A stretch of DNA of 64,000 nucleotides, taken from the IMG/VR virus record IMGVR_UViG_3300018426_001942, positions 62,001 to 126,000 of that record; one strand, written 5' to 3'. The position numbers and the translations under genes are program-made. Below are positions 1 through 64,000 of this stretch, one piece after another. This stretch comes from a virus. The first letter of the stretch is position 1. Every line of letters starts with the position of its first letter. A model generated the notes under the pieces. The model was not told where the DNA came from. It saw only the letters and a program-made list of their open reading frames with translations, and did not search any database.

Positions 1-1194
1 AAAGATCCAAACTGTCCAAAAGCACAAAAGAAACGTGACGGCGTTCTCCGTTGGATGGATGCTTATATGGATTACGGTATGATACTTGATATTCCTGCTT
101 GGGTTTCACGTTCACCTGCAGGTGCAAAAGCAACAGGTATTAGCACTTATCAAGATGCTGTAAATGCTACACGTATTAATAACGACTATTGGATGAAGCA
201 TAGAACAGGTGCTTGTAAGTTCTTAAATGTTTTACAAGGTGAAAATCATGCTGATGCAGAGGATTGGTATCAGCAAATGAAAGACTACTGTGATCCTAAA
301 AAATATACTGACCATTTTAACGGTTGGTCAATGGGTGGACAGAACATGTGCGACATTCATTTGGTTCTTAAACGTCTAGTTGCATTGAGGTTTGACGGAC
401 TATTGGAAAAGGGTGTGCATGACGTAATGCACTTCTTAGGTACTTCGAAACTAGAATGGGCTACATTACTAACAGACGTTCAACGAGCTGTTCGTAAGTA
501 TCACAATCCAAACTTCCAAATTACATTTGATTGTGCTTCACCGTTTCTTGCTACAGCAAACGTACAGATTTATATTCAAAATGAAACCCAAGATAGAAGC
601 AAATGGGTTTATAGAATGGTTCCGTCTGTTGATAATAAAAAGTATGCAACTGACAGCAGATTATTTAGAGATGCTGTATTACAAGATGGTATTTTTGCTA
701 ACTTCGAAGATAGTCCGTTAACTACTGGACTTAAGGTATCAGATGTATGTACATATGCACCTGGTGATTTAAACAAAATAGGTAAAGAAGGAAAGACCTC
801 CTGGGATAGTTTTTCATATGCTATTCAAATGGGCCATAATGTTTGGAGTCATATTAATGCTGTACAAGAAGCAAATAGACAGTACGACAATGGAATTATA
901 CCGGCAATGCTTGTTGAAGAACGCTTTGACAGGGTATTTTTTAGAGATGTTGTGGAAGCAATATTTGCAACTGACAACAGAGATGAAGCAGAAGCGGTAA
1001 TAGAAGAATTTAGCCGTTTTTGGATGTCTATTATAGGTACTAGAGGTGCTGTTGGTAAGAAGACTGTCAACTCTAGTACATACTTTGATAGTTTATTTGA
1101 AGTTGAACCTACTGTTTCAACTGAAGATGAAGAGCTAGACGAATCAAAATTAGAGGTACTTGAAGATGAGCAACTTCACGGAGAAGCACAATAA
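1..1194 (+). CDS. dpdA: DpdA-like DNA 7-deazaguanine transglycosylase (5' partial)
   Basis: The reading frame is open to base 1, so the N-terminus lies outside the window; the first ATG at 55 is internal. The protein resembles the phage DpdA branch of the tRNA-guanine transglycosylase fold, which swaps guanine in DNA for a 7-deazaguanine base. Visible signs are the HFLGTSKLEW segment (about residue 144 of the partial protein) and ITFDCASPF (about 174-182), where the fold carries its conserved Asp region, then a Cys-poor C-terminal half and an acidic tail. FolE, QueE and a QueD-like gene follow within 8 kb and would supply the preQ0-type precursor. The family call is from recognised motifs without alignment. 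A relative acting on tRNA is less likely in a phage with this context. Confidence 0.75.
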   Translation, partial: KDPNCPKAQKKRDGVLRWMDAYMDYGMILDIPAWVSRSPAGAKATGISTYQDAVNATRINNDYWMKHRTGACKFLNVLQGENHADAEDWYQQMKDYCDPKKYTDHFNGWSMGGQNMCDIHLVLKRLVALRFDGLLEKGVHDVMHFLGTSKLEWATLLTDVQRAVRKYHNPNFQITFDCASPFLATANVQIYIQNETQDRSKWVYRMVPSVDNKKYATDSRLFRDAVLQDGIFANFEDSPLTTGLKVSDVCTYAPGDLNKIGKEGKTSWDSFSYAIQMGHNVWSHINAVQEANRQYDNGIIPAMLVEERFDRVFFRDVVEAIFATDNRDEAEAVIEEFSRFWMSIIGTRGAVGKKTVNSSTYFDSLFEVEPTVSTEDEELDESKLEVLEDEQLHGEAQ

Positions 1195-1369
1195 AATTGC
1201 AAATTATTTGCAAGAGTTGTATAAACGTCACAGATTACTTGACGACGAAATAAAAGAGTTGTACAATAAGTTTGCAAATGATGGAGAGATTAACCGTAAA
1301 AAAACTAAAAAACTTTGGCTCAAAGATGAAATACACAGGCTTGAAACAGAATTGAAGGACCTAGGATAA
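1166..1369 (+). CDS. Small DUF465/YdcH-like protein
   Basis: A protein of about 67 residues. The start is taken at ATG 1166 (MSNFTEKHNK); an in-frame ATG at 1160 adds two residues. It overlaps the end of the dpdA-like gene by 29 bases. The sequence is a charged helical hairpin: HRLLDDEIKELYNK, then a linker, then LKDEIHRLETELK, which is the layout of the DUF465 (YdcH) family of small coiled-coil proteins of unknown function. No catalytic residues are evident. The stop overlaps the next start (TAATG). Confidence 0.55.
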   Translation: MSNFTEKHNKIANYLQELYKRHRLLDDEIKELYNKFANDGEINRKKTKKLWLKDEIHRLETELKDLG

Positions 1370-1554
1370 TGCCATTACCAGAAGGAAGAACCCCATTAAC
1401 AGACGGCGATATGGTTGTATTGCTACACAACATGGCTCGACAAATGGGCGAGCGTGATAAAACTATGGAAAGTGAAATGCGACAGGTTGCTGATCGTTTT
1501 TCAGAACTTTCTAAAGCGGCAGGTGTTGCACAGCATAAGGCACAACAAGGATGA
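1369..1554 (+). CDS. Small hypothetical protein
   Basis: A 61-residue protein starting at the ATG that overlaps the previous stop codon. It is hydrophilic and probably helical after residue 12 (GDMVVLLHNMARQMGERD), with Met- and Gln-rich stretches and an AAGVAQHKAQQG tail. No domain is recognised. It ends in an ATGA overlap with the next gene, so it is translationally coupled to its neighbours. Confidence 0.5.
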   Translation: MPLPEGRTPLTDGDMVVLLHNMARQMGERDKTMESEMRQVADRFSELSKAAGVAQHKAQQG

Positions 1555-2093
1555 AAAGAGATTACGAAACCGGCGTACAGGAAAATGTAAAATACTTTGT
1601 AGGTACTGAAGTTGAAAAAACTCCTGCCTACGGTATGCGTACACTGTTTGTTACAGATGTACAACCTGTAGATGAAATTGAATTTTGGTACGAAAAAGAA
1701 CAGTGCGAACATATCTTCTTTGGTGCTAATCACAGTTTTAACCCTGAAGATCCGTGTAATGACGAAAGTTTATACGATTACTATCGTAAATGGGAAGACA
1801 TGATCGAATACTTCTTAAATAAAGACATTCTTTGCACACTTGATATTCCTCTTAGTGCAGCACAAGGTACGTTCCACGACGGCGGACTATGTGAAAAAGA
1901 TAACTTTATTCCGCAAATTCGTGTTCCATTGCCTTACACGAAACTTTGGAACTACAACACAATGATTAAGATTGATGATGTAGATTTTAAGGCAACTAAC
2001 CCAGGTGTTTGGTGTCATAGTTTACACGATCTGTTAGATAGAGAAAAATTTACAGATTGGAGCAAATATGGACTTGACAAAGTTATTGAATGA
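1551..2093 (+). CDS. Conserved-type phage hypothetical protein
   Basis: A 180-residue acidic soluble protein with no signal peptide or membrane segment. It starts in an ATGA overlap with the previous gene. It has many aromatic residues and two Cys-containing loops (EKEQCEHIFFG, GGLCEKDN) but no motif that I can assign to an enzyme family. Its position between dpdA-like and queD-like genes suggests a part in DNA modification or nucleotide metabolism, but that rests on context only. Confidence 0.6.
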   Translation: MKRDYETGVQENVKYFVGTEVEKTPAYGMRTLFVTDVQPVDEIEFWYEKEQCEHIFFGANHSFNPEDPCNDESLYDYYRKWEDMIEYFLNKDILCTLDIPLSAAQGTFHDGGLCEKDNFIPQIRVPLPYTKLWNYNTMIKIDDVDFKATNPGVWCHSLHDLLDREKFTDWSKYGLDKVIE

Positions 2094-2102
2094 AAGTATT
2101 AT
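2074..2102 (+). promoter_or_regulatory. Putative sigma70 promoter before the queD-like gene
   Basis: TTGACA at 2074-2079, a 17-base spacer and TATTAT at 2097-2102. It sits over the end of the preceding gene. The predicted transcription start is near 2109, one base before the ATG at 2110. That gives either an almost leaderless mRNA, or a leader of about 55 bases if the true start is ATG 2164. Confidence 0.5.
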
Positions 2103-2109
2103 ATAAACA

Positions 2110-2562
2110 ATGCAACGAGAATCCTATCACGACTACATGGGTCGTAGATTAAGAGAAGAAAGTATGAATGACAGAATAAAAAATGCAGAACGTAGTATTT
2201 GGGTAACCTTTTCAAAAGAAGGTGTACATATGTACCCAGGTGCTGACACTGACCCTAAATTAGCAACTGGCGATTGGGATGATGTAAGTTTCCTCGGTGT
2301 TCCACATCGTCATATTTTTCATTTTCGTGTTCGTATTGAAGTATTTCATAACGACCGCGACATTGAATTCATTCAGTTTAAACGCTGGATGCAACGACTC
2401 TATGACGTCGAAGGCGTACTAGAGTTAAATCACAAGAGCTGTGAGATGATCGCAGATGACTTGTACCAAGAGATTTCTACAAAGTATCCCGGCCGGTTTG
2501 TAGAGATTAGTGTCGCTGAAGACAACGAAAACGGCTGTTCCATTTTTTACCCTAAGAGCTAG
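2110..2562 (+). CDS. QueD-like T-fold protein (putative 6-carboxytetrahydropterin synthase-like)
   Basis: A 150-residue protein. The ATG at 2110 has no good ribosome binding site; ATG 2164 (MNDRIKNAER) follows a purine-rich stretch and may be the real start. The layout fits a T-fold pterin enzyme: an N-terminal strand with a single His (FSKEGVH), a His-rich motif PHRHIFHFRVRIEV like the zinc-binding HGH strand of QueD, then DIEFIQFKRWM like the DF-x-LK segment, and a C-terminal SCEMIADDLY helix followed by a final strand with an acidic residue (SVAED). The usual catalytic Cys is not obvious. QueD makes the substrate of QueE, and FolE and QueE lie downstream. Moderate confidence; a structure prediction would settle the fold. 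Confidence 0.5.
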   Translation: MQRESYHDYMGRRLREESMNDRIKNAERSIWVTFSKEGVHMYPGADTDPKLATGDWDDVSFLGVPHRHIFHFRVRIEVFHNDRDIEFIQFKRWMQRLYDVEGVLELNHKSCEMIADDLYQEISTKYPGRFVEISVAEDNENGCSIFYPKS

Positions 2563-2584
2563 TGAGACAAAAGGAAAACACACT

Positions 2585-2815
2585 ATGGCTATTCAATTCA
2601 ATAAGCCCGCTTATGACAAAATCTTTAGAGATTTGGAAAACTTTAAAGATTTCTGTAGATTTACTGGTGATGCAAAAAATGTTGCATTTGTCTTTGATGA
2701 AAAAAATTTATATGACGAAAAGTCATATGCATGGAGAGCTTATCAACGGCACGTGAATCATTTAAAAGCAAAAAGCCGCAAACTTGGTAAGAGTGTTAAC
2801 CAAAGGAGAAACTAA
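2585..2815 (+). CDS. Small basic hypothetical protein
   Basis: A 76-residue protein. ATG 2585 is chosen because AAAAGGAAAA lies just upstream; a longer in-frame ORF from 2510 would overlap the queD-like gene without a good site. The first half is acidic (FRDLENFKDFCRFTGD), the last 20 residues are Lys/Arg-rich (HLKAKSRKLGK), a pattern seen in small nucleic-acid-associated phage proteins. No family is recognised. Its stop overlaps the next start (TAATG). Confidence 0.55.
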   Translation: MAIQFNKPAYDKIFRDLENFKDFCRFTGDAKNVAFVFDEKNLYDEKSYAWRAYQRHVNHLKAKSRKLGKSVNQRRN

Positions 2816-3861
2816 TGACTGTATACATTGTAGACATTGAAGCTGTAGACACACGTTATACTAAACAGTGGAAGGAACATCTTCCTAATCAGCTTCGTCG
2901 TGCTACAAATGTAAGTGTCGAAGTTATCAGTGGTGGAGAAACGCCTCAGGCTACAACGCCTGGGGCATTTCTAAACTTTGGCGGTACTAATGTGTATAAG
3001 AGTAAACAACTCGAGCAGATTGGTGAAATGTTTTGCAAAGGTAAAATTAAAAATGGAGATTATTTCTTATATACGGATGCGTGGAATCCAACTGTTATCC
3101 AACTTAAATACATGGCTGAGCTCTTGGGCGTGGACATTAGAGTCGGTGGCTTATGGCATGCTGGTTCTTATGATCCTCACGATTTCTTGGGTAGGTTAAT
3201 TGGTGATAAACCTTGGGTACGTCATGCAGAGCAATCAATGTACGAATGCTTTGATGATAACTTTTATGCAAGTGATTTTCATATAGATCTTTTTGCTGAA
3301 AGTTTAGATATTAATGACAGCAAAACACACCGTGTTGGTTGGCCTATGGAGTATCTAAAGAACAGTTTAGATAGTTATAAAGGTATGGAGAAGCAAAATC
3401 TTATACTTTTCCCGCATCGTATTGCTCCCGAGAAGCAAGTAGAAATTTTCCATGATCTAAAAACCCAACTTCCAGAATACGAATTTGTTGTATGTCAAGA
3501 ACAGACACTTACTAAAAATGATTATCATAATTTGCTAGGTGAAGCAAAAATGGTGTTCAGTGCTAACTTACAAGAAACACTTGGCATTAGTTGGTATGAA
3601 GGTGCTCTTGTAGATGCTATTCCTATGGTGCCTGATAGACTGAGCTACAGTGAAATGGCACTAGGTGAGTTTAAGTATCCAAGTGAATGGACTGAAGATT
3701 ACTTTGCTTATAGAAAGTACAGAGGTTTGCTAGTTGATAAGATTCGTCATTACATGGAAAACTACAACGATTATCTTGTAAGTTTAGAAAAACAAAGAAG
3801 AAAACTTAATAAAGAGTTTTTCTCAGGTGAAGCAATTTATAATAGGATTAAACATGGCTAG
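2815..3861 (+). CDS. GT-B glycosyltransferase (GT4-like)
   Basis: A 348-residue protein with a good ribosome binding site (AAAGGAGA). The C-terminal half has the GT-B donor-binding pattern: LILFPHRIAPEKQVEIF, then AKMVFSANLQETLGISWYEG (about 243-262), which gives the E-x7-E-like motif, then VDAIPMVPDRLSY. The N-terminal half is a Rossmann-like acceptor domain. It should transfer a sugar from a nucleotide sugar. The acceptor is unknown. It lies among DNA-modification and nucleotide genes rather than in the downstream glycosyltransferase island, so modified DNA bases, a protein or a host glycan are all possible. No signal peptide or membrane anchor is seen. Confidence 0.75.
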   Translation: MTVYIVDIEAVDTRYTKQWKEHLPNQLRRATNVSVEVISGGETPQATTPGAFLNFGGTNVYKSKQLEQIGEMFCKGKIKNGDYFLYTDAWNPTVIQLKYMAELLGVDIRVGGLWHAGSYDPHDFLGRLIGDKPWVRHAEQSMYECFDDNFYASDFHIDLFAESLDINDSKTHRVGWPMEYLKNSLDSYKGMEKQNLILFPHRIAPEKQVEIFHDLKTQLPEYEFVVCQEQTLTKNDYHNLLGEAKMVFSANLQETLGISWYEGALVDAIPMVPDRLSYSEMALGEFKYPSEWTEDYFAYRKYRGLLVDKIRHYMENYNDYLVSLEKQRRKLNKEFFSGEAIYNRIKHG

Positions 3862-4192
3862 TAATGATCAATACACTGATAACACATTTAGTTTTACATT
3901 AGATGCAAACAGTTTATTTACTTCTTCAGCTGATTCAACTATAACAATTAACACAACAGCTGATACAACATATACGTATGATACAGACTCAAGCACATAT
4001 TCATTTAATTTAGATAACATTACAACTAGTTGGGATAGTAATAGTATTTCACCTAGTGAAGTTGAAAGAATGTGCATGCAATATCCTGCATTAGAAAAGG
4101 TATGGCGTAACTTCAAAAGTGTTTACGATATGTGTAAGCAGGATTACGAAGGCAAGAAAAAGTCAGGAGAAGTAGATGACCTTCCTTTCTAA
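3854..4192 (+). CDS. Thr/Ser-rich hypothetical protein
   Basis: A 112-residue protein taken from ATG 3854 (MASNDQYTDN), which overlaps the glycosyltransferase stop by 8 bases; an in-frame start at 3827 would overlap more. Residues 1-65 are Thr/Ser/Asp-rich and look like repeated beta strands; residues 66-112 contain a Cys-containing helix pair (VERMCMQYPALEKVWRNF) and an acidic tail ending DDLPF. The acidic tail with a terminal Phe resembles tails of single-strand-binding type proteins, but the rest does not, so no function is assigned. Confidence 0.5.
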   Translation: MASNDQYTDNTFSFTLDANSLFTSSADSTITINTTADTTYTYDTDSSTYSFNLDNITTSWDSNSISPSEVERMCMQYPALEKVWRNFKSVYDMCKQDYEGKKKSGEVDDLPF

Positions 4193-4655
4193 GATTATGG
4201 ACAAACTCGGTAGACGTCGAGTAATTACAGATAGAGACAGTAATGAACCTTACTTGATTAGATTTTATTTGTTTCTTAAGGACAGAAAAAACTTTCCTTT
4301 TAATATAACATTACATAAAGTTTTAAAAAGCGATGAAAAAGTTTTACACGATCATCCATGGAACTATGCAACATTTATTATTAAAGGTGGTTATTGGGAG
4401 CATATTCCTATTCGATCTCAAGAAGGTTTTGTAGTAGGTGCAACTCGAGTTTGGAGAGGACCTGGACACTTTCGTTTTAGAAAAGCAGATGATCTACATT
4501 GGCTTGAACTTGAAAAAGATGAGAACGGAAATGAAATACCTTGTTGGAGTTTATTCTACATGGGCAAGAAAGCACAAGATTGGGGCTTTCTTCCTTTTGT
4601 AGCAACACAAGGTTACAGATGGGTAAACCATAAAAAATATTTATATAAGGAGTAA
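4176..4655 (+). CDS. Cupin-fold protein
   Basis: A 159-residue protein starting 17 bases inside the previous gene after AGGAGAAG. The centre has a cupin pattern: LHDHPWNYATFIIKGGYWEH (about 57-76), which carries the metal-binding His residues of cupin motif 1, and WRGPGHFRFRKADDLHWLEL (about 93-112), with a third His for motif 2. Single-domain cupins bind a metal and may be oxygenases, isomerases or small-molecule sensors; nothing here says which. The second cupin at 8237-8569 is not closely similar. Confidence 0.65.
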   Translation: MTFLSKIMDKLGRRRVITDRDSNEPYLIRFYLFLKDRKNFPFNITLHKVLKSDEKVLHDHPWNYATFIIKGGYWEHIPIRSQEGFVVGATRVWRGPGHFRFRKADDLHWLELEKDENGNEIPCWSLFYMGKKAQDWGFLPFVATQGYRWVNHKKYLYKE

Positions 4656-4656
4656 T

Positions 4657-4929
4657 ATGGGCCAGTATGATGATTTAGTAGAAAGGAGACGTTTACAACT
4701 AGCTGCAGAGGAATGGGCTAACACTGTAAAAGCAATTCATGCACATAGAATAGATTCTATGCATTACGATAATTTTCCTGAAGATACAGAAAACGGAAGT
4801 GTTATTGATATTGAATATAACAGTGGACTAATACATCGTACATGTTCAGATGGAAGAAAAAGAGTTCTTGGAAGCAAGATAAAAACTGAAGAATTACTAC
4901 AAAATTATGAGAGGTCACAGCGTGGTTAA
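4657..4929 (+). CDS. Small hypothetical protein
   Basis: A 90-residue soluble protein with the ribosome binding site AAGGAG. An N-terminal charged helix (DDLVERRRLQLAAEEWANTV) is followed by a strand-rich middle part (SVIDIEYNSGLIHR) that resembles a short beta hairpin. No family is recognised. It overlaps the phosphoribosyltransferase start by 8 bases. Confidence 0.5.
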   Translation: MGQYDDLVERRRLQLAAEEWANTVKAIHAHRIDSMHYDNFPEDTENGSVIDIEYNSGLIHRTCSDGRKRVLGSKIKTEELLQNYERSQRG

Positions 4930-5479
4930 AAAACAGTATTATGATTGGGCAGATATTGAACGTGCATGTTTAAGTATTGCATTGCAAATGTACAATGACA
5001 ATTGGAAGCCTGATTACATCGTAGGCATTACACGTGGCGGCAATATTCCCGCTACTATATTATCACATATGTTAGGTATACGTTGCGAAGCACTTAAAGT
5101 TAGTTTGCGTGACGATGATAGCGAATGCGAATCTAACTGTTGGATGAGTGAAGATGCATTTGGTTATGTAGATGAAGAAGAACGTAAAATTCTTAAAAGT
5201 CGTTGGGACTTAAACAAACGTAAAAACATTCTTATTGTAGACGACATCAATGACACAGGTGCAACATTAAATTGGATCAAACAAGATTGGATGAGTAGTT
5301 GTCTACCGCAAGAAACAAGTGGATGGGATAGTGTATGGCATCGTAATGTTCGATTTGCGGTTATTACTGATAATCTTTCTAGTGAGTTTAAGGGCACAGT
5401 AGACTACAGTGTACACGAAGTTAATAAAGCAGAAGAAGATGTTTGGCTAGTTTATCCGTGGGAGAATGTAGGACAATGA
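4922..5479 (+). CDS. Phosphoribosyltransferase-like protein
   Basis: About 185 residues. GTG 4922 is preferred because AGAGG lies seven bases upstream; ATG 4907 is also in frame. The type I PRTase signature is clear: ILIVDDINDTGATLNW (about 99-114) binds 5-phosphoribosyl-diphosphate, and DYIVGITRGGNIPATILSHML (about 29-48) is the N-terminal loop typical of hypoxanthine/xanthine PRTases. It probably salvages a purine or related base. A long acidic insertion (DDDSECESN) precedes the signature. It is coupled by an ATGA overlap to the HIT protein, which fits nucleotide scavenging. Confidence 0.75.
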   Translation: MVKKQYYDWADIERACLSIALQMYNDNWKPDYIVGITRGGNIPATILSHMLGIRCEALKVSLRDDDSECESNCWMSEDAFGYVDEEERKILKSRWDLNKRKNILIVDDINDTGATLNWIKQDWMSSCLPQETSGWDSVWHRNVRFAVITDNLSSEFKGTVDYSVHEVNKAEEDVWLVYPWENVGQ

Positions 5480-5853
5480 AAGTAGATAACTTAGAACTAG
5501 CACAACAAGAAAATAGAGCACCATGGTCTACTGTTTCTTTAAACACAAGAGACTTTGTTGTTTATGAAGATGGGTTTCCTGTTACAGACGGGCATACTCT
5601 TGTTGTACCTAAGGAATCTACAGAAGAAAATTTACTAAAATGTTTTAAGTTTGCACTTGCTATGGGACAACAAAATGTAGAAGCCAGTAATAACATTACA
5701 GGGTTCAACATTGGTCTAAATATAGGTACTAGTGCAGGACAAACATGCATGTATCCACACGTACATTTAATATTCCGTAGAGATGGGGATTGTCCGGACC
5801 CTGTTGGTGGTGTACGTAATGTAATACCGGGCAAAGGCAACTACAAAAAATAA
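5476..5853 (+). CDS. HIT-family nucleotide hydrolase
   Basis: A 125-residue protein from ATG 5476, in ATGA overlap with the PRTase. It has the HIT-domain layout: DFVVYEDGFPVTDGHTLVVPK with the GH-x-L-V-x-P segment, a helix, FNIGLNIGTSAGQT, and the histidine triad region YPHVHLIFRR (about 92-101). The triad here is HVHLIF, that is His-x-His followed by Leu-Ile-Phe, so the third canonical His is not where Fhit and Hint have it. HIT enzymes cleave nucleotide phosphoramidates or dinucleoside polyphosphates. Confidence 0.75.
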   Translation: MKVDNLELAQQENRAPWSTVSLNTRDFVVYEDGFPVTDGHTLVVPKESTEENLLKCFKFALAMGQQNVEASNNITGFNIGLNIGTSAGQTCMYPHVHLIFRRDGDCPDPVGGVRNVIPGKGNYKK

Positions 5854-5863
5854 GGAAAGGAAA

Positions 5864-6070
5864 ATGGAGTTGAGAGAAAACTTAATTAATGCGGCAAAGA
5901 AACACGCAGAGGCGGAGATTGAATTGCACAAAACTAACATTGAAGTCTATATGCAAAAAGTAGTAGGCATCGGCGAACACTCTGATATTGTTGAAACGAT
6001 ACAGAAAGAACTAGATGCAATGGCTACGGCAAATGACCGTTTAGAAATGTTGGAAAAGTATTTTGGTTAA
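5864..6070 (+). CDS. Small conserved-type phage protein
   Basis: A 68-residue helical protein after the site AAGGAAAGGAA. The pattern ELRENLINAAKKHAEAEIEL, VVGIGEHSD and LDAMATANDRLEMLEKYF looks like a small protein that I associate with marine T4-like myoviruses, of unknown role. It is probably a helical hairpin dimer. It ends the first gene run; the next 88 bases hold a promoter. Confidence 0.6.
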   Translation: MELRENLINAAKKHAEAEIELHKTNIEVYMQKVVGIGEHSDIVETIQKELDAMATANDRLEMLEKYFG

Positions 6071-6087
6071 AACCATAGATAATATAC

Positions 6088-6116
6088 TTGACAAAAACCT
6101 AAATAAAGTATATAAT
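6088..6116 (+). promoter_or_regulatory. Consensus sigma70 promoter of folE
   Basis: TTGACA (6088-6093), a 17-base spacer and TATAAT (6111-6116) match the bacterial housekeeping consensus exactly. The predicted start is near 6123, giving a leader of about 36 bases before folE. Host RNA polymerase should read it early in infection. Confidence 0.85.
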
Positions 6117-6125
6117 ATACAATTA

Positions 6126-6143
6126 ATAGACATCCTCGTCTAT
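6126..6143 (+). promoter_or_regulatory. 5'-terminal stem-loop in the folE leader
   Basis: ATAGAC (6126-6131) and GTCTAT (6138-6143) form a perfect 6-bp stem with the loop ATCCTC. It starts about three bases after the predicted transcription start and ends five bases before the GGAG ribosome binding site (6149-6152). Such 5' stems can protect mRNA from decay. No U-run follows, so it is not a terminator. Confidence 0.45.
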
Positions 6144-6158
6144 AACTCGGAGAATTAA

Positions 6159-6848
6159 ATGAGCAAAAGTAAAGAATTAACTGTACGTCTTAAAGATGCT
6201 GGTATCCGCTATTGGGCAGGTGACAACATTTCAGAAGTATTTCAGAAAGGCGACAAAGAAGAACTTATTGAAGAAGCAACTGTAGCATTTGAAAATGTTT
6301 TAGATACGTTGCTAATTGATAGACATAACGATCCTAATTCACAAGGTACAGCAAGACGTCTTGCTAAAATGTACTTTAATGAACTAATGGCTGGACGTTA
6401 TGATACTATTCCTAGTGCAACAGCGTTTCCGAACGATAGCGATGAACGCTACGAAGGTATGCTAGTTGTACGTAGCGAACTTAAAAGTGTATGTTCGCAT
6501 CATCATCAACCAGTAAGCGGTGTAGCGTATATTGGTATTATTGCAAGTGCAAAACTTATCGGTCTTTCAAAGTATACACGTATTGCACAGTGGTGTGCTA
6601 GACGTGGTACACTACAAGAAGAACTTGCAAATGAAATTGCAAAACAAATTCAACTTGCAACTAATGCAGATCACTTAGGTGTTTATATTCAAGCAACACA
6701 CGGTTGTTGTGAGAATAGAGGCATAATGGCAACTAGTTCATTGACACAGACTACTGTACTAAAAGGTGCATTTAAGAATGATCCTGGTACAAAGAAAGAG
6801 TTCTTTGACAATATTAAATTACAACAAGAATTTAGTTGTGGAAAGTAG
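6159..6848 (+). CDS. folE: GTP cyclohydrolase I
   Basis: A 229-residue enzyme that opens GTP to 7,8-dihydroneopterin triphosphate, the first step to both folate and 7-deazaguanines. Zinc ligands of the family are visible in VCSHHHQPVSGVAYIGI (C and HH, about residue 111) and YIQATHGCCENRG (H and C, about 176), and the KLIGLSKYTRI core motif follows the first. Length is normal for the family. It has its own consensus promoter and a GGAG site six bases before the ATG. QueE follows after six bases, so the product most likely feeds preQ0 synthesis for DNA modification. Confidence 0.93.
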   Translation: MSKSKELTVRLKDAGIRYWAGDNISEVFQKGDKEELIEEATVAFENVLDTLLIDRHNDPNSQGTARRLAKMYFNELMAGRYDTIPSATAFPNDSDERYEGMLVVRSELKSVCSHHHQPVSGVAYIGIIASAKLIGLSKYTRIAQWCARRGTLQEELANEIAKQIQLATNADHLGVYIQATHGCCENRGIMATSSLTQTTVLKGAFKNDPGTKKEFFDNIKLQQEFSCGK

Positions 6849-6854
6849 GTAGAT

Positions 6855-7739
6855 ATGAAACTACGTTATTCAGAAGCATTTTATAGTGTACAAGGTGAAG
6901 GAAAGTTTGTAGGAGTACCTAGTGTGTTCCTACGTACATTTGGTTGTAACTTTCGTTGTATGAACTTTGGATTAGAACGTGGAACACCTGCAAGAGCAGA
7001 TGGTGTAAAACATAATCCAGAAGTAAAAAAATTACTAGATAGTAATATTATCAACACTGTTGAAAAGTTTGAGGACTTGCCTGTAATACATACAGGTTGT
7101 GATACATATGCAAGTATCTATCCTGAGTTTAAAAAGTTTATGATGGATAGAACTGTAGATGAAGTTGTTGAACATTTATTGTCACTTACTCCAGAAGGCA
7201 AGTGGACAATGGACAATGGACAAGATATCCATTTAATATTTACAGGCGGCGAGCCTTTGTTAGGATGGCAAAGGTTTTATGCTGATTTATTAGAACATCC
7301 ACGTATGCAGGATTTGAAAAATGTTACATTTGAAACAAACACTACACAAAACTTACGAGACGATTTCAAAGAGTATCTCAGCAATCAAGACAGATTTAGA
7401 GTTACTTGGAGTTGTTCCCCAAAACTTTCAGTTAGCGGAGAACGCTGGGAAGATGCTATTAAGCCTGATATTGCTAGTCAGTATATCGATGTTGACGGTA
7501 GTGACCTTTACTTTAAGTTTGTTGTCGCTGACGAAACTGATGTTATTGAAGCTGGCAGGGCTGTGGAGAGTTATAGAAACGCCGGGGTGGAATGTCCGGT
7601 ATATCTTATGCCGCTGGGTGGAAGGAGCGAAGAATACAAGCTCAACATTCAAGAAGTGGCTGAACTCTGTATGGAAAAAGGATGGCGCTTCACTCCAAGA
7701 CTCCACATCGACTTATTCGGAAATGCGTGGGGGACTTGA
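6855..7739 (+). CDS. queE: QueE-like radical SAM 7-carboxy-7-deazaguanine synthase with split cluster motif
   Basis: A 294-residue radical SAM enzyme that contracts 6-carboxytetrahydropterin to 7-carboxy-7-deazaguanine. Residues 6-30 (YSEAFYSVQGEGKFVGVPS onward) are the classic QueE start. The cluster motif is unusual: Cys31 and Cys35 are followed by Phe38 where the third Cys is normally found, while a GCDTYAS segment at 81-87, which matches the WCDT-x-YA end of the normal motif, places the third Cys at 82. About 46 residues are thus inserted between the second and third ligands. The SAM-binding LIFTGGEPLL lies near 128-137. The last 180 bases (7561-7740) are about 49% G+C, well above the neighbours. 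Third ligand assignment is inference. Confidence 0.88.
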   Translation: MKLRYSEAFYSVQGEGKFVGVPSVFLRTFGCNFRCMNFGLERGTPARADGVKHNPEVKKLLDSNIINTVEKFEDLPVIHTGCDTYASIYPEFKKFMMDRTVDEVVEHLLSLTPEGKWTMDNGQDIHLIFTGGEPLLGWQRFYADLLEHPRMQDLKNVTFETNTTQNLRDDFKEYLSNQDRFRVTWSCSPKLSVSGERWEDAIKPDIASQYIDVDGSDLYFKFVVADETDVIEAGRAVESYRNAGVECPVYLMPLGGRSEEYKLNIQEVAELCMEKGWRFTPRLHIDLFGNAWGT

Positions 7740-7842
7740 GAATGCTTTTGATCCAGATGATTTTATTAAACAAGAACAGCGTGAGCGTAAAGTGGAAAAA
7801 GTAAACGACTTAGAAACTCGTGCTAGGGAGGCAGGACTATAA
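7723..7842 (+). CDS. Possible 39-residue charged protein
   Basis: A short frame from ATG 7723 that overlaps the end of queE by 17 bases and fills the space up to the TAATG junction with the next gene. It encodes an acidic start (GLENAFDPDDFIKQEQ) and a charged helix (ERKVEKVNDLETRAREAGL). Without it there would be a 100-base gap in an otherwise gap-free block, which supports it. No ribosome binding site stands out. Confidence 0.4.
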   Translation: MRGGLENAFDPDDFIKQEQRERKVEKVNDLETRAREAGL

Positions 7843-8237
7843 TGGGATGGTGGAAAAAATTAATACGTGATGCAGGTATACAATCTAAAATTGATACACC
7901 TGTTGAAGAAAAGACCCCTGAAGATATACGTAGGGCGGCACTGGAAGAAGAAAAGGCACAGGCTACAAAAAAAGGAGAGCCTTGGGTAGCGGTACTAGAT
8001 ACGCAAGTTAATCCTGATAACATTCGAAACGGTTTCTTTGAACTTGATTGGAACAATGAGTTTATTGAACAGTTACTTGATGCAGGATACAAAGGAGAAA
8101 CAAATGAGCAAATTGTTGATCAATGGTTTCAATCTTTAGTGCGACAAATGCTAGGCGAAGAAGGCCAAAGCACTGATAGAGATATGGGCTATATTAATGT
8201 AGTTCCTATTGATAAAGGAAAGTCAGAGGTGTCATAA
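7842..8237 (+). CDS. Conserved-type phage hypothetical protein
   Basis: A 131-residue soluble protein after the site GGGAGG. A basic N-terminus (GWWKKLIRDAG), a charged helix and the segment GEPWVAVLDTQVNPDNIRNG, FELDWNNEFIEQLL give a pattern that I associate with T4-like marine phages, but no function is known to me. Starts overlap stops on both sides, so it belongs to the same translational chain as queE and the cupin. Confidence 0.65.
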   Translation: MGWWKKLIRDAGIQSKIDTPVEEKTPEDIRRAALEEEKAQATKKGEPWVAVLDTQVNPDNIRNGFFELDWNNEFIEQLLDAGYKGETNEQIVDQWFQSLVRQMLGEEGQSTDRDMGYINVVPIDKGKSEVS

Positions 8238-8569
8238 TGTTATACAACATAGACGATATTGGTGGAAAATTAGTAAAAGATAATGAGCAATATCAACTAT
8301 TTGATAACACTAGTTTAAAAAATCTTGTAGTAAGTAAAACTAAATTACGAGCAGGTCAGTCTACTAACGGTCATAGACATGCTGGTCAAGAAGAAGTATA
8401 CATCTTTACAAAAGGTCAAGGACAAATGGAACTTGATCATAAAATATTTGATGTAAAAGAGGGAGACGTTGTTTTAATAGAAGACAATGTATTTCATAAA
8501 GTCTATAATACAGATGGACCATTTTGGTTAGAATTTATTTGTGTGTTTGATGGGAAACGCTATGCGTGA
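8237..8569 (+). CDS. Small cupin protein
   Basis: A 110-residue single cupin barrel. Motif 1 is GHRHAGQEEVYIFTKGQG (about 51-68), with metal ligands His, His and Glu; motif 2 is EGDVVLIEDNVFHKVYN (about 81-97), with the third His. This is the usual layout of small metal-binding cupins related to phosphomannose isomerase type domains and sugar epimerases. Substrate unknown. It overlaps the next gene by 8 bases. Confidence 0.8.
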   Translation: MLYNIDDIGGKLVKDNEQYQLFDNTSLKNLVVSKTKLRAGQSTNGHRHAGQEEVYIFTKGQGQMELDHKIFDVKEGDVVLIEDNVFHKVYNTDGPFWLEFICVFDGKRYA

Positions 8570-8969
8570 TGATTTAATGGTGCAACAGCAAGTATCTACT
8601 GTATGGCAACATATGGTAGGTGTTATTTGTTTAAATCAAACAAACCGTAAACAAGTAAAAAGAGTTCTTCCTGCTCTCTTTACAGCATGTCCTACTCCAA
8701 TACATTTACTTAATACTACTTCTGAAACAATAAAAAATATTATTAAACCGTTAGGTATGGTAAATGTTCGTGAAAAAAGACTACGTAAGATGTCAGAAGA
8801 TTACTTGACATGGGACGGAAATGATGCTACAATGTTATATGGAATTGGGAAATACGGTAGTGACAGTTATCGATTGTTTTACAAAAATGAGATACCTGAC
8901 AACATCAGCGACCATGAATTGAAACGTTATGTACAGGAAGAACTAAATGGCAACTTATATACTAGTTGA
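8562..8969 (+). CDS. MBD4-like HhH-GPD DNA glycosylase (stand-alone)
   Basis: A 135-residue protein from ATG 8562 (GGGA upstream; ATG 8550 is also in frame). It is a helix-hairpin-helix DNA glycosylase domain with no other parts. MVGVICLNQTNRKQV (18-32) is the entry of the domain. LYGIGKYGSDSYRLF (92-106) is the HhH hairpin and is almost the same as the segment in vertebrate MBD4. ISDHELKRY (115-123) carries Asp117 at the position of the MBD4 catalytic Asp. There are no iron-sulfur Cys residues at the end as in EndoIII. MBD4 removes T or U mispaired with G, so this enzyme may repair or police bases in phage or host DNA. Confidence 0.8.
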   Translation: MRDDLMVQQQVSTVWQHMVGVICLNQTNRKQVKRVLPALFTACPTPIHLLNTTSETIKNIIKPLGMVNVREKRLRKMSEDYLTWDGNDATMLYGIGKYGSDSYRLFYKNEIPDNISDHELKRYVQEELNGNLYTS

Positions 8970-9939
8970 TACAGCAAATACTTTCTTTAGAGCTCGTCAT
9001 GTAGTACGTGGCGATGTAGATACTAAAGTCGGTATGGCTTTACACATTACTTTTAATAGTGTTAAGAAAGCGTGGCAAGACTTTGATGCAGATCATGTTG
9101 TATTCTGCTTAGAAGGTCGCAGCTGGCGTAAGGACTTTTACGAGCCTTACAAGCGTAACCGTCAAGAAACTCGCGATGCTATGTCTCCTGTACAAGCAGA
9201 AGAAGATAAAGTGTTTTGGGAAATCTTTGACGAGTTTAAAAACTTTGTTAGTGAAAAGACAAACTGTACTGTTATGCAACATCCGCAACTAGAAGCAGAT
9301 GATCTTATTGCAGGTTGGGTACAGAATCACCCTAACGATAATCATATTATTGTTAGTACAGATGGCGACTTTGCACAACTAATTGCACCTAACGTAAAGC
9401 AATACAATGGTGTAAGCAACACTATTATTACACACGAAGGGTACTTTGATGACAAGAAGCGACAGCCTGTTATAGACAAGAAAACAGGCGAGCCGAAGCC
9501 TGCACCTGATCCTGCATTTATGTTATTTGAAAAGTGTATGCGTGGAGATACAAGTGATAATGTGTTTAGTGCTTATCCAGGTGTACGCAAAAAAGGCACT
9601 AAGAATAAAGTCGGACTTATTGAAGCATTTGAAGATAAGGCTACAAAAGGTTACAACTGGAATAACATGATGTTACAACGTTGGGTAGATCATGAAGGTG
9701 TTGAACATCGTGTGCTAGATGACTATAATCGTAATGTTACATTATGTGACTTGACAGCACAACCTAACGATATAAGAGTAATGATTAATGATGTAATTAA
9801 CAATGCAACAGAAAATCCTAAGAACATATCACAAGTAGGTGTACGTCTTATGAAGTTCTGTGCTAAATGGGATATGCAACGAATAGCTGATCAAGTTAGT
9901 TATTTCGCAGAACCATTACAAGCGAGGTATCCTCAATGA
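8947..9939 (+). CDS. rnh: T4 RNase H-like 5'-3' nuclease
   Basis: A 330-residue FEN-family nuclease that removes RNA primers and flaps at the lagging strand. Acidic metal-site residues of the family are visible: LVDTAN near the N-terminus, QLEADDLIAGW (about 115-125), IIVSTDGDFAQLI (about 136-148) and CMRGDTSDNVFSAYPGVRK (about 197-215), which is the start of the helix-hairpin-helix region. Length is close to T4 Rnh. It overlaps the glycosylase gene by 23 bases, so repair and replication functions are coupled. Confidence 0.88.
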   Translation: MATYILVDTANTFFRARHVVRGDVDTKVGMALHITFNSVKKAWQDFDADHVVFCLEGRSWRKDFYEPYKRNRQETRDAMSPVQAEEDKVFWEIFDEFKNFVSEKTNCTVMQHPQLEADDLIAGWVQNHPNDNHIIVSTDGDFAQLIAPNVKQYNGVSNTIITHEGYFDDKKRQPVIDKKTGEPKPAPDPAFMLFEKCMRGDTSDNVFSAYPGVRKKGTKNKVGLIEAFEDKATKGYNWNNMMLQRWVDHEGVEHRVLDDYNRNVTLCDLTAQPNDIRVMINDVINNATENPKNISQVGVRLMKFCAKWDMQRIADQVSYFAEPLQARYPQ

Positions 9940-10406
9940 TAAAAGCAAAAACTATTTTAAAAAATAAATTTTGGATTGTAGAAGAATCCGGCGAAAAAAT
10001 TGGTACACTAAGTTACAACGATGAAAGGTTTATGCTTAGTTCTTCAGGCGGTGTATCTTTTTTTAATACAAAGAAAGCTGTTGAAAAAAAGCTAGGTAGC
10101 ACTATATTTGATAGGGAGCCAACCGCAAAAATAGAAGTTACAAAAGAAATATATGGATATCCTACTAGCACAACTCCTTACAATGTAATTTATGATGTAC
10201 ATCGTAAGTTTGCACTTTTTACTAAAAGTTTAAAAAGCAAGAGCTTGTATTGTGCAGGATATTATATTATTCGTTTTGAAAAGGGTTGGGTTAAAAGTTT
10301 TTGTCCAAAACTAATTACACTAGAACGATATGAATATCATGGTCCTTTTAAAAACGAAATGACAATGCGTCAGGAATTATCTAATGCAAACAAAAAAGAA
10401 TCTTGA
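9936..10406 (+). CDS. Conserved-type phage hypothetical protein
   Basis: A 156-residue basic protein in ATGA overlap with the nuclease gene. The N-terminal part KFWIVEESGEKIGTLSYND looks like a small beta domain, and the middle has IYGYPTSTTPYN and FTKSLKSKSLYCAGYYII. I associate this arrangement with marine T4-like phages but know no function. A role near replication is inferred from position only. Confidence 0.6.
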   Translation: MIKAKTILKNKFWIVEESGEKIGTLSYNDERFMLSSSGGVSFFNTKKAVEKKLGSTIFDREPTAKIEVTKEIYGYPTSTTPYNVIYDVHRKFALFTKSLKSKSLYCAGYYIIRFEKGWVKSFCPKLITLERYEYHGPFKNEMTMRQELSNANKKES

Positions 10407-10641
10407 TCCAATAAACACTTTTCCAGTGCAACAGTTTATACAAACTGTAAAAAGTGCCGACAATAGTAGAGCAAAAGAAATTCGTTTGGATATAAACGAA
10501 GCAAAAAGATTAGCATTTACTCTAGGCGAAGTAATGGCTCGACTCAACGGTGATATGGAAGCGTTTATTAAAGAACACATGTCTAATATAGAAAATGAGC
10601 CTGTAGAGGTTCAATTAGACGGTGGATCTGACTGGAAATAA
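10384..10641 (+). CDS. Small hypothetical protein
   Basis: An 85-residue protein overlapping the previous gene by 23 bases. It has an amphipathic helix (SRAKEIRLDINEAKRLAFTLG) and an acidic end (NIENEPVEVQLDGGSDW). No family is recognised. The gap after it holds a late-promoter-like box. Confidence 0.5.
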   Translation: MQTKKNLDPINTFPVQQFIQTVKSADNSRAKEIRLDINEAKRLAFTLGEVMARLNGDMEAFIKEHMSNIENEPVEVQLDGGSDWK

Positions 10642-10664
10642 CCACGCACTTAATACAAAAAAGA

Positions 10665-10672
10665 GATAAATA
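10665..10672 (+). promoter_or_regulatory. Late-promoter-like box
   Basis: GATAAATA, one base from the T4 late -10 box TATAAATA, 28 bases before the start at 10701. The same box with the same right flank (TATA) is found at 15394-15401, also in a short gap before a gene. Confidence 0.4.
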
Positions 10673-10700
10673 TATACGTAGTTAACTAAGGATTACGTAT

Positions 10701-10988
10701 ATGAGTAGACCAAAGCCAAGTGTTCTATTAGAACATATTAACAAAAAAAATTATAGATGTGAACAAGTACTAGATGCTGATGCTATCTGGGCTGTCTTCT
10801 ATAAAGAAAAACCTTTCAATCTTAAAAGTTCAAACGCCTTAACAAATTATCCTGGGCCTAAATACAAGAAAACAAGTTTTTCTAATCCAGGACATGCACA
10901 CAATCTAGCACAAAAATTAAATGAACTTTTTGCATGTGACGATTTCAAAGTATATAAATTAGAGACAGGTGAAATTGTTACAGAATGA
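10701..10988 (+). CDS. Small hypothetical protein
   Basis: A 95-residue basic protein. SNPGHAHNLAQKLNELFACDDFKVYKL reads as one helix plus a strand, a pattern I associate with small proteins of marine myoviruses. No catalytic motif. It is coupled to the next gene by an ATGA overlap and preceded by a late-type box. Confidence 0.55.
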   Translation: MSRPKPSVLLEHINKKNYRCEQVLDADAIWAVFYKEKPFNLKSSNALTNYPGPKYKKTSFSNPGHAHNLAQKLNELFACDDFKVYKLETGEIVTE

Positions 10989-11377
10989 ACTGGAAAGAAA
11001 CCTATACTAAAATATTCCTTAAAGAGTTAGGTCATAGTTACAATCAAACGGCTATGAAGGAATATATGCCTCTATGGTGGCAAAACACTAGGAATAAAGA
11101 CGAAGGTGGATTGCGACTTACAGAAGCAGGATTAGATATGTTAAGCAAAATAGATATTGCAACTTACGATATTACATATCCTCACGATATGCCAATGACT
11201 ACTCAAATATTGATATTCTTAGACAAATTTATTGACTGTCCCTATTATATTGGACCTAAATCTATCCTTGTAACAAACCAAAAAAAAGCCGTAGAACTTA
11301 GCCTATTTTCAGGTGATATTAGGAAATACGGGATTACTAAAGCGTTATCAAGACAAAATAATTCAGAAAAAGATTAA
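10985..11377 (+). CDS. Hypothetical phage protein
   Basis: A 130-residue soluble protein. The order is an N-terminal helix with YMPLWWQNTRNKDEGGLRLT, then LTEAGLDMLSKIDIATYDI, then a strand-rich end with YYIGPKSILVTNQKKAVELS. The LT-x-x-G segment and following helix look like a small winged or nucleic-acid-binding fold, but this is a weak impression. No family is assigned. A promoter follows directly. Confidence 0.5.
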   Translation: MNWKETYTKIFLKELGHSYNQTAMKEYMPLWWQNTRNKDEGGLRLTEAGLDMLSKIDIATYDITYPHDMPMTTQILIFLDKFIDCPYYIGPKSILVTNQKKAVELSLFSGDIRKYGITKALSRQNNSEKD

Positions 11378-11384
11378 AAAAAGG

Positions 11385-11412
11385 TTGACTTTTATCTTGT
11401 AGATGCTATACT
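11385..11412 (+). promoter_or_regulatory. sigma70-type promoter of the MoxR gene
   Basis: TTGACT (11385-11390), a 16-base spacer and TATACT (11407-11412). The inverted repeat CTATAC-TATAT-GTATAG (11406-11422) covers the -10 box and the start site and could be a small operator. A GAGAGG ribosome binding site lies at 11451-11456. Confidence 0.65.
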
Positions 11413-11462
11413 ATATGTATAGTTAGAAATTAGCACTGATAACTTACTAAGAGAGGTAATAC

Positions 11463-12548
11463 ATGGAAAACGCTATCACAAGAACAGTTTCGCCTAACAG
11501 CGCAAAAACAAGCATCACACATGCTATCAAGAAACAACGTCCTATCTTTATTTGGGGTCCTCCAGGTATTGGTAAGTCTGATATTGTTCACCAAATTGGT
11601 GAAACACTAGAGGCACATGTCATTGACGTTCGTTTGTCACTTTGGGAACCTACAGACATTAAAGGTATTCCTTATTACTCTGCAAACGACAATGCAATGG
11701 TTTGGGCGGCGCCTGCAGAACTTCCAAACGAAGAACTGGCTGCGAAACATAAACTTATCATTCTATTCTTAGATGAAATGAATTCTGCTGCACCTGCTGT
11801 ACAGGCTGCAGCTTATCAACTTATTCTTAACCGTAAGGTTGGTACTTATGTACTACCTGACAACGTTGTGATTATTGCGGCAGGTAACCGTGAAGCAGAC
11901 AAAGGTGTAACGTACCGTATGCCTGCTCCGCTTGCTAATCGTTTTGTTCACTTAGAGATGGCTGTTTCGTTTGATGATTGGTTCTCATGGGCTGTATCAA
12001 ACAATATCCATAAAGACGTTGTAGGTTACTTAACTTTTGCAAAGAAAGACTTGTATGACTTTGATCCTAAAAGCCCAAGTCGTTCTTTTGCAACACCCCG
12101 TTCTTGGTCGTTTGTATCTGAACTACTAGAAGACGACCTAGATGAAACCACTACAACCGATTTGGTAAGTGGCTCAGTTGGCGAAGGCCTGGCTGTCAAA
12201 TTTATGGCACACCGTAAGGTTGCTTCACAAATGCCTAATCCAACTGATATTCTAGCAGGTAAGGTCACGGAGATGACCAGTAAAGAAATCAGTGCTATGT
12301 ATTCCCTCACTGTGTCATTGTGTTATGAGCTTCAAGAAGCTGATAAGAAACGTGACAAAGACTTCGATAAGAAAGTCAACAACTTCCTGCGCTTTTCGAT
12401 GGATAACTTCGATACTGAACTAGTAGTTATGGGTATTAAGCTCGCACTTACACAGTACGGACTTCCAATCGACCCGGACGCTGTAGAGTGTTTTGATGAG
12501 TTCCATGATCGTTATGGAAAATACATTAAAGCAGCACAGAGTTCTTAA
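11463..12548 (+). CDS. MoxR-type AAA+ ATPase
   Basis: A 361-residue AAA+ protein. Walker A is GPPGIGKS (32-39), Walker B is LIILFLDEMNSA (98-109) with Asp104-Glu105, and sensor-1-type IIAAGNRE and an MPAPLANRFVH box follow near 136-160. MoxR ATPases work as chaperones with VWA-domain partners, and such a partner is the next gene. The pair is probably a metal- or cofactor-insertion or protein-remodelling machine acting on a phage or host target. It has its own promoter and is followed by a strong terminator, so the two partners are transcribed separately. The C-terminal lid domain is helical and of ordinary length. Confidence 0.85.
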   Translation: MENAITRTVSPNSAKTSITHAIKKQRPIFIWGPPGIGKSDIVHQIGETLEAHVIDVRLSLWEPTDIKGIPYYSANDNAMVWAAPAELPNEELAAKHKLIILFLDEMNSAAPAVQAAAYQLILNRKVGTYVLPDNVVIIAAGNREADKGVTYRMPAPLANRFVHLEMAVSFDDWFSWAVSNNIHKDVVGYLTFAKKDLYDFDPKSPSRSFATPRSWSFVSELLEDDLDETTTTDLVSGSVGEGLAVKFMAHRKVASQMPNPTDILAGKVTEMTSKEISAMYSLTVSLCYELQEADKKRDKDFDKKVNNFLRFSMDNFDTELVVMGIKLALTQYGLPIDPDAVECFDEFHDRYGKYIKAAQSS

Positions 12549-12552
12549 ACTA

Positions 12553-12590
12553 GATAGGGTGGACTTCGTGTTCACCCTATCACCTTTTCT
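12553..12590 (+). terminator. Rho-independent terminator after the MoxR gene
   Basis: A 12-bp stem, 12553-12564 with 12570-12581, including one G-T pair, around a TTCGT loop. The 3' arm is followed by a short T-rich run (CCTTTTCT). It ends the MoxR transcript just before the promoter of the VWA gene. Confidence 0.85.
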
Positions 12591-12592
12591 GG

Positions 12593-12621
12593 TTGACAAA
12601 ACAGTTAAATATTAGTATAAT
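12593..12621 (+). promoter_or_regulatory. Consensus sigma70 promoter of the VWA gene
   Basis: TTGACA (12593-12598), a 17-base spacer and TATAAT (12616-12621) match the consensus exactly. The start site is predicted near 12628 and AAAGGA (12637-12642) is the ribosome binding site. Confidence 0.85.
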
Positions 12622-12652
12622 ATACATATAAATTAGAAAGGACATAGCACAC

Positions 12653-13945
12653 ATGAGCGTAGAAGGTAAAAAACACTGGCAACCTAATCCAGACTTAACT
12701 GAACAAGAACTTGCTGTTATGCGTGAAGAAGTACTTGATCGCATTATTGTAGCTCGTGTAGGTTTGCTTCTTAAGCATCCTTTCTTTGGCAACATGGCAA
12801 CACGTTTAAAAATCCAAGCCGCAGATGATTGGATTCCTACAGCGGCCGTAGATGGACGTAATCTTTATTTTAACACTCAGTTCTTTAATGCAATGGATAA
12901 TAAAGAAATTGAGTTTGTTATTGCACACGAAATTTTACACTGTGTATTTGATCACTTAGAACGCCGTACATGGCAGGATCGTAACCTAGATCCTATGATT
13001 AGTAATATTGCACAGGATTATATTGTGAACAATATTTTGGTACGTGACAACATTGGCACAAAACCTAAATTAGTTGACTGTTTTCAAGACTTCAAATATG
13101 AGAGTTGGACTTCTGAAGAAGTTTATGATGACCTTTTTGAAAAGTATGACAACCAAGAGCTAGAAGCTTTAGGTGAATTGCTCGATGAGCATTTAGATTG
13201 GACAGAAGGTGCAGGTGAAGGTCAGGACGGCGACAGCGGTAAAGACGGTAAAGGTAATGGTCGTCCTTCATATTCAAAAGAAGAACTTAAAAAGATACGT
13301 GACGAAATTAAAGAGAATATGATCACTGCCGCACAGAGTGCAGGCGCAGGCAATATTCCAAAAGGTGTAGATCGTTTAATTAAAGATTTAACTGAACCTA
13401 AAATTAACTGGCGTGAATTACTACGTCAGCAAATTCAAAGTACAATTAAAAGTGATTACACATTTATGCGTCCTTCACGTAAAGGCTGGCACACTGGTGC
13501 TGTACTTCCGGGTATGAACTTTGAAAATACTATTGATATTGCAATCGGTATTGATATGAGCGGAAGTATTGGTGATCATCAAGCACAAGACTTTTTAAGT
13601 GAAGTTAAAGGCATTATGGACGAATACAAAGACTATGCAATTAAATTATGGTGCTTTGATACCGCTGTATATAACGAGCAAGACTTTACATCAGATAACG
13701 GTACTGAATTACTAGATTACGAAATCTTAGGCGGCGGCGGCACTGACTTCGATGCTAACTGGACTTACATGCGAGAAAACGATATTCAACCTAAAAAGTT
13801 TATTATGTTCACAGACGGCTATCCTTGGGGTAGTTGGGGCGATGAAGATTACTGTGAAACAGTCTTTATTATTCACAGCAACCATGACAAAAACTTGCAA
13901 GCACCGTTTGGAGTAACAGCACACTATGAAGCTCAAGCAGCCTAA
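12653..13945 (+). CDS. VWA protein with N-terminal metallopeptidase-like domain (DUF2201 type)
   Basis: A 430-residue protein. Residues 1-110 form a metallopeptidase-like domain with FVIAHEILHCVFDH (88-101), which has the HExxH zinc motif. A flexible Gly/Asp/Lys-rich linker follows (about 186-205). The C-terminal domain is a von Willebrand A fold with the MIDAS motif DMSGS (301-305) and a GGGGTDFD loop with the third MIDAS residue. Proteins of this layout are found beside MoxR ATPases, as here. It probably binds the target that the ATPase remodels. Proteolysis is possible but not shown, since many members of this family are thought to be inactive peptidases. Confidence 0.82.
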   Translation: MSVEGKKHWQPNPDLTEQELAVMREEVLDRIIVARVGLLLKHPFFGNMATRLKIQAADDWIPTAAVDGRNLYFNTQFFNAMDNKEIEFVIAHEILHCVFDHLERRTWQDRNLDPMISNIAQDYIVNNILVRDNIGTKPKLVDCFQDFKYESWTSEEVYDDLFEKYDNQELEALGELLDEHLDWTEGAGEGQDGDSGKDGKGNGRPSYSKEELKKIRDEIKENMITAAQSAGAGNIPKGVDRLIKDLTEPKINWRELLRQQIQSTIKSDYTFMRPSRKGWHTGAVLPGMNFENTIDIAIGIDMSGSIGDHQAQDFLSEVKGIMDEYKDYAIKLWCFDTAVYNEQDFTSDNGTELLDYEILGGGGTDFDANWTYMRENDIQPKKFIMFTDGYPWGSWGDEDYCETVFIIHSNHDKNLQAPFGVTAHYEAQAA

Positions 13946-14195
13946 TCCATTAAATTTTTTCAATGTAAGAAAAACTCATTTTTGCCCAAAGCATTTTGAA
14001 GTTATTACCGTTGATCAGACATACAATATGGAGCCTAGTATTACTAGATGGATTTCTGAGAATCTTAAAAAGAGATACTTTATTGCAAAAGATAACTCTT
14101 ATACACATAAGTCTAATTCTTTAAAAGTAGGTTTTGAGGATCCAAAAGAAGCAAGTTATTTCATGTTGGCGTGTCCACATTTGAAGTACAAATAA
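13926..14195 (+). CDS. Small conserved-type phage protein
   Basis: An 89-residue basic protein that overlaps the VWA gene by 20 bases. VDQTYNMEPSITRWISENL, RYFIAKDN and LKVGFEDPKEASYFMLACPH look like a small alpha/beta protein that I associate with T4-like marine phages. No function is known to me. Confidence 0.6.
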   Translation: MKLKQPNPLNFFNVRKTHFCPKHFEVITVDQTYNMEPSITRWISENLKKRYFIAKDNSYTHKSNSLKVGFEDPKEASYFMLACPHLKYK

Positions 14196-14198
14196 ATA
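14191..14198 (+). promoter_or_regulatory. Late-promoter-like box
   Basis: AATAAATA, one base from the T4 late box TATAAATA, 35 bases before the start at 14234 and overlapping the stop of the previous gene. Weak evidence alone; supported by similar boxes in other gaps. Confidence 0.3.
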
Positions 14199-14233
14199 AA
14201 GTACGCATATATATTATTATAGGAGATTAAAAT

Positions 14234-14482
14234 ATGAGCGATGAAAATAAAACTGAAGCACAACCTGCTCCTGAGCAAGCACCTGCACCAGATCTTACTG
14301 TGCAAGATCTAACAGCAATGAGAACTATCATTGATGTAGCAAGTAGTAGAGGCGCATTTAAGCCTAACGAAATGACTACTGTAGGTACTGTTTATAGCAA
14401 ATTAGAAGCATTTTTAGGTGCTGTTGCAGCTCAACAAGAAGCTCAACAAGAAGCACAAAAAGAGGCTCCTAAAGGAGAATAA
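14234..14482 (+). CDS. Small Ala/Gln-rich phage protein
   Basis: An 82-residue protein. The N-terminus is Pro/Ala/Glu-rich; the middle LTVQDLTAMRTIIDVASSRG, FKPNEMTTVGTVYSKLEAFL is a helical pair whose pattern I associate with T4-like marine phages; the end is a Gln/Glu/Ala repeat (QQEAQQEAQKEA). No function is known to me. The next gene follows after one base with AAAGGAG overlapping the end. Confidence 0.6.
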   Translation: MSDENKTEAQPAPEQAPAPDLTVQDLTAMRTIIDVASSRGAFKPNEMTTVGTVYSKLEAFLGAVAAQQEAQQEAQKEAPKGE

Positions 14483-14483
14483 T

Positions 14484-15074
14484 ATGAAACATATTGGAAG
14501 ACAAATTAATCCTAAGAGACGTTGTGCTGTAGCATACCGTGTAATTCCTAATGATCCAGATAACTGTTTAGTTGTTTTTACTGATAGTTTAGAGTCTGAT
14601 GCACACGATTCATTAATGAACTTAATAGAATCAAACGCAGGTCAGACAGCATATGAACTTGCAGAAGCAATGAACAGAGCTGTTTTACCAGATGGAAGAA
14701 ACATGTTGGTAGCATTTAGTGGTACAGGCAAACTTACTAAGATGCCTACAAGCCAGATCGAAATGACACCAGATATGCAAAGCACCGTTGTTCTTAGCGA
14801 GCTTAATAAAATTATTGCCGAACAAAAAGGCGTAACTGTTGCTGATCTTGCTCTGCAACCAGCAAAATCTACAAATAAGCCTGCAGAACAACCTGCTGTA
14901 CAACCCGAAGTTACAGACTTAGGACAAGACACTGGTGTTCTTAGCGATGAAGATTTAGCGGCTCAATATCGTTCTCAAGCAGATGCTATGTTTAAAGAAG
15001 CAAAGCGTTTAAGAGAACAAGCGGAAGAATTGGTTCCTACCAAGCGTAGCAAGAAGTCCGCCCAAAGTGCCTAG
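14484..15074 (+). CDS. Hypothetical phage protein with coiled-coil end
   Basis: A 196-residue protein from ATG 14484, chosen because AAAGGAG precedes it; the same frame is open upstream to 14418. Residues 1-120 are globular alpha/beta, with CAVAYRVIPNDPDNCLVVF and a SDAHDSLMNLIES helix. Residues 125-150 are a Pro/Gln-rich linker, and the last 45 residues form a charged coiled coil (YRSQADAMFKEAKRLREQAE) with a basic end. The layout suggests a structural or assembly role, but no family is recognised. Confidence 0.55.
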   Translation: MKHIGRQINPKRRCAVAYRVIPNDPDNCLVVFTDSLESDAHDSLMNLIESNAGQTAYELAEAMNRAVLPDGRNMLVAFSGTGKLTKMPTSQIEMTPDMQSTVVLSELNKIIAEQKGVTVADLALQPAKSTNKPAEQPAVQPEVTDLGQDTGVLSDEDLAAQYRSQADAMFKEAKRLREQAEELVPTKRSKKSAQSA

Positions 15075-15384
15075 AAAGAATAAACTAAGCAAAGAAGTAA
15101 TAGACAAATGGCCTGAAGTACTCGGTAATATCGACATCAAAGTCGTACCTACTGAGTACATTAAGGCTGTTGAAGTAACCTTTACCGACGGAAAAGTGTG
15201 GATTATTGAAAATGATCCTAACCGTAGCATCCAATCAAATGCTGAAGCATTTGAACAAAGTATGGAAGATTTAATGGCGGAATACGAGGATGTTTTGCAG
15301 AGTGTTAACTTTGTAGTAGATATGGAACGGGTAAAAAAGGACATTACCAAGCGTACAAAAATCTTTATGAAGAAAAAGAAATAA
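15067..15384 (+). CDS. Conserved-type phage hypothetical protein
   Basis: A 105-residue protein with a GTG start that overlaps the previous gene by 8 bases. KWPEVLGNIDIKVVPTEYI, VEVTFTDGKVWIIEN and a Lys-rich C-terminal helix form a pattern that I associate with T4-like marine phages. No function known to me. A late-type box follows its stop. Confidence 0.6.
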   Translation: MPRKNKLSKEVIDKWPEVLGNIDIKVVPTEYIKAVEVTFTDGKVWIIENDPNRSIQSNAEAFEQSMEDLMAEYEDVLQSVNFVVDMERVKKDITKRTKIFMKKKK

Positions 15385-15393
15385 CACTTTTAT

Positions 15394-15401
15394 GATAAAT
15401 A
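15394..15401 (+). promoter_or_regulatory. Late-promoter-like box before the fibre gene
   Basis: GATAAATA followed by TATATG, 37 bases before the start at 15439. It is close to the T4 late box and stands before a virion gene, where a late promoter is expected. Confidence 0.45.
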
Positions 15402-15438
15402 TATATGTAGACTTAAATCATTAAGGAGTTATAAAAAA

Positions 15439-16524
15439 ATGGCATTGCGATTAAGAAGAGGCACAGATGCACAAAGACAAACACTAGACGGTGTTTCCTT
15501 ACCAGTGCCAGCTGAAGGCGAATTAATATATACAACAGATACTAAAAAACTTTATGTAGGCGATGGTTCTACAGCAGGTGGTATTGCTGTTGACGTTGCT
15601 AACTCCGATTTAAGTATTGATGCATTAAGCGATGTTGATATTACATCTACACCTCCAACAGGTGGCCAGAGCCTAGTATGGAATGCTGTTGACGAAGAAT
15701 TCCAGCCAGGTGATCCTACTGTTCTAGATAATAAATCATTAAATGATTTGCAAGACGTAGACTTAGCATCTAATCCTCCAGGTGTAGGACAAGTTCTTAA
15801 ATGGAACGGAAGTGCATTTGTTCCTAATGACGACGATGCACAAAGTGGTTTAGTAGCAGGTGCAACTTACAACATTAACATTGCAGGCGATGTTTCAGGT
15901 AGTGTATACGCTGATGATTCTACATTAGTTATTGATGGTACTGATGGTAAATTCAAAGGTACTATTGAAACTACACAAAATGCTATATTTGACACAAGAG
16001 CTGATGATTTAATATCTGATATAGGTATAAAGATAATATCTAATGCAAACGTTCCTGGCTTAGAAGTTACTAGTCAGACTGGTGCAAGTGAAGGAACTGG
16101 TGCAAATTTAGGTTTTTACAATCATAACGGAACATACGAAAACCAAACAGCATTACAAGTTGGTGATAGCTTAGGAAGACTTGACTTTGGTGGCTTAATA
16201 ACAATTCCGGGTGGGAGTTCTGTATCACTTGCTCCGTGTGTCATTAGAGCAGAATTAACACAAGAAAGTGATGGTGTAAGTACATTAGCACTTGGTAAAT
16301 TAGTATTTGCTGTTCTTAATGGTCCGAACGTAGCAGATGCTGCAAAAGCAACATTTGATAATGTTGGTGTATTCCAATCTCCAGTATTACAACCAGGTGT
16401 ATATGCAGACGATGCAGCAAGAGATGCAGCTGTTACAGCACCAGCAGCAGGAATGATAATCTTTAACACTACAAACACTAAATTCCAAGGCTACACAGGT
16501 AGTGCTTGGGTAGACTTAAACTAA
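15439..16524 (+). CDS. Tail-fibre/adhesin-type structural protein (Mtd-like N-terminus)
   Basis: A 361-residue protein. The first 45 residues (LRLRRGTDAQRQ, then EGELIYTTDTKKLYVGDG) are the N-terminal fold found in Bordetella phage Mtd and many marine phage fibre proteins. Two copies of a short repeat follow: LSDVDITSTPPTGGQSLVW and LQDVDLASNPPGVGQVLKW (about 59-120). The C-terminal part ends in IIFNTTNTKFQGYTGSAWV, a motif common at fibre ends. It is probably a trimeric fibre or decoration protein that meets the host surface. A terminator follows. Confidence 0.75.
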   Translation: MALRLRRGTDAQRQTLDGVSLPVPAEGELIYTTDTKKLYVGDGSTAGGIAVDVANSDLSIDALSDVDITSTPPTGGQSLVWNAVDEEFQPGDPTVLDNKSLNDLQDVDLASNPPGVGQVLKWNGSAFVPNDDDAQSGLVAGATYNINIAGDVSGSVYADDSTLVIDGTDGKFKGTIETTQNAIFDTRADDLISDIGIKIISNANVPGLEVTSQTGASEGTGANLGFYNHNGTYENQTALQVGDSLGRLDFGGLITIPGGSSVSLAPCVIRAELTQESDGVSTLALGKLVFAVLNGPNVADAAKATFDNVGVFQSPVLQPGVYADDAARDAAVTAPAAGMIIFNTTNTKFQGYTGSAWVDLN

Positions 16525-16536
16525 TCACATTACTTT

Positions 16537-16581
16537 AAAAACTCCTAAATGTAGGTTAAATACTACAGAAGGAGTTTTTTT
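16537..16581 (+). terminator. Terminator whose stem contains the next ribosome binding site
   Basis: AAAAACTCCT (16537-16546) pairs with AGGAGTTTTT (16570-16579), with an inner stem TGTAG (16550-16554) and CTACA (16563-16567), followed by T-rich sequence. The 3' arm AGGAG is also the ribosome binding site of the gene starting at 16582. The A-rich/T-rich flanks allow termination in both directions. Confidence 0.75.
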
Positions 16582-17352
16582 ATGACTAAATTAATTACAG
16601 ATCCCCAAAACTATACTAGAGAAGACTTAAGAAACTTAGACTGGGATATGGTAAAGTTAAATGTTACTGTAGATCCTAAGCCTTTGCTAGAATGGTTTGA
16701 AACTGTAAAAACTACTTCTCCCGAAAGTTTATTTTTATTTTCTCAAAAAGACTTATTTGAATCGCATTTACTCGATCATCCTAGAATGAACGGCATATGT
16801 GTAGGTGATGCAGGATTTTGGGCATTACAGTGGCCTATACAAAGACGTGATGCTATACCTACTCCATTCTTTTGTAATAAAGAAAAATTTCCAGAAATGT
16901 TAGACGAAACATGGGAAAATAAAATGGACAACCATCTTGAACAATATTATTTTGGTGCGTACAAGAGTATGATAGATCAATTAGGAGAAGATGCGTGGAC
17001 ATGGGGTAGAGCTATGAACTGTGCTAAGGAATGTGGCATTGGGCCACATAGAGATCACGACGGTGAAGACATGTCAGAACATATGATTCGATTACACGTT
17101 AACTTGCAAACTAACGAAAATTCATCATGGCATTTCTTTTCACAGTTAGGAGAAACACCTGCTGATACTTGGCAATACGAACGTGCAAGTTATAATCCTA
17201 AGCCTGGTGAAGTTTACCTAGTTAATGTGAGCAATGTACATGCTCCTGTAAATCACGGAGATGAAGAATGGATATTGTTACACTCTGACCCATCAAATGA
17301 CGCTGTAGATAGATTGTTAAAAAGCGAGACTCATATTACATACAATGGCTAA
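16582..17352 (+). CDS. 2OG-Fe(II) oxygenase, aspartyl/asparaginyl hydroxylase-like
   Basis: A 256-residue member of the Asp/Asn beta-hydroxylase-like branch of 2-oxoglutarate oxygenases, which hydroxylate protein or small-molecule carbons. The iron-binding pattern is GPHRDHDGED (154-163, H156 and D158) and VSNVHAPVN (216-224, H220), with Arg170 before LHVNL and a GEVYLVN strand. The N-terminal 100 residues (DWDMVKLNV, then ALQWPIQRRDAIP) match the paralogues at 22618-23361 and 23354-24103, so it belongs to one expanded family. It is the first gene of the island and lies behind the fibre-gene terminator. Confidence 0.8.
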   Translation: MTKLITDPQNYTREDLRNLDWDMVKLNVTVDPKPLLEWFETVKTTSPESLFLFSQKDLFESHLLDHPRMNGICVGDAGFWALQWPIQRRDAIPTPFFCNKEKFPEMLDETWENKMDNHLEQYYFGAYKSMIDQLGEDAWTWGRAMNCAKECGIGPHRDHDGEDMSEHMIRLHVNLQTNENSSWHFFSQLGETPADTWQYERASYNPKPGEVYLVNVSNVHAPVNHGDEEWILLHSDPSNDAVDRLLKSETHITYNG

Positions 17353-18160
17353 CATTAAAACAAGATTAAATACTTCTATTCTTTACAAAAAGACTGACTG
17401 GCCATATCAACACGACAGCATGATTCCTAATACAAGTTCTAATTACTACGGACCTGATAACGAAAGACTACACGAGCGTAACAAAAAATATCAAGATAGT
17501 AGTTGGATATACAATAACAAAGAGATTAATTACAACTTCAACAGTTTAGGATTACGTATGTCTAATGAAGTAGATTTAACCAAAGACTTAATTTATTTTA
17601 GTGGCACAAGTTATACTTTAGGTATTGGTGTGGACGAGAAAGATAGATACACTGATATATTGTCTAAAGAACTAGACACACCTATGCTAAGTTATGCTGG
17701 TCCTACATATAGCACTAAACTACAAGTTATATCATTTTTTAATTATGTAAACTTACACGGTGCTCCAAAAAGTGCATGTTTTGAATTTCCGCCTGCACAC
17801 GGATATACATTTTTTACAGATCATTTTGCTTTTACGTTTACTGGCAGTCATAGGCCTAAATGCAATTATGTAGAACCTTATGAATTACTAGAACGTACTG
17901 ACTTCTTACAAAACGAAGCAGAAATATATGTAAACATGTTAGAAGTATTTTGTAAGACTAACAACATACCATTAACTATGTTTAGTTACTTTCCTACTAC
18001 TTTGCCTATTATACGTATTAATATTGATCTACTAGGTATCGAAGATAATAATGAAAAATTTGCTAGAGACATTTGTAAACAAAACGGTACTATATCAGGC
18101 CATCCAGGTATAGGTGTACATAGACATACAGCAGATGTATTAAAGGATAGACTACTATGA
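17345..18160 (+). CDS. SGNH/GDSL-like hydrolase
   Basis: A 271-residue protein that overlaps its neighbours by 8 and 4 bases. DLIYFSGTSYTLGIGVDEKD (about 81-100) resembles the nucleophile block GDS-x-T-x-G, but with GTS in place of GDS. Near the C-terminus SGHPGIGVHRHTADVLKD (about 250-267) resembles the last block that carries the catalytic His. Members of this fold are esterases, acyl- or sulfo-group transferases or hydrolases on glycans and lipids. No signal peptide is visible. The altered first block leaves activity uncertain. Its neighbours suggest an acyl-transfer step. Confidence 0.55.
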   Translation: MANIKTRLNTSILYKKTDWPYQHDSMIPNTSSNYYGPDNERLHERNKKYQDSSWIYNNKEINYNFNSLGLRMSNEVDLTKDLIYFSGTSYTLGIGVDEKDRYTDILSKELDTPMLSYAGPTYSTKLQVISFFNYVNLHGAPKSACFEFPPAHGYTFFTDHFAFTFTGSHRPKCNYVEPYELLERTDFLQNEAEIYVNMLEVFCKTNNIPLTMFSYFPTTLPIIRINIDLLGIEDNNEKFARDICKQNGTISGHPGIGVHRHTADVLKDRLL

Positions 18161-18825
18161 GCATAACACTTTATACATCAGGTAGTACAGACGAACCTAA
18201 ACAAATAACACATTCTTGGAAATACATTAATGAATGTGCTAGACGTAGTGCTAAAGAAATACAACTAACCAGCAAGGATGTTGTACTAGATGTGTTTCCT
18301 GCTAATACTATTGCACATTGGACTATAACAGCGTATCCTAGCGTTTTAAGCGGCGCACAGTACGTTTGTAGCAACTTTACGCCATATACATACATACAAG
18401 CATTTAAACGCTTACAACCGTCTTATATTGCGCTTATACCGCGTCATTTAGAGCTTTTACAAAGTACAAAAGGCTTTAAAGACTTAGATATGAGTTGTGT
18501 ACGTTACATGGTAACAGGTAGTAATAAAATAGATCAAGACTTTATAAATGCATTTAAAAATAGAGGTGTACAGTGTGTAGCAAACTGGTATGGTATGACA
18601 GAGTTTCCGCCACCTATTCTTATAGGGTATGACAGTCCTAGTTTTGACTTGTACAATCGACCAACTGATGATCATATAATGTTTCACCCTGTATCTGCTA
18701 CATCTAATTTAGGTGAAGCAATAATAAACGGTAGGTCTACAGGTGATATCTTTGACACACAAACAATGACATTCTCGCATAGAAGAAAAGAAGCAAATGG
18801 AAAAACTTGGAAGACTGACGTTTAG
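18157..18825 (+). CDS. Minimal ANL-type adenylating enzyme
   Basis: A 222-residue protein with the core motifs of acyl/aryl-CoA ligases and NRPS adenylation domains: TLYTSGSTDEPK (4-15) is the P-loop-like A3 motif, NWYGMTE (143-149) the A5 motif, and STGD (194-197) the A7 motif. Normal ANL enzymes have about 500 residues; this one lacks the N-terminal part before A3 and the whole C-terminal lid with the catalytic Lys. The frame is intact and overlaps genes on both sides, so it looks like a compact enzyme and not debris. It may activate a carboxylic acid as an adenylate for the GNAT-like protein that follows. Confidence 0.75.
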   Translation: MSITLYTSGSTDEPKQITHSWKYINECARRSAKEIQLTSKDVVLDVFPANTIAHWTITAYPSVLSGAQYVCSNFTPYTYIQAFKRLQPSYIALIPRHLELLQSTKGFKDLDMSCVRYMVTGSNKIDQDFINAFKNRGVQCVANWYGMTEFPPPILIGYDSPSFDLYNRPTDDHIMFHPVSATSNLGEAIINGRSTGDIFDTQTMTFSHRRKEANGKTWKTDV

Positions 18826-19342
18826 AACATTATCTAAAAATGACAGAGATGCTGTTGAGATATTTTGTAATTCTCAGTCTTATAGCAACAACACTTCTTT
18901 AGAAAAAATGAAATGGGACTGGTGCCCGTTTTGGTGTGCAGCATTTGACCAAGAACGTATTGTAAGTATTGCTGGCGCACACGAACTTCCTGAAGTATCA
19001 CCTAATGCCTATAGACTATTATTTAGAGGCGCACAATTACCAGGCTACACGTTAGGCACTGGTAGAAATATATTTAAAACTGGAATACATTTAAGTTATC
19101 TATTGCCTATACAGATTGATTGGGCAACTAAAAATCCTAACGCACAACTTTATATTAGTACTAACATCAACAACGACGGTGGCAAAAGCCAACGTATGAA
19201 TAATACTATTATGCCAATGCTTGCTAAAACAGGAATTTGGACTTTAGATCGTAAGATGGAGTTGTACAATGTTCCGCAGAACTTGTGGCGTATTAATGTT
19301 TCAAAGTATATGGAAGAGCGTAGCCGTTCGCTAAACACCTAA
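18797..19342 (+). CDS. GNAT-like acyltransferase
   Basis: A 181-residue protein that overlaps the ANL gene by 29 bases. LTFRTLSKNDRDAVEIF at the N-terminus, a strand pair CAAFDQERIVSIAGAHELPE and a later YISTNINNDGG resemble the order of a GCN5-related N-acetyltransferase, though the usual R/Q-x-x-G-x-G/A acyl-CoA loop is not plain (LGTGRNIFKTG is the nearest). The coupling to an adenylating enzyme suggests transfer of an activated acyl group. Its last 50 bases overlap the 3' end of the halogenase gene on the other strand. Confidence 0.5.
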   Translation: MEKLGRLTFRTLSKNDRDAVEIFCNSQSYSNNTSLEKMKWDWCPFWCAAFDQERIVSIAGAHELPEVSPNAYRLLFRGAQLPGYTLGTGRNIFKTGIHLSYLLPIQIDWATKNPNAQLYISTNINNDGGKSQRMNNTIMPMLAKTGIWTLDRKMELYNVPQNLWRINVSKYMEERSRSLNT

Positions 19343-20399
19343 AACTATATTCATCAAAGATAGTAAAAGGTTTCTTTTTAATCTCAATTTCTTTTACTTG
19401 ATTTTGCCAATAGGGCGTATTCTTACTTGTTGCTTCATAATGTAGTGCAAGAAAATCTTCAATATGTTTTACAACCTTAACATATTGTCTATTGTAAACT
19501 TTTTGTTTACCATATAATTTAACTAGCATTTCAATTTGATACTGTATTAACCAAATTGCTTGTGCTTCTAAAGGTTCAATAAATCCAGCACTTAACCCTA
19601 TGTTTAGTATATTATCTTGATATGGTGTTGGACAATATTTACTTTCCCAATGTAATACTCGCATTTTGTCTAATTCAAGAGTATACGGACACTTTTCGAT
19701 AAACTCGCGTTTAGCATCTTCAACTGTTTGATGTTCAGTGCTAAACACGTAACCATTACCAATGCGGTTTTGTAAATAAATGTTCCACATCCAACCATTA
19801 CTCATGGCAGTTGTTTCTGTATAGTACTTTAGCTCTTTATCATAACTAGGTGCTACTACAGCACAATTATTTTTAAGGCGTGTACTAACCATTTCTCTTT
19901 TAGGAAATAATTTATTAAATCCTGTACAATTAATAATTAAGTCAGCTTGTAAATCATCAATAGTATCTAATGTACGTGTTTCTAATTTAACACCATTTGG
20001 CAATGCTACTTTATCACGCAACATAATACCAAATTTATTTGCATCTATATGATATGCATGACGCCATTTTTTATCTGGTAACTCGTAGTTTTCCATCCAA
20101 TGCATTTGCTCGTCGTGTTCTGTTTCATCAAAACAAAAATGATGAAACCAACTTTCGCCGTGCCAATTTTTATGTTTAATTGTATACTTACGAACCGCAT
20201 CACAATTATCAAATAAGTCTTGCTCAGTTAATCCGCAATCATGTATAAAGTCATACATGCTAGGCAGTGTACTTTCACCTACACCTATTATAGGTATATC
20301 TTGACTTTGGATAACTGTAATATCCCAGTCGGTCTTTTTAGAAAGATATGAGGCTGTCATCCAACCTGCTGTTCCGCCGCCTACAATAATTATATTCAT
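19293..20399 (-). CDS. Flavin-dependent halogenase (tryptophan-halogenase family)
   Basis: A 368-residue FAD enzyme of the PrnA family, which makes hypohalous acid and passes it to a catalytic Lys. IVGGGTAGW (5-13) is the FAD-binding start, VGESTLPS (40-47) the second conserved block, and Lys71 in DAVRKYTIKHKNW lies at the position of the catalytic Lys. The normally W-x-W-x-I-P motif is WMWNIY (203-208), with Tyr for Pro. It is much shorter than PrnA (about 540 residues). A marine cyanophage halogenase, VirX1, is known to halogenate and especially iodinate many substrates, so a phage enzyme of this type is plausible. It is the last gene of the minus-strand unit and overlaps the 2OG gene by 4 bases. 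Confidence 0.88.
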   Translation of the reverse strand: MNIIIVGGGTAGWMTASYLSKKTDWDITVIQSQDIPIIGVGESTLPSMYDFIHDCGLTEQDLFDNCDAVRKYTIKHKNWHGESWFHHFCFDETEHDEQMHWMENYELPDKKWRHAYHIDANKFGIMLRDKVALPNGVKLETRTLDTIDDLQADLIINCTGFNKLFPKREMVSTRLKNNCAVVAPSYDKELKYYTETTAMSNGWMWNIYLQNRIGNGYVFSTEHQTVEDAKREFIEKCPYTLELDKMRVLHWESKYCPTPYQDNILNIGLSAGFIEPLEAQAIWLIQYQIEMLVKLYGKQKVYNRQYVKVVKHIEDFLALHYEATSKNTPYWQNQVKEIEIKKKPFTIFDEYSFRCLANGYALPYTLKH

Positions 20400-21571
20400 A
20401 CGTTTATTTGTGTCCTTAAAAAAATATTTATTTTTCCTATGGGTATTTTAAAATGTAAATGGATTCTATCTGTAGAACCTTTGTTAATCGTAGTGTGTAT
20501 ACGTTTTGTATTTACAATGTAAACATTATTAGGTTCTAATACATACGGGTGTTGATCAATAATAAAATGCGAATCGTTATTAGCATACAACGGAATATGT
20601 ACTCTTACATGCTCGTCTTTATCTGCGTGAGGCGGTATTCCAGAATTTTCAGGATGCCCAGTAATAACTAATTCTTCTATATAAGGAATCTGATCGTATA
20701 GTTTTTTAGCAAAACCTTTGAGCATCTTAGTAGGCTTTATAATAGGATCAAATGCTTTCTTGTCTTTACGCATACCTGGAGGCAATGGACGTTCGTCTAC
20801 ATTTTCGCAATTAGTTAATATAGCGTATCCGTATAATCCTTTTAGATTAGTTCCTGGAACTTCGGGCATTGTCCATTTTAGGTAATCAAAATTATCTACA
20901 AGGTCATTATAGTATTCTTTAAGTTCATCAAAATTAAATTTTACATTTTCTATTTTTTTGCAATCAAAATTTATTTGAGCTGGATCTAATATCCACTCTG
21001 TATTAAGTAATTCATCTACATTGTCTACAGGTATTTTAAATATTAAATGTACTCTGTCTGTGTCGCCTTGATTAATTGTACCATGTTGATTAGTAGTATT
21101 AATAAGATATGCTTTACCTTCTTGCAAATTATACTTTGAATCACCAAATACAAAATAACTTTGATTATTCGTTTGTATAGGTATATGCACTTTTACAAAC
21201 TCAGTATTATCTATATGTTGTTGTATAACTGTATCAGGTGGGTGGGCACTTATAACTGTTTGTCTAATATCAGGTATTGCATCTACAATATACTTGCCAA
21301 ACCCAAATACAAGCTCAGTAGGATTATCAAACGTACCTAATACTTCACTGTCATGTTTAATGTCATATGGCGGACAAGGCTTTGTAGTGTCTTTTAAATT
21401 ACTTTGTATAGCCCAACTGTATACATTGTTTACTTTGTGATCTAATGTATTTGTACTATCTGGTTGCCACTTTAAGTTGTCATACTGAGATACTTTAGCA
21501 TAATAGTCTTTTAGTTCTTGCAACGAAAATTTAAAGTTAGGTAATTCTTTAATATCAAAATCAAACATCAT
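20396..21571 (-). CDS. Tandem two-domain 2OG-Fe(II) oxygenase
   Basis: A 391-residue protein made of two similar Asp/Asn-hydroxylase-like domains (about 1-190 and 200-391). Each has the start PNFKFSLQELKDYY or KFNFDELKEYY, an H-x-D site (QQHIDNTEF; PPHADKDEH), a VHIP strand, and a distal His in TTNQHGTINQGDTDR or TKRIHTTINKGSTDR. Both domains keep all predicted iron ligands and the Arg for 2-oxoglutarate, so both may be active. The fusion reflects a tandem duplication within the same gene family that fills this unit. It is translated just upstream of the halogenase. Confidence 0.85.
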   Translation of the reverse strand: MMFDFDIKELPNFKFSLQELKDYYAKVSQYDNLKWQPDSTNTLDHKVNNVYSWAIQSNLKDTTKPCPPYDIKHDSEVLGTFDNPTELVFGFGKYIVDAIPDIRQTVISAHPPDTVIQQHIDNTEFVKVHIPIQTNNQSYFVFGDSKYNLQEGKAYLINTTNQHGTINQGDTDRVHLIFKIPVDNVDELLNTEWILDPAQINFDCKKIENVKFNFDELKEYYNDLVDNFDYLKWTMPEVPGTNLKGLYGYAILTNCENVDERPLPPGMRKDKKAFDPIIKPTKMLKGFAKKLYDQIPYIEELVITGHPENSGIPPHADKDEHVRVHIPLYANNDSHFIIDQHPYVLEPNNVYIVNTKRIHTTINKGSTDRIHLHFKIPIGKINIFLRTQINV

Positions 21572-21986
21572 GATACCTTTCTAATAGACTATAAACATGT
21601 TTGTTATGACCTCTGTCATCTATTGTTTCGTTATTATAATACTTTTTAACATAGTTGGCAACAGCAACACTTCTCGATTGTCCTTTTGCACAATATACAT
21701 GTAATGTAGCACCCTCTGGTATTTTGCGTATAAAACTTATAATTTGTTCTGCTTGTTTATCGCTACATGCTGTGGCATGTATTATTCGTTGTGTGTTATT
21801 GTACCATTGTATTGCTTTTAATCCTGTTTTTTCAACATCTTCAAATTTTAAATTTAAAACATTATCTGCATCTGCCATAACAGGCTCAGAATGTATCCAA
21901 TTACCATTACTGTGTATACCAATAAGATATTCGTTGTTAGGTATAGGGTGCATATCTTTCATTGCATATGTTTTTACATTAACCAT
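21561..21986 (-). CDS. CX5R phosphatase (dual-specificity-like)
   Basis: About 141 residues. ATG 21986 is preferred to an in-frame ATG at 22007 because it overlaps the upstream gene by only 13 bases. The segment LHVYCAKGQSRSVAVANYV holds the Cys-x5-Arg loop (Cys99 and Arg105) of Cys-based phosphatases, followed by the usual Ser and helix. IHATACSDKQAEQIISFIRK before it fits the central fold. An Asp general acid is not certain. It could remove phosphate from protein tyrosine/serine, sugar phosphate or a pathway intermediate. Confidence 0.75.
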   Translation of the reverse strand: MVNVKTYAMKDMHPIPNNEYLIGIHSNGNWIHSEPVMADADNVLNLKFEDVEKTGLKAIQWYNNTQRIIHATACSDKQAEQIISFIRKIPEGATLHVYCAKGQSRSVAVANYVKKYYNNETIDDRGHNKHVYSLLERYHDV

Positions 21987-22627
21987 GCTTTTACGTCCTC
22001 GATCCACACTTTACCATAAAGATGTACTCTGTCTGTTGTACCTTTGTTTTCAACACTATGAGGAAGTGTTGTGTTTACAAGATATGCCCAACCTGGTTCC
22101 ATGTGATATTCTTTACCGTTTATAATCCAATTACTATCTTTGTTAGTGTGTATAGGAATATGTACCCTAATTTTATCTGGACTGTCTTGATGTGTAATTA
22201 ATTTAGTTCCAGTTACATGCTCAGTTACTAACCATTTTTTACTACGAAAGGGTAGACTTTTAACAAGCTCTAATCCGTATCCTGTAAAACATTTTCTAGG
22301 ATTTAATTCATCATTATCATTATCCCTATACTCCGGTTTTGCACAACCTTGCTCAAAAGGTTTAGGACCTTCTTCGTCACTATTCCAGCATAACGTATAA
22401 TAACCAGTTTCGTCTGGTATAATATGTCCAGTCTCCCCAGTAGGGTCACTAATTGGAAACTGCCACACATGATGATTTTCTCCTACAACAAATTTCCAAT
22501 CTTTATAATTTTCTTGTAGATCATTATACCAATCCTGTAACTTTTTGACATCAACACAAAATATACGTTTAACGTCAAATCCTAGATCAACTGTTTGATG
22601 CTCTTCTATATATCTCTTCATTTCCAA
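21974..22627 (-). CDS. 2OG-Fe(II) oxygenase, aspartyl/asparaginyl hydroxylase-like
   Basis: A 217-residue member of the island's oxygenase family. The iron site is LITHQDSPDKIRVHIPIHTN (about 145-164) with H-x-D, and TTLPHSVENKGTTDRVHL (about 188-205) with the distal His and the 2-oxoglutarate Arg. Its N-terminal half has an acidic loop (RDNDNDELNPRKCF) not seen in the paralogues, so the substrate may differ. It overlaps both neighbouring genes by about 10 bases. Confidence 0.83.
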   Translation of the reverse strand: MEMKRYIEEHQTVDLGFDVKRIFCVDVKKLQDWYNDLQENYKDWKFVVGENHHVWQFPISDPTGETGHIIPDETGYYTLCWNSDEEGPKPFEQGCAKPEYRDNDNDELNPRKCFTGYGLELVKSLPFRSKKWLVTEHVTGTKLITHQDSPDKIRVHIPIHTNKDSNWIINGKEYHMEPGWAYLVNTTLPHSVENKGTTDRVHLYGKVWIEDVKAWLM

Positions 22628-23361
22628 TTAACTAAATCCATAAATTTATCATTGCGTATATCTGAAATAATATTTGCCCTTGCTGTTGGACTAAAGTTTG
22701 TAGTAGAATGTGTAACTCTTGAATTTATAATATAAACATTTCCTGGTTCAAAGTTATATTCTCTATTCCATTTTTCTCCCCAATAAAATTTACTATTGTC
22801 ATATGTCATAGGAATATGTAATCTAGCACAGTATCCGTCTGTATGCGGATGAAGTATATGCTCAGGCATGTGTTGCGTTATTCGTGGATTGTAAATATAG
22901 TTGCCTATTTCTTCTACTATAGATTTCCATTCTCCAAAATTATATTGGGTAAGATATGTATTATCATTATAATCAAAATCTTTTACAACATTACCGTCAT
23001 TATCAAAGTAACTTTTTAATTCTGTAAAAAATTCTACGTCAGCAGCCCAAGGAGGCGGAAGGGGTACATCTCTGTGAGTTGGCCAAGTTAATGTCCACGA
23101 GTTAATTAATGCTTCATATGTTTTGTTACGTTCCCATTCGTAATCATTTGTATCGGTAGTAAATTTATTATTGACAGATTCTTTTATGTACTCAGAACAT
23201 GTTTGAAAATTAAATTTTAAATAATCTAAGTTAGATGTAACAATATTATACCAATATTGTAAATTTTTTATAGCTATTTTTTTATCTAATATAATAATGT
23301 CCCATTCTAAACTTTCTAAAACTGACAGGTCAACTTGAGAAGGTTTTAGAACTTTATCCAT
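22618..23361 (-). CDS. 2OG-Fe(II) oxygenase, aspartyl/asparaginyl hydroxylase-like
   Basis: A 247-residue paralogue of the oxygenases at 16582 and 23354. The shared N-terminal block reads LEWDIIILDKKIAIKNLQYW and, later, WTLTWPTHRDVPLPPPW. The iron site is LHPHTDGYCARLHIPM (about 171-186, H-x-D) and INSRVTHSTTNF (distal His, about 217-228). The 2-oxoglutarate Arg is in the TARANII segment, a slight change from the TDR seen in other members. It is coupled to the next paralogue by an 8-base overlap. Confidence 0.82.
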   Translation of the reverse strand: MDKVLKPSQVDLSVLESLEWDIIILDKKIAIKNLQYWYNIVTSNLDYLKFNFQTCSEYIKESVNNKFTTDTNDYEWERNKTYEALINSWTLTWPTHRDVPLPPPWAADVEFFTELKSYFDNDGNVVKDFDYNDNTYLTQYNFGEWKSIVEEIGNYIYNPRITQHMPEHILHPHTDGYCARLHIPMTYDNSKFYWGEKWNREYNFEPGNVYIINSRVTHSTTNFSPTARANIISDIRNDKFMDLVNWK

Positions 23362-24103
23362 TAGTCATTCCTATTACATTTAAAATATGGTCTTCTGTTA
23401 CCCTTGTAATTATATGAGATCTATAGTCGTCACTTTCGTTAGTAGTTCCATGCCAATCTCCAGTGTTAAGAATATATGCTTTACCTTCTTTCATATGATA
23501 CGAACGTTCTTTATTTTCTCCGAAATGGAAAAAACTGTTTTTGTTGCTTTCTATTGGAATATGTAATTTAAGTACTTTACTATCTATATGTTGACGTATA
23601 TACATACCTGGATGATGTCTAGTAACAATCGCTTGTCTAAATGCATCTGATCCTAATTCTTCTACTAACTGTTTGAAATAGCCAAATTGTAATTTAGGCA
23701 TAATTTTTGCATCGTTAATAAAGTTATCATAATCTACTTCAGGATACATTTCAGCATTACACTGTGCTGGAGGAGGCAGTGCTTCGTAACGTTCTATAGG
23801 CCATGCTAAAGTTACACCATCAATTGGTCCGCAATAGTAACCGCAATACCCTTGCTCTACCATTTCTTTACTTTTTTCTAAATTAAGTTTTTCGGACATC
23901 TTGTTAAAGTTAAACAACATGTAATCAAAATTTTCTTTAACGTCAGTCCACCATGCTTTTAGACTTTCGACATCTACGTTATAATTTAGTTCAATTATAT
24001 CCCAATCGTTACTATTATATAAGAAGTCGTGCGTTAAGCCATGATTATCAGGATCGTAGTTTTTAATTATTCTCGAATCTTGGGTGTGTTGTGCGTTTTC
24101 CAT
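23354..24103 (-). CDS. 2OG-Fe(II) oxygenase, aspartyl/asparaginyl hydroxylase-like
   Basis: A 249-residue paralogue. The start at 24103 follows GAGAGAAAGG in the message, although this overlaps the upstream gene by 41 bases. DWDIIELNYNVDVESLKAWW opens the domain, VTLAWPIERYEALPPPAQC is the shared middle block, and the iron site is YIRQHIDSKVLKLHIPI (H172 and D174) with TGDWHGTTN (His218). The order of all motifs matches the first island gene on the other strand, so duplication and inversion both took place. Confidence 0.84.
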   Translation of the reverse strand: MENAQHTQDSRIIKNYDPDNHGLTHDFLYNSNDWDIIELNYNVDVESLKAWWTDVKENFDYMLFNFNKMSEKLNLEKSKEMVEQGYCGYYCGPIDGVTLAWPIERYEALPPPAQCNAEMYPEVDYDNFINDAKIMPKLQFGYFKQLVEELGSDAFRQAIVTRHHPGMYIRQHIDSKVLKLHIPIESNKNSFFHFGENKERSYHMKEGKAYILNTGDWHGTTNESDDYRSHIITRVTEDHILNVIGMTNG

Positions 24104-25532
24104 TTCTTAACCTTTCTCTCATATCCATTGCGACATAGTCATGCCCATATAGCACTAAGTCTTCCGGAATCATTTCTTCAAATTTAAACCAATGCTGTTC
24201 AAGTTGTTCTGGTTCTACATTCCATTGTAGCATTTCGCTTGACCAAATGTTTGTAGTCCACAGTACTTTTGTTCCTTGTACAGTATTTATTAGCTCAAAT
24301 AACTGGTTAGGTTGGGTCACTATGTCTACTACGTTAAAGGTATGTTTTAGTTGTCTGTATCTATCCCATAACTCTTTAAACGCTTCTCTACCCCCATGTT
24401 CTTTAACTTCTTGTTCCCAAAACTTTTTATAGTTTCCTCTGTAAGTACTACTAAAGTTATAACTGAGATCATGCTCTAATAACCATTTGTCTAAATCATA
24501 TCCATCCCAAGTTTCTAGCAAATGTTTTTTGTAATTTAAACTTGCTTCACACCAATCAAAATAATTTACTGTAGTGTCTTTATGAAAACCGTTCGAGTTT
24601 AGTATAGCAAGTGGCTTAAATCCAGCGGCTGCACTAAACAAATGATCAATTAATTTACCATCTGTTCTTACACCTTCACCTGATAGTGTTTCTGTGTTAA
24701 ATGCGTATACTCTATCCTTTTCTATAAATTCTTGATAGCCAAGTTTGCGTATCCAAGCCGCTTGACTTTGGTTTAGTCCATCATCTTGATCTTTGTTAAG
24801 CCATGCATTTGCAAGTTGCTGTGTATTCTCATATGGATATAAAAATACTTTACAATCACGCATGTCATTTGTTAAATTATCTATTCTTATGCCTGCTCGT
24901 ATAGCAATATCTATCCAGTTGCTTCCATCTGCTGTAATTTCAATATGGCTTTCTTGTGCGTTGTCTGCAGGACCTATCCATTCAGGAGTATAATGACTGT
25001 GTACTGTATTTTCACTAAGTTTGTAATTTTGTAGTAAAGGCTTTCTATCCTTAAATACGCCCATTTCATCAAACTTCGGCTTGCCAAGTTCTACCCATTT
25101 TTGTAAATTAACAAATAGATATTGTCTATGTAACCCAGGATACGAACCTTGAATTCCTGTTTGTGCTTCTTTGTCCATTATATGACCTATTGCAAAGAAG
25201 TCTTTATTGTTATCATAGTAATTTAAACTTTGAGTTATTAAACTAGGGCCTCTAAATAAAAGTAGTCCTTGACATGCAATCATTGCAAATTCTTTATCTT
25301 TTTGAAGACTTTGTTCTAATATTTCTTCAACAGTTTTATGAAATCCTACATAACTACACATGCCCATTTTAATCATACGATTAATATAAAAATAGGTCAT
25401 ATCAAAACATCTTTTTTGTAACCACTTATTATCTATGTCACGATTAATATTGAGTATGCCAATTCCTACTCTGTTATCAATTTTTAGATCTTCGTAATAA
25501 CGATCAATAGTAATACTATTCCAGTCTTTCAT
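24063..25532 (-). CDS. Unknown 489-residue protein
   Basis: A large soluble protein with no recognised family. The first 170 residues hold alternating strands and helices (VGIGILNINRDID, EFAMIACQGLLLFRG, FFAIGHIMDKEAQTG, RQYLFVNLQKW), which could be a GT-A-like nucleotide-sugar domain but without a clear D-x-D. The middle has DNAQESHIEITADGSNW and an aromatic, Asn/Trp-rich part. The last 130 residues (FNVVDIVTQPNQLFEL, GTKVLWTTNIWSSEML) read like a Rossmann-like domain. It sits between oxygenases of unit B, so it may act on the same substrate. Function is left open. Confidence 0.7.
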   Translation of the reverse strand: MKDWNSITIDRYYEDLKIDNRVGIGILNINRDIDNKWLQKRCFDMTYFYINRMIKMGMCSYVGFHKTVEEILEQSLQKDKEFAMIACQGLLLFRGPSLITQSLNYYDNNKDFFAIGHIMDKEAQTGIQGSYPGLHRQYLFVNLQKWVELGKPKFDEMGVFKDRKPLLQNYKLSENTVHSHYTPEWIGPADNAQESHIEITADGSNWIDIAIRAGIRIDNLTNDMRDCKVFLYPYENTQQLANAWLNKDQDDGLNQSQAAWIRKLGYQEFIEKDRVYAFNTETLSGEGVRTDGKLIDHLFSAAAGFKPLAILNSNGFHKDTTVNYFDWCEASLNYKKHLLETWDGYDLDKWLLEHDLSYNFSSTYRGNYKKFWEQEVKEHGGREAFKELWDRYRQLKHTFNVVDIVTQPNQLFELINTVQGTKVLWTTNIWSSEMLQWNVEPEQLEQHWFKFEEMIPEDLVLYGHDYVAMDMRERLRNGKRTTHPRFENN

Positions 25533-25533
25533 T

Positions 25534-26232
25534 TTACCCTCTATTAGTATAGTAACTTTCTCTTAAGACATAGAAAAAATCTCTAATGCGTCTGCCAAGT
25601 TCATAGTGTATGATCATATGTATTCTTGGCTTATCGCTGTTATTATATACAGCATGTACATTAGATATATCCATTAGGAATGCACTACCATTATTATCAA
25701 ATGGAACTCTGCCATGATCTTTAAAAACAAATCTACAACCTTCAGGATTGTTCAAACTAATATTACAAACACTTAAACGCTTTTCTTCATCTGCTCTATC
25801 TTGGTGTGGAAGAATATATCCACCTGGTTCGAGTAACATAAACCTTACACGATTTAAAAATTCCGCTGGCCATACATCAGTTAAAAACTTTTTTGTTACT
25901 GGACATTCATCTGCTACCCAAGTCCAATCTAACTGTTTAATTGATTCTTGTCTATCACCATAACTATTCAATGTTTGGGTGTCTTCATTTAGTCCGTGTA
26001 GTGTTAGACTTTTCCAGCCTTCGCCGTATTCATCTCTGTGTACATGAAACTTATCTACAAGTGCTTCTGCTTCTGCATACATTTCTTTCCAAGGTTGATT
26101 ATCTAATGCACTTAATCTAAAACACGGCCAGCCGCTTTCCATTACAACCCATTTAGGATCGAATTGTTCTGGATATATTATGTCTATTTGCTTATCATTT
26201 TCGGACAAATATTTCTCTAATTCAGCATTCAT
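25534..26232 (-). CDS. 2OG-Fe(II) oxygenase, AspH-like
   Basis: A 232-residue protein and the first gene of unit B. RVRFMLLEPGGYILPHQDRADEE (about 128-150, quoted motif GGYILPHQD) is the classical aspartyl hydroxylase pattern with H-x-D; the distal His is in MDISNVHAVYNN (about 198-209), followed by KPRIHMII with the 2-oxoglutarate Arg. It is nearer to the general AspH family than the other oxygenases here and lacks their N-terminal block. Its start region faces the start of the divergent radical SAM gene across 68 bases. Confidence 0.85.
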   Translation of the reverse strand: MNAELEKYLSENDKQIDIIYPEQFDPKWVVMESGWPCFRLSALDNQPWKEMYAEAEALVDKFHVHRDEYGEGWKSLTLHGLNEDTQTLNSYGDRQESIKQLDWTWVADECPVTKKFLTDVWPAEFLNRVRFMLLEPGGYILPHQDRADEEKRLSVCNISLNNPEGCRFVFKDHGRVPFDNNGSAFLMDISNVHAVYNNSDKPRIHMIIHYELGRRIRDFFYVLRESYYTNRG

Positions 26233-26300
26233 GTTTACTTTTTTCTTTACCCCGTGTTGTTAAATATACTTATGCTAGTTTTTAAGGAGTATGTTTAGTC
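26233..26300. promoter_or_regulatory. Divergent control region between units B and C
   Basis: These 68 bases separate two outward-reading gene runs, so both promoters should lie here. On the + strand GTTAAATA (26259-26266) is a late-type box and AAGGAG (26284-26289) a ribosome binding site. No sigma70 consensus pair is seen on either strand. Confidence 0.35.
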
Positions 26301-27335
26301 GTGAGATGCAAATATCTTGATAATCAAATCAATGTTGGCACCAACGGATCATATAGATTATGCTGTATGAGCTTAGAACCCGAAGGCGAATACAATATCA
26401 AAACACATACACCACAAGAATGGCACAACAGTGAATTCCATAGAGGTATCAGAGAGCAAATGGCTAGAGGTGAATGGCCTGATGCTTGTAGACGTTGTAA
26501 AGAAATGGAAGAACACGGATTACAAAGTCAACGTCAAAAAGAAAGAAGATACGGTCCAGGACTTAGCCATTTAGACTTACGTTTAGGCAATAGTTGTAAT
26601 TTAAAATGTATTAGTTGCTGGCACATGAGCTCTAGTTCAATAGCAGAAGAAGCCGTTGCTATGCACCAAGCAGGTGTTACACCATTGCATGGCGTATTAG
26701 ACGTTCCACACTTTAATTGGGCTGACGACAAAGCATTTGATAAATTACTTGATCTACCAATACACGAAGTATATATGACCGGCGGCGAACCTATGATGGT
26801 AAAACATTTGCCACGCTTTTTAGAAAGGTTAAGTCCAGAAACAATTATACGGTTTAATACTAACTGTACAATTTGGAATCCTAAATTAGAAAAATTACTT
26901 AGGAAATTTAATATGGTAATTATGAGTTTTAGTTTAGATGCGACTGACGATCGCATAAACTATATTAGGCACGGCACCAAATGGAAAGAAGCAGAAGAAA
27001 ATGCAAAACGTTGGGCTGATTTTTGTAAGGTTGATATAAGTCCAACTATTAGTATTTTAAATGCATGGTTCTATGATGATATAAAAGAATATGCAGACAA
27101 GCGTAATTGGAGCGTCTTTGAAAATTTACTCATGACACCCGACTGGTTACATGTTAAGAATGCACCCGACGAATTGAAAGCACAATTTCAAGGTGTAGAT
27201 AAATGGATGAATGAACCTGCTAATCTACTTAAACAAGAAGAATTTAAATATAATATTAATAAGTTAGACAGCTGGCGTAAAATGTATATAAAGGATTACC
27301 TACCTCCGGTAGCAAAAGCATATGGACTTAATTAA
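26301..27335 (+). CDS. Radical SAM enzyme with N-terminal Cys-rich (twitch-like) part
   Basis: A 344-residue enzyme with a GTG start, chosen because AAGGAG lies 12 bases upstream and no ATG is in frame there. The first 75 residues have auxiliary-type cysteines (RCKYLDN, RLCCMSLE, ACRRCKEME), then LDLRLGNSCNLKCISCW carries the C-x3-C-x2-C motif, and MTGGEPMM the SAM-binding GGE. Cysteines ahead of the core are typical of a phage/bacterial group of twitch-type radical SAM proteins. Such enzymes often modify peptides or proteins. It starts the unit with the kinase and propeller genes. Confidence 0.88.
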   Translation: MRCKYLDNQINVGTNGSYRLCCMSLEPEGEYNIKTHTPQEWHNSEFHRGIREQMARGEWPDACRRCKEMEEHGLQSQRQKERRYGPGLSHLDLRLGNSCNLKCISCWHMSSSSIAEEAVAMHQAGVTPLHGVLDVPHFNWADDKAFDKLLDLPIHEVYMTGGEPMMVKHLPRFLERLSPETIIRFNTNCTIWNPKLEKLLRKFNMVIMSFSLDATDDRINYIRHGTKWKEAEENAKRWADFCKVDISPTISILNAWFYDDIKEYADKRNWSVFENLLMTPDWLHVKNAPDELKAQFQGVDKWMNEPANLLKQEEFKYNINKLDSWRKMYIKDYLPPVAKAYGLN

Positions 27336-27777
27336 AACAAATAAACAAAAAAAGCGAAGTGTTTACAAAGGCGATGGTTACTATAGAAAACTATGGCATT
27401 TTGTAGATATGATATGGCTAGATGAACATGTAAAAATGCTAAACAGTATTGTTCCTAACTATGTTGTAGACTACGGACATAACGAAGATTCTATGTGGTT
27501 AGACACAAAAGAAATAGATGGAGTTCCAGCAAGTACACTAGAACACACACCTGAATTTATAAAAAGAGTATATAAATTTTGTTTAGAAAATATTGAGCAG
27601 ACTTTACCCTATGTACATGGCGACTGGGTATTAAGTAATATAATTGTTAACGGTGAAAACATGTATATGGTCGATTGGGATAATTGCAATGTATATCCTA
27701 AACATATAGTTATAGAAAAAATGCAAAAAGACTTACGTAGTGCATTTGGAGATAAATTTGACCCCTCAAGCATTTAG
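27322..27777 (+). CDS. Mini APH/choline-kinase-like phosphotransferase
   Basis: A 151-residue protein that overlaps the radical SAM gene by 14 bases. The catalytic part of the aminoglycoside-phosphotransferase fold is present: YVHGDWVLSNIIVN (97-110) with Asp101 and Asn106, then MYMVDWDNC (114-122) with the metal-binding Asp118. YKGDGYYRKLW (15-25) might be what is left of the ATP lobe. Typical members have 250-350 residues, so this is an unusually small form. It may phosphorylate a sugar, an amino alcohol or a protein. Confidence 0.7.
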   Translation: MDLIKTNKQKKRSVYKGDGYYRKLWHFVDMIWLDEHVKMLNSIVPNYVVDYGHNEDSMWLDTKEIDGVPASTLEHTPEFIKRVYKFCLENIEQTLPYVHGDWVLSNIIVNGENMYMVDWDNCNVYPKHIVIEKMQKDLRSAFGDKFDPSSI

Positions 27778-28975
27778 TTACCCGACTGTTGGAAATAACA
27801 ACATGATTTATTGTGCGCCATACGGCCTTACTGAATCTGTTGACTACATGATTAAGTACAATCCAACTAATCATTCAATTACTAAAATACCATTATTAGT
27901 TGACTCAACTACCGAAAAGTGGCAAAAGGGTATTGTACATAGAAACAAAATTTACTTCCTACCATACAATGAAAGCAATATATTGGTATTAGATACTAAT
28001 GACGATAGCATAGAATACTTAAATTTAGAAAAGAAAGGACAAGGAAAATATATTCAAGGTCACATATACGGCAGACACATTATAGCATTACCGTACGGCG
28101 AGCACGAACCATTTAATTATGTACTAGACATTGATATGCGTACTAACAATGTAACTACTAGACACTTAGCGTTGCCTGATGAAACAAAAAGATGGCATAC
28201 TACCCAAATGTTAGATGGTATAATTTACGGTTTACCTCGAGGAGAAAACTTAGGAAATACATTTAATTCAAGGATAGAATACGACTGTTTTAATCGTACT
28301 TATAAATTAATAGATATGTTGCCTATACTATATGATTATAAAGACGTAAGACATGCTAATAAAAAATGGACAACACTTGCAAAAGCAAATGATAAATTGT
28401 ATGCAGCACCGTATTGTGAACATAAAGAATTTGACCTTCTTGCAATTAGAAAAGAAGGTTGGGAATATATACAAACCAAACAAACAGGCACTAGCAGAAA
28501 ATATTTTTCACACACTGTAACAAAAAATGGTAAAATATTTTTTCCGCCAGCAGGCCACGATGAGGACTGGAGCGAAATGCTTGTTATAAACAGTATGACA
28601 GATGAATGGTATGTTAAAGATTTAGGCATTGGAAAAGAAAGTAAAAAATATTTTGCCGGAGTTGAGAACAGTAAAGGAAAGTTATACTATATCCCTAGAG
28701 GAGGATGTGTTTGCGAGCCAGAGGATACATGGAAAAGCCAAGGTGACTTAGCAGAAATATTAGTTATTGACACAAACACAGAAGAGCATTATACCATAGA
28801 CGTAAGTAAATATTTTACAGATAATACTACTATTGAAAAGTATAACCAATGTGTAATTATTAACGATATCATATATGCCTTTCCATACGGAGAAAGTGAG
28901 AGTTTTCAAACTGTACTAGTATTTGATACAAAAGTTGAAAAAGTTATAAGGACAATAGATTTAAATGATGTATAA
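27740..28975 (+). CDS. Beta-propeller-like repeat protein 1
   Basis: About 411 residues with eight copies of a short motif, hydrophobic-x-x-P-Y/R-G-E: IYCAPYGL, IYFLPYNE, IIALPYGE, IYGLPRGE, LYAAPYCE, IFFPPAGH, LYYIPRGG and IYAFPYGE, spaced about 45-55 residues. Between them are strands such as VLVFDTKVEKVIRTIDL, as in kelch- or tectonin-like propellers. The start is doubtful: the frame opens with GTG 27740 inside the kinase gene, and a TTG near 27758 is possible. No signal peptide. It could bind a glycan or be the substrate of the upstream radical SAM enzyme and kinase. Confidence 0.75.
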   Translation: MHLEINLTPQAFSYPTVGNNNMIYCAPYGLTESVDYMIKYNPTNHSITKIPLLVDSTTEKWQKGIVHRNKIYFLPYNESNILVLDTNDDSIEYLNLEKKGQGKYIQGHIYGRHIIALPYGEHEPFNYVLDIDMRTNNVTTRHLALPDETKRWHTTQMLDGIIYGLPRGENLGNTFNSRIEYDCFNRTYKLIDMLPILYDYKDVRHANKKWTTLAKANDKLYAAPYCEHKEFDLLAIRKEGWEYIQTKQTGTSRKYFSHTVTKNGKIFFPPAGHDEDWSEMLVINSMTDEWYVKDLGIGKESKKYFAGVENSKGKLYYIPRGGCVCEPEDTWKSQGDLAEILVIDTNTEEHYTIDVSKYFTDNTTIEKYNQCVIINDIIYAFPYGESESFQTVLVFDTKVEKVIRTIDLNDV

Positions 28976-30107
28976 AGCATTTGAAGATTTCTACAAAGAA
29001 GAAAACATAAAGCACTTATTACTCCTTGACTGGAATGGTATATTAACAAGTCCGCCATTTGCTACTGAACAATGTAAAGAGTATGCAGATGTTTGGCGTT
29101 TTAAAAAAGATATTATCAAATTAGATCTACCTCCTGCTACTAGTAAAACTAATGCTCCTATTGTTTTAGATAACGATTTATGGCTTATACCATACGGCAT
29201 ATACGACGAACTTAATATTGTAGTACAAATTAAAGACAACGATGTAGTGTATCACAAATTATCGTTTGCAGGCAAAGGGCAATTTTACAGTATTGCATCA
29301 AACGGTACATCTGCGTTTAGTTTTCCTTTAGGATACGAAGATACTAACTACGGACTGTATATTAACGAAGGTAAAGTTAGCGAACACAAACTACCCTACG
29401 AAGGCAAAAAATTACATATGGGTACTGTATATTGCAATGGCAGATATTGGAGTATGCCGAGAGGTGATAATCCCGGGTATAACAAACTACTAAGTTTCGA
29501 CGGTAATAATTTTGAAAGTTTTGAGTTAGACATCAATAGTAATATTACTAGAAAGTTTAGTGATATAATAGTAAAAGACAATACACTTTACAGTTTGCCT
29601 TTCGGCGAAACGCCTGGTATGACAGAAATCGTAGAATTTGATACAACTACTAATAGAGCAATATATCATAATTTAACACTAACTAATGACTTTGCTAAAA
29701 AATATAATTGTGGCGTTTTAGTTAATAATAAAATAATTGCATTACCATATGGTGACGAATATAGCCAAGATAGTAATTGGGGTGTAGTTTTTGATACTGA
29801 CACGAAAGAAAGTAAAGTTTTTGATATTGGTCTTAACTTTGGTGGCAAGTACAGATATCGTTGTGGTGTAGCACTAGACAACAAAGCAATATTTTTTCCA
29901 TCTGGTACACCTAGTTGTCCTATAATGAGTGTAGATGAAAATACAAATATAAAAACATTATATCTTACTGATTATATGTTAGGTCGTCCGTATGTAAAAA
30001 ATAATTTAATATGCTGTATGTCATATAGAAAAGCCGATAGACAACACTTTATGTTAATATTTGATAGCGAATTAAATTTGCTGGGTAGCTATCAACTCTT
30101 TGCGTAG
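28965..30107 (+). CDS. Beta-propeller-like repeat protein 2
   Basis: A 380-residue paralogue of the previous protein, overlapping it by 11 bases. The same motif is seen as LWLIPYGIYDE, AFSFPLGYED, YWSMPRGDN, LYSLPFGET, IIALPYGDEY and IFFPSGTP, so six or seven blades. A short N-terminal extension (YKAFEDFYKEENIKHLLLLD) is new. The two genes came from one duplication and are still clearly related. The 3' end overlaps the end of the convergent radical SAM gene by 36 bases. Confidence 0.75.
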   Translation: MMYKAFEDFYKEENIKHLLLLDWNGILTSPPFATEQCKEYADVWRFKKDIIKLDLPPATSKTNAPIVLDNDLWLIPYGIYDELNIVVQIKDNDVVYHKLSFAGKGQFYSIASNGTSAFSFPLGYEDTNYGLYINEGKVSEHKLPYEGKKLHMGTVYCNGRYWSMPRGDNPGYNKLLSFDGNNFESFELDINSNITRKFSDIIVKDNTLYSLPFGETPGMTEIVEFDTTTNRAIYHNLTLTNDFAKKYNCGVLVNNKIIALPYGDEYSQDSNWGVVFDTDTKESKVFDIGLNFGGKYRYRCGVALDNKAIFFPSGTPSCPIMSVDENTNIKTLYLTDYMLGRPYVKNNLICCMSYRKADRQHFMLIFDSELNLLGSYQLFA

Positions 30108-30995
30108 ATATATATCACTCAAACAGTAACATTTATCTTTACCGCATGTAATTGTACTATTAGGTAAAGTATATTTTTCTAAATTACCTATTTTGCCGCC
30201 TTGCTGACACTCGGCACGGTATATGTCTCCCCACATATCAATACTAATCATATCTAATCCTGCCCAGCATTTCCAACCTTTGTGTGCATTAAGCTCATTA
30301 ACTATTAAGTCATTTGCATTAATATCTTTACCATTTAATAGTAGGCCGCCTCTGTGTAACTTTGTATCATCTAATTTACGTGTATAAGGCCAATTAGTAA
30401 TAATGTTTTGCTGTGATGTTGAGTATGCACTAACTTCGTTAGTAGGATATCCTTCAATTTCTTGTTTATCTAAAATTACCTTTGGCCATATCATTACATT
30501 GTCGCTACAATTAAATAAACGTTCTGCAATATCTAATAGTTCATCAAAACTATCAGGTAACATCATAAGATTAACAGCAACAGGACAAGTCATTACTTTT
30601 ATAACTTCTATTATATGATCAATATTAGCAAATTCAGGATGATAACTGATAATCATTCCGTCAGTGTGTTCTGTTATCTCTGCGAAGTATTCTACTTTTT
30701 GACTTGCGTTGGTTAGAAAACTAAAGTATTGGCCTTGTTGTTTTACAAGTTTAGCCATGTCAATAAAATGTTTCCAATAAGTAGGTTCGCCGCCTGAAAT
30801 CCTATAGCAAATTTGTTTGCCATTAGCATCAAAGTTTTCTACAAAATTTTTAACCGTGTCCCATTTTTTATGGCCTGTACTTCCGTCATGAAGTCTGCTT
30901 GGACAATAAGAACAACGGTAATTGCATTTATTAGATAGTGTCCAACTAACTAAAAACCAATCTTCTTTTGCAGGGTCTTTGTAAGAAAGTTTCAT
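30072..30995 (-). CDS. Radical SAM enzyme with C-terminal Cys cluster region
   Basis: A 307-residue enzyme. SWTLSNKCNYRCSYCPSR (about 17-34) holds the C-x3-C-x2-C motif and YRISGGEPTYW (about 64-74) the GGE motif. The end has many cysteines (GWKCWAGLDMI, YRAECQQGG, ITCGKDKCYC), which fits a SPASM/twitch auxiliary cluster. It is related to the radical SAM protein at 35211-36194: both have the GW-x-C-x-AG segment followed by a second Cys group. It is the last gene of unit D. Confidence 0.87.
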   Translation of the reverse strand: MKLSYKDPAKEDWFLVSWTLSNKCNYRCSYCPSRLHDGSTGHKKWDTVKNFVENFDANGKQICYRISGGEPTYWKHFIDMAKLVKQQGQYFSFLTNASQKVEYFAEITEHTDGMIISYHPEFANIDHIIEVIKVMTCPVAVNLMMLPDSFDELLDIAERLFNCSDNVMIWPKVILDKQEIEGYPTNEVSAYSTSQQNIITNWPYTRKLDDTKLHRGGLLLNGKDINANDLIVNELNAHKGWKCWAGLDMISIDMWGDIYRAECQQGGKIGNLEKYTLPNSTITCGKDKCYCLSDIYLRKELIATQQI

Positions 30996-31648
30996 TCTGC
31001 CATTGTGTTATTTAAAATTAGTTGTTGTGTACGTTCATTTAATTTTACTGTTAAAATTAATGAATACAGATTATCACTAAAACTAAACACACTGTGATCT
31101 AATTGAAAGTTTGTAAAGTAAACAAATCCAGGTTCTGGGTATAATGGCTTGCCGTCTACCATTTGTACATAATTTTCAGGACTACAACGTCCAAACACTA
31201 CTAGCAATCTAAAATATTCTGGACTTACACCGTGAAAGTCTCTGTGCGGAGGAAAGAAGCCTCCTTGGTCAACACGCAATAAATGTACACGACCAATATC
31301 TGGTGCAAAAACATCTACTAGTTTTGCAAGCTCAGGAATATTATTATACACCTCTGTTGGTGTGTTAAAGTTTTCTTCCTTCATTTCTATGTCATGGTAT
31401 TTCTGCATATGACCAAAACTATTCAAATGGTAATTGTCCATAACATCACCGGTGTGACTTGTTACTGGTAACCCCCAGCGATTATTGTGAGTGTCTTTTT
31501 TAGCATTGTACGGACACCAATTATCTTTAAACTGTTCTAATTGTTGTTCAACTTGGTGATGGTCAATATGCCATTTAAGTTTTACTTGGTTACCTAAGTT
31601 GACTAAACTTTGCCAACGTAGTCCTCTTTCAATTTCTTCAGGTGTCAT
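30992..31648 (-). CDS. 2OG-Fe(II) oxygenase-like protein
   Basis: A 218-residue member of the Asp/Asn-hydroxylase-like group, set inside the radical SAM operon with 4-base overlaps on both sides. The iron site is GGFFPPHRDFHG (about 128-139, H-x-D) and FQLDHSVFSF (about 183-192, distal His). The 2-oxoglutarate Arg is not where the other members have it: SDNLYSLIL replaces TDRVHLI, so co-substrate binding may differ. Its N-terminus lacks the block shared by the unit B oxygenases. Confidence 0.72.
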   Translation of the reverse strand: MTPEEIERGLRWQSLVNLGNQVKLKWHIDHHQVEQQLEQFKDNWCPYNAKKDTHNNRWGLPVTSHTGDVMDNYHLNSFGHMQKYHDIEMKEENFNTPTEVYNNIPELAKLVDVFAPDIGRVHLLRVDQGGFFPPHRDFHGVSPEYFRLLVVFGRCSPENYVQMVDGKPLYPEPGFVYFTNFQLDHSVFSFSDNLYSLILTVKLNERTQQLILNNTMAE

Positions 31649-32940
31649 ATATCTCTCAATTCTTTAAACGTATTTCTAAAGTTTAATTCTCTTGTTTTGT
31701 CGCATATTTCTAAGTATTGTACAGCCGCCGGAAGTTTATGTGACCAATCTTCTGAATTCATGTAATCAACTAAACCTAACCAACGCATTTTGCCATAAGC
31801 ATTATTAATAAATTCATGTGTGTTAATACTATTAGCAAACTTACTTATCGTATCTGCGGCTTGGGCTTTTAAGTCTTGAGGTAGTACTCGCACATTTAAG
31901 TAGGACGGTAAGTACACTAAATGTAACCCTATTATACCTCCGCCATATGGCGCACGATTTATTTTTTTAAAGTTTTGATCTAACTTCCATTGTGCAAGTT
32001 CTACTAAACTGTGTACATTAAGAAGTTGTACGGCGCAAGCAAGATTAACAGTTATATGATCTGATGTATTATCAAGTAAATGCATATTCTCTACAATACT
32101 ATCCCACTTACTCGGATGTCTTATGTAATCATTTTTTTCGCCAACACTGTCAACACTAAAGTTAAATTTTACTTCTTTAAAATATTCCCACATATCAAGC
32201 AATCTTTGTGATATGTCTGTAGCATTACTATTATATCTAAGTATACAATCTTTTGCATAACCTTCGTCTATCATAAATTGTAGTATTGCATAATGTTCCG
32301 GTATGAGCAATGGTTCTCCGCCAGCAAAATATAATTCTTTTATATAGTGTGCTTGATTTTTTACAGAGTCTAAGAAACTACTTTTCTTGTACCATACATA
32401 ATCAAAACTAGGATCCCAGCCTTGATCTTGTTTCAAATCTATAAGTTCATATTTTGGATATTGTAATTTCCAATCTTTAATCCACTTTGAGCTATCATGC
32501 GGACTACACATAATGCATTTTAAATTACATAGGTTACCTAATCTTAAATCAAAGTAAGGTATGTTTACAGGCAACGTGCCATCTTCTTGTGTTTGATCAA
32601 CAATTTCTTGTACATTGATCCTTTCATTCCATACCTCGGTTTCCCAATTCCTTTTGCTTTTTATACCTTTTGCCTCTTCTTCAAAACATTTTTTACAACT
32701 TAAAGGAATTTCATCATTAAGCATTTGCAATCTAGTATTACGCATTTGCTCACTATTCCAAACTTCTTCGATAGTATGATCACGTAGATTCATGTTAACA
32801 CCATCTTGTTTAACAAGTCCTACTTCCTTGTTGTCAGTCTTGCCTGCGCCACTAGCGTTTGCTGTACAACAAACTCTTACATCGCCATTTGGTCTAGTTG
32901 CCAAATGTATCCATGGCAAGGGGCAGAATGTTTTACCCAT
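31645..32940 (-). CDS. Radical SAM enzyme with N-terminal twitch-like part
   Basis: A 431-residue enzyme. The first 90 residues carry auxiliary-type cysteines (FCPLPWIHL, VRVCCTAN, LSCKKCFEEE), then FDLRLGNLCNLKCIMCSP (about 131-148) has the C-x3-C-x2-C motif and LYFAGGEPLL the GGE. This N-terminal layout matches the gene at 26301 (same DLRLGN-x-CNLKC core) and the one at 42942. The enzyme group is broadly used on peptides, but the target here is unknown. Confidence 0.88.
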   Translation of the reverse strand: MGKTFCPLPWIHLATRPNGDVRVCCTANASGAGKTDNKEVGLVKQDGVNMNLRDHTIEEVWNSEQMRNTRLQMLNDEIPLSCKKCFEEEAKGIKSKRNWETEVWNERINVQEIVDQTQEDGTLPVNIPYFDLRLGNLCNLKCIMCSPHDSSKWIKDWKLQYPKYELIDLKQDQGWDPSFDYVWYKKSSFLDSVKNQAHYIKELYFAGGEPLLIPEHYAILQFMIDEGYAKDCILRYNSNATDISQRLLDMWEYFKEVKFNFSVDSVGEKNDYIRHPSKWDSIVENMHLLDNTSDHITVNLACAVQLLNVHSLVELAQWKLDQNFKKINRAPYGGGIIGLHLVYLPSYLNVRVLPQDLKAQAADTISKFANSINTHEFINNAYGKMRWLGLVDYMNSEDWSHKLPAAVQYLEICDKTRELNFRNTFKELRDI

Positions 32941-33532
32941 TAAATTTATGTCCTATAATCATATATCTTGTGTACTTAGGTGTTTTAAATTCTCCTACAT
33001 ATGCAACATATACTTTTGATTGCTGTACAAAGTCTTCCATACTTTTTGCACATCTTACGTGTTCATCAAGGTCAACATAGTTATTACTTTGTAGTACTAC
33101 CTTTGTACCTGGTTGAATATTACTTAACCATTTGTCATATTGCTCTTGTGTTAAATGCTCGCAACTAGTGTTAATAGCAACATCTGCATCTGTAGTGTAC
33201 TCGCACATATCTGCTGTTGTGGCAGTAAATCTTCCGTCCATGTGATAACGCATGTTAATAGTTTCTGCAATAGTTTTACAAACAGGATCAATATCTATGC
33301 TTTCTATTTCAGGTATTGCAAGATCACTATTAAAGAGTAAACTTGCAAGTACTCCATTCCAGCCACCGTAAATAGCAACATTACCTTGAAGTTTATATTC
33401 TTGCATTTGTTCTATTAACCAAAGTTTACTGTGTACTTGGCCTTTCCAAAAACTTTCTAGTGTACGATATCGATTTTCGCTGTTACGAATTGCGTCCATC
33501 CAAAACAGTACATCTTCAATATCAACTTTCAA
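32933..33532 (-). CDS. Class I SAM-dependent methyltransferase-like protein
   Basis: A 199-residue Rossmann-type protein. NVAIYGGWNGVLASLLF (about 51-67) is the SAM-binding motif I in a variant form (GGWNG for G-x-G-x-G), IESIDIDPVC (about 76-85) ends with the acidic residue that holds the ribose, and DVAINTSCEHL (about 113-123) is motif IV. The WNGVLA-type loop is seen in phage methyltransferases of this kind. It overlaps radical SAM genes on both sides by 8-11 bases, so it may methylate the same product. Confidence 0.72.
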   Translation of the reverse strand: MKVDIEDVLFWMDAIRNSENRYRTLESFWKGQVHSKLWLIEQMQEYKLQGNVAIYGGWNGVLASLLFNSDLAIPEIESIDIDPVCKTIAETINMRYHMDGRFTATTADMCEYTTDADVAINTSCEHLTQEQYDKWLSNIQPGTKVVLQSNNYVDLDEHVRCAKSMEDFVQQSKVYVAYVGEFKTPKYTRYMIIGHKFNG

Positions 33533-34508
33533 ATTGAGCTCCTAGTTTATCAAACTTGCCGCATTGTTTTTGACATTCTTTTAAACAACCGTTTGACCAT
33601 GTGTTTTCGATACTACTAAAAAAGTTACTGTCAAATATTTCTTGCAAAGTATGGTTATTAAGATTAGGAAAATTTCCTATTTTATCCATGTAATCAATTC
33701 TACTTTCACTTACTGGTGGTAGCCATTCTAAATCTAACCAACAACAGGGTGCAATGTTACCGTTAGCAGCAACATATATAGATTGAGAGTTTTGTGCTTT
33801 GCAAGTTATTGTTGGGCTTATTTCTTGTTTTGCTTCTTCTACTATTTTTATAAAACTTTCACTTGTTTCTGTAGGGTACAAAATATCAATTGTTTTTCCA
33901 GTATCATCTAAAACATTAAATTGGCCATTTTTAAATCTACTAGAATTTTTGTACTTAAAATCACTAAAGCCTAATTCACTTGCAAGTTGTCTACATTCAT
34001 CTACTTGATGTTTGTTGTGACGGAACACTAACATATCCCATCTAGCATTGCCGCCTGCATTAATAAACGTTTTTGCATTTTCTAGTATAGTGTGAAAGTC
34101 TGTGTTTATTCTATAGCGAGAATGTGTATCTTCTAGTCCGTCTATTCCAAATACTACAGTTACATCTACACTAGCAAGTTCTTGCCACCATGTACTATTC
34201 CTTGCACTACCATTTGTATGCATTTGTAAATTAATGTTAGGATTTACTTCACGCAAGTATTTGTATATGTCAAGTGTTTCAGTATTAATAATAGGATCAC
34301 CTAAGTTACCACACATATTAAGTTTGTCAAGTTGTTGTATAAAACTAACTGAAAACCATTCTTTGAATGTTTCTAAGGTAATATCATCTAATGTTACATA
34401 TGGCATCATAGGACCGCCTTGCATACGTCTTGGACACATCGGGCAACGTGCTTGACATCGTGAAGTAACTTCTAGATGTATGTCTCTTATTTGATCCAAC
34501 TTATACAT
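33522..34508 (-). CDS. Radical SAM/SPASM enzyme
   Basis: A 328-residue enzyme with classical order. IHLEVTSRCQARCPMCPRR (about 10-28) holds the C-x3-C-x2-C motif near the N-terminus. The SPASM-type C-terminal part has ITCKAQNSQS, GNIAPCCWLD and GCLKECQKQCGKFD, which give the seven-Cys pattern for auxiliary iron-sulfur clusters. SPASM enzymes mostly act on peptides and proteins. In place of a canonical GGE there is MCGNLGDP, a known form in this branch. Confidence 0.88.
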   Translation of the reverse strand: MYKLDQIRDIHLEVTSRCQARCPMCPRRMQGGPMMPYVTLDDITLETFKEWFSVSFIQQLDKLNMCGNLGDPIINTETLDIYKYLREVNPNINLQMHTNGSARNSTWWQELASVDVTVVFGIDGLEDTHSRYRINTDFHTILENAKTFINAGGNARWDMLVFRHNKHQVDECRQLASELGFSDFKYKNSSRFKNGQFNVLDDTGKTIDILYPTETSESFIKIVEEAKQEISPTITCKAQNSQSIYVAANGNIAPCCWLDLEWLPPVSESRIDYMDKIGNFPNLNNHTLQEIFDSNFFSSIENTWSNGCLKECQKQCGKFDKLGAQFES

Positions 34509-35211
34509 TGCGCCAACCTTTGTTTAGTTCTTTTATCTGCTCAAAAACATTTGAATTTATTTCGTGTGTATTTAATGTAGATATTAAGAAGTCTAAATCT
34601 TTTGGCAAACATTTACCGTCAAATCCTCTAGTACCATCATGCCCTGGTACATCTAAATATGATTGTTTTGGTTGCACAGCAAGAAACATATCTTTTATAT
34701 TATTATAGTCTGCATCAACACTATTTGCTAGATCGTAAAATATATTTGCAAACGCTATACGGATTACAGCAAGATTATTTGAAAACATTTTTACAAGCTC
34801 TGCTTCTGCTGTAGAACATACTATTATGTCTTCATCATATCTAAGCCATGTCGGAATATCACTATCACATCCTACAACCAAAGGACGATTAAGACAGTCT
34901 TTTTTCCAATGTCTTTCACGTAAAAACTCCGGCATGTATATTAAGCATGATTTGTTTATCTTTTTACACGTACCAAGTGGCAATGTACTACGGATTATAA
35001 CCGTGTCTGCTTTGAGTTTTTCTACTTCACTAATTAAAACATCAATGTCATCTTTTGTGTTAGTAGGTATACATACAAACACTGTATCTGCATTGTCTAA
35101 TACACTTCTATCTGTGCCTAATTTAATATCATGTATAACTGTATCGTCAGGTAATCCTAATCCCAATTTGGTTGCTTTGCCAACAAATCCATACCCTAAT
35201 ATGCCAAACAT
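34501..35211 (-). CDS. Short UDP-glucose/GDP-mannose dehydrogenase-like protein
   Basis: A 236-residue protein. FGILGYGFVGKATKLGL (2-18) is the NAD-binding start, VFVCIPTNT (44-52) and VIIRSTLPLGT (71-81) are conserved blocks, Lys141 in ELVKMFSNN is a usual active-site residue, and GFDGKCLPKD (196-205) carries the catalytic Cys201. The family normally has 390-450 residues with a third, C-terminal nucleotide-sugar domain, which is missing here; the frame ends normally and overlaps the next gene. It may oxidise a sugar alcohol group with a different acceptor-binding mode or with a partner. Confidence 0.82.
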   Translation of the reverse strand: MFGILGYGFVGKATKLGLGLPDDTVIHDIKLGTDRSVLDNADTVFVCIPTNTKDDIDVLISEVEKLKADTVIIRSTLPLGTCKKINKSCLIYMPEFLRERHWKKDCLNRPLVVGCDSDIPTWLRYDEDIIVCSTAEAELVKMFSNNLAVIRIAFANIFYDLANSVDADYNNIKDMFLAVQPKQSYLDVPGHDGTRGFDGKCLPKDLDFLISTLNTHEINSNVFEQIKELNKGWRNV

Positions 35212-36194
35212 TACTTTTTCCTCTTAGGTATTTTGCTATCTGCACTACTTACACAACTATTAGTAACACACTTAGATGGTGTCTTAAACAGCGTAAAACC
35301 GTCTGTAAGCGTGCCTAAGGGTTCTTCATGGCAACTGTATGCCCGCTTTACTTCATTGCTACGTATAATGCAACTTTGATACCCTGCATTACAGGTCCAA
35401 CCTTTAAACTTATTAAAGCCAAAAGCATTAAAACGTTCTGCTTGATCTAATTCGTACTCTATTCCTTTATTGTCTTTGAGTAAGATTTGTGCGACTTGTT
35501 CGCCTTTCCATGTTTGTGGGAATCTTGTTCGCATTCTAGTAATTTGCTCATCTGTGTAACCTCCAACCACGAAGCTGGCGGTAGGGTCGGACTGGGGTTT
35601 GAGAGTGACGTTAATACCTCTGGTGGCAAATCGTTCCAAACGCTCGTAAAGCTCTTCAAACTTTTCTGGAACCATAACTTGATTGATCGTAACATAAACG
35701 CCTCCTTCCATAAGTGCAAGACATTTATCTCCAAAATCTTGTTCGTTAGCAAACTCATCATGGAAACTTGCTGTAATGCTTCTGCGTTGTAATGTACTAG
35801 TGTATTTAATAAATCTGTTCCACCAAGATTGTGCAGGTGATAAATTTGTTGTCATGTGTAGACTTTGATACTCTGCATCAGGATCCTCTGCATAATATTT
35901 TACTACAGTACCAAATTGTTTATACGCTGTAGGTTCTCCTCCACTAAAACTAAAGTGGAAATCTGTAAAGTTATTTGCACGAGCTTGTGTCTTTATACTA
36001 TCTATGGTGTTTAAGTATAATTCTAAATCTTGATGATCAGGGGTACTAGATCTTGCGTATGGCCAGCAATAAGAACAGTTATAATTACAAAATCTAGCCA
36101 ATATCCAAGAAACATTAAAAAGATGGCTCTTTAACATCGTTTGTTGGCCAAACTCTGTTATATCTTGCCAAGGTATTTGGTCGTAATTACTCAT
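35211..36194 (-). CDS. Radical SAM enzyme with C-terminal Cys region
   Basis: A 327-residue enzyme. SWILARFCNYNCSYCWPY (about 29-46) has the cluster motif and FSFSGGEPTAY (about 80-90) the GGE. The end has auxiliary-type cysteines (GWTCNAGYQSC, AYSCHEEP, KCVTNSCVSS) and a basic tail. It is a relative of the gene at 30072. The stretch 35521-35700, in the middle of the gene, is about 44% G+C against about a third around it, which suggests a segment of different origin. Confidence 0.87.
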   Translation of the reverse strand: MSNYDQIPWQDITEFGQQTMLKSHLFNVSWILARFCNYNCSYCWPYARSSTPDHQDLELYLNTIDSIKTQARANNFTDFHFSFSGGEPTAYKQFGTVVKYYAEDPDAEYQSLHMTTNLSPAQSWWNRFIKYTSTLQRRSITASFHDEFANEQDFGDKCLALMEGGVYVTINQVMVPEKFEELYERLERFATRGINVTLKPQSDPTASFVVGGYTDEQITRMRTRFPQTWKGEQVAQILLKDNKGIEYELDQAERFNAFGFNKFKGWTCNAGYQSCIIRSNEVKRAYSCHEEPLGTLTDGFTLFKTPSKCVTNSCVSSADSKIPKRKK

Positions 36195-37863
36195 AAAATC
36201 TTTCCTCTAACCACTGAAAGTCATTTATAAGTGCTAATACATCTGGCTTGTTTTTATTAGCACTACCAAATTCTCGCCCTTCAATTGCACCTTTAATAGC
36301 ATACTCCCCATACGGACTGTCTTTTCCTACTGTGGTCCAGACTTCTAAACGCTGTTCTGTTTCCTCGTCTTCCTGTCCTTTAATAATTTTACTTGAAAGT
36401 TTTGTACATTCTCTAAATGCACTTTTCCATGTGTTAAATGGATCTGTGTTAAACACTGTATAATTACTTAGTTGATCAACAACCTTAAATTTATCACTAA
36501 TACTAGTTGTCATATCAGAACTATTAACATCTACATTTGCTGTAAGCTCAGTAGGCAATAATTTCACACCACCATACCCGTACTCTAAGTCATTAATTGG
36601 ATTTTTACTTCTCCAAACATGAACTGTAGTTTCCTCCCATACTGGCACTTGATAGTTAAAATTAAAATCATCAACTAATTCGGCATCGCCGTCGACAACA
36701 AAAAACATATTTGTAGAACAAAGTTCAGCAGCTTTTTTGTGTGCATTATGAATTCCTTTTACATCTCTTACCCATCTTAAATTAGTAAAAGGATTGCTTG
36801 TTCTAATTTTATCTTGTATCATTGAAAAATGTTTATCAGCATTTTTTTCTTTATAACTTATAAACACTACATCATACGGTATAGGCTCTGATATAATTTC
36901 TTCATGCTCTTTTCTAGTTACTACATACCTACTGTTAAATTCTCTTTTGCCTAACTTGTGCTTTGTTGTACTTAGAACTACGCCATTGTGATAAGTAGGC
37001 TCACCTCTAAACATGTGTTTGTATACATGATGCATTTCTCTATCAGCATCATAACGACCATCTGTTGGACTATAGTAAAAGTCAAATATTGTTTGATCTG
37101 TAATTTTTACGTTATCCCAAATAATCCAAAAAAGAGGACTTGTTTCTGTTTCAACAATTTTTTCATATTCTTCATATGTACTAATTACATGCCTAGGATA
37201 TCTAAATCTACTTACTGGCTGTTCATTTTCTTTTCTGTTTATTATAAACCTATGTTCTATTTCTTTTTTTGATAACGGCTTATTCACAGAAGCTAACAAC
37301 AGTCCTCCATGATAACTTATAGTATCATTACAAAATGTAGGCCATACATGATTTTCGTTTCTATCATAACTATTATGATGACTAAAGTATGACGAAAGTA
37401 TAACACTTTCTGTAATTTCTACATTCTTCCAAACACACCAAAACATTTCGGTATGACTCTTTTGCAATGCTTCTTCGTAATCTTCATATTTGTCAATATG
37501 AAATATATCATACACAGAAGGCATGCTTGCTACAATATCTATTTCTTTTTTATTAACAAAAAATCTATGTTTAATTTCTTTTTTTGATATATGTTTATCT
37601 TTAGGAACAAGACAAACACCATCAAAATGTTTGTCATTTAGAAATGTATGAACATACTTTTTATCCCATTCGGGAACATCGTAGTCAAAATTAAAATTAT
37701 CTACAATTTCTATATCGTCCCAAACGACATAAAACATATCCGTAAGAGACTTGCGCATTGCCTGTTCAAAACTTGATGCGTACTTAACTGTTGGAAATCG
37801 TTTACACAATTTTTCGTATAGTGCTTTGTTTCCTTTTTGTGATACATAAATGATATCATACAT
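36187..37863 (-). CDS. Four-module GT-A-like protein
   Basis: A 558-residue protein of four related modules (about 1-114, 115-219, 220-326, 327-558). Module 4 is like the GT-A-type protein at 44315-45205: YDVVFISYKEKN start, MFFVVDGDAELVDDFNF with the metal-binding D-x-D (391-393), VHVWRSKNP and a GYGGVKLLP strand. Modules 1-3 keep the frame of this motif but have WDD, WKN and WDN in place of DGD, so they probably do not bind metal and may serve in binding or assembly. Each ends with a KKEI-x-HRF-x-x-N-like segment. The ATG lies exactly at the predicted transcription start. Confidence 0.72.
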   Translation of the reverse strand: MYDIIYVSQKGNKALYEKLCKRFPTVKYASSFEQAMRKSLTDMFYVVWDDIEIVDNFNFDYDVPEWDKKYVHTFLNDKHFDGVCLVPKDKHISKKEIKHRFFVNKKEIDIVASMPSVYDIFHIDKYEDYEEALQKSHTEMFWCVWKNVEITESVILSSYFSHHNSYDRNENHVWPTFCNDTISYHGGLLLASVNKPLSKKEIEHRFIINRKENEQPVSRFRYPRHVISTYEEYEKIVETETSPLFWIIWDNVKITDQTIFDFYYSPTDGRYDADREMHHVYKHMFRGEPTYHNGVVLSTTKHKLGKREFNSRYVVTRKEHEEIISEPIPYDVVFISYKEKNADKHFSMIQDKIRTSNPFTNLRWVRDVKGIHNAHKKAAELCSTNMFFVVDGDAELVDDFNFNYQVPVWEETTVHVWRSKNPINDLEYGYGGVKLLPTELTANVDVNSSDMTTSISDKFKVVDQLSNYTVFNTDPFNTWKSAFRECTKLSSKIIKGQEDEETEQRLEVWTTVGKDSPYGEYAIKGAIEGREFGSANKNKPDVLALINDFQWLEERFYE

Positions 37864-37869
37864 CTTATT

Positions 37870-37898
37870 ATTATACTACTTTTTTAAGAACTAGTCAA
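37870..37898 (-). promoter_or_regulatory. sigma70-type promoter predicting a leaderless mRNA
   Basis: On the minus strand TTGACT (37898-37893), a 17-base spacer and TATAAT (37875-37870). Six bases later comes the ATG at 37863, the position where transcription should start. No room is left for a ribosome binding site. It would drive the eight-gene unit D. Confidence 0.75.
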
Positions 37899-39020
37899 GA
37901 AATATTCTTCTGTAGATTTTACAATATTTCTTGTAATTTCATGCTTAAAATTTATGTTGCTATATACTTGTGCGTTCTTTTTTAAGATAGGTTCCCAACT
38001 TTTTAATAATGGATATCTTTCCTGAGGTGTTAGATGATACCAATATTCTAATGTATCATGGAATTCAGAGAATCTTACATTGTGATCTTTTTTGCTATCA
38101 TAAGTTGTATCTAATCCAGGAAATCTTAAATTGATGCCTATATTATCAAAATAATCTAGTATTCCAGGTTGTCCTAATATTATACACGGGTGTCCAATAG
38201 CAATACATCTAAATGTTTTTTCAGTAATGAACAAACCAGGTTCTTCAAAAAACGTTTCTGTAACAATACTGAGCTGACTTGCATTGTAAATGTCTCTATT
38301 TGTTACATTACCCAAGCCGCCAACTTTATTATCTACATCTACTTTGTATCCATACCCTGATATTAAGTTGTCTTTTACAAAGTTTATAATGTTTTTTTCA
38401 CACCATTCTATGTGTTGCTTTCTGTGAGGTCGATCTGTTCTATTAAGACTATTTAACTTTGCTATGCTACTATGGTTGCGTAGAACTTTTTCTATGCATA
38501 AAGGCTTATCTGAATTGTAGGCTTCTTTAGCGTCCCATTCTATGCCGCCTTGTATTTCTAACTTAGGATAAACATTTGCATTTTTACACCATACTAGATA
38601 TTCGTCATTTAATTTTAAATTACCACTTACAATCAAAACACTTCCATTTGGCAAATTCCTTTGTTCCATATCATGATGTAATGCCTTAAATGAATTCCAA
38701 TTTTTATTAATATACGAATCACCTTCTACAATACTTATAATTGCAATTCTACATTTCCCTTGTTGTACAAGATGTATTACTTCAATAGGAATATTTATTA
38801 GTGTATTAAAGCCATCAATATCTGATACATCGCCAGTCCATTGATGCGATAGTTTAGAAACTTCGATAGGAAAAATACATTCAGTACTTGGCTTGCCGAA
38901 GCCAATTCCTAGTTCAGGTATTTTATATCTTTCAATAAAGTCCTTATACTTTCGTACTTCTTTTATTTGAGGCACATGATCTAGATTCAATCTGTCTGGT
39001 CTTATAAATTGAAACTTCAT
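37884..39020 (-). CDS. Glycosyltransferase-like protein with TEK(T) motif, copy 1
   Basis: A 378-residue protein. The C-terminal half holds LSIVTETFFEEPGLFITEKTF and IGHPCIILGQPGILDYFDNIG (about 252-297), a pattern of GT-B/GT10-like transferases in which the E and K residues bind the nucleotide sugar. Two other genes in this unit (39606 and 41675) have the same motif. The N-terminal half is variable and probably binds the acceptor. No signal or membrane segment. It is the last gene of unit E; promoter and start of unit D follow within its downstream gap. Confidence 0.68.
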   Translation of the reverse strand: MKFQFIRPDRLNLDHVPQIKEVRKYKDFIERYKIPELGIGFGKPSTECIFPIEVSKLSHQWTGDVSDIDGFNTLINIPIEVIHLVQQGKCRIAIISIVEGDSYINKNWNSFKALHHDMEQRNLPNGSVLIVSGNLKLNDEYLVWCKNANVYPKLEIQGGIEWDAKEAYNSDKPLCIEKVLRNHSSIAKLNSLNRTDRPHRKQHIEWCEKNIINFVKDNLISGYGYKVDVDNKVGGLGNVTNRDIYNASQLSIVTETFFEEPGLFITEKTFRCIAIGHPCIILGQPGILDYFDNIGINLRFPGLDTTYDSKKDHNVRFSEFHDTLEYWYHLTPQERYPLLKSWEPILKKNAQVYSNINFKHEITRNIVKSTEEYFLTSS

Positions 39021-39613
39021 TATATACCTCTTGTAAGTATTACACCGTTATTACCACTGTATGCTATGTTATAACCATGTATTACCGCATAAGGTATTAC
39101 AGGCCCATTTTTACCAAAGTATACTCCTGCACTTTTGTTGTATGGTGTATCGTCACATATAATTAAACTTTGATCGTGCATGTATGGCATACAATTAATC
39201 ATCTGTTCAAGATGCTCACGTTGGCAATCAAAATTTGACATCTTAACACCCATAGCATTATATTCGTCTATTAGTTTTTGTTCCGCAGGACGTATATTGT
39301 CCATAGTGCTTATCCAATCATAATTATCAAGATACAAAATCTTAATTTGTTTTTTTAATTTAGGTAATTCCTTTTTTGTCCATTCGGCTCCAGAATTTGT
39401 AATAACAAAAGTAGTGTGTTTTAGATGGCTTAATGTTCTAGATGCAAAATCTGTTACATCGACTGAATAAAAATCTACCCAATGATCGTTTGCTACAGAA
39501 TTAAACCATTCTGTGGACCCTTCGCCTCGCTCGCTTCCTATTTCTAATATAATAGACGAGTTAACTTTTAGTTTATCTACAAAAGGTTTTGCATACAAAT
39601 GAAAATTAGCCAT
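39020..39613 (-). CDS. Class I methyltransferase-like protein
   Basis: A 197-residue protein. SIILEIGSERGEGSTEWFN (about 20-38) resembles SAM-binding motif I, DFYSVDVTDFA the acidic-residue strand, and KILYLDNYDW (about 91-100) and SLIICDDTPY (about 154-163) later core strands, as in the Methyltransf_24/CmcI-like group that methylate sugars and small hydroxy groups. It sits between two glycosyltransferase-like genes with a 1-base and an 8-base overlap, so methylation of a sugar is a fair guess. Confidence 0.65.
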   Translation of the reverse strand: MANFHLYAKPFVDKLKVNSSIILEIGSERGEGSTEWFNSVANDHWVDFYSVDVTDFASRTLSHLKHTTFVITNSGAEWTKKELPKLKKQIKILYLDNYDWISTMDNIRPAEQKLIDEYNAMGVKMSNFDCQREHLEQMINCMPYMHDQSLIICDDTPYNKSAGVYFGKNGPVIPYAVIHGYNIAYSGNNGVILTRGI

Positions 39614-40721
39614 TTTGCTTCTCTATAAGTAGATTATAATTATATTCAGTGCGTTCTTTTAATTCGCTAATGAGCTTTTGATATTCCTCGGATGGTAGAT
39701 TACAAATTCTGCTTATTTCATCAACAATCATACTAAGTCTAACTTTGTTATCAATTTGTGTATTATAACTTTCATCTATTAAAGGGTCAAATGTTTTAAA
39801 CCCTAAAGCACGTAAATCGTTTAACATATATGGTGTACTAAATGCAATAAAAGGTTTCTTACATGCTATTGCCTTGTAAGTTTTTTCAGTTATACTAGTA
39901 GGAGCAAATGATCGGTCGTACTTATCATGATTTGTATAGTAAGTTTGATCGTAATGTGTTTCAATTACAATATGAAAATCTGTAGATAAAATTGTATCAT
40001 AAGTGATGTTAGACCACTTGTTTAAAACGCTTCCACTTTCTTGTAGCTCATGCGGACATTCTTTAAGCCACCTAAACATTGGTTTAGTAATTTCAAATCC
40101 TAACTTTTTAACATCTTCTTCAATTTGATAAACTTTAAATACTTTAGGTGGATTTTGATAGGGCCAAATATTAAAGAAACTGTATTTAAAATGTTCTTGT
40201 AATAAATTAGCATCAAGTAACTGAAGATATAAAGCGGCACGCCAATCTCTATAATTGCGACTAAGACTACTGAATTTGTGTGTTATTTTTGCTTCATGCG
40301 ATTCAGGTATACTAACTTCTTTTAACAAATAGTTATCAACTACAATATTACAATCTCTACCATATTGTGCTAGATAAGCATGCAAAAACCTTTTGTGGTT
40401 TTCATCCATTACGATAACTTTAATATCGTTAAAGCCTAGGCTGTTTTCACAAATAGCATCTTTGAGATCTGTCGCAAACTCTATACTAAATGTTTCACTA
40501 TCATTTTCATGAACTAGATATACATTTTTATTTTCTTTAATATGTTTCCAATTTACATCATTGACAGCGTCTTTTAAAGGTACATTGTGCATCAGCTTAT
40601 CATACGGATGATGATAATAAATTACATTGTCGCTTGTTAAGTCAACTTTTGATAAATCTTCTACATTTGAAAATTCTAGATCATGTGACCACTTTTTACC
40701 CGTTTTGCTGTATATTAGCAT
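39606..40721 (-). CDS. Glycosyltransferase-like protein with TEK(T) motif, copy 2
   Basis: A 371-residue relative of the genes at 37884 and 41675. The shared C-terminal motif is HIVIETHYDQ, then TSITEKTYKAIACKKPFIAF and LRALGFKTFDPLIDESYN (about 254-315). The N-terminal 200 residues differ from the relatives. The start at 40721 overlaps the epimerase gene by 26 bases. Confidence 0.67.
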   Translation of the reverse strand: MLIYSKTGKKWSHDLEFSNVEDLSKVDLTSDNVIYYHHPYDKLMHNVPLKDAVNDVNWKHIKENKNVYLVHENDSETFSIEFATDLKDAICENSLGFNDIKVIVMDENHKRFLHAYLAQYGRDCNIVVDNYLLKEVSIPESHEAKITHKFSSLSRNYRDWRAALYLQLLDANLLQEHFKYSFFNIWPYQNPPKVFKVYQIEEDVKKLGFEITKPMFRWLKECPHELQESGSVLNKWSNITYDTILSTDFHIVIETHYDQTYYTNHDKYDRSFAPTSITEKTYKAIACKKPFIAFSTPYMLNDLRALGFKTFDPLIDESYNTQIDNKVRLSMIVDEISRICNLPSEEYQKLISELKERTEYNYNLLIEKQNG

Positions 40722-41673
40722 TTACTTGTTCCTTTATCCAGGCATAGGTATGCTTTAGTCCATACTCTAAGTCTTCATCAGGTCTCCAACCTAAAAGTTC
40801 TTCAATTAATTTATTATGACTAGTTCGACCCATAACACCTACAGGTCCGTCAACATTGTTTATTTCTAATGTATTCTTACCTGCTATTTGTGCAATTAAT
40901 TGGGCTAAGTCGTTTATTGATATCATTCTTTCGCTACCAAGGTTAACTGGTTGATCGATATCACTTGCCATAATTTTTTGAAGTCCTTTGATACACTCTT
41001 CAATATATAAAAAACTACGTGTTTGGTTACCTGGTCCCCATATATCTACTTTTCCGTTACTTTCTGCAACTTTACGACAGAGTGCCGCTGGTGCTTTTTC
41101 TTTGCCGTCATTCCAACTACCGTATGGGCCAAAGACATTGTGTAATCTTACAACCTTTGCATCTATATTGTAATTTTTTCTATGTGTTAAATACAAACGT
41201 TCACTAAACAGTTTTTCCCAGCCATATTCTGTATCTGGTTCTGCAGGATATGCACTTACTTCTTCGCAATAAGGATTATCCGGATCTAATTGATTACGTT
41301 CCGGATACACACATGCACTACTTGTGTACAAAATCTTCTTGATACCTTTTTTAGTTGCTTCGTGTAGTACGTTTAAATTTATTAATGCACTATTATGCAT
41401 TATATCGCTATCATGCTCACCTATTCCAATATATCCTGTGCCGCCCATATCTGCTGCAAGCTGATATATTTCATCTAAATCATTTCTGACAACTCCTGCT
41501 ACAAAATCAGGATTGCGCAAATCTACTTGATAGAATTCTTGTGCCCTTGTAGGTTCAAATGCAGGTTGTTTTATATCTGCACCTATCACATAATTTCCTT
41601 GCTCGACTAGTTCGTTAACTAGATGATGCCCTATGAAGCCGCCGGCTCCGCATACTAATATTTTCTTTTTCAT
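40696..41673 (-). CDS. GDP-mannose 3,5-epimerase-like SDR protein
   Basis: About 325 residues, taken from the ATG at 41673, one base after the previous stop; an ATG at 41685 is also in frame. It is an extended short-chain dehydrogenase with VCGAGGFIGHHL (7-18) for NAD. DMGGTGYIG (75-83), SSACVYPE (118-125, Cys121), Tyr150 and Lys154 in TEYGWEKL, and KEKAPAALCRK and NQTRSFLYIEEC match plant GDP-mannose 3,5-epimerase, whose catalytic residues are Cys, Tyr and Lys in this order. It would turn GDP-mannose into GDP-L-galactose or GDP-L-gulose. Other epimerases of the same family cannot be fully ruled out. Confidence 0.82.
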   Translation of the reverse strand: MKKKILVCGAGGFIGHHLVNELVEQGNYVIGADIKQPAFEPTRAQEFYQVDLRNPDFVAGVVRNDLDEIYQLAADMGGTGYIGIGEHDSDIMHNSALINLNVLHEATKKGIKKILYTSSACVYPERNQLDPDNPYCEEVSAYPAEPDTEYGWEKLFSERLYLTHRKNYNIDAKVVRLHNVFGPYGSWNDGKEKAPAALCRKVAESNGKVDIWGPGNQTRSFLYIEECIKGLQKIMASDIDQPVNLGSERMISINDLAQLIAQIAGKNTLEINNVDGPVGVMGRTSHNKLIEELLGWRPDEDLEYGLKHTYAWIKEQVNANIQQNG

Positions 41674-41674
41674 C

Positions 41675-42949
41675 TTAATTCCCATATTTTTCTGTTATTA
41701 AATCTAATTCAACATCAGGTAATGTTTTTAAATGTTGAAAATTATATTCAACAATTCCTGCTACTTCTTCAGTAAATTTTATCTTACGTTCGTCCGACCA
41801 ATTTGATATTGAGTTTACAATATCACAAATTTGTTTTATGCGTTCTACTGGATCAGCAACAGTATCATAATCTTCTGACCACCAGTGATCAAAAGTTTTG
41901 AATCCCATGTCTTTTATATGTTGTAAACTTCCTTTTGCACCCATCATTATAAATGGTTGCTTATAAGCAATAGGCTTATAAGTTTTTTCTGTAATGTGTA
42001 TTTCATCAGTAAAGAAAAAAGTTTCGCTAATAATATTTATTAGGCTATTTTTAAAATAATGCTCTATTGATTCCTCAGTTGACTCCATAGGATAACTGTT
42101 AAAGTTAGGATTATCTAGCACTAACGGAAGTTTATTTTTACTAGGTAAAATATCATCTTTAGTAATATCTAAATTAGGATAACGTTTTATAAGATAATCA
42201 ACATTACTTTCGAATGATCTTCCAGACTCTGGTTGCTTGCTATCCATGCTCATATAAAATTTGTCAAGTAGTTTTAGTTTAAACATTTTAATAAAAAATG
42301 TAAGTCTGTGATCACTATACCTACGCTGAAAACATAAGAAATCTTTCTCTCTTGGTCCAATAATATACGGATCTTGTTTGAGTAGTGTTTGCTCCACGTT
42401 TGTTCTATGTATTTTAAATGTAGGAAAATATTCTACATTAATCTTAGGACCTGGTTTATTTTCTGCCCACTTATTATACAGCTCTTGTCCGTTAGCACAA
42501 TTTGTAAAATAAACAACCTTGTCTAAAGGTATTTCGTAATGATTAAAAAATTGTGTCATTACTTCCCAGTGCCTATGAGTTACCCAACCTTCAAATGGAA
42601 TGGTAACAAGTATGTATCCGTTACCATTCTGTATTTGGTCTCTAATTAACGAACTAGGCGGATTATTAACAAATGGTCCGTCAGTAGTACTAAAAAGTTT
42701 TGTCCAATCTCTATAATAATACGATGTGAAATTTAATTCGTAAAAGTATTTTTTGTCTTGTGGGATTTTAAATGCAGAAATAATTTCTCTATTTTTAAAT
42801 GACTGAAACACTACTGGTGCTTGTACATCATCATCTACGTGTCCTTCATTCATAGCATAATTTATGTCTGCTAGTGTAGGTACTCTATTGTTAGTTATTG
42901 GCCATTTAGGTCCGCACCATTTGTATGCAAAACTTAAAATTTTAGACAT
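41675..42949 (-). CDS. Glycosyltransferase-like protein with TEK(T) motif, copy 3
   Basis: A 424-residue protein. The C-terminal motif is NIISETFFFTDEIHITEKTY, then KPIAYKQPFIMMGAKGSL and IKDMGFKTFDHWWSEDYD (about 312-370). Before it comes DFLCFQRRYSDHRLTFFIKM, an Arg-rich segment that may bind phosphate groups. Its N-terminal half is the longest of the three relatives. Overlaps the radical SAM gene by 8 bases. Confidence 0.68.
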   Translation of the reverse strand: MSKILSFAYKWCGPKWPITNNRVPTLADINYAMNEGHVDDDVQAPVVFQSFKNREIISAFKIPQDKKYFYELNFTSYYYRDWTKLFSTTDGPFVNNPPSSLIRDQIQNGNGYILVTIPFEGWVTHRHWEVMTQFFNHYEIPLDKVVYFTNCANGQELYNKWAENKPGPKINVEYFPTFKIHRTNVEQTLLKQDPYIIGPREKDFLCFQRRYSDHRLTFFIKMFKLKLLDKFYMSMDSKQPESGRSFESNVDYLIKRYPNLDITKDDILPSKNKLPLVLDNPNFNSYPMESTEESIEHYFKNSLINIISETFFFTDEIHITEKTYKPIAYKQPFIMMGAKGSLQHIKDMGFKTFDHWWSEDYDTVADPVERIKQICDIVNSISNWSDERKIKFTEEVAGIVEYNFQHLKTLPDVELDLITEKYGN

Positions 42950-44318
42950 TACTACAATCCTTATAAAAGTTTTCTAACTCAGGAAATGTTTCAACTAAGT
43001 TAGTATCTCTACGTTTGTCATATTCAGAAAACCAAGAATAAAAATTACGTTTGCCTTTGATAATTGTTTCTTCATCATAATTTGTATTTCTCATGTAGTC
43101 TACAACCCGTCTAAATCTTTCATATTCTAAAGAACTAAATTTTGTACGGTCTTTGTCATTTACGTTTGACTCTATAAAGTTTAAGTGGTCTTCCATATAT
43201 GGCATAAACTTTTCTTTAGGCAAAATATTCATATCAAATTGTAAAGGTTCTTTTAGATACGGTGTATCAAATCTAACACGTTGCCACTGTGTTTCATTTG
43301 TATCAGTATTGTACTTTTGTCGCCATTCTAAAATCTTTACTAGTAGCAAACTAAAACTAGTAACAGCAAACAAATTAAATGTTACCATAAACGTTACAGG
43401 CCAACCTGTACTACTTAGGTAATAATCTAAATTCTTTTCCCAAAGCTCAATGTCAAGTCCGGTACGAGTATATTCTGCACGTGGTCCCCAGGTGTCAATA
43501 CTAGTATATAACTTAAAACTATTAATACAGTTTTTTGCCTTAAGATCTTTAACACGCTCTACAAGTCTATAAACCATTGCAGGCTTTACGCCCATATTAC
43601 TGTTAAGTTCTATATTAAGATGAGGTTTAGGATTTTCTTCTAATTCGTCAAACAATCGCCATGTACTCTTATGCATGAGCGGCTCACCGCCTGTAACACG
43701 CAATATGTTTAGTGTTTTACTAACTTCAGGCCACCACTTCCACCATGCATCTACATACGGATTAGTTTCTTCTTCATATAATTCAAACCAGTCAATGTCA
43801 TTTCTGTGTTCTGTGCTGTCGCTGTATGGGCCGTAATGTTTTATTTCATTATAGTATCTACTACTAAATTTTGGATGGCAATAACCGCATTTAAAATTAC
43901 ATTCATTACTAAAGTTTACTTCTATATATTCTGGATTAATATCGTAATCCCAAGGATTGCTTTTTATTTCTTCTATCCTTTCAGGAGTATAAATGCTTGT
44001 AGTCTTGATATGTCTGTCACTTACATAGTCCTTGCCCATACATTCTATATTCCAGCAATATTGACAGCCACTGGGCTTGCCTCCATTTAGCATTGCTAAC
44101 CGTTCTTGTTTTTTCTGTGGAGTATTATGTAACTGGCTCGGATTTTCATCTAACCCTTCGAGTGGAATTTTATGAGGTGCAGGATGGTAGCAACTATGTG
44201 TCTCGCCTGTTTGTAAATAAATTGTAACATGATGCCATTTTGCTAGACAAAAAGTAGGCGAGGTTTCTCTTTCTACTTTAGGCATAATTTCTTTAATCCT
44301 GATTAGCTCAGTATTCAT
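42942..44318 (-). CDS. Radical SAM enzyme with N-terminal Cys-rich part
   Basis: A 458-residue enzyme, the largest of the island's radical SAM proteins. TFCLAKWHHVTIY, THSCYHPAP and GCQYCWNIECMG in the first 115 residues look like auxiliary cluster ligands. FSNECNFKCGYCHPKF (about 151-166) is the core motif and RVTGGEPLM (about 226-234) the GGE. The order matches the genes at 26301 and 31645, but this protein has a long C-terminal extension of about 150 residues. It is the only radical SAM gene within the glycosyltransferase unit. Confidence 0.87.
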   Translation of the reverse strand: MNTELIRIKEIMPKVERETSPTFCLAKWHHVTIYLQTGETHSCYHPAPHKIPLEGLDENPSQLHNTPQKKQERLAMLNGGKPSGCQYCWNIECMGKDYVSDRHIKTTSIYTPERIEEIKSNPWDYDINPEYIEVNFSNECNFKCGYCHPKFSSRYYNEIKHYGPYSDSTEHRNDIDWFELYEEETNPYVDAWWKWWPEVSKTLNILRVTGGEPLMHKSTWRLFDELEENPKPHLNIELNSNMGVKPAMVYRLVERVKDLKAKNCINSFKLYTSIDTWGPRAEYTRTGLDIELWEKNLDYYLSSTGWPVTFMVTFNLFAVTSFSLLLVKILEWRQKYNTDTNETQWQRVRFDTPYLKEPLQFDMNILPKEKFMPYMEDHLNFIESNVNDKDRTKFSSLEYERFRRVVDYMRNTNYDEETIIKGKRNFYSWFSEYDKRRDTNLVETFPELENFYKDCSNV

Positions 44319-45205
44319 CTTTTCTTAATTATCCTCGGTGTGTTTTGATACACACTTTTAAAAAATCTACTACCTTGTGCATCTAGGTCTGATATTTCTA
44401 AATCTAATTCATTACGCAAATTATTACCGTACTTAAAACTTTCAGATTTAACATCAAGTTCACTTACTTTTTCTTCTTTCCAATAATTTGTTAGGTATTT
44501 AAAATCTCTTACATTAGTATAGTCCCAATCTGTACACATTGTCATGTAACAGCCCATTCTTGCACCAAGTATACTCCAATCTCCATACTCTACATCTGCT
44601 CCAACAGTACACCATATACGCAATCTATCTAAGTTTTGCCACCAAACTTTTTTTATGTCAGTTGCTTTGGCACCTTCGTTAAGGCTCATTTTAACGCCTT
44701 CGCGAAATCCTGCTCTCCAAGCCTGAAATGGAGACCCGTTTGTATAACTTACTGAATAATTATCATTAAATTGATAATATTTTTCGTCAAAACAAAACTC
44801 TACAAGTCCTTTCGTATCGTCTGGATTTGAATTTTCATGTGTTTTCATATTATGGACGAACTTACGAGTCCACATTTTTAATCCACCATTGCCGTACATA
44901 AGTCCGTTAACGTGAACTTTGCCACACCAACTAAAAACATAGTCTTCAGTGACGCCTAACTTTTCTAAATCAATTTCTTGCTGTAAAAATTCAGTGTCTA
45001 TTATGTTGTCACCGTCAACTGTGACAAAATATTCTGTTTCACTTAGATCTGCACATGCCTTGTGTGCGGCATCTGATCCGTCTACACCATGAACACGCTT
45101 TGCCCAAGGCAACTTGTTACACAAGTCTGCATAGTTTTTTTCAGCATTTGGTTCGTCATAAGATAAAAAGATAATATCTTGATCAATGACTTTGATTTTA
45201 CTCAT
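44315..45205 (-). CDS. GT-A-like glycosyltransferase
   Basis: A 296-residue protein. IIFLSYDEPNAEKNY (11-25), GSDAAHKACADL (43-54) and EYFVTVDGDNIID (58-70) form the nucleotide-sugar-binding part, with the D-x-D at 64-66. GLMYGNGGLKMW and TNGSPFQAWRAGFREG follow. The same blocks occur in module 4 of the protein at 36187. It is probably a soluble transferase that adds a sugar to a phage or host acceptor. Confidence 0.68.
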   Translation of the reverse strand: MSKIKVIDQDIIFLSYDEPNAEKNYADLCNKLPWAKRVHGVDGSDAAHKACADLSETEYFVTVDGDNIIDTEFLQQEIDLEKLGVTEDYVFSWCGKVHVNGLMYGNGGLKMWTRKFVHNMKTHENSNPDDTKGLVEFCFDEKYYQFNDNYSVSYTNGSPFQAWRAGFREGVKMSLNEGAKATDIKKVWWQNLDRLRIWCTVGADVEYGDWSILGARMGCYMTMCTDWDYTNVRDFKYLTNYWKEEKVSELDVKSESFKYGNNLRNELDLEISDLDAQGSRFFKSVYQNTPRIIKKR

Positions 45206-45773
45206 TTACTACCTCGCAAGAATACTTCTGAAACCTTCTATTAGTATATACACTAAAATCTTCAAGATTAAACTGAGTCTGGCTGTTAAACTCGAGTTCA
45301 TTATCGATTAAATGCTCTACTGTAGTGGTAAAATATTCGTGCAAGATATTCGGATTATTCTTCTGCGTAACAGAAAACCTTAAATTTTGATTTATTCTTT
45401 CTTTTTTATCTTCTAGTTCTAGTTTTGCCTCGTCTGATAAAGAAATATTCCACAAATTTTGTTTTGTTTTGTATTTTACTATAACTTGAGCATTATTTGT
45501 TGGAATAATTTTATACACATTATCATTAACATCTGACTCAATTTTCTTATTCTTAGATACAATTACATAAGATGATGTTCCGACATCATAAACAACTTTG
45601 TGCGTTGTTATACTTTTGTTGCCGTCTAGAAAATCACGTATATCTTCAATTTGTGCCGGGAAAGAGCTCTCAAATTCCTGTTCTATGTTAGATATAGATT
45701 TAATATCTCCTGTATCTTTATCAAAATATACCTTATGTTTGATTTCAAATTTAGGTGTCTGTAGTACAATCAT
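45198..45773 (-). CDS. Hypothetical protein in the glycosyltransferase unit
   Basis: A 191-residue strand-rich soluble protein (KFEIKHKVYFDKDTGDIKSI, HKVVYDVGTSSYVIVSKNKK). No enzyme motif is visible. It looks more like a structural or binding protein than the enzymes around it. It is coupled to both neighbours by short overlaps. Confidence 0.55.
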   Translation of the reverse strand: MIVLQTPKFEIKHKVYFDKDTGDIKSISNIEQEFESSFPAQIEDIRDFLDGNKSITTHKVVYDVGTSSYVIVSKNKKIESDVNDNVYKIIPTNNAQVIVKYKTKQNLWNISLSDEAKLELEDKKERINQNLRFSVTQKNNPNILHEYFTTTVEHLIDNELEFNSQTQFNLEDFSVYTNRRFQKYSCEVVNE

Positions 45774-46606
45774 ATATCTAACCTCTTTTCTAGTATACTC
45801 AAAATGTCATCTGTTAAGAAACTATCTTCAGTGTAATGGAAAATACCAGTTTGCTTGTAATTACCAATAAAAAGTTCTGCTTGATTTGTAAAATATGAGC
45901 CAACTTTCGTTTGCCAACTCTCACGAATATCATTCCAGCCTTGTATGTTTGCTTTCATGTGTGTAAATGAAGGATTAGGTAAATTAGGATTAGTAACTTT
46001 TGACTTACAGTCAAGCATATCTACAGTCATTGCTGCCGTTAAATCCATACTTGCAAAATTTTGTATTAATTTATCGCCCTTAACCTTATAAAAATCCTGC
46101 CAATTGTTAGTAATAGTATCTAACCATTTGTAAAATTCAAGTGCAAAATCACTTTTCTTAAAATAATGGAAACCCATGTACACATCAGGTAAATGTAACT
46201 TTTTAAAATTACGTCTATAAAATGTATCTGTAACTCTTTCACCTCTGTAATCATAAACTGTTGACGTTAGAAACATATCATAAGGTTGTAAAATTTCCAT
46301 CCAACTTGTAATATCGTCTAACACTAACATGTCTGTGTCTAACACTATTGCATCATCATAAGGAGATATAAAGTAAGTTTTCCATCTATTGTGTATTTTC
46401 CAATCATACTTGTTTGCTAAGTCGCCCCATGGTATTTCAATAATGTTATCAAACAGGTCTTTGTATTTTTCAGGCACAACATTATCGGTTAGAATACTAA
46501 TTTTAGAATTAGGAGTAGTGTTGTGTATGCTCATAGCAAGAGCACATGCTTGCTGCACGTAATCAACATGTTCAGTATTTTGTGCAACTAGAATAAAATT
46601 AGGCAT
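45770..46606 (-). CDS. GT8-like glycosyltransferase, copy 1
   Basis: A 278-residue protein with the order of glycogenin-like GT-A enzymes: LVAQNTEHVDYVQQACALA at the start, KISILTDNVVPEKY, then DDAIVLDTDMLVL (84-96) with the metal-binding D-x-D at 90-92, and a later FTHMKANIQGW block. It is a paralogue of the next upstream gene. GT8 enzymes use UDP-sugars and retain the sugar configuration. The acceptor is unknown. Confidence 0.72.
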   Translation of the reverse strand: MPNFILVAQNTEHVDYVQQACALAMSIHNTTPNSKISILTDNVVPEKYKDLFDNIIEIPWGDLANKYDWKIHNRWKTYFISPYDDAIVLDTDMLVLDDITSWMEILQPYDMFLTSTVYDYRGERVTDTFYRRNFKKLHLPDVYMGFHYFKKSDFALEFYKWLDTITNNWQDFYKVKGDKLIQNFASMDLTAAMTVDMLDCKSKVTNPNLPNPSFTHMKANIQGWNDIRESWQTKVGSYFTNQAELFIGNYKQTGIFHYTEDSFLTDDILSILEKRLDI

Positions 46607-47426
46607 CTATTATTTCCTCTAATGCATATTTGTTCATTACATGCACACTATTTCCTAAAAACTTACAAGGAATAAATTGATCAATAGTATTTTCTTTTTG
46701 TAGTAAGAACGTAAATTTATCATCTTGAATACTGTGAACTAAATCTCTATCCGCCGTAAAAAACAATTTACCCGGCATTGACTTTGCAAAATTTCCTTGC
46801 TTAAAATTGTTCATTATATGAATTGCAATACTAAAAGCATAATCGTTTCTATAAGTTGTGGAGACAATATTATAAACATTTCTATAGTGTCTATAATTTT
46901 CCTGTATATGCTTTAATAAATTAAAAAAAGTTCTATTTAATTCTGTTTTTCTAAAAAATACACAAGTAGCCCAATAAAAATCTACACTTGTTTCACTTAT
47001 AAATTTAAATTCACTTGTATCTCTTGATGCTAGATCAATAGCATCTTTGTAAATTAAAAAGTCATAGGCACTATCATAAGCATTTTTTAATATGCTATCT
47101 GCAATAACATAATCACTATCTAGTACTATAGTTTCATCATACGGACTAAGATCAAAAGCAAGTACCCTATCATCATTTTTGAAATCTAAAACTTTGTGTG
47201 TCTTTGCACTATTGTAAAAATATTTCTTGCTGGACTCAACTGTGATATCATTTATAATAATTTTATCAAATACATCTTTATACCTGTCATTAATGCTCTG
47301 TTTATCTGTAACTATAGAAACAGGAATAGACAAATATTGTTCAGCACGTTTTGCAAGAAAAGCTGCTTGCTTTACATAATCAATTTCACTGTTATTATGT
47401 GCAAAAACAAGAATACCTTTACTCAT
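46599..47426 (-). CDS. GT8-like glycosyltransferase, copy 2
   Basis: About 275 residues from ATG 47426 (MSKGILVFAH); an ATG at 47441 is also in frame but overlaps more. It shares the order of copy 1: LVFAHNNSEIDYVKQAAFLA, SIVTDKQSINDRYKDVFDK and DETIVLDSDYVIAD (97-110), where D-x-D is DSD. Sequence identity with copy 1 is low outside these blocks, so the duplication is old or the two were acquired separately. Confidence 0.7.
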   Translation of the reverse strand: MSKGILVFAHNNSEIDYVKQAAFLAKRAEQYLSIPVSIVTDKQSINDRYKDVFDKIIINDITVESSKKYFYNSAKTHKVLDFKNDDRVLAFDLSPYDETIVLDSDYVIADSILKNAYDSAYDFLIYKDAIDLASRDTSEFKFISETSVDFYWATCVFFRKTELNRTFFNLLKHIQENYRHYRNVYNIVSTTYRNDYAFSIAIHIMNNFKQGNFAKSMPGKLFFTADRDLVHSIQDDKFTFLLQKENTIDQFIPCKFLGNSVHVMNKYALEEIIDA

Positions 47427-47766
47427 TAAAGATGCCTTCAACTGATCGTTGCTTTTTGATTTTATTGTATTCGGTGAAATACTTGTTAGAGGCTTCTGCG
47501 TATGTTTTTACAAGATTATTTGTAAACCTTGGTAAATCATCTACAAGAATAGGAATGCCATTATCATCTGTAAGTACAATTTGATCTTGTTCTAAACTTA
47601 CTAGACTTTGACAAAAACTAATTAGTTCTTTAGAGGATGTAAACTGACAGCCGCTTTCGTAATGTATTAAGTCTGATTGATATTGTTGCTGTAAAAGATT
47701 CTTTTGTTGATTTATAATGTCAAGTAATTTACTTGCTTCAAGTGCTTTTGCTAATTTTTCGTCCAT
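47419..47766 (-). CDS. Small coiled-coil hypothetical protein
   Basis: A 115-residue helical protein. It starts with a coiled coil (KLLDIINQQKNLLQQQYQSD), has FTSSKELISFCQSLVSL and ends in a charged helix. I associate this pattern with small proteins near tail genes of T4-like marine phages. It is the first gene of unit E, 19 bases after the predicted transcription start, and has GGAGA as ribosome binding site. Confidence 0.55.
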   Translation of the reverse strand: MDEKLAKALEASKLLDIINQQKNLLQQQYQSDLIHYESGCQFTSSKELISFCQSLVSLEQDQIVLTDDNGIPILVDDLPRFTNNLVKTYAEASNKYFTEYNKIKKQRSVEGIFNE

Positions 47767-47791
47767 ACAAAGTCTCCATAAGTATACTGTA

Positions 47792-47820
47792 ATTATACAC
47801 TATCAGGCTTTGATTGTCAA
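47792..47820 (-). promoter_or_regulatory. Consensus sigma70 promoter of unit E
   Basis: On the minus strand TTGACA (47820-47815), a 17-base spacer and TATAAT (47797-47792), an exact consensus match. The -35 box overlaps the stop codon of the upstream structural gene. It marks the border between virion genes and the enzyme island. Confidence 0.85.
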
Positions 47821-48299
47821 GAAAAAGACCAAGTCCAAATTGTTGTTAGATCTGTATCTGTTATAGTAGGCACACGGGGTTCTGCTAAAGGATTTTCTGT
47901 ACAAGCTCTTCTAATCCAGTTGTCATCTCTCCATTTTTTGAGAGTTGTAATTGTCTTACCTGTATACCCTAGTTCAATGAATTTATTATTGCAAATTTCA
48001 AAGTATTCTTTTTGGTATAAGTAATCTCTATTTCCATTATGTGTTATACTGTAAATTCCATGGATATAAAAATGCATAGTTTCCGCATCTAAAATTCCAA
48101 AAATTACAGAAACAGGAATATTATCTATAGTTACAATAAAAATTTCTGAATATGTATTAGAAACATACGATAAGTAACTTTCAAAATTATTAGACAGTCC
48201 GTCTGTGCTGTTAACAAAAACACCTCCAAGTTCTTGAACTAGTCTATCAACAAACTCTTGATCTAATTTATCAACTTTATGTACAAAATATGTTGCCAT
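47817..48299 (-). CDS. Hypothetical protein after the adhesin gene
   Basis: A 160-residue soluble protein joined to the large fibre gene by a TAATG overlap. FVHKVDKLDQEFVDRLVQEL opens it, IFIVTIDNIPVSVIFGILD and MHFYIHGIYSITHNGN follow as strands, and YTGKTITTLKKWRDDNWIRR as a helix. The order is loosely like a GNAT fold, but no acyl-CoA loop is seen. Being coupled to a fibre gene, it may be a fibre chaperone or cap. Confidence 0.55.
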   Translation of the reverse strand: MATYFVHKVDKLDQEFVDRLVQELGGVFVNSTDGLSNNFESYLSYVSNTYSEIFIVTIDNIPVSVIFGILDAETMHFYIHGIYSITHNGNRDYLYQKEYFEICNNKFIELGYTGKTITTLKKWRDDNWIRRACTENPLAEPRVPTITDTDLTTIWTWSFS

Positions 48300-51200
48300 T
48301 ATTCAAGTGTCCTTACTAGTAAATTCCAAGTAGTATTCCATATCAGGGCTGGTCCTGCTGGTCCTGCGCCATCGCCGGCTTGTATTAATGGTGACGTACC
48401 GTCTAGTAATGTATCAAAAATAAATTGTGTTTGATTGGCTCCTGCGCTGTAAGATCTTGATGTTCTCACTGTTCTTACAAAATTAAGTTGATTACCACTA
48501 CTACTCGCTGTTAACGTAACACTGTGTATTCTTTCAGCAGGAACATTACCTGTTAATGCTACTACAATTTGGTATCTATACCCTATCATATTAGTAACAT
48601 TTGTAACAATAGATCTAACAATGGATGTGTTTGCTAAACTATGACTACCTGTGCTTATAGTAAAGTTTTGACTAATACCTGTTATAGAAACACTTTGAAA
48701 ATTTGTACTTATAAAGTTTTGCTGAGATGTCCCATTTGCTGTATATGTTTGAAATTGTCTTGCTGGTCCTGTAGAACTGTACCTTTTAACAGCAACAAGA
48801 CCAGGGTGGCCAGCGCCTCCATATGCAGCAACTTGCTGCATAGCTCGTCCGCCGCCCCCGCAGCCTGGGCCAAATCCATTTGGATATACATCAGCATATT
48901 GGTGTACACTACTTGTGCCGCCTTGATAGACGAACCAATTAATCATGTCATCCCCTGTTGGAGGATTCGCTCTACCACCGTTTTCAAAAGTATTTGCTGA
49001 ACTATGGAATGTACCTGCAAGAGGTCTATTTGTGCCATTAGGAATATTTGGTAATACACCGTTTCCGAAATTTGTAGCTGCTCCTGTACTTGCTGTATGG
49101 CCGTTAAATACCGCTGAGGTAAATAACCCTTGAACTCCATTGTTATTTACATCTCCACCAATAGCAAAACCAGCAGCTCCTCCTGATCCAGCTTCTCCAG
49201 GTGCTAGTGCTATTCCGCCTCCGCCGCCAGATGTATAAAAAATTTCACTTGCTGTTTCTATAGCATAATAAAATGCAACTTCGGGTTCAGTCGGTGTTCC
49301 AGTCTGTACGTTTGCTTTCAGACTACCTCTGTTATATACAACTCCGTTTATAGTTTTTGAGCTGCTAAAGTCATTTAGTCCAGTTGCTATTACTTTGCCT
49401 TGATGCACCCAAACAGATGGGACGTTAGTTCCTTGAAATACAAATGATTGATTACCACTTTGAAAGCTGTAAAATTCTTTGTTAGTAGAACTAAATGATG
49501 ATGTTCCTCCTAGGCCGCCGCCGACGAAGGATGATGCACCTGAAACTCTTTGAGCACCATCTCCGCCACATCCAACTATAATACTAGTTGAATTAGGAAT
49601 GTTGGCTCCTGTATAAGTTTTAAAACTAGTTGCTCCTGAACCTCCTCCTGGACCTGTTCCTTCTCTAGCAGAATCAACACTACTGGCGCCGCCTCCGCCG
49701 CCGCCTCCGATAAGCCAAACATCAATCCTATTATCATTAGGACCTTTAGTCCAAGTATAACCCGTGTCAGTACCTCCATAAAATCTGTTTTGTGAAAGTG
49801 TTTGGACTATTGGCGCACTAGACGAGTTTGCTGATACTATTGTAGTCTTAGAATGCGAGTCACCCCAGGTTTCAAAGTTGTCAATACCGTTAGTTCCTTG
49901 ATCTAAGTCACTTACAGTATAGTATTCTAAAGAATAAAAGTTTTCTGTTACTGGTGGTACTGATGTATCATTTACTGTTGTAACTTTTGAATCTACAACA
50001 GTGCCACCTACACCGCCTATTCTAGCAGAGATTGTTACATCTTCTGTATCACCAAGAACAGCATCACTTAATGCTGTTAAATTAAATGATCCAGCGCCTC
50101 CTGTAACTGAGAAACTTCCACTATCTGAATCCATAACACCTGTTGGTGTTACACTATAGTAGTAAGTGCCATCTGAATCATCTGTAGTAAAATTATATGT
50201 GCCTTGGACTCCTTCATCTAAACTTGATGGGCCTGCAATTTGATATGTATTAGCAGGCGGTGGTGCCGCTACTGACTGACTCGTATCTATTATTTGTATA
50301 GCTGTCTGAATATTAAAAGATGGCACATAGCATATTAAAGTTTCGTCGCCGCCGGTATCAGTAGTCTGATCTTGAGCTATTGTTATAGTTACAGACCCTT
50401 GGCCTCCTTGCATCTCAAAATCACCACCCATTCCTTGACTGTTATCAAAGTCTGAAACATCTATTCCTGTACCGCTTAATGTATATGGAATCAGTGTTCC
50501 ATTAGTACTCGGGCTGACGCTTAGTGTAAATGTAACATCATCACCTTCATTAATTGTACCAGTAGCTGGAGTTCTAGTTAATGATGCAACAGCACCTCCT
50601 TGTACACCGCCGTCTAGCTCTGTAATTTCTGTAAACGAAGGTGCTGGTATGCCTAATACTGTATCATGGTATACTAAACAATTACTTTCGATATTGTTAG
50701 TTACATATTCGTCTGTGCTAGGAAATGGTGATCCTGTACTAAAATCGTTGTCTTGAAATTCTATTCTAAAACGCAAAACGCTAGGAGTACTAGAATTGCC
50801 TGCGCCTGCCTCCCATGCTTGAATAGTATATTTTATATCAGCATATAAGCCAGATCCGTTTTTTGTAAAAATAGTTGCTCTATTACTTGCACTAGTTGAT
50901 CCCCAACTTGCATAGTAGTTACCAATTGCTGTGCCAGTACCTGGATTTGACCCATCTGAATATGTTGAATTTTTTGTGAAATGTATGGTACCCATATTTT
51001 CTAAAATAGTATTCCATACATCGTTTTTACTATTAGCTGTTACAGCGCCTATTAAGTCTGCATTAAATCTTATTTCTCCGCCACTGTTGAAAAAGTAGCG
51101 TCTCTCATCTGCATTAGCCCAAGTAATCTCTATTTCGTGTGTTATTTTTGAGCCAGGATTAGAATAGTCACCTCCGCCCCATTGTGATGTTCTTTCACTT

Positions 51201-51799
51201 GTTGCTTTTGTTGTCGTACTAAAATTAGTTGCATCATGAACATCTTTGTCAGTAACAATTTCAGTAGCTGCAGCTTCGAAGTCTAAGTAACCTTCTGCTA
51301 GATCTTCTTCAGCGTTTGCACTTGTAGGTGCTAGTTTTGCTTGTCCTGATCCTGTTCCAGCCCCAGTTGCAACAAATTTTATACCAACTTCATTTGCTGA
51401 TGCACCTATTAGTGTAAAGTCTGATGGATTATTAGGATCTGGATCTATGGAAAGTATTTGGTATTCTATGCCGTTTGTTAGTGCTGTAATATCAATAGGA
51501 GTTTCGTTGCCTACATCTGCTGCACTAACACCTACATTTTCATCTGAAGATGGTGCCGCTAATCCGTCAGCGTTTGTCCATGTAAGGGGATTAGCTTGGT
51601 GTAACCTTGCTTTTATTAAATCATCGTATAAGGCTTGCATGTCAGATGCTTGTATTAAATCACCTGAACTTTTTTGAGAACTTTGTAATGTTCTGCCGTA
51701 GCCGTTCTGACCGCCATCACCTACTCCAAGAACATCTTGGATTTTTTGTTGAATAGTGTTATAGTTTGCCGCGGTAACATTTGTTCCAACTACAGCCAT
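48299..51799 (-). CDS. Large Gly-rich tail-fibre/adhesin protein
   Basis: A 1166-residue virion protein. Residues 1-110 (IQDVLGVGDGGQNGYGRTLQ, DMQALYDDLIKARLHQ) and part of 180-360 (WANADERRYFFNSGGEIRF) match the smaller protein encoded next to it. About 415-510 is a Calx-beta-like segment (TGTINEGDDVTFTLSVSP). About 700-1000 is a Gly-rich region with runs such as GGGGGGASS, GGGLGGTSS and GPGCGGGGRAM, as in adhesin tips of T-even-like phages. The end is strand-rich. It should be a host-binding fibre. TGTAAATA and a ribosome binding site AGAGGAAAA lie upstream. Confidence 0.82.
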   Translation of the reverse strand: MAVVGTNVTAANYNTIQQKIQDVLGVGDGGQNGYGRTLQSSQKSSGDLIQASDMQALYDDLIKARLHQANPLTWTNADGLAAPSSDENVGVSAADVGNETPIDITALTNGIEYQILSIDPDPNNPSDFTLIGASANEVGIKFVATGAGTGSGQAKLAPTSANAEEDLAEGYLDFEAAATEIVTDKDVHDATNFSTTTKATSERTSQWGGGDYSNPGSKITHEIEITWANADERRYFFNSGGEIRFNADLIGAVTANSKNDVWNTILENMGTIHFTKNSTYSDGSNPGTGTAIGNYYASWGSTSASNRATIFTKNGSGLYADIKYTIQAWEAGAGNSSTPSVLRFRIEFQDNDFSTGSPFPSTDEYVTNNIESNCLVYHDTVLGIPAPSFTEITELDGGVQGGAVASLTRTPATGTINEGDDVTFTLSVSPSTNGTLIPYTLSGTGIDVSDFDNSQGMGGDFEMQGGQGSVTITIAQDQTTDTGGDETLICYVPSFNIQTAIQIIDTSQSVAAPPPANTYQIAGPSSLDEGVQGTYNFTTDDSDGTYYYSVTPTGVMDSDSGSFSVTGGAGSFNLTALSDAVLGDTEDVTISARIGGVGGTVVDSKVTTVNDTSVPPVTENFYSLEYYTVSDLDQGTNGIDNFETWGDSHSKTTIVSANSSSAPIVQTLSQNRFYGGTDTGYTWTKGPNDNRIDVWLIGGGGGGGASSVDSAREGTGPGGGSGATSFKTYTGANIPNSTSIIVGCGGDGAQRVSGASSFVGGGLGGTSSFSSTNKEFYSFQSGNQSFVFQGTNVPSVWVHQGKVIATGLNDFSSSKTINGVVYNRGSLKANVQTGTPTEPEVAFYYAIETASEIFYTSGGGGGIALAPGEAGSGGAAGFAIGGDVNNNGVQGLFTSAVFNGHTASTGAATNFGNGVLPNIPNGTNRPLAGTFHSSANTFENGGRANPPTGDDMINWFVYQGGTSSVHQYADVYPNGFGPGCGGGGRAMQQVAAYGGAGHPGLVAVKRYSSTGPARQFQTYTANGTSQQNFISTNFQSVSITGISQNFTISTGSHSLANTSIVRSIVTNVTNMIGYRYQIVVALTGNVPAERIHSVTLTASSSGNQLNFVRTVRTSRSYSAGANQTQFIFDTLLDGTSPLIQAGDGAGPAGPALIWNTTWNLLVRTLE

Positions 51800-51820
51800 T
51801 TATTTTTCCTCTATATTATG

Positions 51821-51828
51821 TATTTACA
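51821..51828 (-). promoter_or_regulatory. Late-promoter-like box before the adhesin gene
   Basis: On the minus strand TGTAAATA, two bases from TATAAATA, 21 bases before the start at 51799 in the 24-base gap between fibre genes. Weak. Confidence 0.3.
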
Positions 51829-52837
51829 GATTAGAATTAACTGTTGGACTTGGAACTGATATACCTAATGCTCCTGTTGCTGTTAAGAATGATACGGAAC
51901 TTTCAGTTATGCCTGTTACATCTTCATCCTCAGGTCCTGACGAATTTGGATCTGAAACCTCGTCGCCGATATCGTTATCTACAAATACAATATTAAATCT
52001 TAAACTATTAGATGCTGTTTCCCATGCATCTATATAGTATTCGTTTTCTGCGTAAAGGCCAATTCCGCCTTTTGTAAAAAGTCTTACAGGGCTTGAAGAA
52101 CTAGAACTTGACCAATCATGATAATTACCAATTGCTGTGCCTGTTCCTGGGTTTGATCCATCTGCTGACGTACTATTCTTTCCAAATGTAATTGTACCCA
52201 TTGAATTAAGCATTGTTTGCCAAATTTCATCTTTGGTGCCAGGTGGTGCTGTAATTACCGTACCTGGAACACTAGTTCCGCCTGTAAGATTTGCATCAAA
52301 TTTTATTAGTCCGCCTGTATTAAAAAAGTAACGTCTTTCATCTGCATTTTCCCACGTTACTGTTATTGTATGATTAATACTTCCATTCCAACTTGACTGT
52401 CTTGTATTAGTATCTGCAATTGAAGTTGAAAATTGTGTGCTATCAAACACATCTCTATCGTCTAGAATGTTTTGTGCAGCAGCTTCAAAATCTGCAAATC
52501 CTTCTGCTTGATCTTCTGTTGCATCAGCTGATGTTCCTCCCGGACCTATATCAGCTGCATATACACCAACTATTTCTCCTATTGACGGAGCTGCGAGACC
52601 ATCTGGATTTGTCCAAGTAGGCGGATTTCCTGTTTGGTGTGTTCTTGCTTTTACTAGATCATTAAAAAGTAATTGCATGTCATTAGCATATATGATATCA
52701 TTATCTGCTTTTGACTTGCTTTCTAATGTTCTACCATAACCATTTTGTGCGCCATCACCAGGTCCAAGAACATTACTTATTGTACTTCGTATTGAGTTAT
52801 ATACTGATGAGTTAACTAAATCTGTGACCGCTGGCAT
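51824..52837 (-). CDS. Fibre-type structural protein, short paralogue of the Gly-rich adhesin
   Basis: A 337-residue protein. The first 100 residues (ISNVLGPGDGAQNGYGRTLE, NDMQLLFNDLVKARTHQ, NPDGLAAPS) and the block WENADERRYFFNTGGLIKF (about 161-179) are clearly the same as in the 1166-residue protein. It has no Gly-rich or Calx-beta part and ends soon after FNIVFVDNDIGDE. It may be a connector that shares the mounting site, or a second, simpler fibre. Confidence 0.75.
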   Translation of the reverse strand: MPAVTDLVNSSVYNSIRSTISNVLGPGDGAQNGYGRTLESKSKADNDIIYANDMQLLFNDLVKARTHQTGNPPTWTNPDGLAAPSIGEIVGVYAADIGPGGTSADATEDQAEGFADFEAAAQNILDDRDVFDSTQFSTSIADTNTRQSSWNGSINHTITVTWENADERRYFFNTGGLIKFDANLTGGTSVPGTVITAPPGTKDEIWQTMLNSMGTITFGKNSTSADGSNPGTGTAIGNYHDWSSSSSSSPVRLFTKGGIGLYAENEYYIDAWETASNSLRFNIVFVDNDIGDEVSDPNSSGPEDEDVTGITESSVSFLTATGALGISVPSPTVNSNL

Positions 52838-52847
52838 TCATATTCTC

Positions 52848-54347
52848 CTAAAGTTTTAATATACACTCTACTAGTTTTTCGTCTTCACTTAAATTTGTTT
52901 CTAGAGCTATACCAACTAAAGGATTGCCATTAAAGTGTGTACTTGCGCAACCTTCTGCATCTACATAAACTTTGTCACCCTTTGCTACAGCGCCTATGCA
53001 TCTTACAGGAACACGACCTTCAAGTGCTATTGCTTGACCTTTTGCTTCTGCATTCATTAGATATGCAGGCTTTTCAGATATAACACCTACTGGAAAACTG
53101 TCTAGCACACATGGTGCAATTTCATATTCACCTGCTGTACATACATACATAACTGTTCCTACAGGATGATCTTTTTCTACAGTGTATTTTTCTGCTAAGT
53201 CAGCAAACTGTGCTTGAGTAGCTGTACCTTGGAAAATATCTGCAACAATTTTTGTATTATCACCGTCTTGCTCTCTAACAGCAATAGTACCACCAGTATT
53301 AGCTGCTGTTGCATAAGAGTAAGAAGATCCTGAATTTCCTATTCTAATTTGATTTGCTTGATCTGCTGTACCTTTAAAACTTGTAGCATGGATTTCATTG
53401 AATTCCTCACCAGTGCCGCCTATGTTGAAACTACCATCACTGGCACCGGGGACAATTCCTGCAGCGGTAATTGATATCGAATGTGTTAACTCTCCTGTAC
53501 TAGCCGCTTTAAGTTCAAAATCTATTTGGTTGGCATCCGCACTTGTATTCTTAATCAAACCGGTGACATTATCTTCGCGCATAGTAAAGTAAAAATTACT
53601 ATGTGTTACTAATCCTGCTGATAAATTTAGCTGTGTTGAAAATGTTGGTGTTCCAGCTTGAACAAAATTTTCAGCTGATAATCCATTTAACGATTCTGCG
53701 TTTGTTGCTGTACCATGGAACCTAAATCCGGTTGATGTAACACCAGAAGCCGGTGTATCACGTAAAGTAATACCTTGTTGAATATCACTAAATCCTTGTA
53801 TTTCGTTATCAGCACCCGAACCTAATGTAAATGCTACTGGCGATATAACAAATACAACATTGTCGTTAACTGTTGCTGTAATAATACTTCTGGAGACACC
53901 ATTTGGTGACGTGTTATCAAGTACTGTTCTACTAACCATTTGTGTTTGGCCTTCACCAGCATCTTGTGGTCCAATTAGGACAAAGTTTGAACCATTAAAC
54001 ACATAAAGTTGTTCGTTAGCACTATCCCACCAAAAATCACCGTTTGCTAATCCTGCTGGCTGAGCACCACTTACTTCAGCACCTCCAACTGTTCTCCAGT
54101 TTTGGTTGCCATCTCTAAATTTCATTCTATCTGATGCAGAATCAAACCATAATTGACCGCTTAACGGTTTAGGTGGTTGATTTGCACCTGCAAAATTTTC
54201 TAGCAAGAATAAGAAGTTTTCATTATGAATTTCTCCATATCCTGCATAATTCTTTCCTACAAATTTGATGTCTGTAGTTTCGTCAAGAGTACCATCTTCC
54301 ACTGTTGTGAGCGGACTCTTATTAAATCTGTCTATTTGATACGCCAT
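52848..54347 (-). CDS. Tail-fibre protein with shared N-terminal module 1
   Basis: A 499-residue protein. Residues 1-80 form a module found in three neighbouring genes: TDIKFVGKNYAGYGEIHNEN, FLLENFAGANQPPKPLSGQL and a WYD/WFD-type repeat (GQLWFDSASDRMKFRDG, GDFWWDSANEQLYVFNG). The middle has phage-fibre strand repeats. The end (VGTVMYVCTAGEYEIAP, KGDKVYVDAEGCA) looks like an intramolecular-chaperone or head domain. A perfect TATAAATA box lies 37 bases upstream. Confidence 0.8.
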   Translation of the reverse strand: MAYQIDRFNKSPLTTVEDGTLDETTDIKFVGKNYAGYGEIHNENFLFLLENFAGANQPPKPLSGQLWFDSASDRMKFRDGNQNWRTVGGAEVSGAQPAGLANGDFWWDSANEQLYVFNGSNFVLIGPQDAGEGQTQMVSRTVLDNTSPNGVSRSIITATVNDNVVFVISPVAFTLGSGADNEIQGFSDIQQGITLRDTPASGVTSTGFRFHGTATNAESLNGLSAENFVQAGTPTFSTQLNLSAGLVTHSNFYFTMREDNVTGLIKNTSADANQIDFELKAASTGELTHSISITAAGIVPGASDGSFNIGGTGEEFNEIHATSFKGTADQANQIRIGNSGSSYSYATAANTGGTIAVREQDGDNTKIVADIFQGTATQAQFADLAEKYTVEKDHPVGTVMYVCTAGEYEIAPCVLDSFPVGVISEKPAYLMNAEAKGQAIALEGRVPVRCIGAVAKGDKVYVDAEGCASTHFNGNPLVGIALETNLSEDEKLVECILKL

Positions 54348-54383
54348 TTTGTTTGTCCTATATATTTACGTGTCTACACGTTG

Positions 54384-54391
54384 TATTTATA
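54384..54391 (-). promoter_or_regulatory. Perfect T4-type late promoter box
   Basis: On the minus strand TATAAATA, the exact T4 late -10 element, 36 bases before the fibre start at 54347. The leader also has the inverted repeat ACGTGT-CT-ACACGT (54368-54381). Confidence 0.6.
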
Positions 54392-56206
54392 CTAATTTGC
54401 TACCCATGCTCCATTAGTAATAATAAAGTTTCTTTGCCCTCTTGTAACACTCAAAGTAAATGTTGGCGTTAAAGAGTTAGGTAAATTTACACCTTGTATA
54501 ACACTAACAACACCGCCTGCTGCTGCGTTTACATCTACTTCGGTAAATGTAGTTGGAGTAGCAATGTCAATTGCGTCAGTTGATTGTCCTGATGCGTAAA
54601 AGAATGTTGCTATACGTGCTTCTTTTCCATTAGCAAAACTAGATGCTGGATAAAGACTGTTCAGTATTGTAATTAGTTCATCGTTTACACTAATCATTCC
54701 TGTAATATCCATAGAAAACACAATTGGTTCTGTTTGGATAGTTTGATCTGTGTAGTTTTTATTAGATGCATCAGCTGGATTTGTAGGACTATCAAGACCT
54801 GTAATTTTGCTGTTGTTAACTTCAATATCTCCAGCAACATTAAATTCAAATCCAGTTGCTCCGCCTGTCCTTGTAAGTGTTCCTGTTCCATTTAAATTTG
54901 TATTGCCAACTGAAAGTTGTGTTAGAATACCGACATTTTGTAAACTACTGTTTACAACTCCTGACCCTAGTGTAGTTGAAGAAAGTACATCTACTTCGTT
55001 TATTTTATAAGTCTTAGTAGATGCTAAATCAAAGTTTTCGCTACTAGTCCAACTTGCTGTAGATAATTGCCAATTAATTGTTTTATCTACTTGGGCTTTT
55101 AAAGTAATACCGCCGCCTGTTGCTGTTGCATCAGTTGGACTGTCTACAACACCTAATTCAATATTTTTATCAGCAATTTGTAGTGTTTCTGCTTCAGTAA
55201 CAAAACTGTCACCTTCTACAGTAAGATTGCCTGTTATTCTAGCATCACCTGTTACATCTAAATTGTATGCAGGATTAGAATTAAAAATACCTACACGTTT
55301 TGAGTTAGGCTTAATTTTAATTGCACTAGTTGCATCAAGTACATCTTGTGCGCCACGTACAACAATATTAAAGTCAGCACCCGACTTATAATTTCTAATT
55401 GTAAAACCATTGTCTATAAACATTTGGGTATCGTCGTCAACACCAACTGTAACACCGCCTGACGATCTTATGTTTAATTTACCGTATAAAACTGAATCTT
55501 CATCATTTTTCATTAATCTTGATTCAGGAACAATATCTCCTAATGCACTAATTAAGTTTTCTGATTTTTCTGCTATACCATGATACTTAAATTCGTTAAT
55601 GTCTATTAAGTTAATACCCTTCTTAATAATACCTTGTGGGTTCTCTGTTGTAACTAATCCAGCAACAAGATTATTAGGTAACGGATTAGGTGTAAATGTT
55701 TCTCCTGATATTACAGAATATAATATTTCATTGACAAAAAGTTTTAGTACAGTTTTAGGATTTAAATCTGTATCAAAAATTGTATCGGTAACAAATCCAC
55801 TTTTTCCTTGTAGCCTACTATATGCAGGACCAATCAGTGTCCATTCTGAACCGTCATACAAGTAAAATTGTTTTTCCGCTGTACTAAACCAAGTATCTCC
55901 TGGCACTGGTCCGCTTGGAAATGTTTCACTAATAAAACTACCAGCTGCTGACTGAAAATCAGTACCATCAAAAACTTTTAATTTGTTTTCGCTAGTGTCA
56001 TACCAAAGCTGGCCGCGTAACGGTGCTACAGGCTGATTTGGATTAGCAAAATTTTCTAAAATTTTAATAAAGTTTTCATTTAAAAATTCGCCATATCCTG
56101 TATAGTTCCTGCCTACTAATGCAAGATCAGTTGTATCTGTATCTAGTATCCCGTCAACTAGTTCTGTAAGCAATGTTCCGTCTGTTTTATTTAAATTATA
56201 ACTCAT
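54392..56206 (-). CDS. Tail-fibre protein with shared N-terminal module 2
   Basis: A 604-residue paralogue. The module reads TDLALVGRNYTGYGEFLNEN, ILENFANPNQPVAPLRGQLW, then YDTSENKLKVFDG. Later FNSNPAYNLDVTGDARITG and ITGNLTVEGDSF are typical of phage fibre shafts. The C-terminal part is strand-rich with no collar domain. It is likely a trimeric fibre; the three modules suggest that the three proteins dock at like sites or replace each other. Confidence 0.8.
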   Translation of the reverse strand: MSYNLNKTDGTLLTELVDGILDTDTTDLALVGRNYTGYGEFLNENFIKILENFANPNQPVAPLRGQLWYDTSENKLKVFDGTDFQSAAGSFISETFPSGPVPGDTWFSTAEKQFYLYDGSEWTLIGPAYSRLQGKSGFVTDTIFDTDLNPKTVLKLFVNEILYSVISGETFTPNPLPNNLVAGLVTTENPQGIIKKGINLIDINEFKYHGIAEKSENLISALGDIVPESRLMKNDEDSVLYGKLNIRSSGGVTVGVDDDTQMFIDNGFTIRNYKSGADFNIVVRGAQDVLDATSAIKIKPNSKRVGIFNSNPAYNLDVTGDARITGNLTVEGDSFVTEAETLQIADKNIELGVVDSPTDATATGGGITLKAQVDKTINWQLSTASWTSSENFDLASTKTYKINEVDVLSSTTLGSGVVNSSLQNVGILTQLSVGNTNLNGTGTLTRTGGATGFEFNVAGDIEVNNSKITGLDSPTNPADASNKNYTDQTIQTEPIVFSMDITGMISVNDELITILNSLYPASSFANGKEARIATFFYASGQSTDAIDIATPTTFTEVDVNAAAGGVVSVIQGVNLPNSLTPTFTLSVTRGQRNFIITNGAWVAN

Positions 56207-56214
56207 GTTGTTTC

Positions 56215-58290
56215 CTAAGCATTGTCAGCAAATATAATATAGTTTACTGTAGCGAAAGGAGGCATAATATCTAGCTCTAAGCCCAATCCACCACTTCTAT
56301 AATTACCTTGTCCATCTGTACCGCCCTCGTCAATAGGACCACTACTTGGAATACCACTTGTAGTTTGGGCTCCTTGTGCAATATTCAACGGTTGGTTAAT
56401 ACTGTTTTGTTCTGATACTGTATTATCTAGTATCGCATAGTGTTGTGTACCACCTGGTGATTTAAGATCGTGTTCGTGATCTGGTAAGTGTTCTTTTGTA
56501 ATGTCTTTAAATTCACTACCTGACGATTTACCTACTTCGTCAGCATTTGAATTTGTTGTAACATCTGCAGGTACTCCGCCCATACTATCCATACCGAGTA
56601 GGAATCTGCCTCTAAAATCTGGTAGGGCAAAGTGTGTAGTACTCGGATTTTGGAATGTTGGATCTGAAGGACTTTTAAACTTAAATCCAATTACATCAAA
56701 TAAATTGGATGCCTCTGTTTTTTTAATTTCTCTACCGTCACATAAGTACCAACCAGGAGGTGCTACATCACCGCCAAACGGTGCAATCATTCCAATTGGA
56801 TTTTTTGGCACACCTTTTAATAGGTTTGATTGAGAAATTTTAAATAAACCTTGATCACCTTGTGTTCTGTTTATAAGTAACTCATCTCCAGTTTGTGTTG
56901 TTACTACAACTTGTTTAGAAGCAATAAACTGGTTACTAAGTTCCGTAGTAAATGTTTGATTTAATGAGCCTGCACCATCAAAGGTAATTTCATTTGAACT
57001 GACGTCACCTTCCATTTTGAATACAGTTTTATTATTTAATTTTGCTGCACTCGATGCTGTACCAGTAATTGTGCCTGAAACACTACCTTTAAAAAATCCT
57101 TCAAACGTGTCTGCTTTAACAGTGCCGAAACCTTCTATGTTAGGCTTGGTAAGTGCATCAGGATCTGCAACAATATTATTGCCTATATTTGTTTGTCCTT
57201 TTACAGTTAAATCTGCTCCTACTTTAGTATTTTTTGCAATACTAGCACCACCTGAAGTAATTATTGCACCTTCTGTTAATACATCATTAAATGAATTATC
57301 TGCATCTTCAGTGCCTGCTACTTCTAAATTACCTGAAAATTTGCCGCTACCTGTTACATCTAATGGTACTTGAGGATTGGTATTATTAATACCTACATTA
57401 GTATCTGATTTTATCTGTACTACAGTTTGCTCGCCTTGATCATTTTTTACTTTCAATGCAAGACTAGCACCATTAAAATTACTCTTTACAACGCCGCCTT
57501 CGCCTGATGCTTCAAGTGCTAATTGCGCATTTGCACCAACTTGTACACCTTGATTGTTTTTTACATAAAGTGTACCATTTGCGGTTGTGTTAACATCTGC
57601 ACGTAAAAAATTAGAAGAACTAATATCATTGTTACCTATTCTCAATGCATCTGAAGACTGTGCTACTCCGTTATATTTGGCGTTGGTACCTGCTAAAGTT
57701 AAACTTGTTAAATTCATACCAGGCTTAATTTCTGAAAACCCTCTAATATTAACTTTAGGAATAAATTGGTCTTTTGACAGTATGATTACAGGAACAGCGT
57801 CAATTTCTATTTTTAATACGGTATAAGTTTTATCATCAGTACCTACTATTGTGTCTGGTCTAGTGCCCGATGTTAATCCGTCACTAAATTCAGGACCTAC
57901 TAAAATCCAACTTGCTCCATTGTTTAAATAAAGTTGTTGGTTACTAGTATCTACCCATAAATCTCCAATAACACTATTTCCAACTTCAGGTTGTGCGGCA
58001 CCTTTTTTAACACCGCCTGACTCAACCCAGTTAGTTCCGTCATAAACTTTTAATGTATCAACACCTACTGATGTATCATACCATGTTTGTCCTTCTACTG
58101 GGTTAGAAGGAGGATTATTATTTGCAAAATTTTCTAAAATATGTAGGAAGTTACTTGCTATTGCTTCGCCATACCCAGTTGTATTTCTTCCAGGTATAGC
58201 TAAACTTGTGTCAGAAGTATTAATTTCTCTATCTTCGACAATTATAGCACCTTTGTTTATGCTATCTGTAAACTGGATTTGGTAAGCCAT
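56215..58290 (-). CDS. Short-tail-fibre-like protein with phage collar domain
   Basis: A 691-residue paralogue with the N-terminal module (LAIPGRNTTGYGEAIASN, ILENFANNNPPSNPVEGQTW) and, at the C-terminus, a T4 gp12-like collar domain: IGMIAPFGGDVAPPGWYLCD, then FALPDFRGRFLLGMD and a His pair HLPDHEHD as in the metal-binding tip of gp12-like fibres, ending MPPFATVNYIIFADN. Gp12-like proteins bind LPS irreversibly. This is the most readily named fibre gene of the window. Confidence 0.87.
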   Translation of the reverse strand: MAYQIQFTDSINKGAIIVEDREINTSDTSLAIPGRNTTGYGEAIASNFLHILENFANNNPPSNPVEGQTWYDTSVGVDTLKVYDGTNWVESGGVKKGAAQPEVGNSVIGDLWVDTSNQQLYLNNGASWILVGPEFSDGLTSGTRPDTIVGTDDKTYTVLKIEIDAVPVIILSKDQFIPKVNIRGFSEIKPGMNLTSLTLAGTNAKYNGVAQSSDALRIGNNDISSSNFLRADVNTTANGTLYVKNNQGVQVGANAQLALEASGEGGVVKSNFNGASLALKVKNDQGEQTVVQIKSDTNVGINNTNPQVPLDVTGSGKFSGNLEVAGTEDADNSFNDVLTEGAIITSGGASIAKNTKVGADLTVKGQTNIGNNIVADPDALTKPNIEGFGTVKADTFEGFFKGSVSGTITGTASSAAKLNNKTVFKMEGDVSSNEITFDGAGSLNQTFTTELSNQFIASKQVVVTTQTGDELLINRTQGDQGLFKISQSNLLKGVPKNPIGMIAPFGGDVAPPGWYLCDGREIKKTEASNLFDVIGFKFKSPSDPTFQNPSTTHFALPDFRGRFLLGMDSMGGVPADVTTNSNADEVGKSSGSEFKDITKEHLPDHEHDLKSPGGTQHYAILDNTVSEQNSINQPLNIAQGAQTTSGIPSSGPIDEGGTDGQGNYRSGGLGLELDIMPPFATVNYIIFADNA

Positions 58291-58910
58291 TAGCTATTTC
58301 CTCCGCTAAGACTTTGTACTCTTACAGTATAATCTACTTGTATAAGTCTGTTTAAACTCTTTTGTACAGGATGAAATATAACATGTGTTAATAGTCTTCC
58401 ATTTCCTAATACTCCGTCTGAACTTGCACTACGTAATCCTAATTCGTCAAATACAAAAGCATTATCAGCATCTGATGCTGTATCAAATGCATCTTGTCCG
58501 TTAGGCTCACCATAATCTAGCAAGCAGGAAATAACTATATCTGTATAGTTTGTACCATTTAAATGTCTTGTTTCAATTCTGTTTCTTGTAGGATCGTTAT
58601 TATCAGTATTTCTATCATCTACAATTTTACTAAATGTTTGGTTATATAGTCCTGCATTAGTTCCTGTACTATTAGGTGTAAGATACGTAATAACACCTGT
58701 ACTATCAATATTAGTACCGCCATTTCCAAAGCTCATAACCGCAATAGGACCTTGTCCAGCATTACCTAAACTTTCTGCAAGAGCAATACTCATGTTCTCA
58801 TAGTGTATAGCATTCTTTTTGTTTACAAAAATTTCGCCTGACTTTGGATCATGTATCTTGATATGACCTTGTACATATACACCGCTATTTTCATTAATTT
58901 TGTTTGTCAT
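58290..58910 (-). CDS. Structural-type hypothetical protein
   Basis: A 206-residue protein between the giant tail protein and the collar-domain fibre. GVYVQGHIKIHDPKSGEIFV at the start is like phage baseplate/fibre connectors; IAVMSFGNGGTNIDSTGVI and RNRIETRHLNGTNYTDIVI are strands; the end RLIQVDYTVRVQ is too. It is joined to the fibre gene by a 1-base overlap, so late expression together is expected. Confidence 0.65.
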   Translation of the reverse strand: MTNKINENSGVYVQGHIKIHDPKSGEIFVNKKNAIHYENMSIALAESLGNAGQGPIAVMSFGNGGTNIDSTGVITYLTPNSTGTNAGLYNQTFSKIVDDRNTDNNDPTRNRIETRHLNGTNYTDIVISCLLDYGEPNGQDAFDTASDADNAFVFDELGLRSASSDGVLGNGRLLTHVIFHPVQKSLNRLIQVDYTVRVQSLSGGNS

Positions 58911-58928
58911 TTTTTATTCCTACATGTG

Positions 58929-58936
58929 TATTTATT
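58929..58936 (-). promoter_or_regulatory. Late-promoter-like box
   Basis: On the minus strand AATAAATA, one base from TATAAATA, 18 bases before the start at 58910 and overlapping the end of the giant tail gene. Confidence 0.35.
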
Positions 58937-61900
58937 CGGGTAATTCACTTATTGCTCCGCGCAAGAAATTACCAATGTCATTTTGAACATCTTTAAGTGG
59001 AGTTCCTGGGTCAGTCCACAATTTACCTACTTTCCTAATAACAATTAGCTTCTGATTTTCTTTCATAGGTTCAGTAAGTGTTAAAATATTACCGTTTACA
59101 CTAAACTCTGCTGGTGTATTTACGTCACCTTGTGGCGAATCAATAGCCAATGTTGGATCAAACTTTTGTATAGCATTTTTGTTTAATCGTTTGCCAGCGG
59201 CAAACACTTCAAATTCATTAACGCTTCCAGGTACAAAGTCAAGTGTAAATTCAGTTTGTCCTTCAGTTACAGGGTCTACTGGTGACCAAACAATAGTTTC
59301 GTCTTTGTAAGGGATATTTTTATCTATAGAGCCACCGTAAATTTTAGTTCCTACTGGATAAACTGGCTTTGCTCCTGTCCCTAAAGTTCCCCTTCTTAGT
59401 TGTCTAAGTTCGTTATTAGTTTTAGCAAAATATTCTATACGTTCGCCGTCAATCCATATTACGCCTGGCCTGTTAGCACGTTTGTCTGGGTTAGGTAAAA
59501 GCTCTGCGTTTTCTACTATAACTACTTTTAAGTCATCATATTTTAGATCTTGTGCTAATTCTATTCCTTGATTATTATCAACCCTCTTATAGTGTGTTCT
59601 ATTCAATATGTCCTTGAATTGCTTCCATGCTATAGTCGGTGTACTAATAGGTGCTGTAAAATGTATTACATCAACAACATCATTTTCACTTGGTTCGTTT
59701 ACAAGATGTATTATTCTTCCGTTTGGATCTAGTTTATAATCAACTGTAGGTGTAAGCATATTACCATTCAACATAACCCAAACATATTCTACGCCTAATG
59801 CAGGTTGTTGTAATAAAATTCTTCCTGCTGTTAGAGCATGATATTTAGAATAATTTTCAGATCCAGGTGTAAGAGTACTTCTATTAATAACATCATAACT
59901 TATTCTATGAATATCCAAAACGTCATGATTTGTAAATGTATACACATTCATTACAGCGTCTTCAGCTGGGGCTGTTTCAAATACAACTTGATCACCAATT
60001 ATATTGTATCCGCTGTTCCTTAAATATATGCTTAAAACATCTCCGTTACTTACTAGATTATTTTCTAATATAATTGAACTTGTACCAATGTTAATTAGGT
60101 AGTCTTCAACTTGGGTAAGTTTAGATCCGTTTAAGTAAACTTCTAACTGAGCTGCAACAATACTCGAAGGTGGTACTTGGAATGTGTCTAGAGTATACTC
60201 ACGAATTCTATCATTTGTGATTGTTAATACTTTAGAATAACCTGGCTTTTGTATAACTCCATCAATTTCTACAATACTAAAGAACTCTGCTGGTGTTGCA
60301 TACTGAGATGCAATAGAAAGATTATAAACTGTACTCGAGCCGTCAGCAACTATAGAATCTTTATTAACTTTACTGTAATTAATTTGTGTATTATTAGAAT
60401 ATATTTCATAATCAAGTCTTGTACCAGCTACTGGTGCAATTGGTGAAAACTTAAATTCTATAAATCCGTTGTCACTTTTTCTTGCAATTAACTCTGGACC
60501 GTCTGGTATAATACCATCTCGTCTTAAAAAGATACTGTATCTATCATTCCACATAATTTGTGTTTCGTAAATATCTTTACCATCTTCTGTAAGAATAGTT
60601 CCTATATCGATAATATTTTGCCCGTTAACTCCTATAGTTAATATAGTCAATATTTGATCTTGAGCCAGCGCATTGTTAAATGTTATTTTTAAATTTTTAT
60701 AATCTACAGTATATTCTGATTTATCAACTATTGTATTACCTAATTTTACAATAACAGCATCTTCAGAATTAGGAAGTAAACCTAAAGGATATTCTGTAGT
60801 ACTTCCGTCTGTTAGATAATTTTGATTATAAACTTGACCTTGACCTTCACCTGTTCTTTCATAAACAGTAATATCAACACTATCTAAAACCTGTCCTGCT
60901 ACTAATTCTTCAGGACCTTGGCTAGTAAGCGGAGTAACAAATAGATCACCGTCTAGTATTATGTCATCTGCATTTACGCCAGCAGCATTTCCATAATCTA
61001 TAGTGCCTCCATCTAATTGTGTATCATATGAATCAGGATCAGGTAAGAAACTACCATCTGATGTAATCTTTCTTATAGTAAACACATCACCGTCATTTAA
61101 TTCAATGTCGTTATCTGCTAAATTAATAATTGTAGTAACACCGTCGCCTGTTATTGTTTGTATTAGTGCATTTTGATTGTTACCATTTGGATATAACGGA
61201 TCGTCAATTCTAATTGCTTGCGCTTGGCCAGCACGTTTTAAATAGACATTGTATACTATTTCATCTTCAAGTGGCTTAGATAACTCTACAGCAACAGTTG
61301 TACCATCAGCAATGAATACTTCATCTTCAAAAGTATTATCATAACTATCCCAAGTATCTGTACCATAATCGTCTACCATCCAACCTGATGTGCCTTCGAA
61401 ACCAAAACTTTTAACTTCAACGCCGCCGTAGTCAACACCTGTCATAAGCTGGCCTAAATTTTTGCCAAGCATTCCAGTAGTTGGACTATAAAGTTGATTA
61501 ATTCTATCTTGTGCATTAAGCATCAAAGGATTCTTTTCATATTCAACTACAATAATGCTGTTTAATTCAGGTGCTGTTGTGAATTGAATTTGACCAAACT
61601 GTCTATTGTATGTGTAAGTTTTATCTTCTATATTTGAAAAAGTATATTGACTACGTAATAGTAATTCACCGTTGACAGTAACCTTAACTTTATTTCTCTT
61701 TAAGTTCATAGGATACTTTAGTTGGAAAGTATCATTGATTGCTGTTCCTGTAAATGTTTCTGTTTCTGGCAATGACAGTATAAAGTACTCGCCTGAAACT
61801 CTATCAAATTTCATTTGAACATTTAGTGTTCTAACAACAGTTTCACCAATTTGTGCAGACGCAACGGCTGTTGTAGAATCATCTGCACCCGAACCTGATA

Positions 61901-64000
61901 TTGTTACAGTTGGTGCGCTTAAATATCCAGATCCTGGATTAGTTACTATAATTTTAACTACTTTTCCGGCGCCTAAATACGCTCTTGCTGTAGCGCCGGT
62001 TCCGCCGCCGCCGGTAATTGTAACAGTTGGAGGAAATGTATATTTGCTACCTCCATCATAAATGTTAATACCTACAACTTTAAATCCATTATTATCTTTC
62101 CAATTTTTTGCAGGATACTCGTCAAAGAATGCATCAACACCGATAATTTCATTATCAATAACTTTAACAGGTTTTGTCTTAATTGCATTTTCACTAAAGT
62201 CATAGAATGGTGGTAAATCAAAATCTGCTGTAACTGTATTAGTATTTTCTAACTTATCATAAGAGCTTACATATTCTCTAATATTAGTTTTGTAAGGTTT
62301 AACTTCTCTAATATAATCATTGTAACTACTTAAATTATCATTTTGATAATTAATTTTTTCAGTTAAGCCGCCAACATTATGTTTTGCTTTAACAAAACTA
62401 GTTTTGTAAACCCAGTCAACATTTTGCTGTTCAGATAGTACATATCTTATACTTGCAAAGAATAGTTCTTGCCATTTAATTTTTAAGTCATCAACAAAAA
62501 TGTCATTCTTCAAAGCTTCTAATATTTTTCTTGCTTCTGTAACAGGCTCTGTATCAAAGAATCTATTATCAAAACCTAATAAATCATAACCAACTGTATT
62601 TTCTACAACATCGTAAAGTTTGCTACTGATTTCTATAGTGCCGTTTTGTCTACCTATAGTTTCATAATCAATTGTATAATCAGCACTGTTAGTATTCTTA
62701 ATACGTTTAAGTAAGAGCCAACCGCCTGTTCCGATATTTGCAATTTTAACAATTTGTCCGATTTTTGCGTTTGCCGATAAAAGCTGATAACTTTCATCAA
62801 CACGATGATCAATTCTAGTAAACTGATTAGTGTTAGGTGCATACCAATCAATATATTTCCAATATGCTGTTGTATCAAAACTTGAAGACAATTTTCTGTC
62901 CCATAAGCCCGAAGTTGCATTCCAACTGTAAATAGCCCACTTATTATCAACAGTAATGTCATTTTCTACATAGATTGATACAGGTCTAACGGTAATAACA
63001 GTGTTTTCATCGTACCCTGTGCCGCCATTAATTATGTTTACTTTGTTAATTTGTCCTAGTGGATTAATTTCTAAATTAAAATCTAAACCAGTACCTTTAC
63101 CTACAACAGTAAAACTAGGTCCGTGTCTAACTGTTGAAGTTTCTATATTATAAGTAGGATCTGCATATCCTCTACCTGTATTGATAATTCTGATATCAGT
63201 TACTACGCCGTTATGTACTGACGGTATTAAAGTTGCTTGTGCAATTTTGTTTGTACCAATAAATTGTACTTCGTCCAAAGTGTCTACTTTGTAATCATAA
63301 AGTCTTTCAGTAACAAATGGAGGTTGATCAACGCTATTTAATGTGTCAAAACTAAAGTCATCAACAATAATAGTTTCTTGCAAGGCAATATTAGCTCTTT
63401 CAATTACTTGCTTAAATGCTTCTTGTCTATTTACAAACCAACTTTGTCTAGGACTATTTAAATTGCCGTATTTGTCTGCAGGACTAAGTTCAGGATCAGG
63501 TACTGTACGACCCCTATCATCATAACCAATTAAACTATCAATCCATTTTCTTTCCAAATCTGCTCTAGGAACACTTGTTTCTAAACCTTCAGTGACCAAT
63601 TGATATTCTAAATGTCTATTTTGCTCTTGTGTATCTTGCGTATAATAACTTACGTGCAGAGCTACTTCTTTATCTTTTATCAAACTTTCACCGTTGTAAA
63701 TAACAAATCTGTTATCACTAAGTAGAGCAACAAACTGATATCCTTGTCCTCTTGGGTCTCCAATTAGTTTTGCAACTTCTGATGCCGGTAAACTTCTATC
63801 TTCTGTTGCGGGTATTGTTAATTTATTTTTTACCCAGAAGTAATATTTTGTATTAAAAGTTTTTGTTGCTGAATTATATGAAAGTTTTTGGCTATATGCA
63901 TCTACACCATACTTAGATTGTCCGCTTATGCCTTGAGCGAAACCTCTAGCTGTATCTGCTAGTGTATCCCACTCATCTGGAGGAATAGAACTTTCTACCC
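58932..64000 (-). CDS. Giant tail/baseplate structural protein (5' partial)
   Basis: The frame is open to the window end, giving about 1688 C-terminal residues; a TTG at 63683 is not the start. The protein is strand-rich and made of repeated units. Two motifs recur: GGTGYDENTVITVRPV / GGSKYTFPPTVTITGGGGTG / GSGYLSAPTVTI (small beta units of a Gly-rich kind) and VYLKRAGQAQAIRIDD / IFLRRDGIIPDG / VYLNGSKLTQVEDY / VMLNGNMLTPTVDY, a repeat of about 90-110 residues with a L/N-G turn that is typical of phage baseplate or fibre shafts. Near the end WIDGERIEYFAKTNNELRQL looks like a wedge-type domain. It probably belongs to the baseplate rim that carries the fibres. Confidence 0.75.
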   Translation of the reverse strand, partial: VESSIPPDEWDTLADTARGFAQGISGQSKYGVDAYSQKLSYNSATKTFNTKYYFWVKNKLTIPATEDRSLPASEVAKLIGDPRGQGYQFVALLSDNRFVIYNGESLIKDKEVALHVSYYTQDTQEQNRHLEYQLVTEGLETSVPRADLERKWIDSLIGYDDRGRTVPDPELSPADKYGNLNSPRQSWFVNRQEAFKQVIERANIALQETIIVDDFSFDTLNSVDQPPFVTERLYDYKVDTLDEVQFIGTNKIAQATLIPSVHNGVVTDIRIINTGRGYADPTYNIETSTVRHGPSFTVVGKGTGLDFNLEINPLGQINKVNIINGGTGYDENTVITVRPVSIYVENDITVDNKWAIYSWNATSGLWDRKLSSSFDTTAYWKYIDWYAPNTNQFTRIDHRVDESYQLLSANAKIGQIVKIANIGTGGWLLLKRIKNTNSADYTIDYETIGRQNGTIEISSKLYDVVENTVGYDLLGFDNRFFDTEPVTEARKILEALKNDIFVDDLKIKWQELFFASIRYVLSEQQNVDWVYKTSFVKAKHNVGGLTEKINYQNDNLSSYNDYIREVKPYKTNIREYVSSYDKLENTNTVTADFDLPPFYDFSENAIKTKPVKVIDNEIIGVDAFFDEYPAKNWKDNNGFKVVGINIYDGGSKYTFPPTVTITGGGGTGATARAYLGAGKVVKIIVTNPGSGYLSAPTVTISGSGADDSTTAVASAQIGETVVRTLNVQMKFDRVSGEYFILSLPETETFTGTAINDTFQLKYPMNLKRNKVKVTVNGELLLRSQYTFSNIEDKTYTYNRQFGQIQFTTAPELNSIIVVEYEKNPLMLNAQDRINQLYSPTTGMLGKNLGQLMTGVDYGGVEVKSFGFEGTSGWMVDDYGTDTWDSYDNTFEDEVFIADGTTVAVELSKPLEDEIVYNVYLKRAGQAQAIRIDDPLYPNGNNQNALIQTITGDGVTTIINLADNDIELNDGDVFTIRKITSDGSFLPDPDSYDTQLDGGTIDYGNAAGVNADDIILDGDLFVTPLTSQGPEELVAGQVLDSVDITVYERTGEGQGQVYNQNYLTDGSTTEYPLGLLPNSEDAVIVKLGNTIVDKSEYTVDYKNLKITFNNALAQDQILTILTIGVNGQNIIDIGTILTEDGKDIYETQIMWNDRYSIFLRRDGIIPDGPELIARKSDNGFIEFKFSPIAPVAGTRLDYEIYSNNTQINYSKVNKDSIVADGSSTVYNLSIASQYATPAEFFSIVEIDGVIQKPGYSKVLTITNDRIREYTLDTFQVPPSSIVAAQLEVYLNGSKLTQVEDYLINIGTSSIILENNLVSNGDVLSIYLRNSGYNIIGDQVVFETAPAEDAVMNVYTFTNHDVLDIHRISYDVINRSTLTPGSENYSKYHALTAGRILLQQPALGVEYVWVMLNGNMLTPTVDYKLDPNGRIIHLVNEPSENDVVDVIHFTAPISTPTIAWKQFKDILNRTHYKRVDNNQGIELAQDLKYDDLKVVIVENAELLPNPDKRANRPGVIWIDGERIEYFAKTNNELRQLRRGTLGTGAKPVYPVGTKIYGGSIDKNIPYKDETIVWSPVDPVTEGQTEFTLDFVPGSVNEFEVFAAGKRLNKNAIQKFDPTLAIDSPQGDVNTPAEFSVNGNILTLTEPMKENQKLIVIRKVGKLWTDPGTPLKDVQNDIGNFLRGAISELPE

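Follow-up and report, generated by a model that had tools for sequence, protein, structure and literature searches.

Aquatic T4-like phages carry sugar, 2OG and halogenase genes, and it is a question in print whether these genes do anything. Proposed roles include stuffer DNA and a draw-down of 2-oxoglutarate (in the relevant passages of PMC3037559), and comparable islands have been read as changing host polysaccharides or the host surface (PMC7029224) or as a metabolite system (PMC7824862), in the sections of these two papers that deal with them. Islands of this kind are already published, i.e., the pelagimyophage host recognition cluster (HRC) and a cyanophage halogenase/2OG cluster. The island analyzed here lies in a 64,000-nucleotide stretch of viral DNA (hereafter, the window) and had been described in an initial annotation as about 34 enzyme genes set between fibre genes, which raises the question of what these genes encode, whether they belong together and what they might act on.

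Layout of the island and its flanks

The annotated place and packing held up, with 35 ORFs counted at 16582-47766 that are tightly packed between fibre-type genes with a largest intergenic gap of 68 bp, but several of the enzyme labels are weakly based. Pfam curated cut-offs are exceeded by 13 of the 35 ORFs (ANL, HAL, OG2, OG3, OG5, OG6, RS1-RS5, UGD and EPI), and family assignments are absent for about one third of the island genes. The right half lies on the same strand as the fibre genes and after them, and no gap there is wider than 50 bp. The flanking features are:

15439..16524 (+), Mtd, fibre connector-like gene, left flank; Mtd_N 43.3 bits, above cut-off; PHROG 677 (baseplate wedge tail fibre connector)
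16537..16579 (+), hairpin preceding OG1; -17.5 kcal/mol, z -4.34, equalled in 0 of 200 shuffles
48299..51799 (-), FIB1, fibre-type gene, right flank; PHROG 863, tail fibre assembly
52848..54347 (-), S499, fibre-type gene, right flank; PHROG 19602, tail fibre protein

In the hairpin (five sequences aligned), the 3' arm contains the AGGAG upstream of the OG1 start, and a T run comes after this arm. To the right of the island lies S1583, a giant tail protein (4615-4962 aa in relatives); the placement criterion for the HRC is a position between VrlC and gp14.

The HRC is described, in the parts of PMC7029224 devoted to it, as an island among the structural genes of T4-like aquatic phages that combines radical SAM cassettes with glycosyltransferases and fibre genes. 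The island studied here shares with it the large size, the fibre genes, the radical SAM genes and a location among the structural genes of a T4-like phage, given its fibre-type flanks and a polymerase that falls in the T4-like jumbo range. However, the same account reports HRC content as nonsyntenic, whereas gene order in the island is conserved over 18-26 clusters, with some cassettes varying, unlike the hypervariable content of the HRC.

Enzyme families encoded in the island

Presence counts below refer to 39 loci of the core gene U489 with at least 9 kb on both sides, drawn from 61 U489 loci on viral contigs (26 clusters). The radical SAM and 2OG hydroxylase genes are:

26301..27335 (+), RS1, core twitch radical SAM; NF033640 224.8 bits; 39/39 loci at no less than 38% identity
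30072..30995 (-), RS2, radical SAM; 43.8 bits; 33/39 loci at no less than 35%
31645..32940 (-), RS3, twitch radical SAM; NF033640 407.8 bits
33522..34508 (-), RS4, radical SAM/SPASM; Radical_SAM 35.7 bits, SPASM 26.2 bits
35211..36194 (-), RS5, radical SAM; 42.3 bits
42942..44318 (-), RS6, twitch radical SAM; NF033640 315.4 bits; 202 viral stretches
16582..17352 (+), OG1, 2OG hydroxylase-like; about 29% to OG5; HxD...H
20396..21571 (-), OG2, two 2OG hydroxylase domains; Asp_Arg_Hydrox 82.6 bits in two stretches
21974..22627 (-), OG3, 2OG hydroxylase; Asp_Arg_Hydrox 42.7 bits
22618..23361 (-), OG4, 2OG hydroxylase; Asp_Arg_Hydrox 18.1 bits, below the cut-off of 22.6
23354..24103 (-), OG5, 2OG hydroxylase; Asp_Arg_Hydrox 36.9 bits
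25534..26232 (-), OG6, core 2OG hydroxylase; 50.7 bits; 38/39 loci at no less than 73% identity
30992..31648 (-), OG7, 2OG hydroxylase-like; 34% to a Mosig homologue

All six annotated radical SAM enzymes were borne out, RS1-RS5 by scores above Pfam cut-offs and RS6, which falls below its Pfam cut-off (27.1 vs 29.5 bits), by the NCBIfam twitch radical SAM model NF033640, whose curated cut-off of 170 bits is exceeded by RS1, RS3 and RS6. The count of seven 2OG genes with eight domains likewise stands, with indirect evidence in the case of OG1 and OG7: Pfam gives no Asp_Arg_Hydrox match for either, and both are assigned by paralogy (about 25-30% identity) and the HxD...H pattern, and OG7 also matches a gene of Pelagibacter phage Mosig annotated as Asp_Arg_Hydrox. 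The annotation would have been undermined by a widespread loss of catalytic residues, but CxxxCxxC is present in every distinct radical SAM copy scanned and HxD/E...H in every distinct 2OG copy. These enzymes are accompanied by the following genes:

19293..20399 (-), HAL, 368-aa flavin-dependent halogenase; Trp_halogenase 244 bits
17345..18160 (+), SGNH hydrolase-like, allele partner of HAL; SGNH-like blocks by eye; not in the initial annotation
18157..18825 (+), ANL, compact 222-aa adenylating enzyme; AMP-binding 69.9 bits
27322..27777 (+), APH, core compact kinase-like protein; RIO1 22 bits; 39/39 loci
21561..22007 (-), DSP, CX5R phosphatase-like; DSPc E 0.015; PHROG 5614 at 1.3e-15
18797..19342 (+), GNAT-like protein (putative label); same position in 39/39 loci, 31 of them at no less than 35% identity
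24063..25532 (-), U489, core gene; 61 viral-contig loci; weak fold matches
27740..28975 (+), PRO1, propeller-like; Kelch E 0.0019, below cut-off; 32/39 loci
28965..30107 (+), PRO2, propeller-like; 32/39 loci
32933..33532 (-), MT1, methyltransferase-like; 27% to a Mosig gene annotated as methyltransferase
39020..39613 (-), MT2, methyltransferase-like; Methyltransf_24 E 0.09
34501..35211 (-), UGD, short nucleotide-sugar dehydrogenase; UDPG_MGDP_dh 54.4 bits
40696..41685 (-), EPI, sugar epimerase/dehydratase; Epimerase 145 bits
36187..37863 (-), U558, putative; related to U296 (about 30%); no Pfam or PHROG match
37884..39020 (-), GTx1, putative glycosyltransferase-like; no match in family searches
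39606..40721 (-), GTx2, putative glycosyltransferase-like; no convincing match in family searches
41675..42949 (-), GTx3, putative glycosyltransferase-like; no match in Pfam, profile or member-by-member Pfam scans
44315..45205 (-), U296, conserved protein preceding RS6; 75/80 RS6 loci
45198..45773 (-), U191, conserved protein; 66/80 RS6 loci
45770..46606 (-), GT8a, glycogenin-like; profile to glycogenin E 0.005
46599..47441 (-), GT8b, GT8a paralogue; about 29-37% to GT8a
47419..47766 (-), U115, conserved protein; heads U115-GT8b-GT8a-U296-RS6 in 49/49 RS6 loci (those with at least 7 kb upstream)

Family scores agree with the annotated halogenase, short adenylating enzyme, short nucleotide-sugar dehydrogenase (UGD) and epimerase-like protein (EPI), all four being above Pfam cut-offs. 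HAL has the GxGxxG motif and retains the catalytic Lys and Glu when aligned with PyrH and with VirX1, the viral flavin-dependent halogenase of cyanophage Syn10 (PDB 6qgm; E 3.1e-42), which is longer at 531 aa. Across HAL copies, the Lys motif is present in 38 of 38 rows and EPLE in 32 (missing in 6), and the WxWxIP site reads WMWNIYL in the window, with W.W.I found in 18 of 25 distinct copies. ANL lacks a full N-terminal domain and the C-terminal lid domain and covers only profile positions 168-329 of 384, but its length is constant (213-225 aa in 21/21 distinct copies of at least 80% length), TSGST, YGMTE and TGD are invariant in 16 aligned copies, and its predicted model resembles ANL enzymes. 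The SGNH-like protein has no Pfam match; its Ser, Asp and His are invariant across 10 aligned copies.

Other labels fared less well. The kinase label is borderline by score (RIO1 at its printed cut-off of 22; APH 21 vs 23.2), although H, D, N and DWD never vary among the 17 copies of this 151-aa protein that were aligned. The phosphatase is weak in Pfam, its stronger match being to a PHROG of unknown function, and one of the two propellers has a weak Kelch match whereas PRO2 has none in the family search. Neither Pfam nor PHROG returned a match for the GNAT-like protein, and family searches confirmed neither the two methyltransferases (MT1 has no Pfam match) nor the seven glycosyltransferase-like genes; of the latter, GT8a reaches glycogenin through a profile only, in addition to a PHROG of unknown function, and its member-by-member Pfam scan gave nothing convincing. 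The U296 profile found no convincing match and none in the PDB. For U489, which has zero matches among 50,697 phage records, the predicted model (pLDDT 77.5, best Z 8.7) weakly suggests a GT-A-like N part and a methyltransferase-like C part.

Among known phages, the isolate Pelagibacter phage Mosig EXVC030M represents the HRC type, and its island holds homologues of OG7, RS4 (26%) and MT1 among tailoring-type genes, with no match in this stretch to HAL, ANL, PRO1, PRO2, U489 or RS1. The halogenase regions of jumbo cyanophage S-SSM6a (described in part in PMC7824862), Syn10 and Sf-CH11 resemble the island in that a flavin halogenase and 2OG hydroxylases adjoin virion genes, but HAL is the only island protein with a match there (26.7-30.5%).

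Conservation, selection and exchange of the gene set

Had the genes occurred singly and in random order in other phages, there would be little reason to treat them as a unit. Instead, the set returns among viral contigs as an ordered block in which some cassettes vary. U489, RS1 and APH (39 of 39 loci each) and OG6 (38) form a near-invariant core, and a module of PRO1, PRO2, OG3, OG5, OG2, HAL and ANL is whole in 31 loci and wholly missing in 7, with one further locus lacking HAL alone. This module is all-or-none even though APH-RS1-OG6-U489 separate the PRO genes from the rest of it. On the right, the order S337-U115-GT8b-GT8a-U296-RS6 is kept in 47 of 49 RS6 loci. At the seven module-less loci, the replacing ORFs look by eye like sugar-nucleotide enzymes, including a sugar-nucleotidyltransferase-like type.

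Purifying selection acts on the left-half genes, with omega between 0.026 and 0.225 across 23 genes and at or below 0.1 in 14 of these. The left half has also been swapped between phages as a block, more recently than its flanks (median pS of 0.31 in the 23 left genes vs 0.61 in 26 flanking genes). Within it, a comparison of 8 loci shows the HAL and SGNH alleles switching together every time, whereas the ANL gene between them does not follow. Selection, co-occurrence and this co-swapping argue that the set is a working pathway and, together with conserved order, intact motifs and block exchange, support the annotated idea of a joint modification function; we consider it very probable that the genes form one modular pathway.

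A late-promoter-like motif precedes fibre genes on both sides of the island, i.e., GATAAATA at 15394 before Mtd on the left and TATAAATA at 54384-54391 at the S499 gene on the right. The motif was picked after viewing the window's phage, with G011 and G013 serving as tests; in G011 it stands before three ORFs within the island, and the window's own island has no exact copy inside. Fibre linkage, co-orientation and these motifs suggest late expression, and we infer that the genes are expressed together with tail genes and that their acceptor is a virion tail or fibre protein. Between the window and G013, FIB1 shares just 56% identity while many block enzymes exceed 90%, indicating that these enzymes are not adapted to FIB1 over its entire sequence.

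What the pathway may act on

We give a probability of roughly 0.4 to the full reading of a late-expressed modular pathway that acts on tail or fibre proteins of the phage itself. Its main rival, which we regard as possible but less probable, is remodelling of the host envelope (lipopolysaccharide, capsule, lipid A) during infection, e.g., to block the adsorption of competing phages or to keep progeny off debris. The authors of PMC7029224, where they discuss a comparable island, interpret its glycosyltransferases in this way. The epimerase and UDP-sugar dehydrogenase would fit, and a radical SAM cluster of Vibrio phage K566 lies near a gene annotated as PagP (lipid A acylation). LpxO, a lipid A hydroxylase, shares the Asp_Arg_Hydrox family, and the sugar-nucleotidyltransferase-like ORFs of alternative modules (by eye) fit a host or a free glycan equally. 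However, Pfam names no flippase, polymerase or ligase for any of the 35 genes, the signs of late expression speak against envelope remodelling, and halogenases usually act on electron-rich arenes, which are unusual in surface glycans. The annotated preference for natural-product or protein modification over LPS synthesis is favored by the three twitch radical SAM enzymes and the usual arene substrates of halogenases but weakened by the sugar-nucleotide-like genes of module-less relatives and the published host-polysaccharide or metabolite readings.

Release of a free small molecule or peptide (an antibiotic, toxin, signal or protectant) by infected cells or at lysis appears unlikely: natural-product clusters often contain ANL, halogenase and radical SAM enzymes, but among the island's ORFs Pfam and PHROG name neither a carrier protein nor a transporter, nor a gene resembling the precursor peptide of a RiPP cluster, and a fixed site between fibre genes would be unexpected. 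Gaps in the island do not exceed 68 bp, although a very small or overlapping gene could escape this ORF count. Hypermodification of phage DNA, for which other phages use 2OG enzymes and glycosyltransferases, is very improbable because the family-matched 2OG genes belong to the Asp/Arg hydroxylase family, the island's Pfam matches name no DNA methylase or pyrimidine hydroxymethylase, and the GTP cyclohydrolase-like and QueE-like ORFs that could point to it (6159-7739, by eye) lie about 9 kb away. We give marginally less credence still to passenger DNA without joint function or a mere 2-oxoglutarate draw-down, both proposed for cyanophages where PMC3037559 treats 2OG genes with nitrogen signalling and LPS genes. 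Purifying selection, the all-or-none module, intact motifs and fixed gene pairs contradict passenger DNA for the shared genes, though it could hold for single unconserved ones, and a draw-down leaves the linked radical SAM enzymes and the HAL-SGNH pair unexplained.

In the reading with a virion tail or fibre acceptor, the pathway would be encoded at a fixed site beside fibre genes in a lineage of uncultured T4-superfamily phages. As to the order and chemistry of its steps, the core (U489, RS1, the small kinase, OG6 and more radical SAM enzymes) would make a common modified unit, the exchangeable module (two propellers, three 2OG hydroxylases, HAL and ANL) would hydroxylate, halogenate and acylate it, and a second variable block (EPI, UGD and glycosyltransferase-like genes) would add sugars. 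Bacterial O-antigen loci similarly occupy a fixed site and pair conserved parts and sugar genes with central cassettes that can be exchanged, but the island differs in being phage-borne and rich in radical SAM, 2OG and halogenase enzymes. Mycobacteriophages put glycans on tail and capsid proteins through their own glycosyltransferases (Freeman 2023, cited in PMC12619734), with no halogenase, 2OG and radical SAM set mentioned in the part of PMC12619734 that covers them.

Trading of alleles and modules among phages in the manner of O-antigen cassettes may give each phage its own "serotype". Doubtful in its entirety is the most specific picture, a serotype-like tail adhesin that is radical-modified, hydroxylated, halogenated, acylated and glycosylated, with a free-standing ANL enzyme of about 220 residues and traded modules; we know of no virion with such combined chemistry. 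For the question of whether such genes do anything, the analysis names parts open to testing, namely a minimal core, a module that can be removed and HAL and SGNH as matched enzymes, along with an unusually compact halogenase (368 aa), adenylating enzyme (222 aa) and kinase-like protein (151 aa).

Gene content of the island and identity of the phage

The island lies on a virus record of 151,964 bases, of which the window spans bases 62001-126000, and is bordered on both sides by fibre-type genes.

Island and bordering features (window coordinates)
15439-16524: Mtd, fibre connector-like gene of the left flank
16582-47766: the island
17345-18160: SGNH, hydrolase-like gene
18157-18825: ANL, compact adenylating enzyme
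48299 onwards: fibre-type run of the right flank

Between the fibre connector and the fibre-type run we count 35 ORFs, with a largest gap of 68 bp and a G+C content of 30-36% compared to 33-39% in the flanks (2-kb bins). Thirteen of these 35 ORFs were confirmed above the Pfam cut-off and NCBIfam added RS6, one of the six radical SAM genes (RS1-RS6), while labels for the others come from paralogy, motifs, or weak profiles. The initial annotation had described an island of tailoring enzymes, and this observation is sound, though around one third of the genes carry weaker labels and those naming glycosyltransferases, a GNAT protein, and methyltransferases are unconfirmed. Profile searches and Pfam scans gave no support for the glycosyltransferase labels of GTx3, U296, and GT8a except for a match of GT8a to glycogenin at E 0.005.

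We take the phage as a member of the T4 superfamily, and its description as marine would derive from related phages. The closest matches of its DNA polymerase come from Sinorhizobium phage Phosso (50.5%) and Agrobacterium phage Atu_ph07 (46.3%), and further T4-like genes were identified by eye. Left of the island, an ORF at 12653-13945 also finds its best match in Phosso (42.6%; 774 matches among phage records) and is the second member of what by eye is a pair of MoxR-like AAA and VWA/metallopeptidase-like genes (11463-13945). GTP cyclohydrolase-like and QueE-like ORFs adjoin each other at 6159-7739 (by eye), possibly reflecting 7-deazaguanine chemistry. At the right edge of the window, the ORF at 58932-63683 corresponds to part of a giant protein of 4615-4962 aa in the related virus records G013 and G011.

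Recurrence, the all-or-none module, and exchange between phages

Homologous loci were found through the halogenase HAL (13 loci), the core gene U489 (61 loci forming 26 clusters at 95% identity, with many near-identical), and RS6 (the best 80 of 202 stretches). We focused on 39 of the 61 U489 loci, representing 18 clusters, that extend for at least 9 kb on either side; ORFs of the relatives were picked by length without a gene finder and named by their best match to window proteins (E 1e-5), so that paralogues are counted, while some true copies fall outside the 10-kb flank, e.g., in G011. By this measure U489, RS1, and the small kinase-like APH occur in all 39 long loci and the 2OG hydroxylase-like OG6 in 38. 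RS2, RS3, the gene at the GNAT position, and the fibre connector also have a best match in 39 of 39 (paralogues counted), which becomes 33, 25, 31, and 23, respectively, at an identity of at least 35%; RS4 goes from 34 to 14 of the 39. Best matches to OG7 were found in 30, to the phosphatase-like DSP in 19, and to the methyltransferase-like MT1 in 15 long loci, and SGNH, OG1, and OG4 in 7 each.

The genes largely keep their neighbours, i.e., OG6-U489 (38/38), APH-RS1 (39/39), the propeller-like PRO1-PRO2 (32/32), HAL-GNAT (31/31), and GNAT-ANL (32/32), with less fixed pairs such as RS3-OG7 (14/30). On the right side, the order U115-GT8b-GT8a-U296-RS6 is found in every one of the 49 RS6 loci that reach 7 kb or more upstream, and S337 stands ahead of it in 47 of them. 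The set thus recurs in relatives as an ordered block, in contrast to the single, randomly placed genes that would have refuted the initial annotation. Scans of bacterial genome contigs with short exact peptides, which distant homologues could escape, gave 48 pattern stretches for U489 and 34 for PRO1, none of them confirmed. Among 50,697 isolated-phage records (tblastn, E 1e-5) neither U489 nor PRO1 had a match, while HAL matched 81, RS3 and ANL 3 each, RS6 2, and OG7 1.

Seven genes behave as an all-or-none module: among the 39 long loci, 31 carry PRO1, PRO2, OG3, OG5, OG2, HAL, and ANL together, 7 have none of them, and one lacks HAL alone, so that HAL is found in 31 and each of the other six in 32. 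Since APH, RS1, OG6, and U489 separate PRO1 and PRO2 from the other five, this module is not a single contiguous insertion. In the seven loci without it, different genes occupy its place, which in locus L094 are by eye sugar-nucleotidyltransferase-like, HAD phosphatase-like, and TauD-like oxygenase genes. An ORF resembling HemC (hydroxymethylbilane synthase; by eye) also lies inside the island of this relative (L094:424-1263).

Within the window's own group, HAL and SGNH each have two alleles (with identities of 41-43% and 38-41%, respectively), which are paired in 8 of 8 compared loci. Loci L051 and L054 are near-identical over most of the block, including an ANL of 99% identity (pS 0.04), and yet HAL (44%) and SGNH (40%) on either side of it are both replaced; GNAT (pS 0.32), MT1 (0.36), OG4 (0.23), OG1 (0.19), and OG3 (0.13) differ as well. 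The pair is replaced on a second background in L049 compared to L047, together with PRO2 and Mtd. Conversely, HAL, GNAT, and SGNH are near-identical between L054 and L047 (pS 0.04-0.09) around an ANL at pS 0.20. Two backgrounds underlie the co-swap, that of L051 and that of L049 and the near-identical L055, and this joint exchange around ANL suggests that HAL and SGNH may act in succession or on the same group. PRO1 and PRO2 also form two diverged allele groups each in the window's own group (ca. 62% and 55%), which track neither one another nor the HAL/SGNH alleles.

Across the 23 genes of the left part (OG1 to RS5), omega between the window and G013 is 0.026-0.225, with 14 of 23 at or below 0.1. 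Synonymous differences to G013 have a median of 0.31 in these 23 genes (range 0.12-0.69), 0.61 in the 26 genes of the flanks that have an orthologue of comparable length, and 0.655 in the right half (12 genes). In Mann-Whitney tests that treat genes as independent, the left part differs from the flanks with p 5e-8 (flank dS being near saturation) and the right half with p 0.24. Compared to the related record G003, dS of the left genes is also below that of most flanking genes. Lower synonymous divergence together with low omega indicates that the left part moved between phages more recently than its surroundings while its function was kept.

Catalytic motifs and predicted folds

Loss of catalytic residues in most genes, which would have spoken against an active pathway, was not seen. 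Among distinct copies of at least 80% length (paralogues included), the radical SAM motif CxxxCxxC is intact in RS1 (39/39), RS2 (38/38), RS3 (41/41), RS4 (34/34), RS5 (2/2), and RS6 (7/7), and every scanned 2OG copy has the HxD/E...H pattern. In APH, H, D, N, and DWD are conserved across 17 aligned copies, and the exact HGD form is seen in 27 of 38. HAL can be aligned with PyrH and VirX1 with conserved Lys and Glu; the Lys motif is present in 38 of 38 rows, EPLE in 32 of 38, and W.W.I, an inexact form of WxWxIP, in 18 of 25 distinct copies, while the window's own HAL reads WMWNIYL and keeps both Lys and Glu. Proteins in this slot are 365-386 aa long when window-like and otherwise 394-408 or 498-505 aa. 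Because EPLE is missing from six rows and WxWxIP is inexact, some of these proteins may be hydroxylating flavoenzymes instead of halogenases.

ANL is a free-standing ANL-type protein of ca. 220 aa (213-225 aa in all 21 distinct copies) that keeps core motifs without the first half of the domain. It begins at the P-loop, and YGMTE, TGD, one Arg, and a terminal GxTWK are kept in 16 aligned sequences. At E of about 1e-10, the ANL model (pLDDT 82.5) matches known ANL enzymes, with MenE, CysF, and FbsH leading the list. The U489 profile retrieved lysozymes alone from PDB sequences (E 0.3 or worse), and Foldseek found nothing at E ≤ 0.001 for the U489 model. VIA-align 2 (best Z 8.7) hints at a GT-A-like N-terminal part, resembling LH3, COLGALT1, and Mimivirus R699, and a methyltransferase-like C-terminal part, though families outside the VIA-align 2 listing are possible.

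Expression signals, proposed pathway, and known islands

The motif [GT]ATAAATA, which resembles the T4 late promoter, lies within 120 bp upstream of a same-strand ORF in 10 of 16 cases in the record compared to 5.7% of positions (p 2e-9), a motif picked after viewing this phage, with agreement in G011 (8/10) and G013 (3/6). Because TATAAATA is rarer than expected in the window (2 observed, 12.75 expected), we used position relative to ORF starts rather than counts. The motif is mostly found ca. 27-45 bp ahead of ORFs; in the window (10665, 15394, 54391) it heads the fibre connector and the fibre-type gene S499 and no island gene, while G011 has three sites ahead of ORFs within the island. The right half continues the fibre genes on the same strand, with no gap longer than 50 bp. 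Together, these features indirectly favour late expression of the island and hence a virion acceptor. A strong hairpin at 16537-16579, between the fibre connector and OG1, has a z of -4.34, ends in a T run, holds the AGGAG of OG1 in its 3' arm, and is kept in five aligned sequences (by eye, L049 has changes on both arms). Might the island have a terminator or attenuator here?

The joint pathway put forward in the initial annotation is strongly supported by shared gene order, the all-or-none module, constraint, and exchange. RS1, OG6, the kinase, U489, and more radical SAM enzymes would make and mount a modified unit; the module enzymes would then hydroxylate, halogenate, and acylate it, with HAL and SGNH as a specific pair, before nucleotide-sugar and glycosyltransferase-like genes would add sugars. 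Random cargo and draw-down of 2-oxoglutarate were rejected as explanations of the island, as was DNA modification as its main role.

Pelagimyophages are described as having, beside their fibre genes, an island with glycosyltransferases and radical SAM cassettes, which the authors interpret in terms of host recognition and host-wall change (PMC7029224). Cyanophage halogenase and 2OG genes have long been known (PMC2984593, PMC10452541, and PMC3037559), a report on Tasman Sea viral samples describes genes for radical SAM proteins and glycosyltransferases as common there (PMC7150976), and mycobacteriophage virion glycosylation is cited in PMC12619734. HAL is the sole island protein matched in the halogenase regions of S-SSM6a, Syn10, and Sf-CH11. 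Vibrio phage K566 matches island radical SAM genes at 18-26%; in this phage, radical SAM genes are clustered with genes of unknown function (L046:16705-34072), and a gene annotated as PagP lies among them. Among the open-licence papers listed by full-text searches, we recognised none that describes this block. We regard the island as a variant of an already known island type with unusually good evidence for working as a unit. A stretch of the cultured Pelagibacter phage Mosig matches OG7, RS4, and MT1, and the island of this phage (L108:6338-26254) has a different tailoring-type set, i.e., carbamoyltransferase, MoaA-like, nitroreductase, aminotransferase, and 2OG genes. Mosig offers a cultured system in which the idea could be tested.
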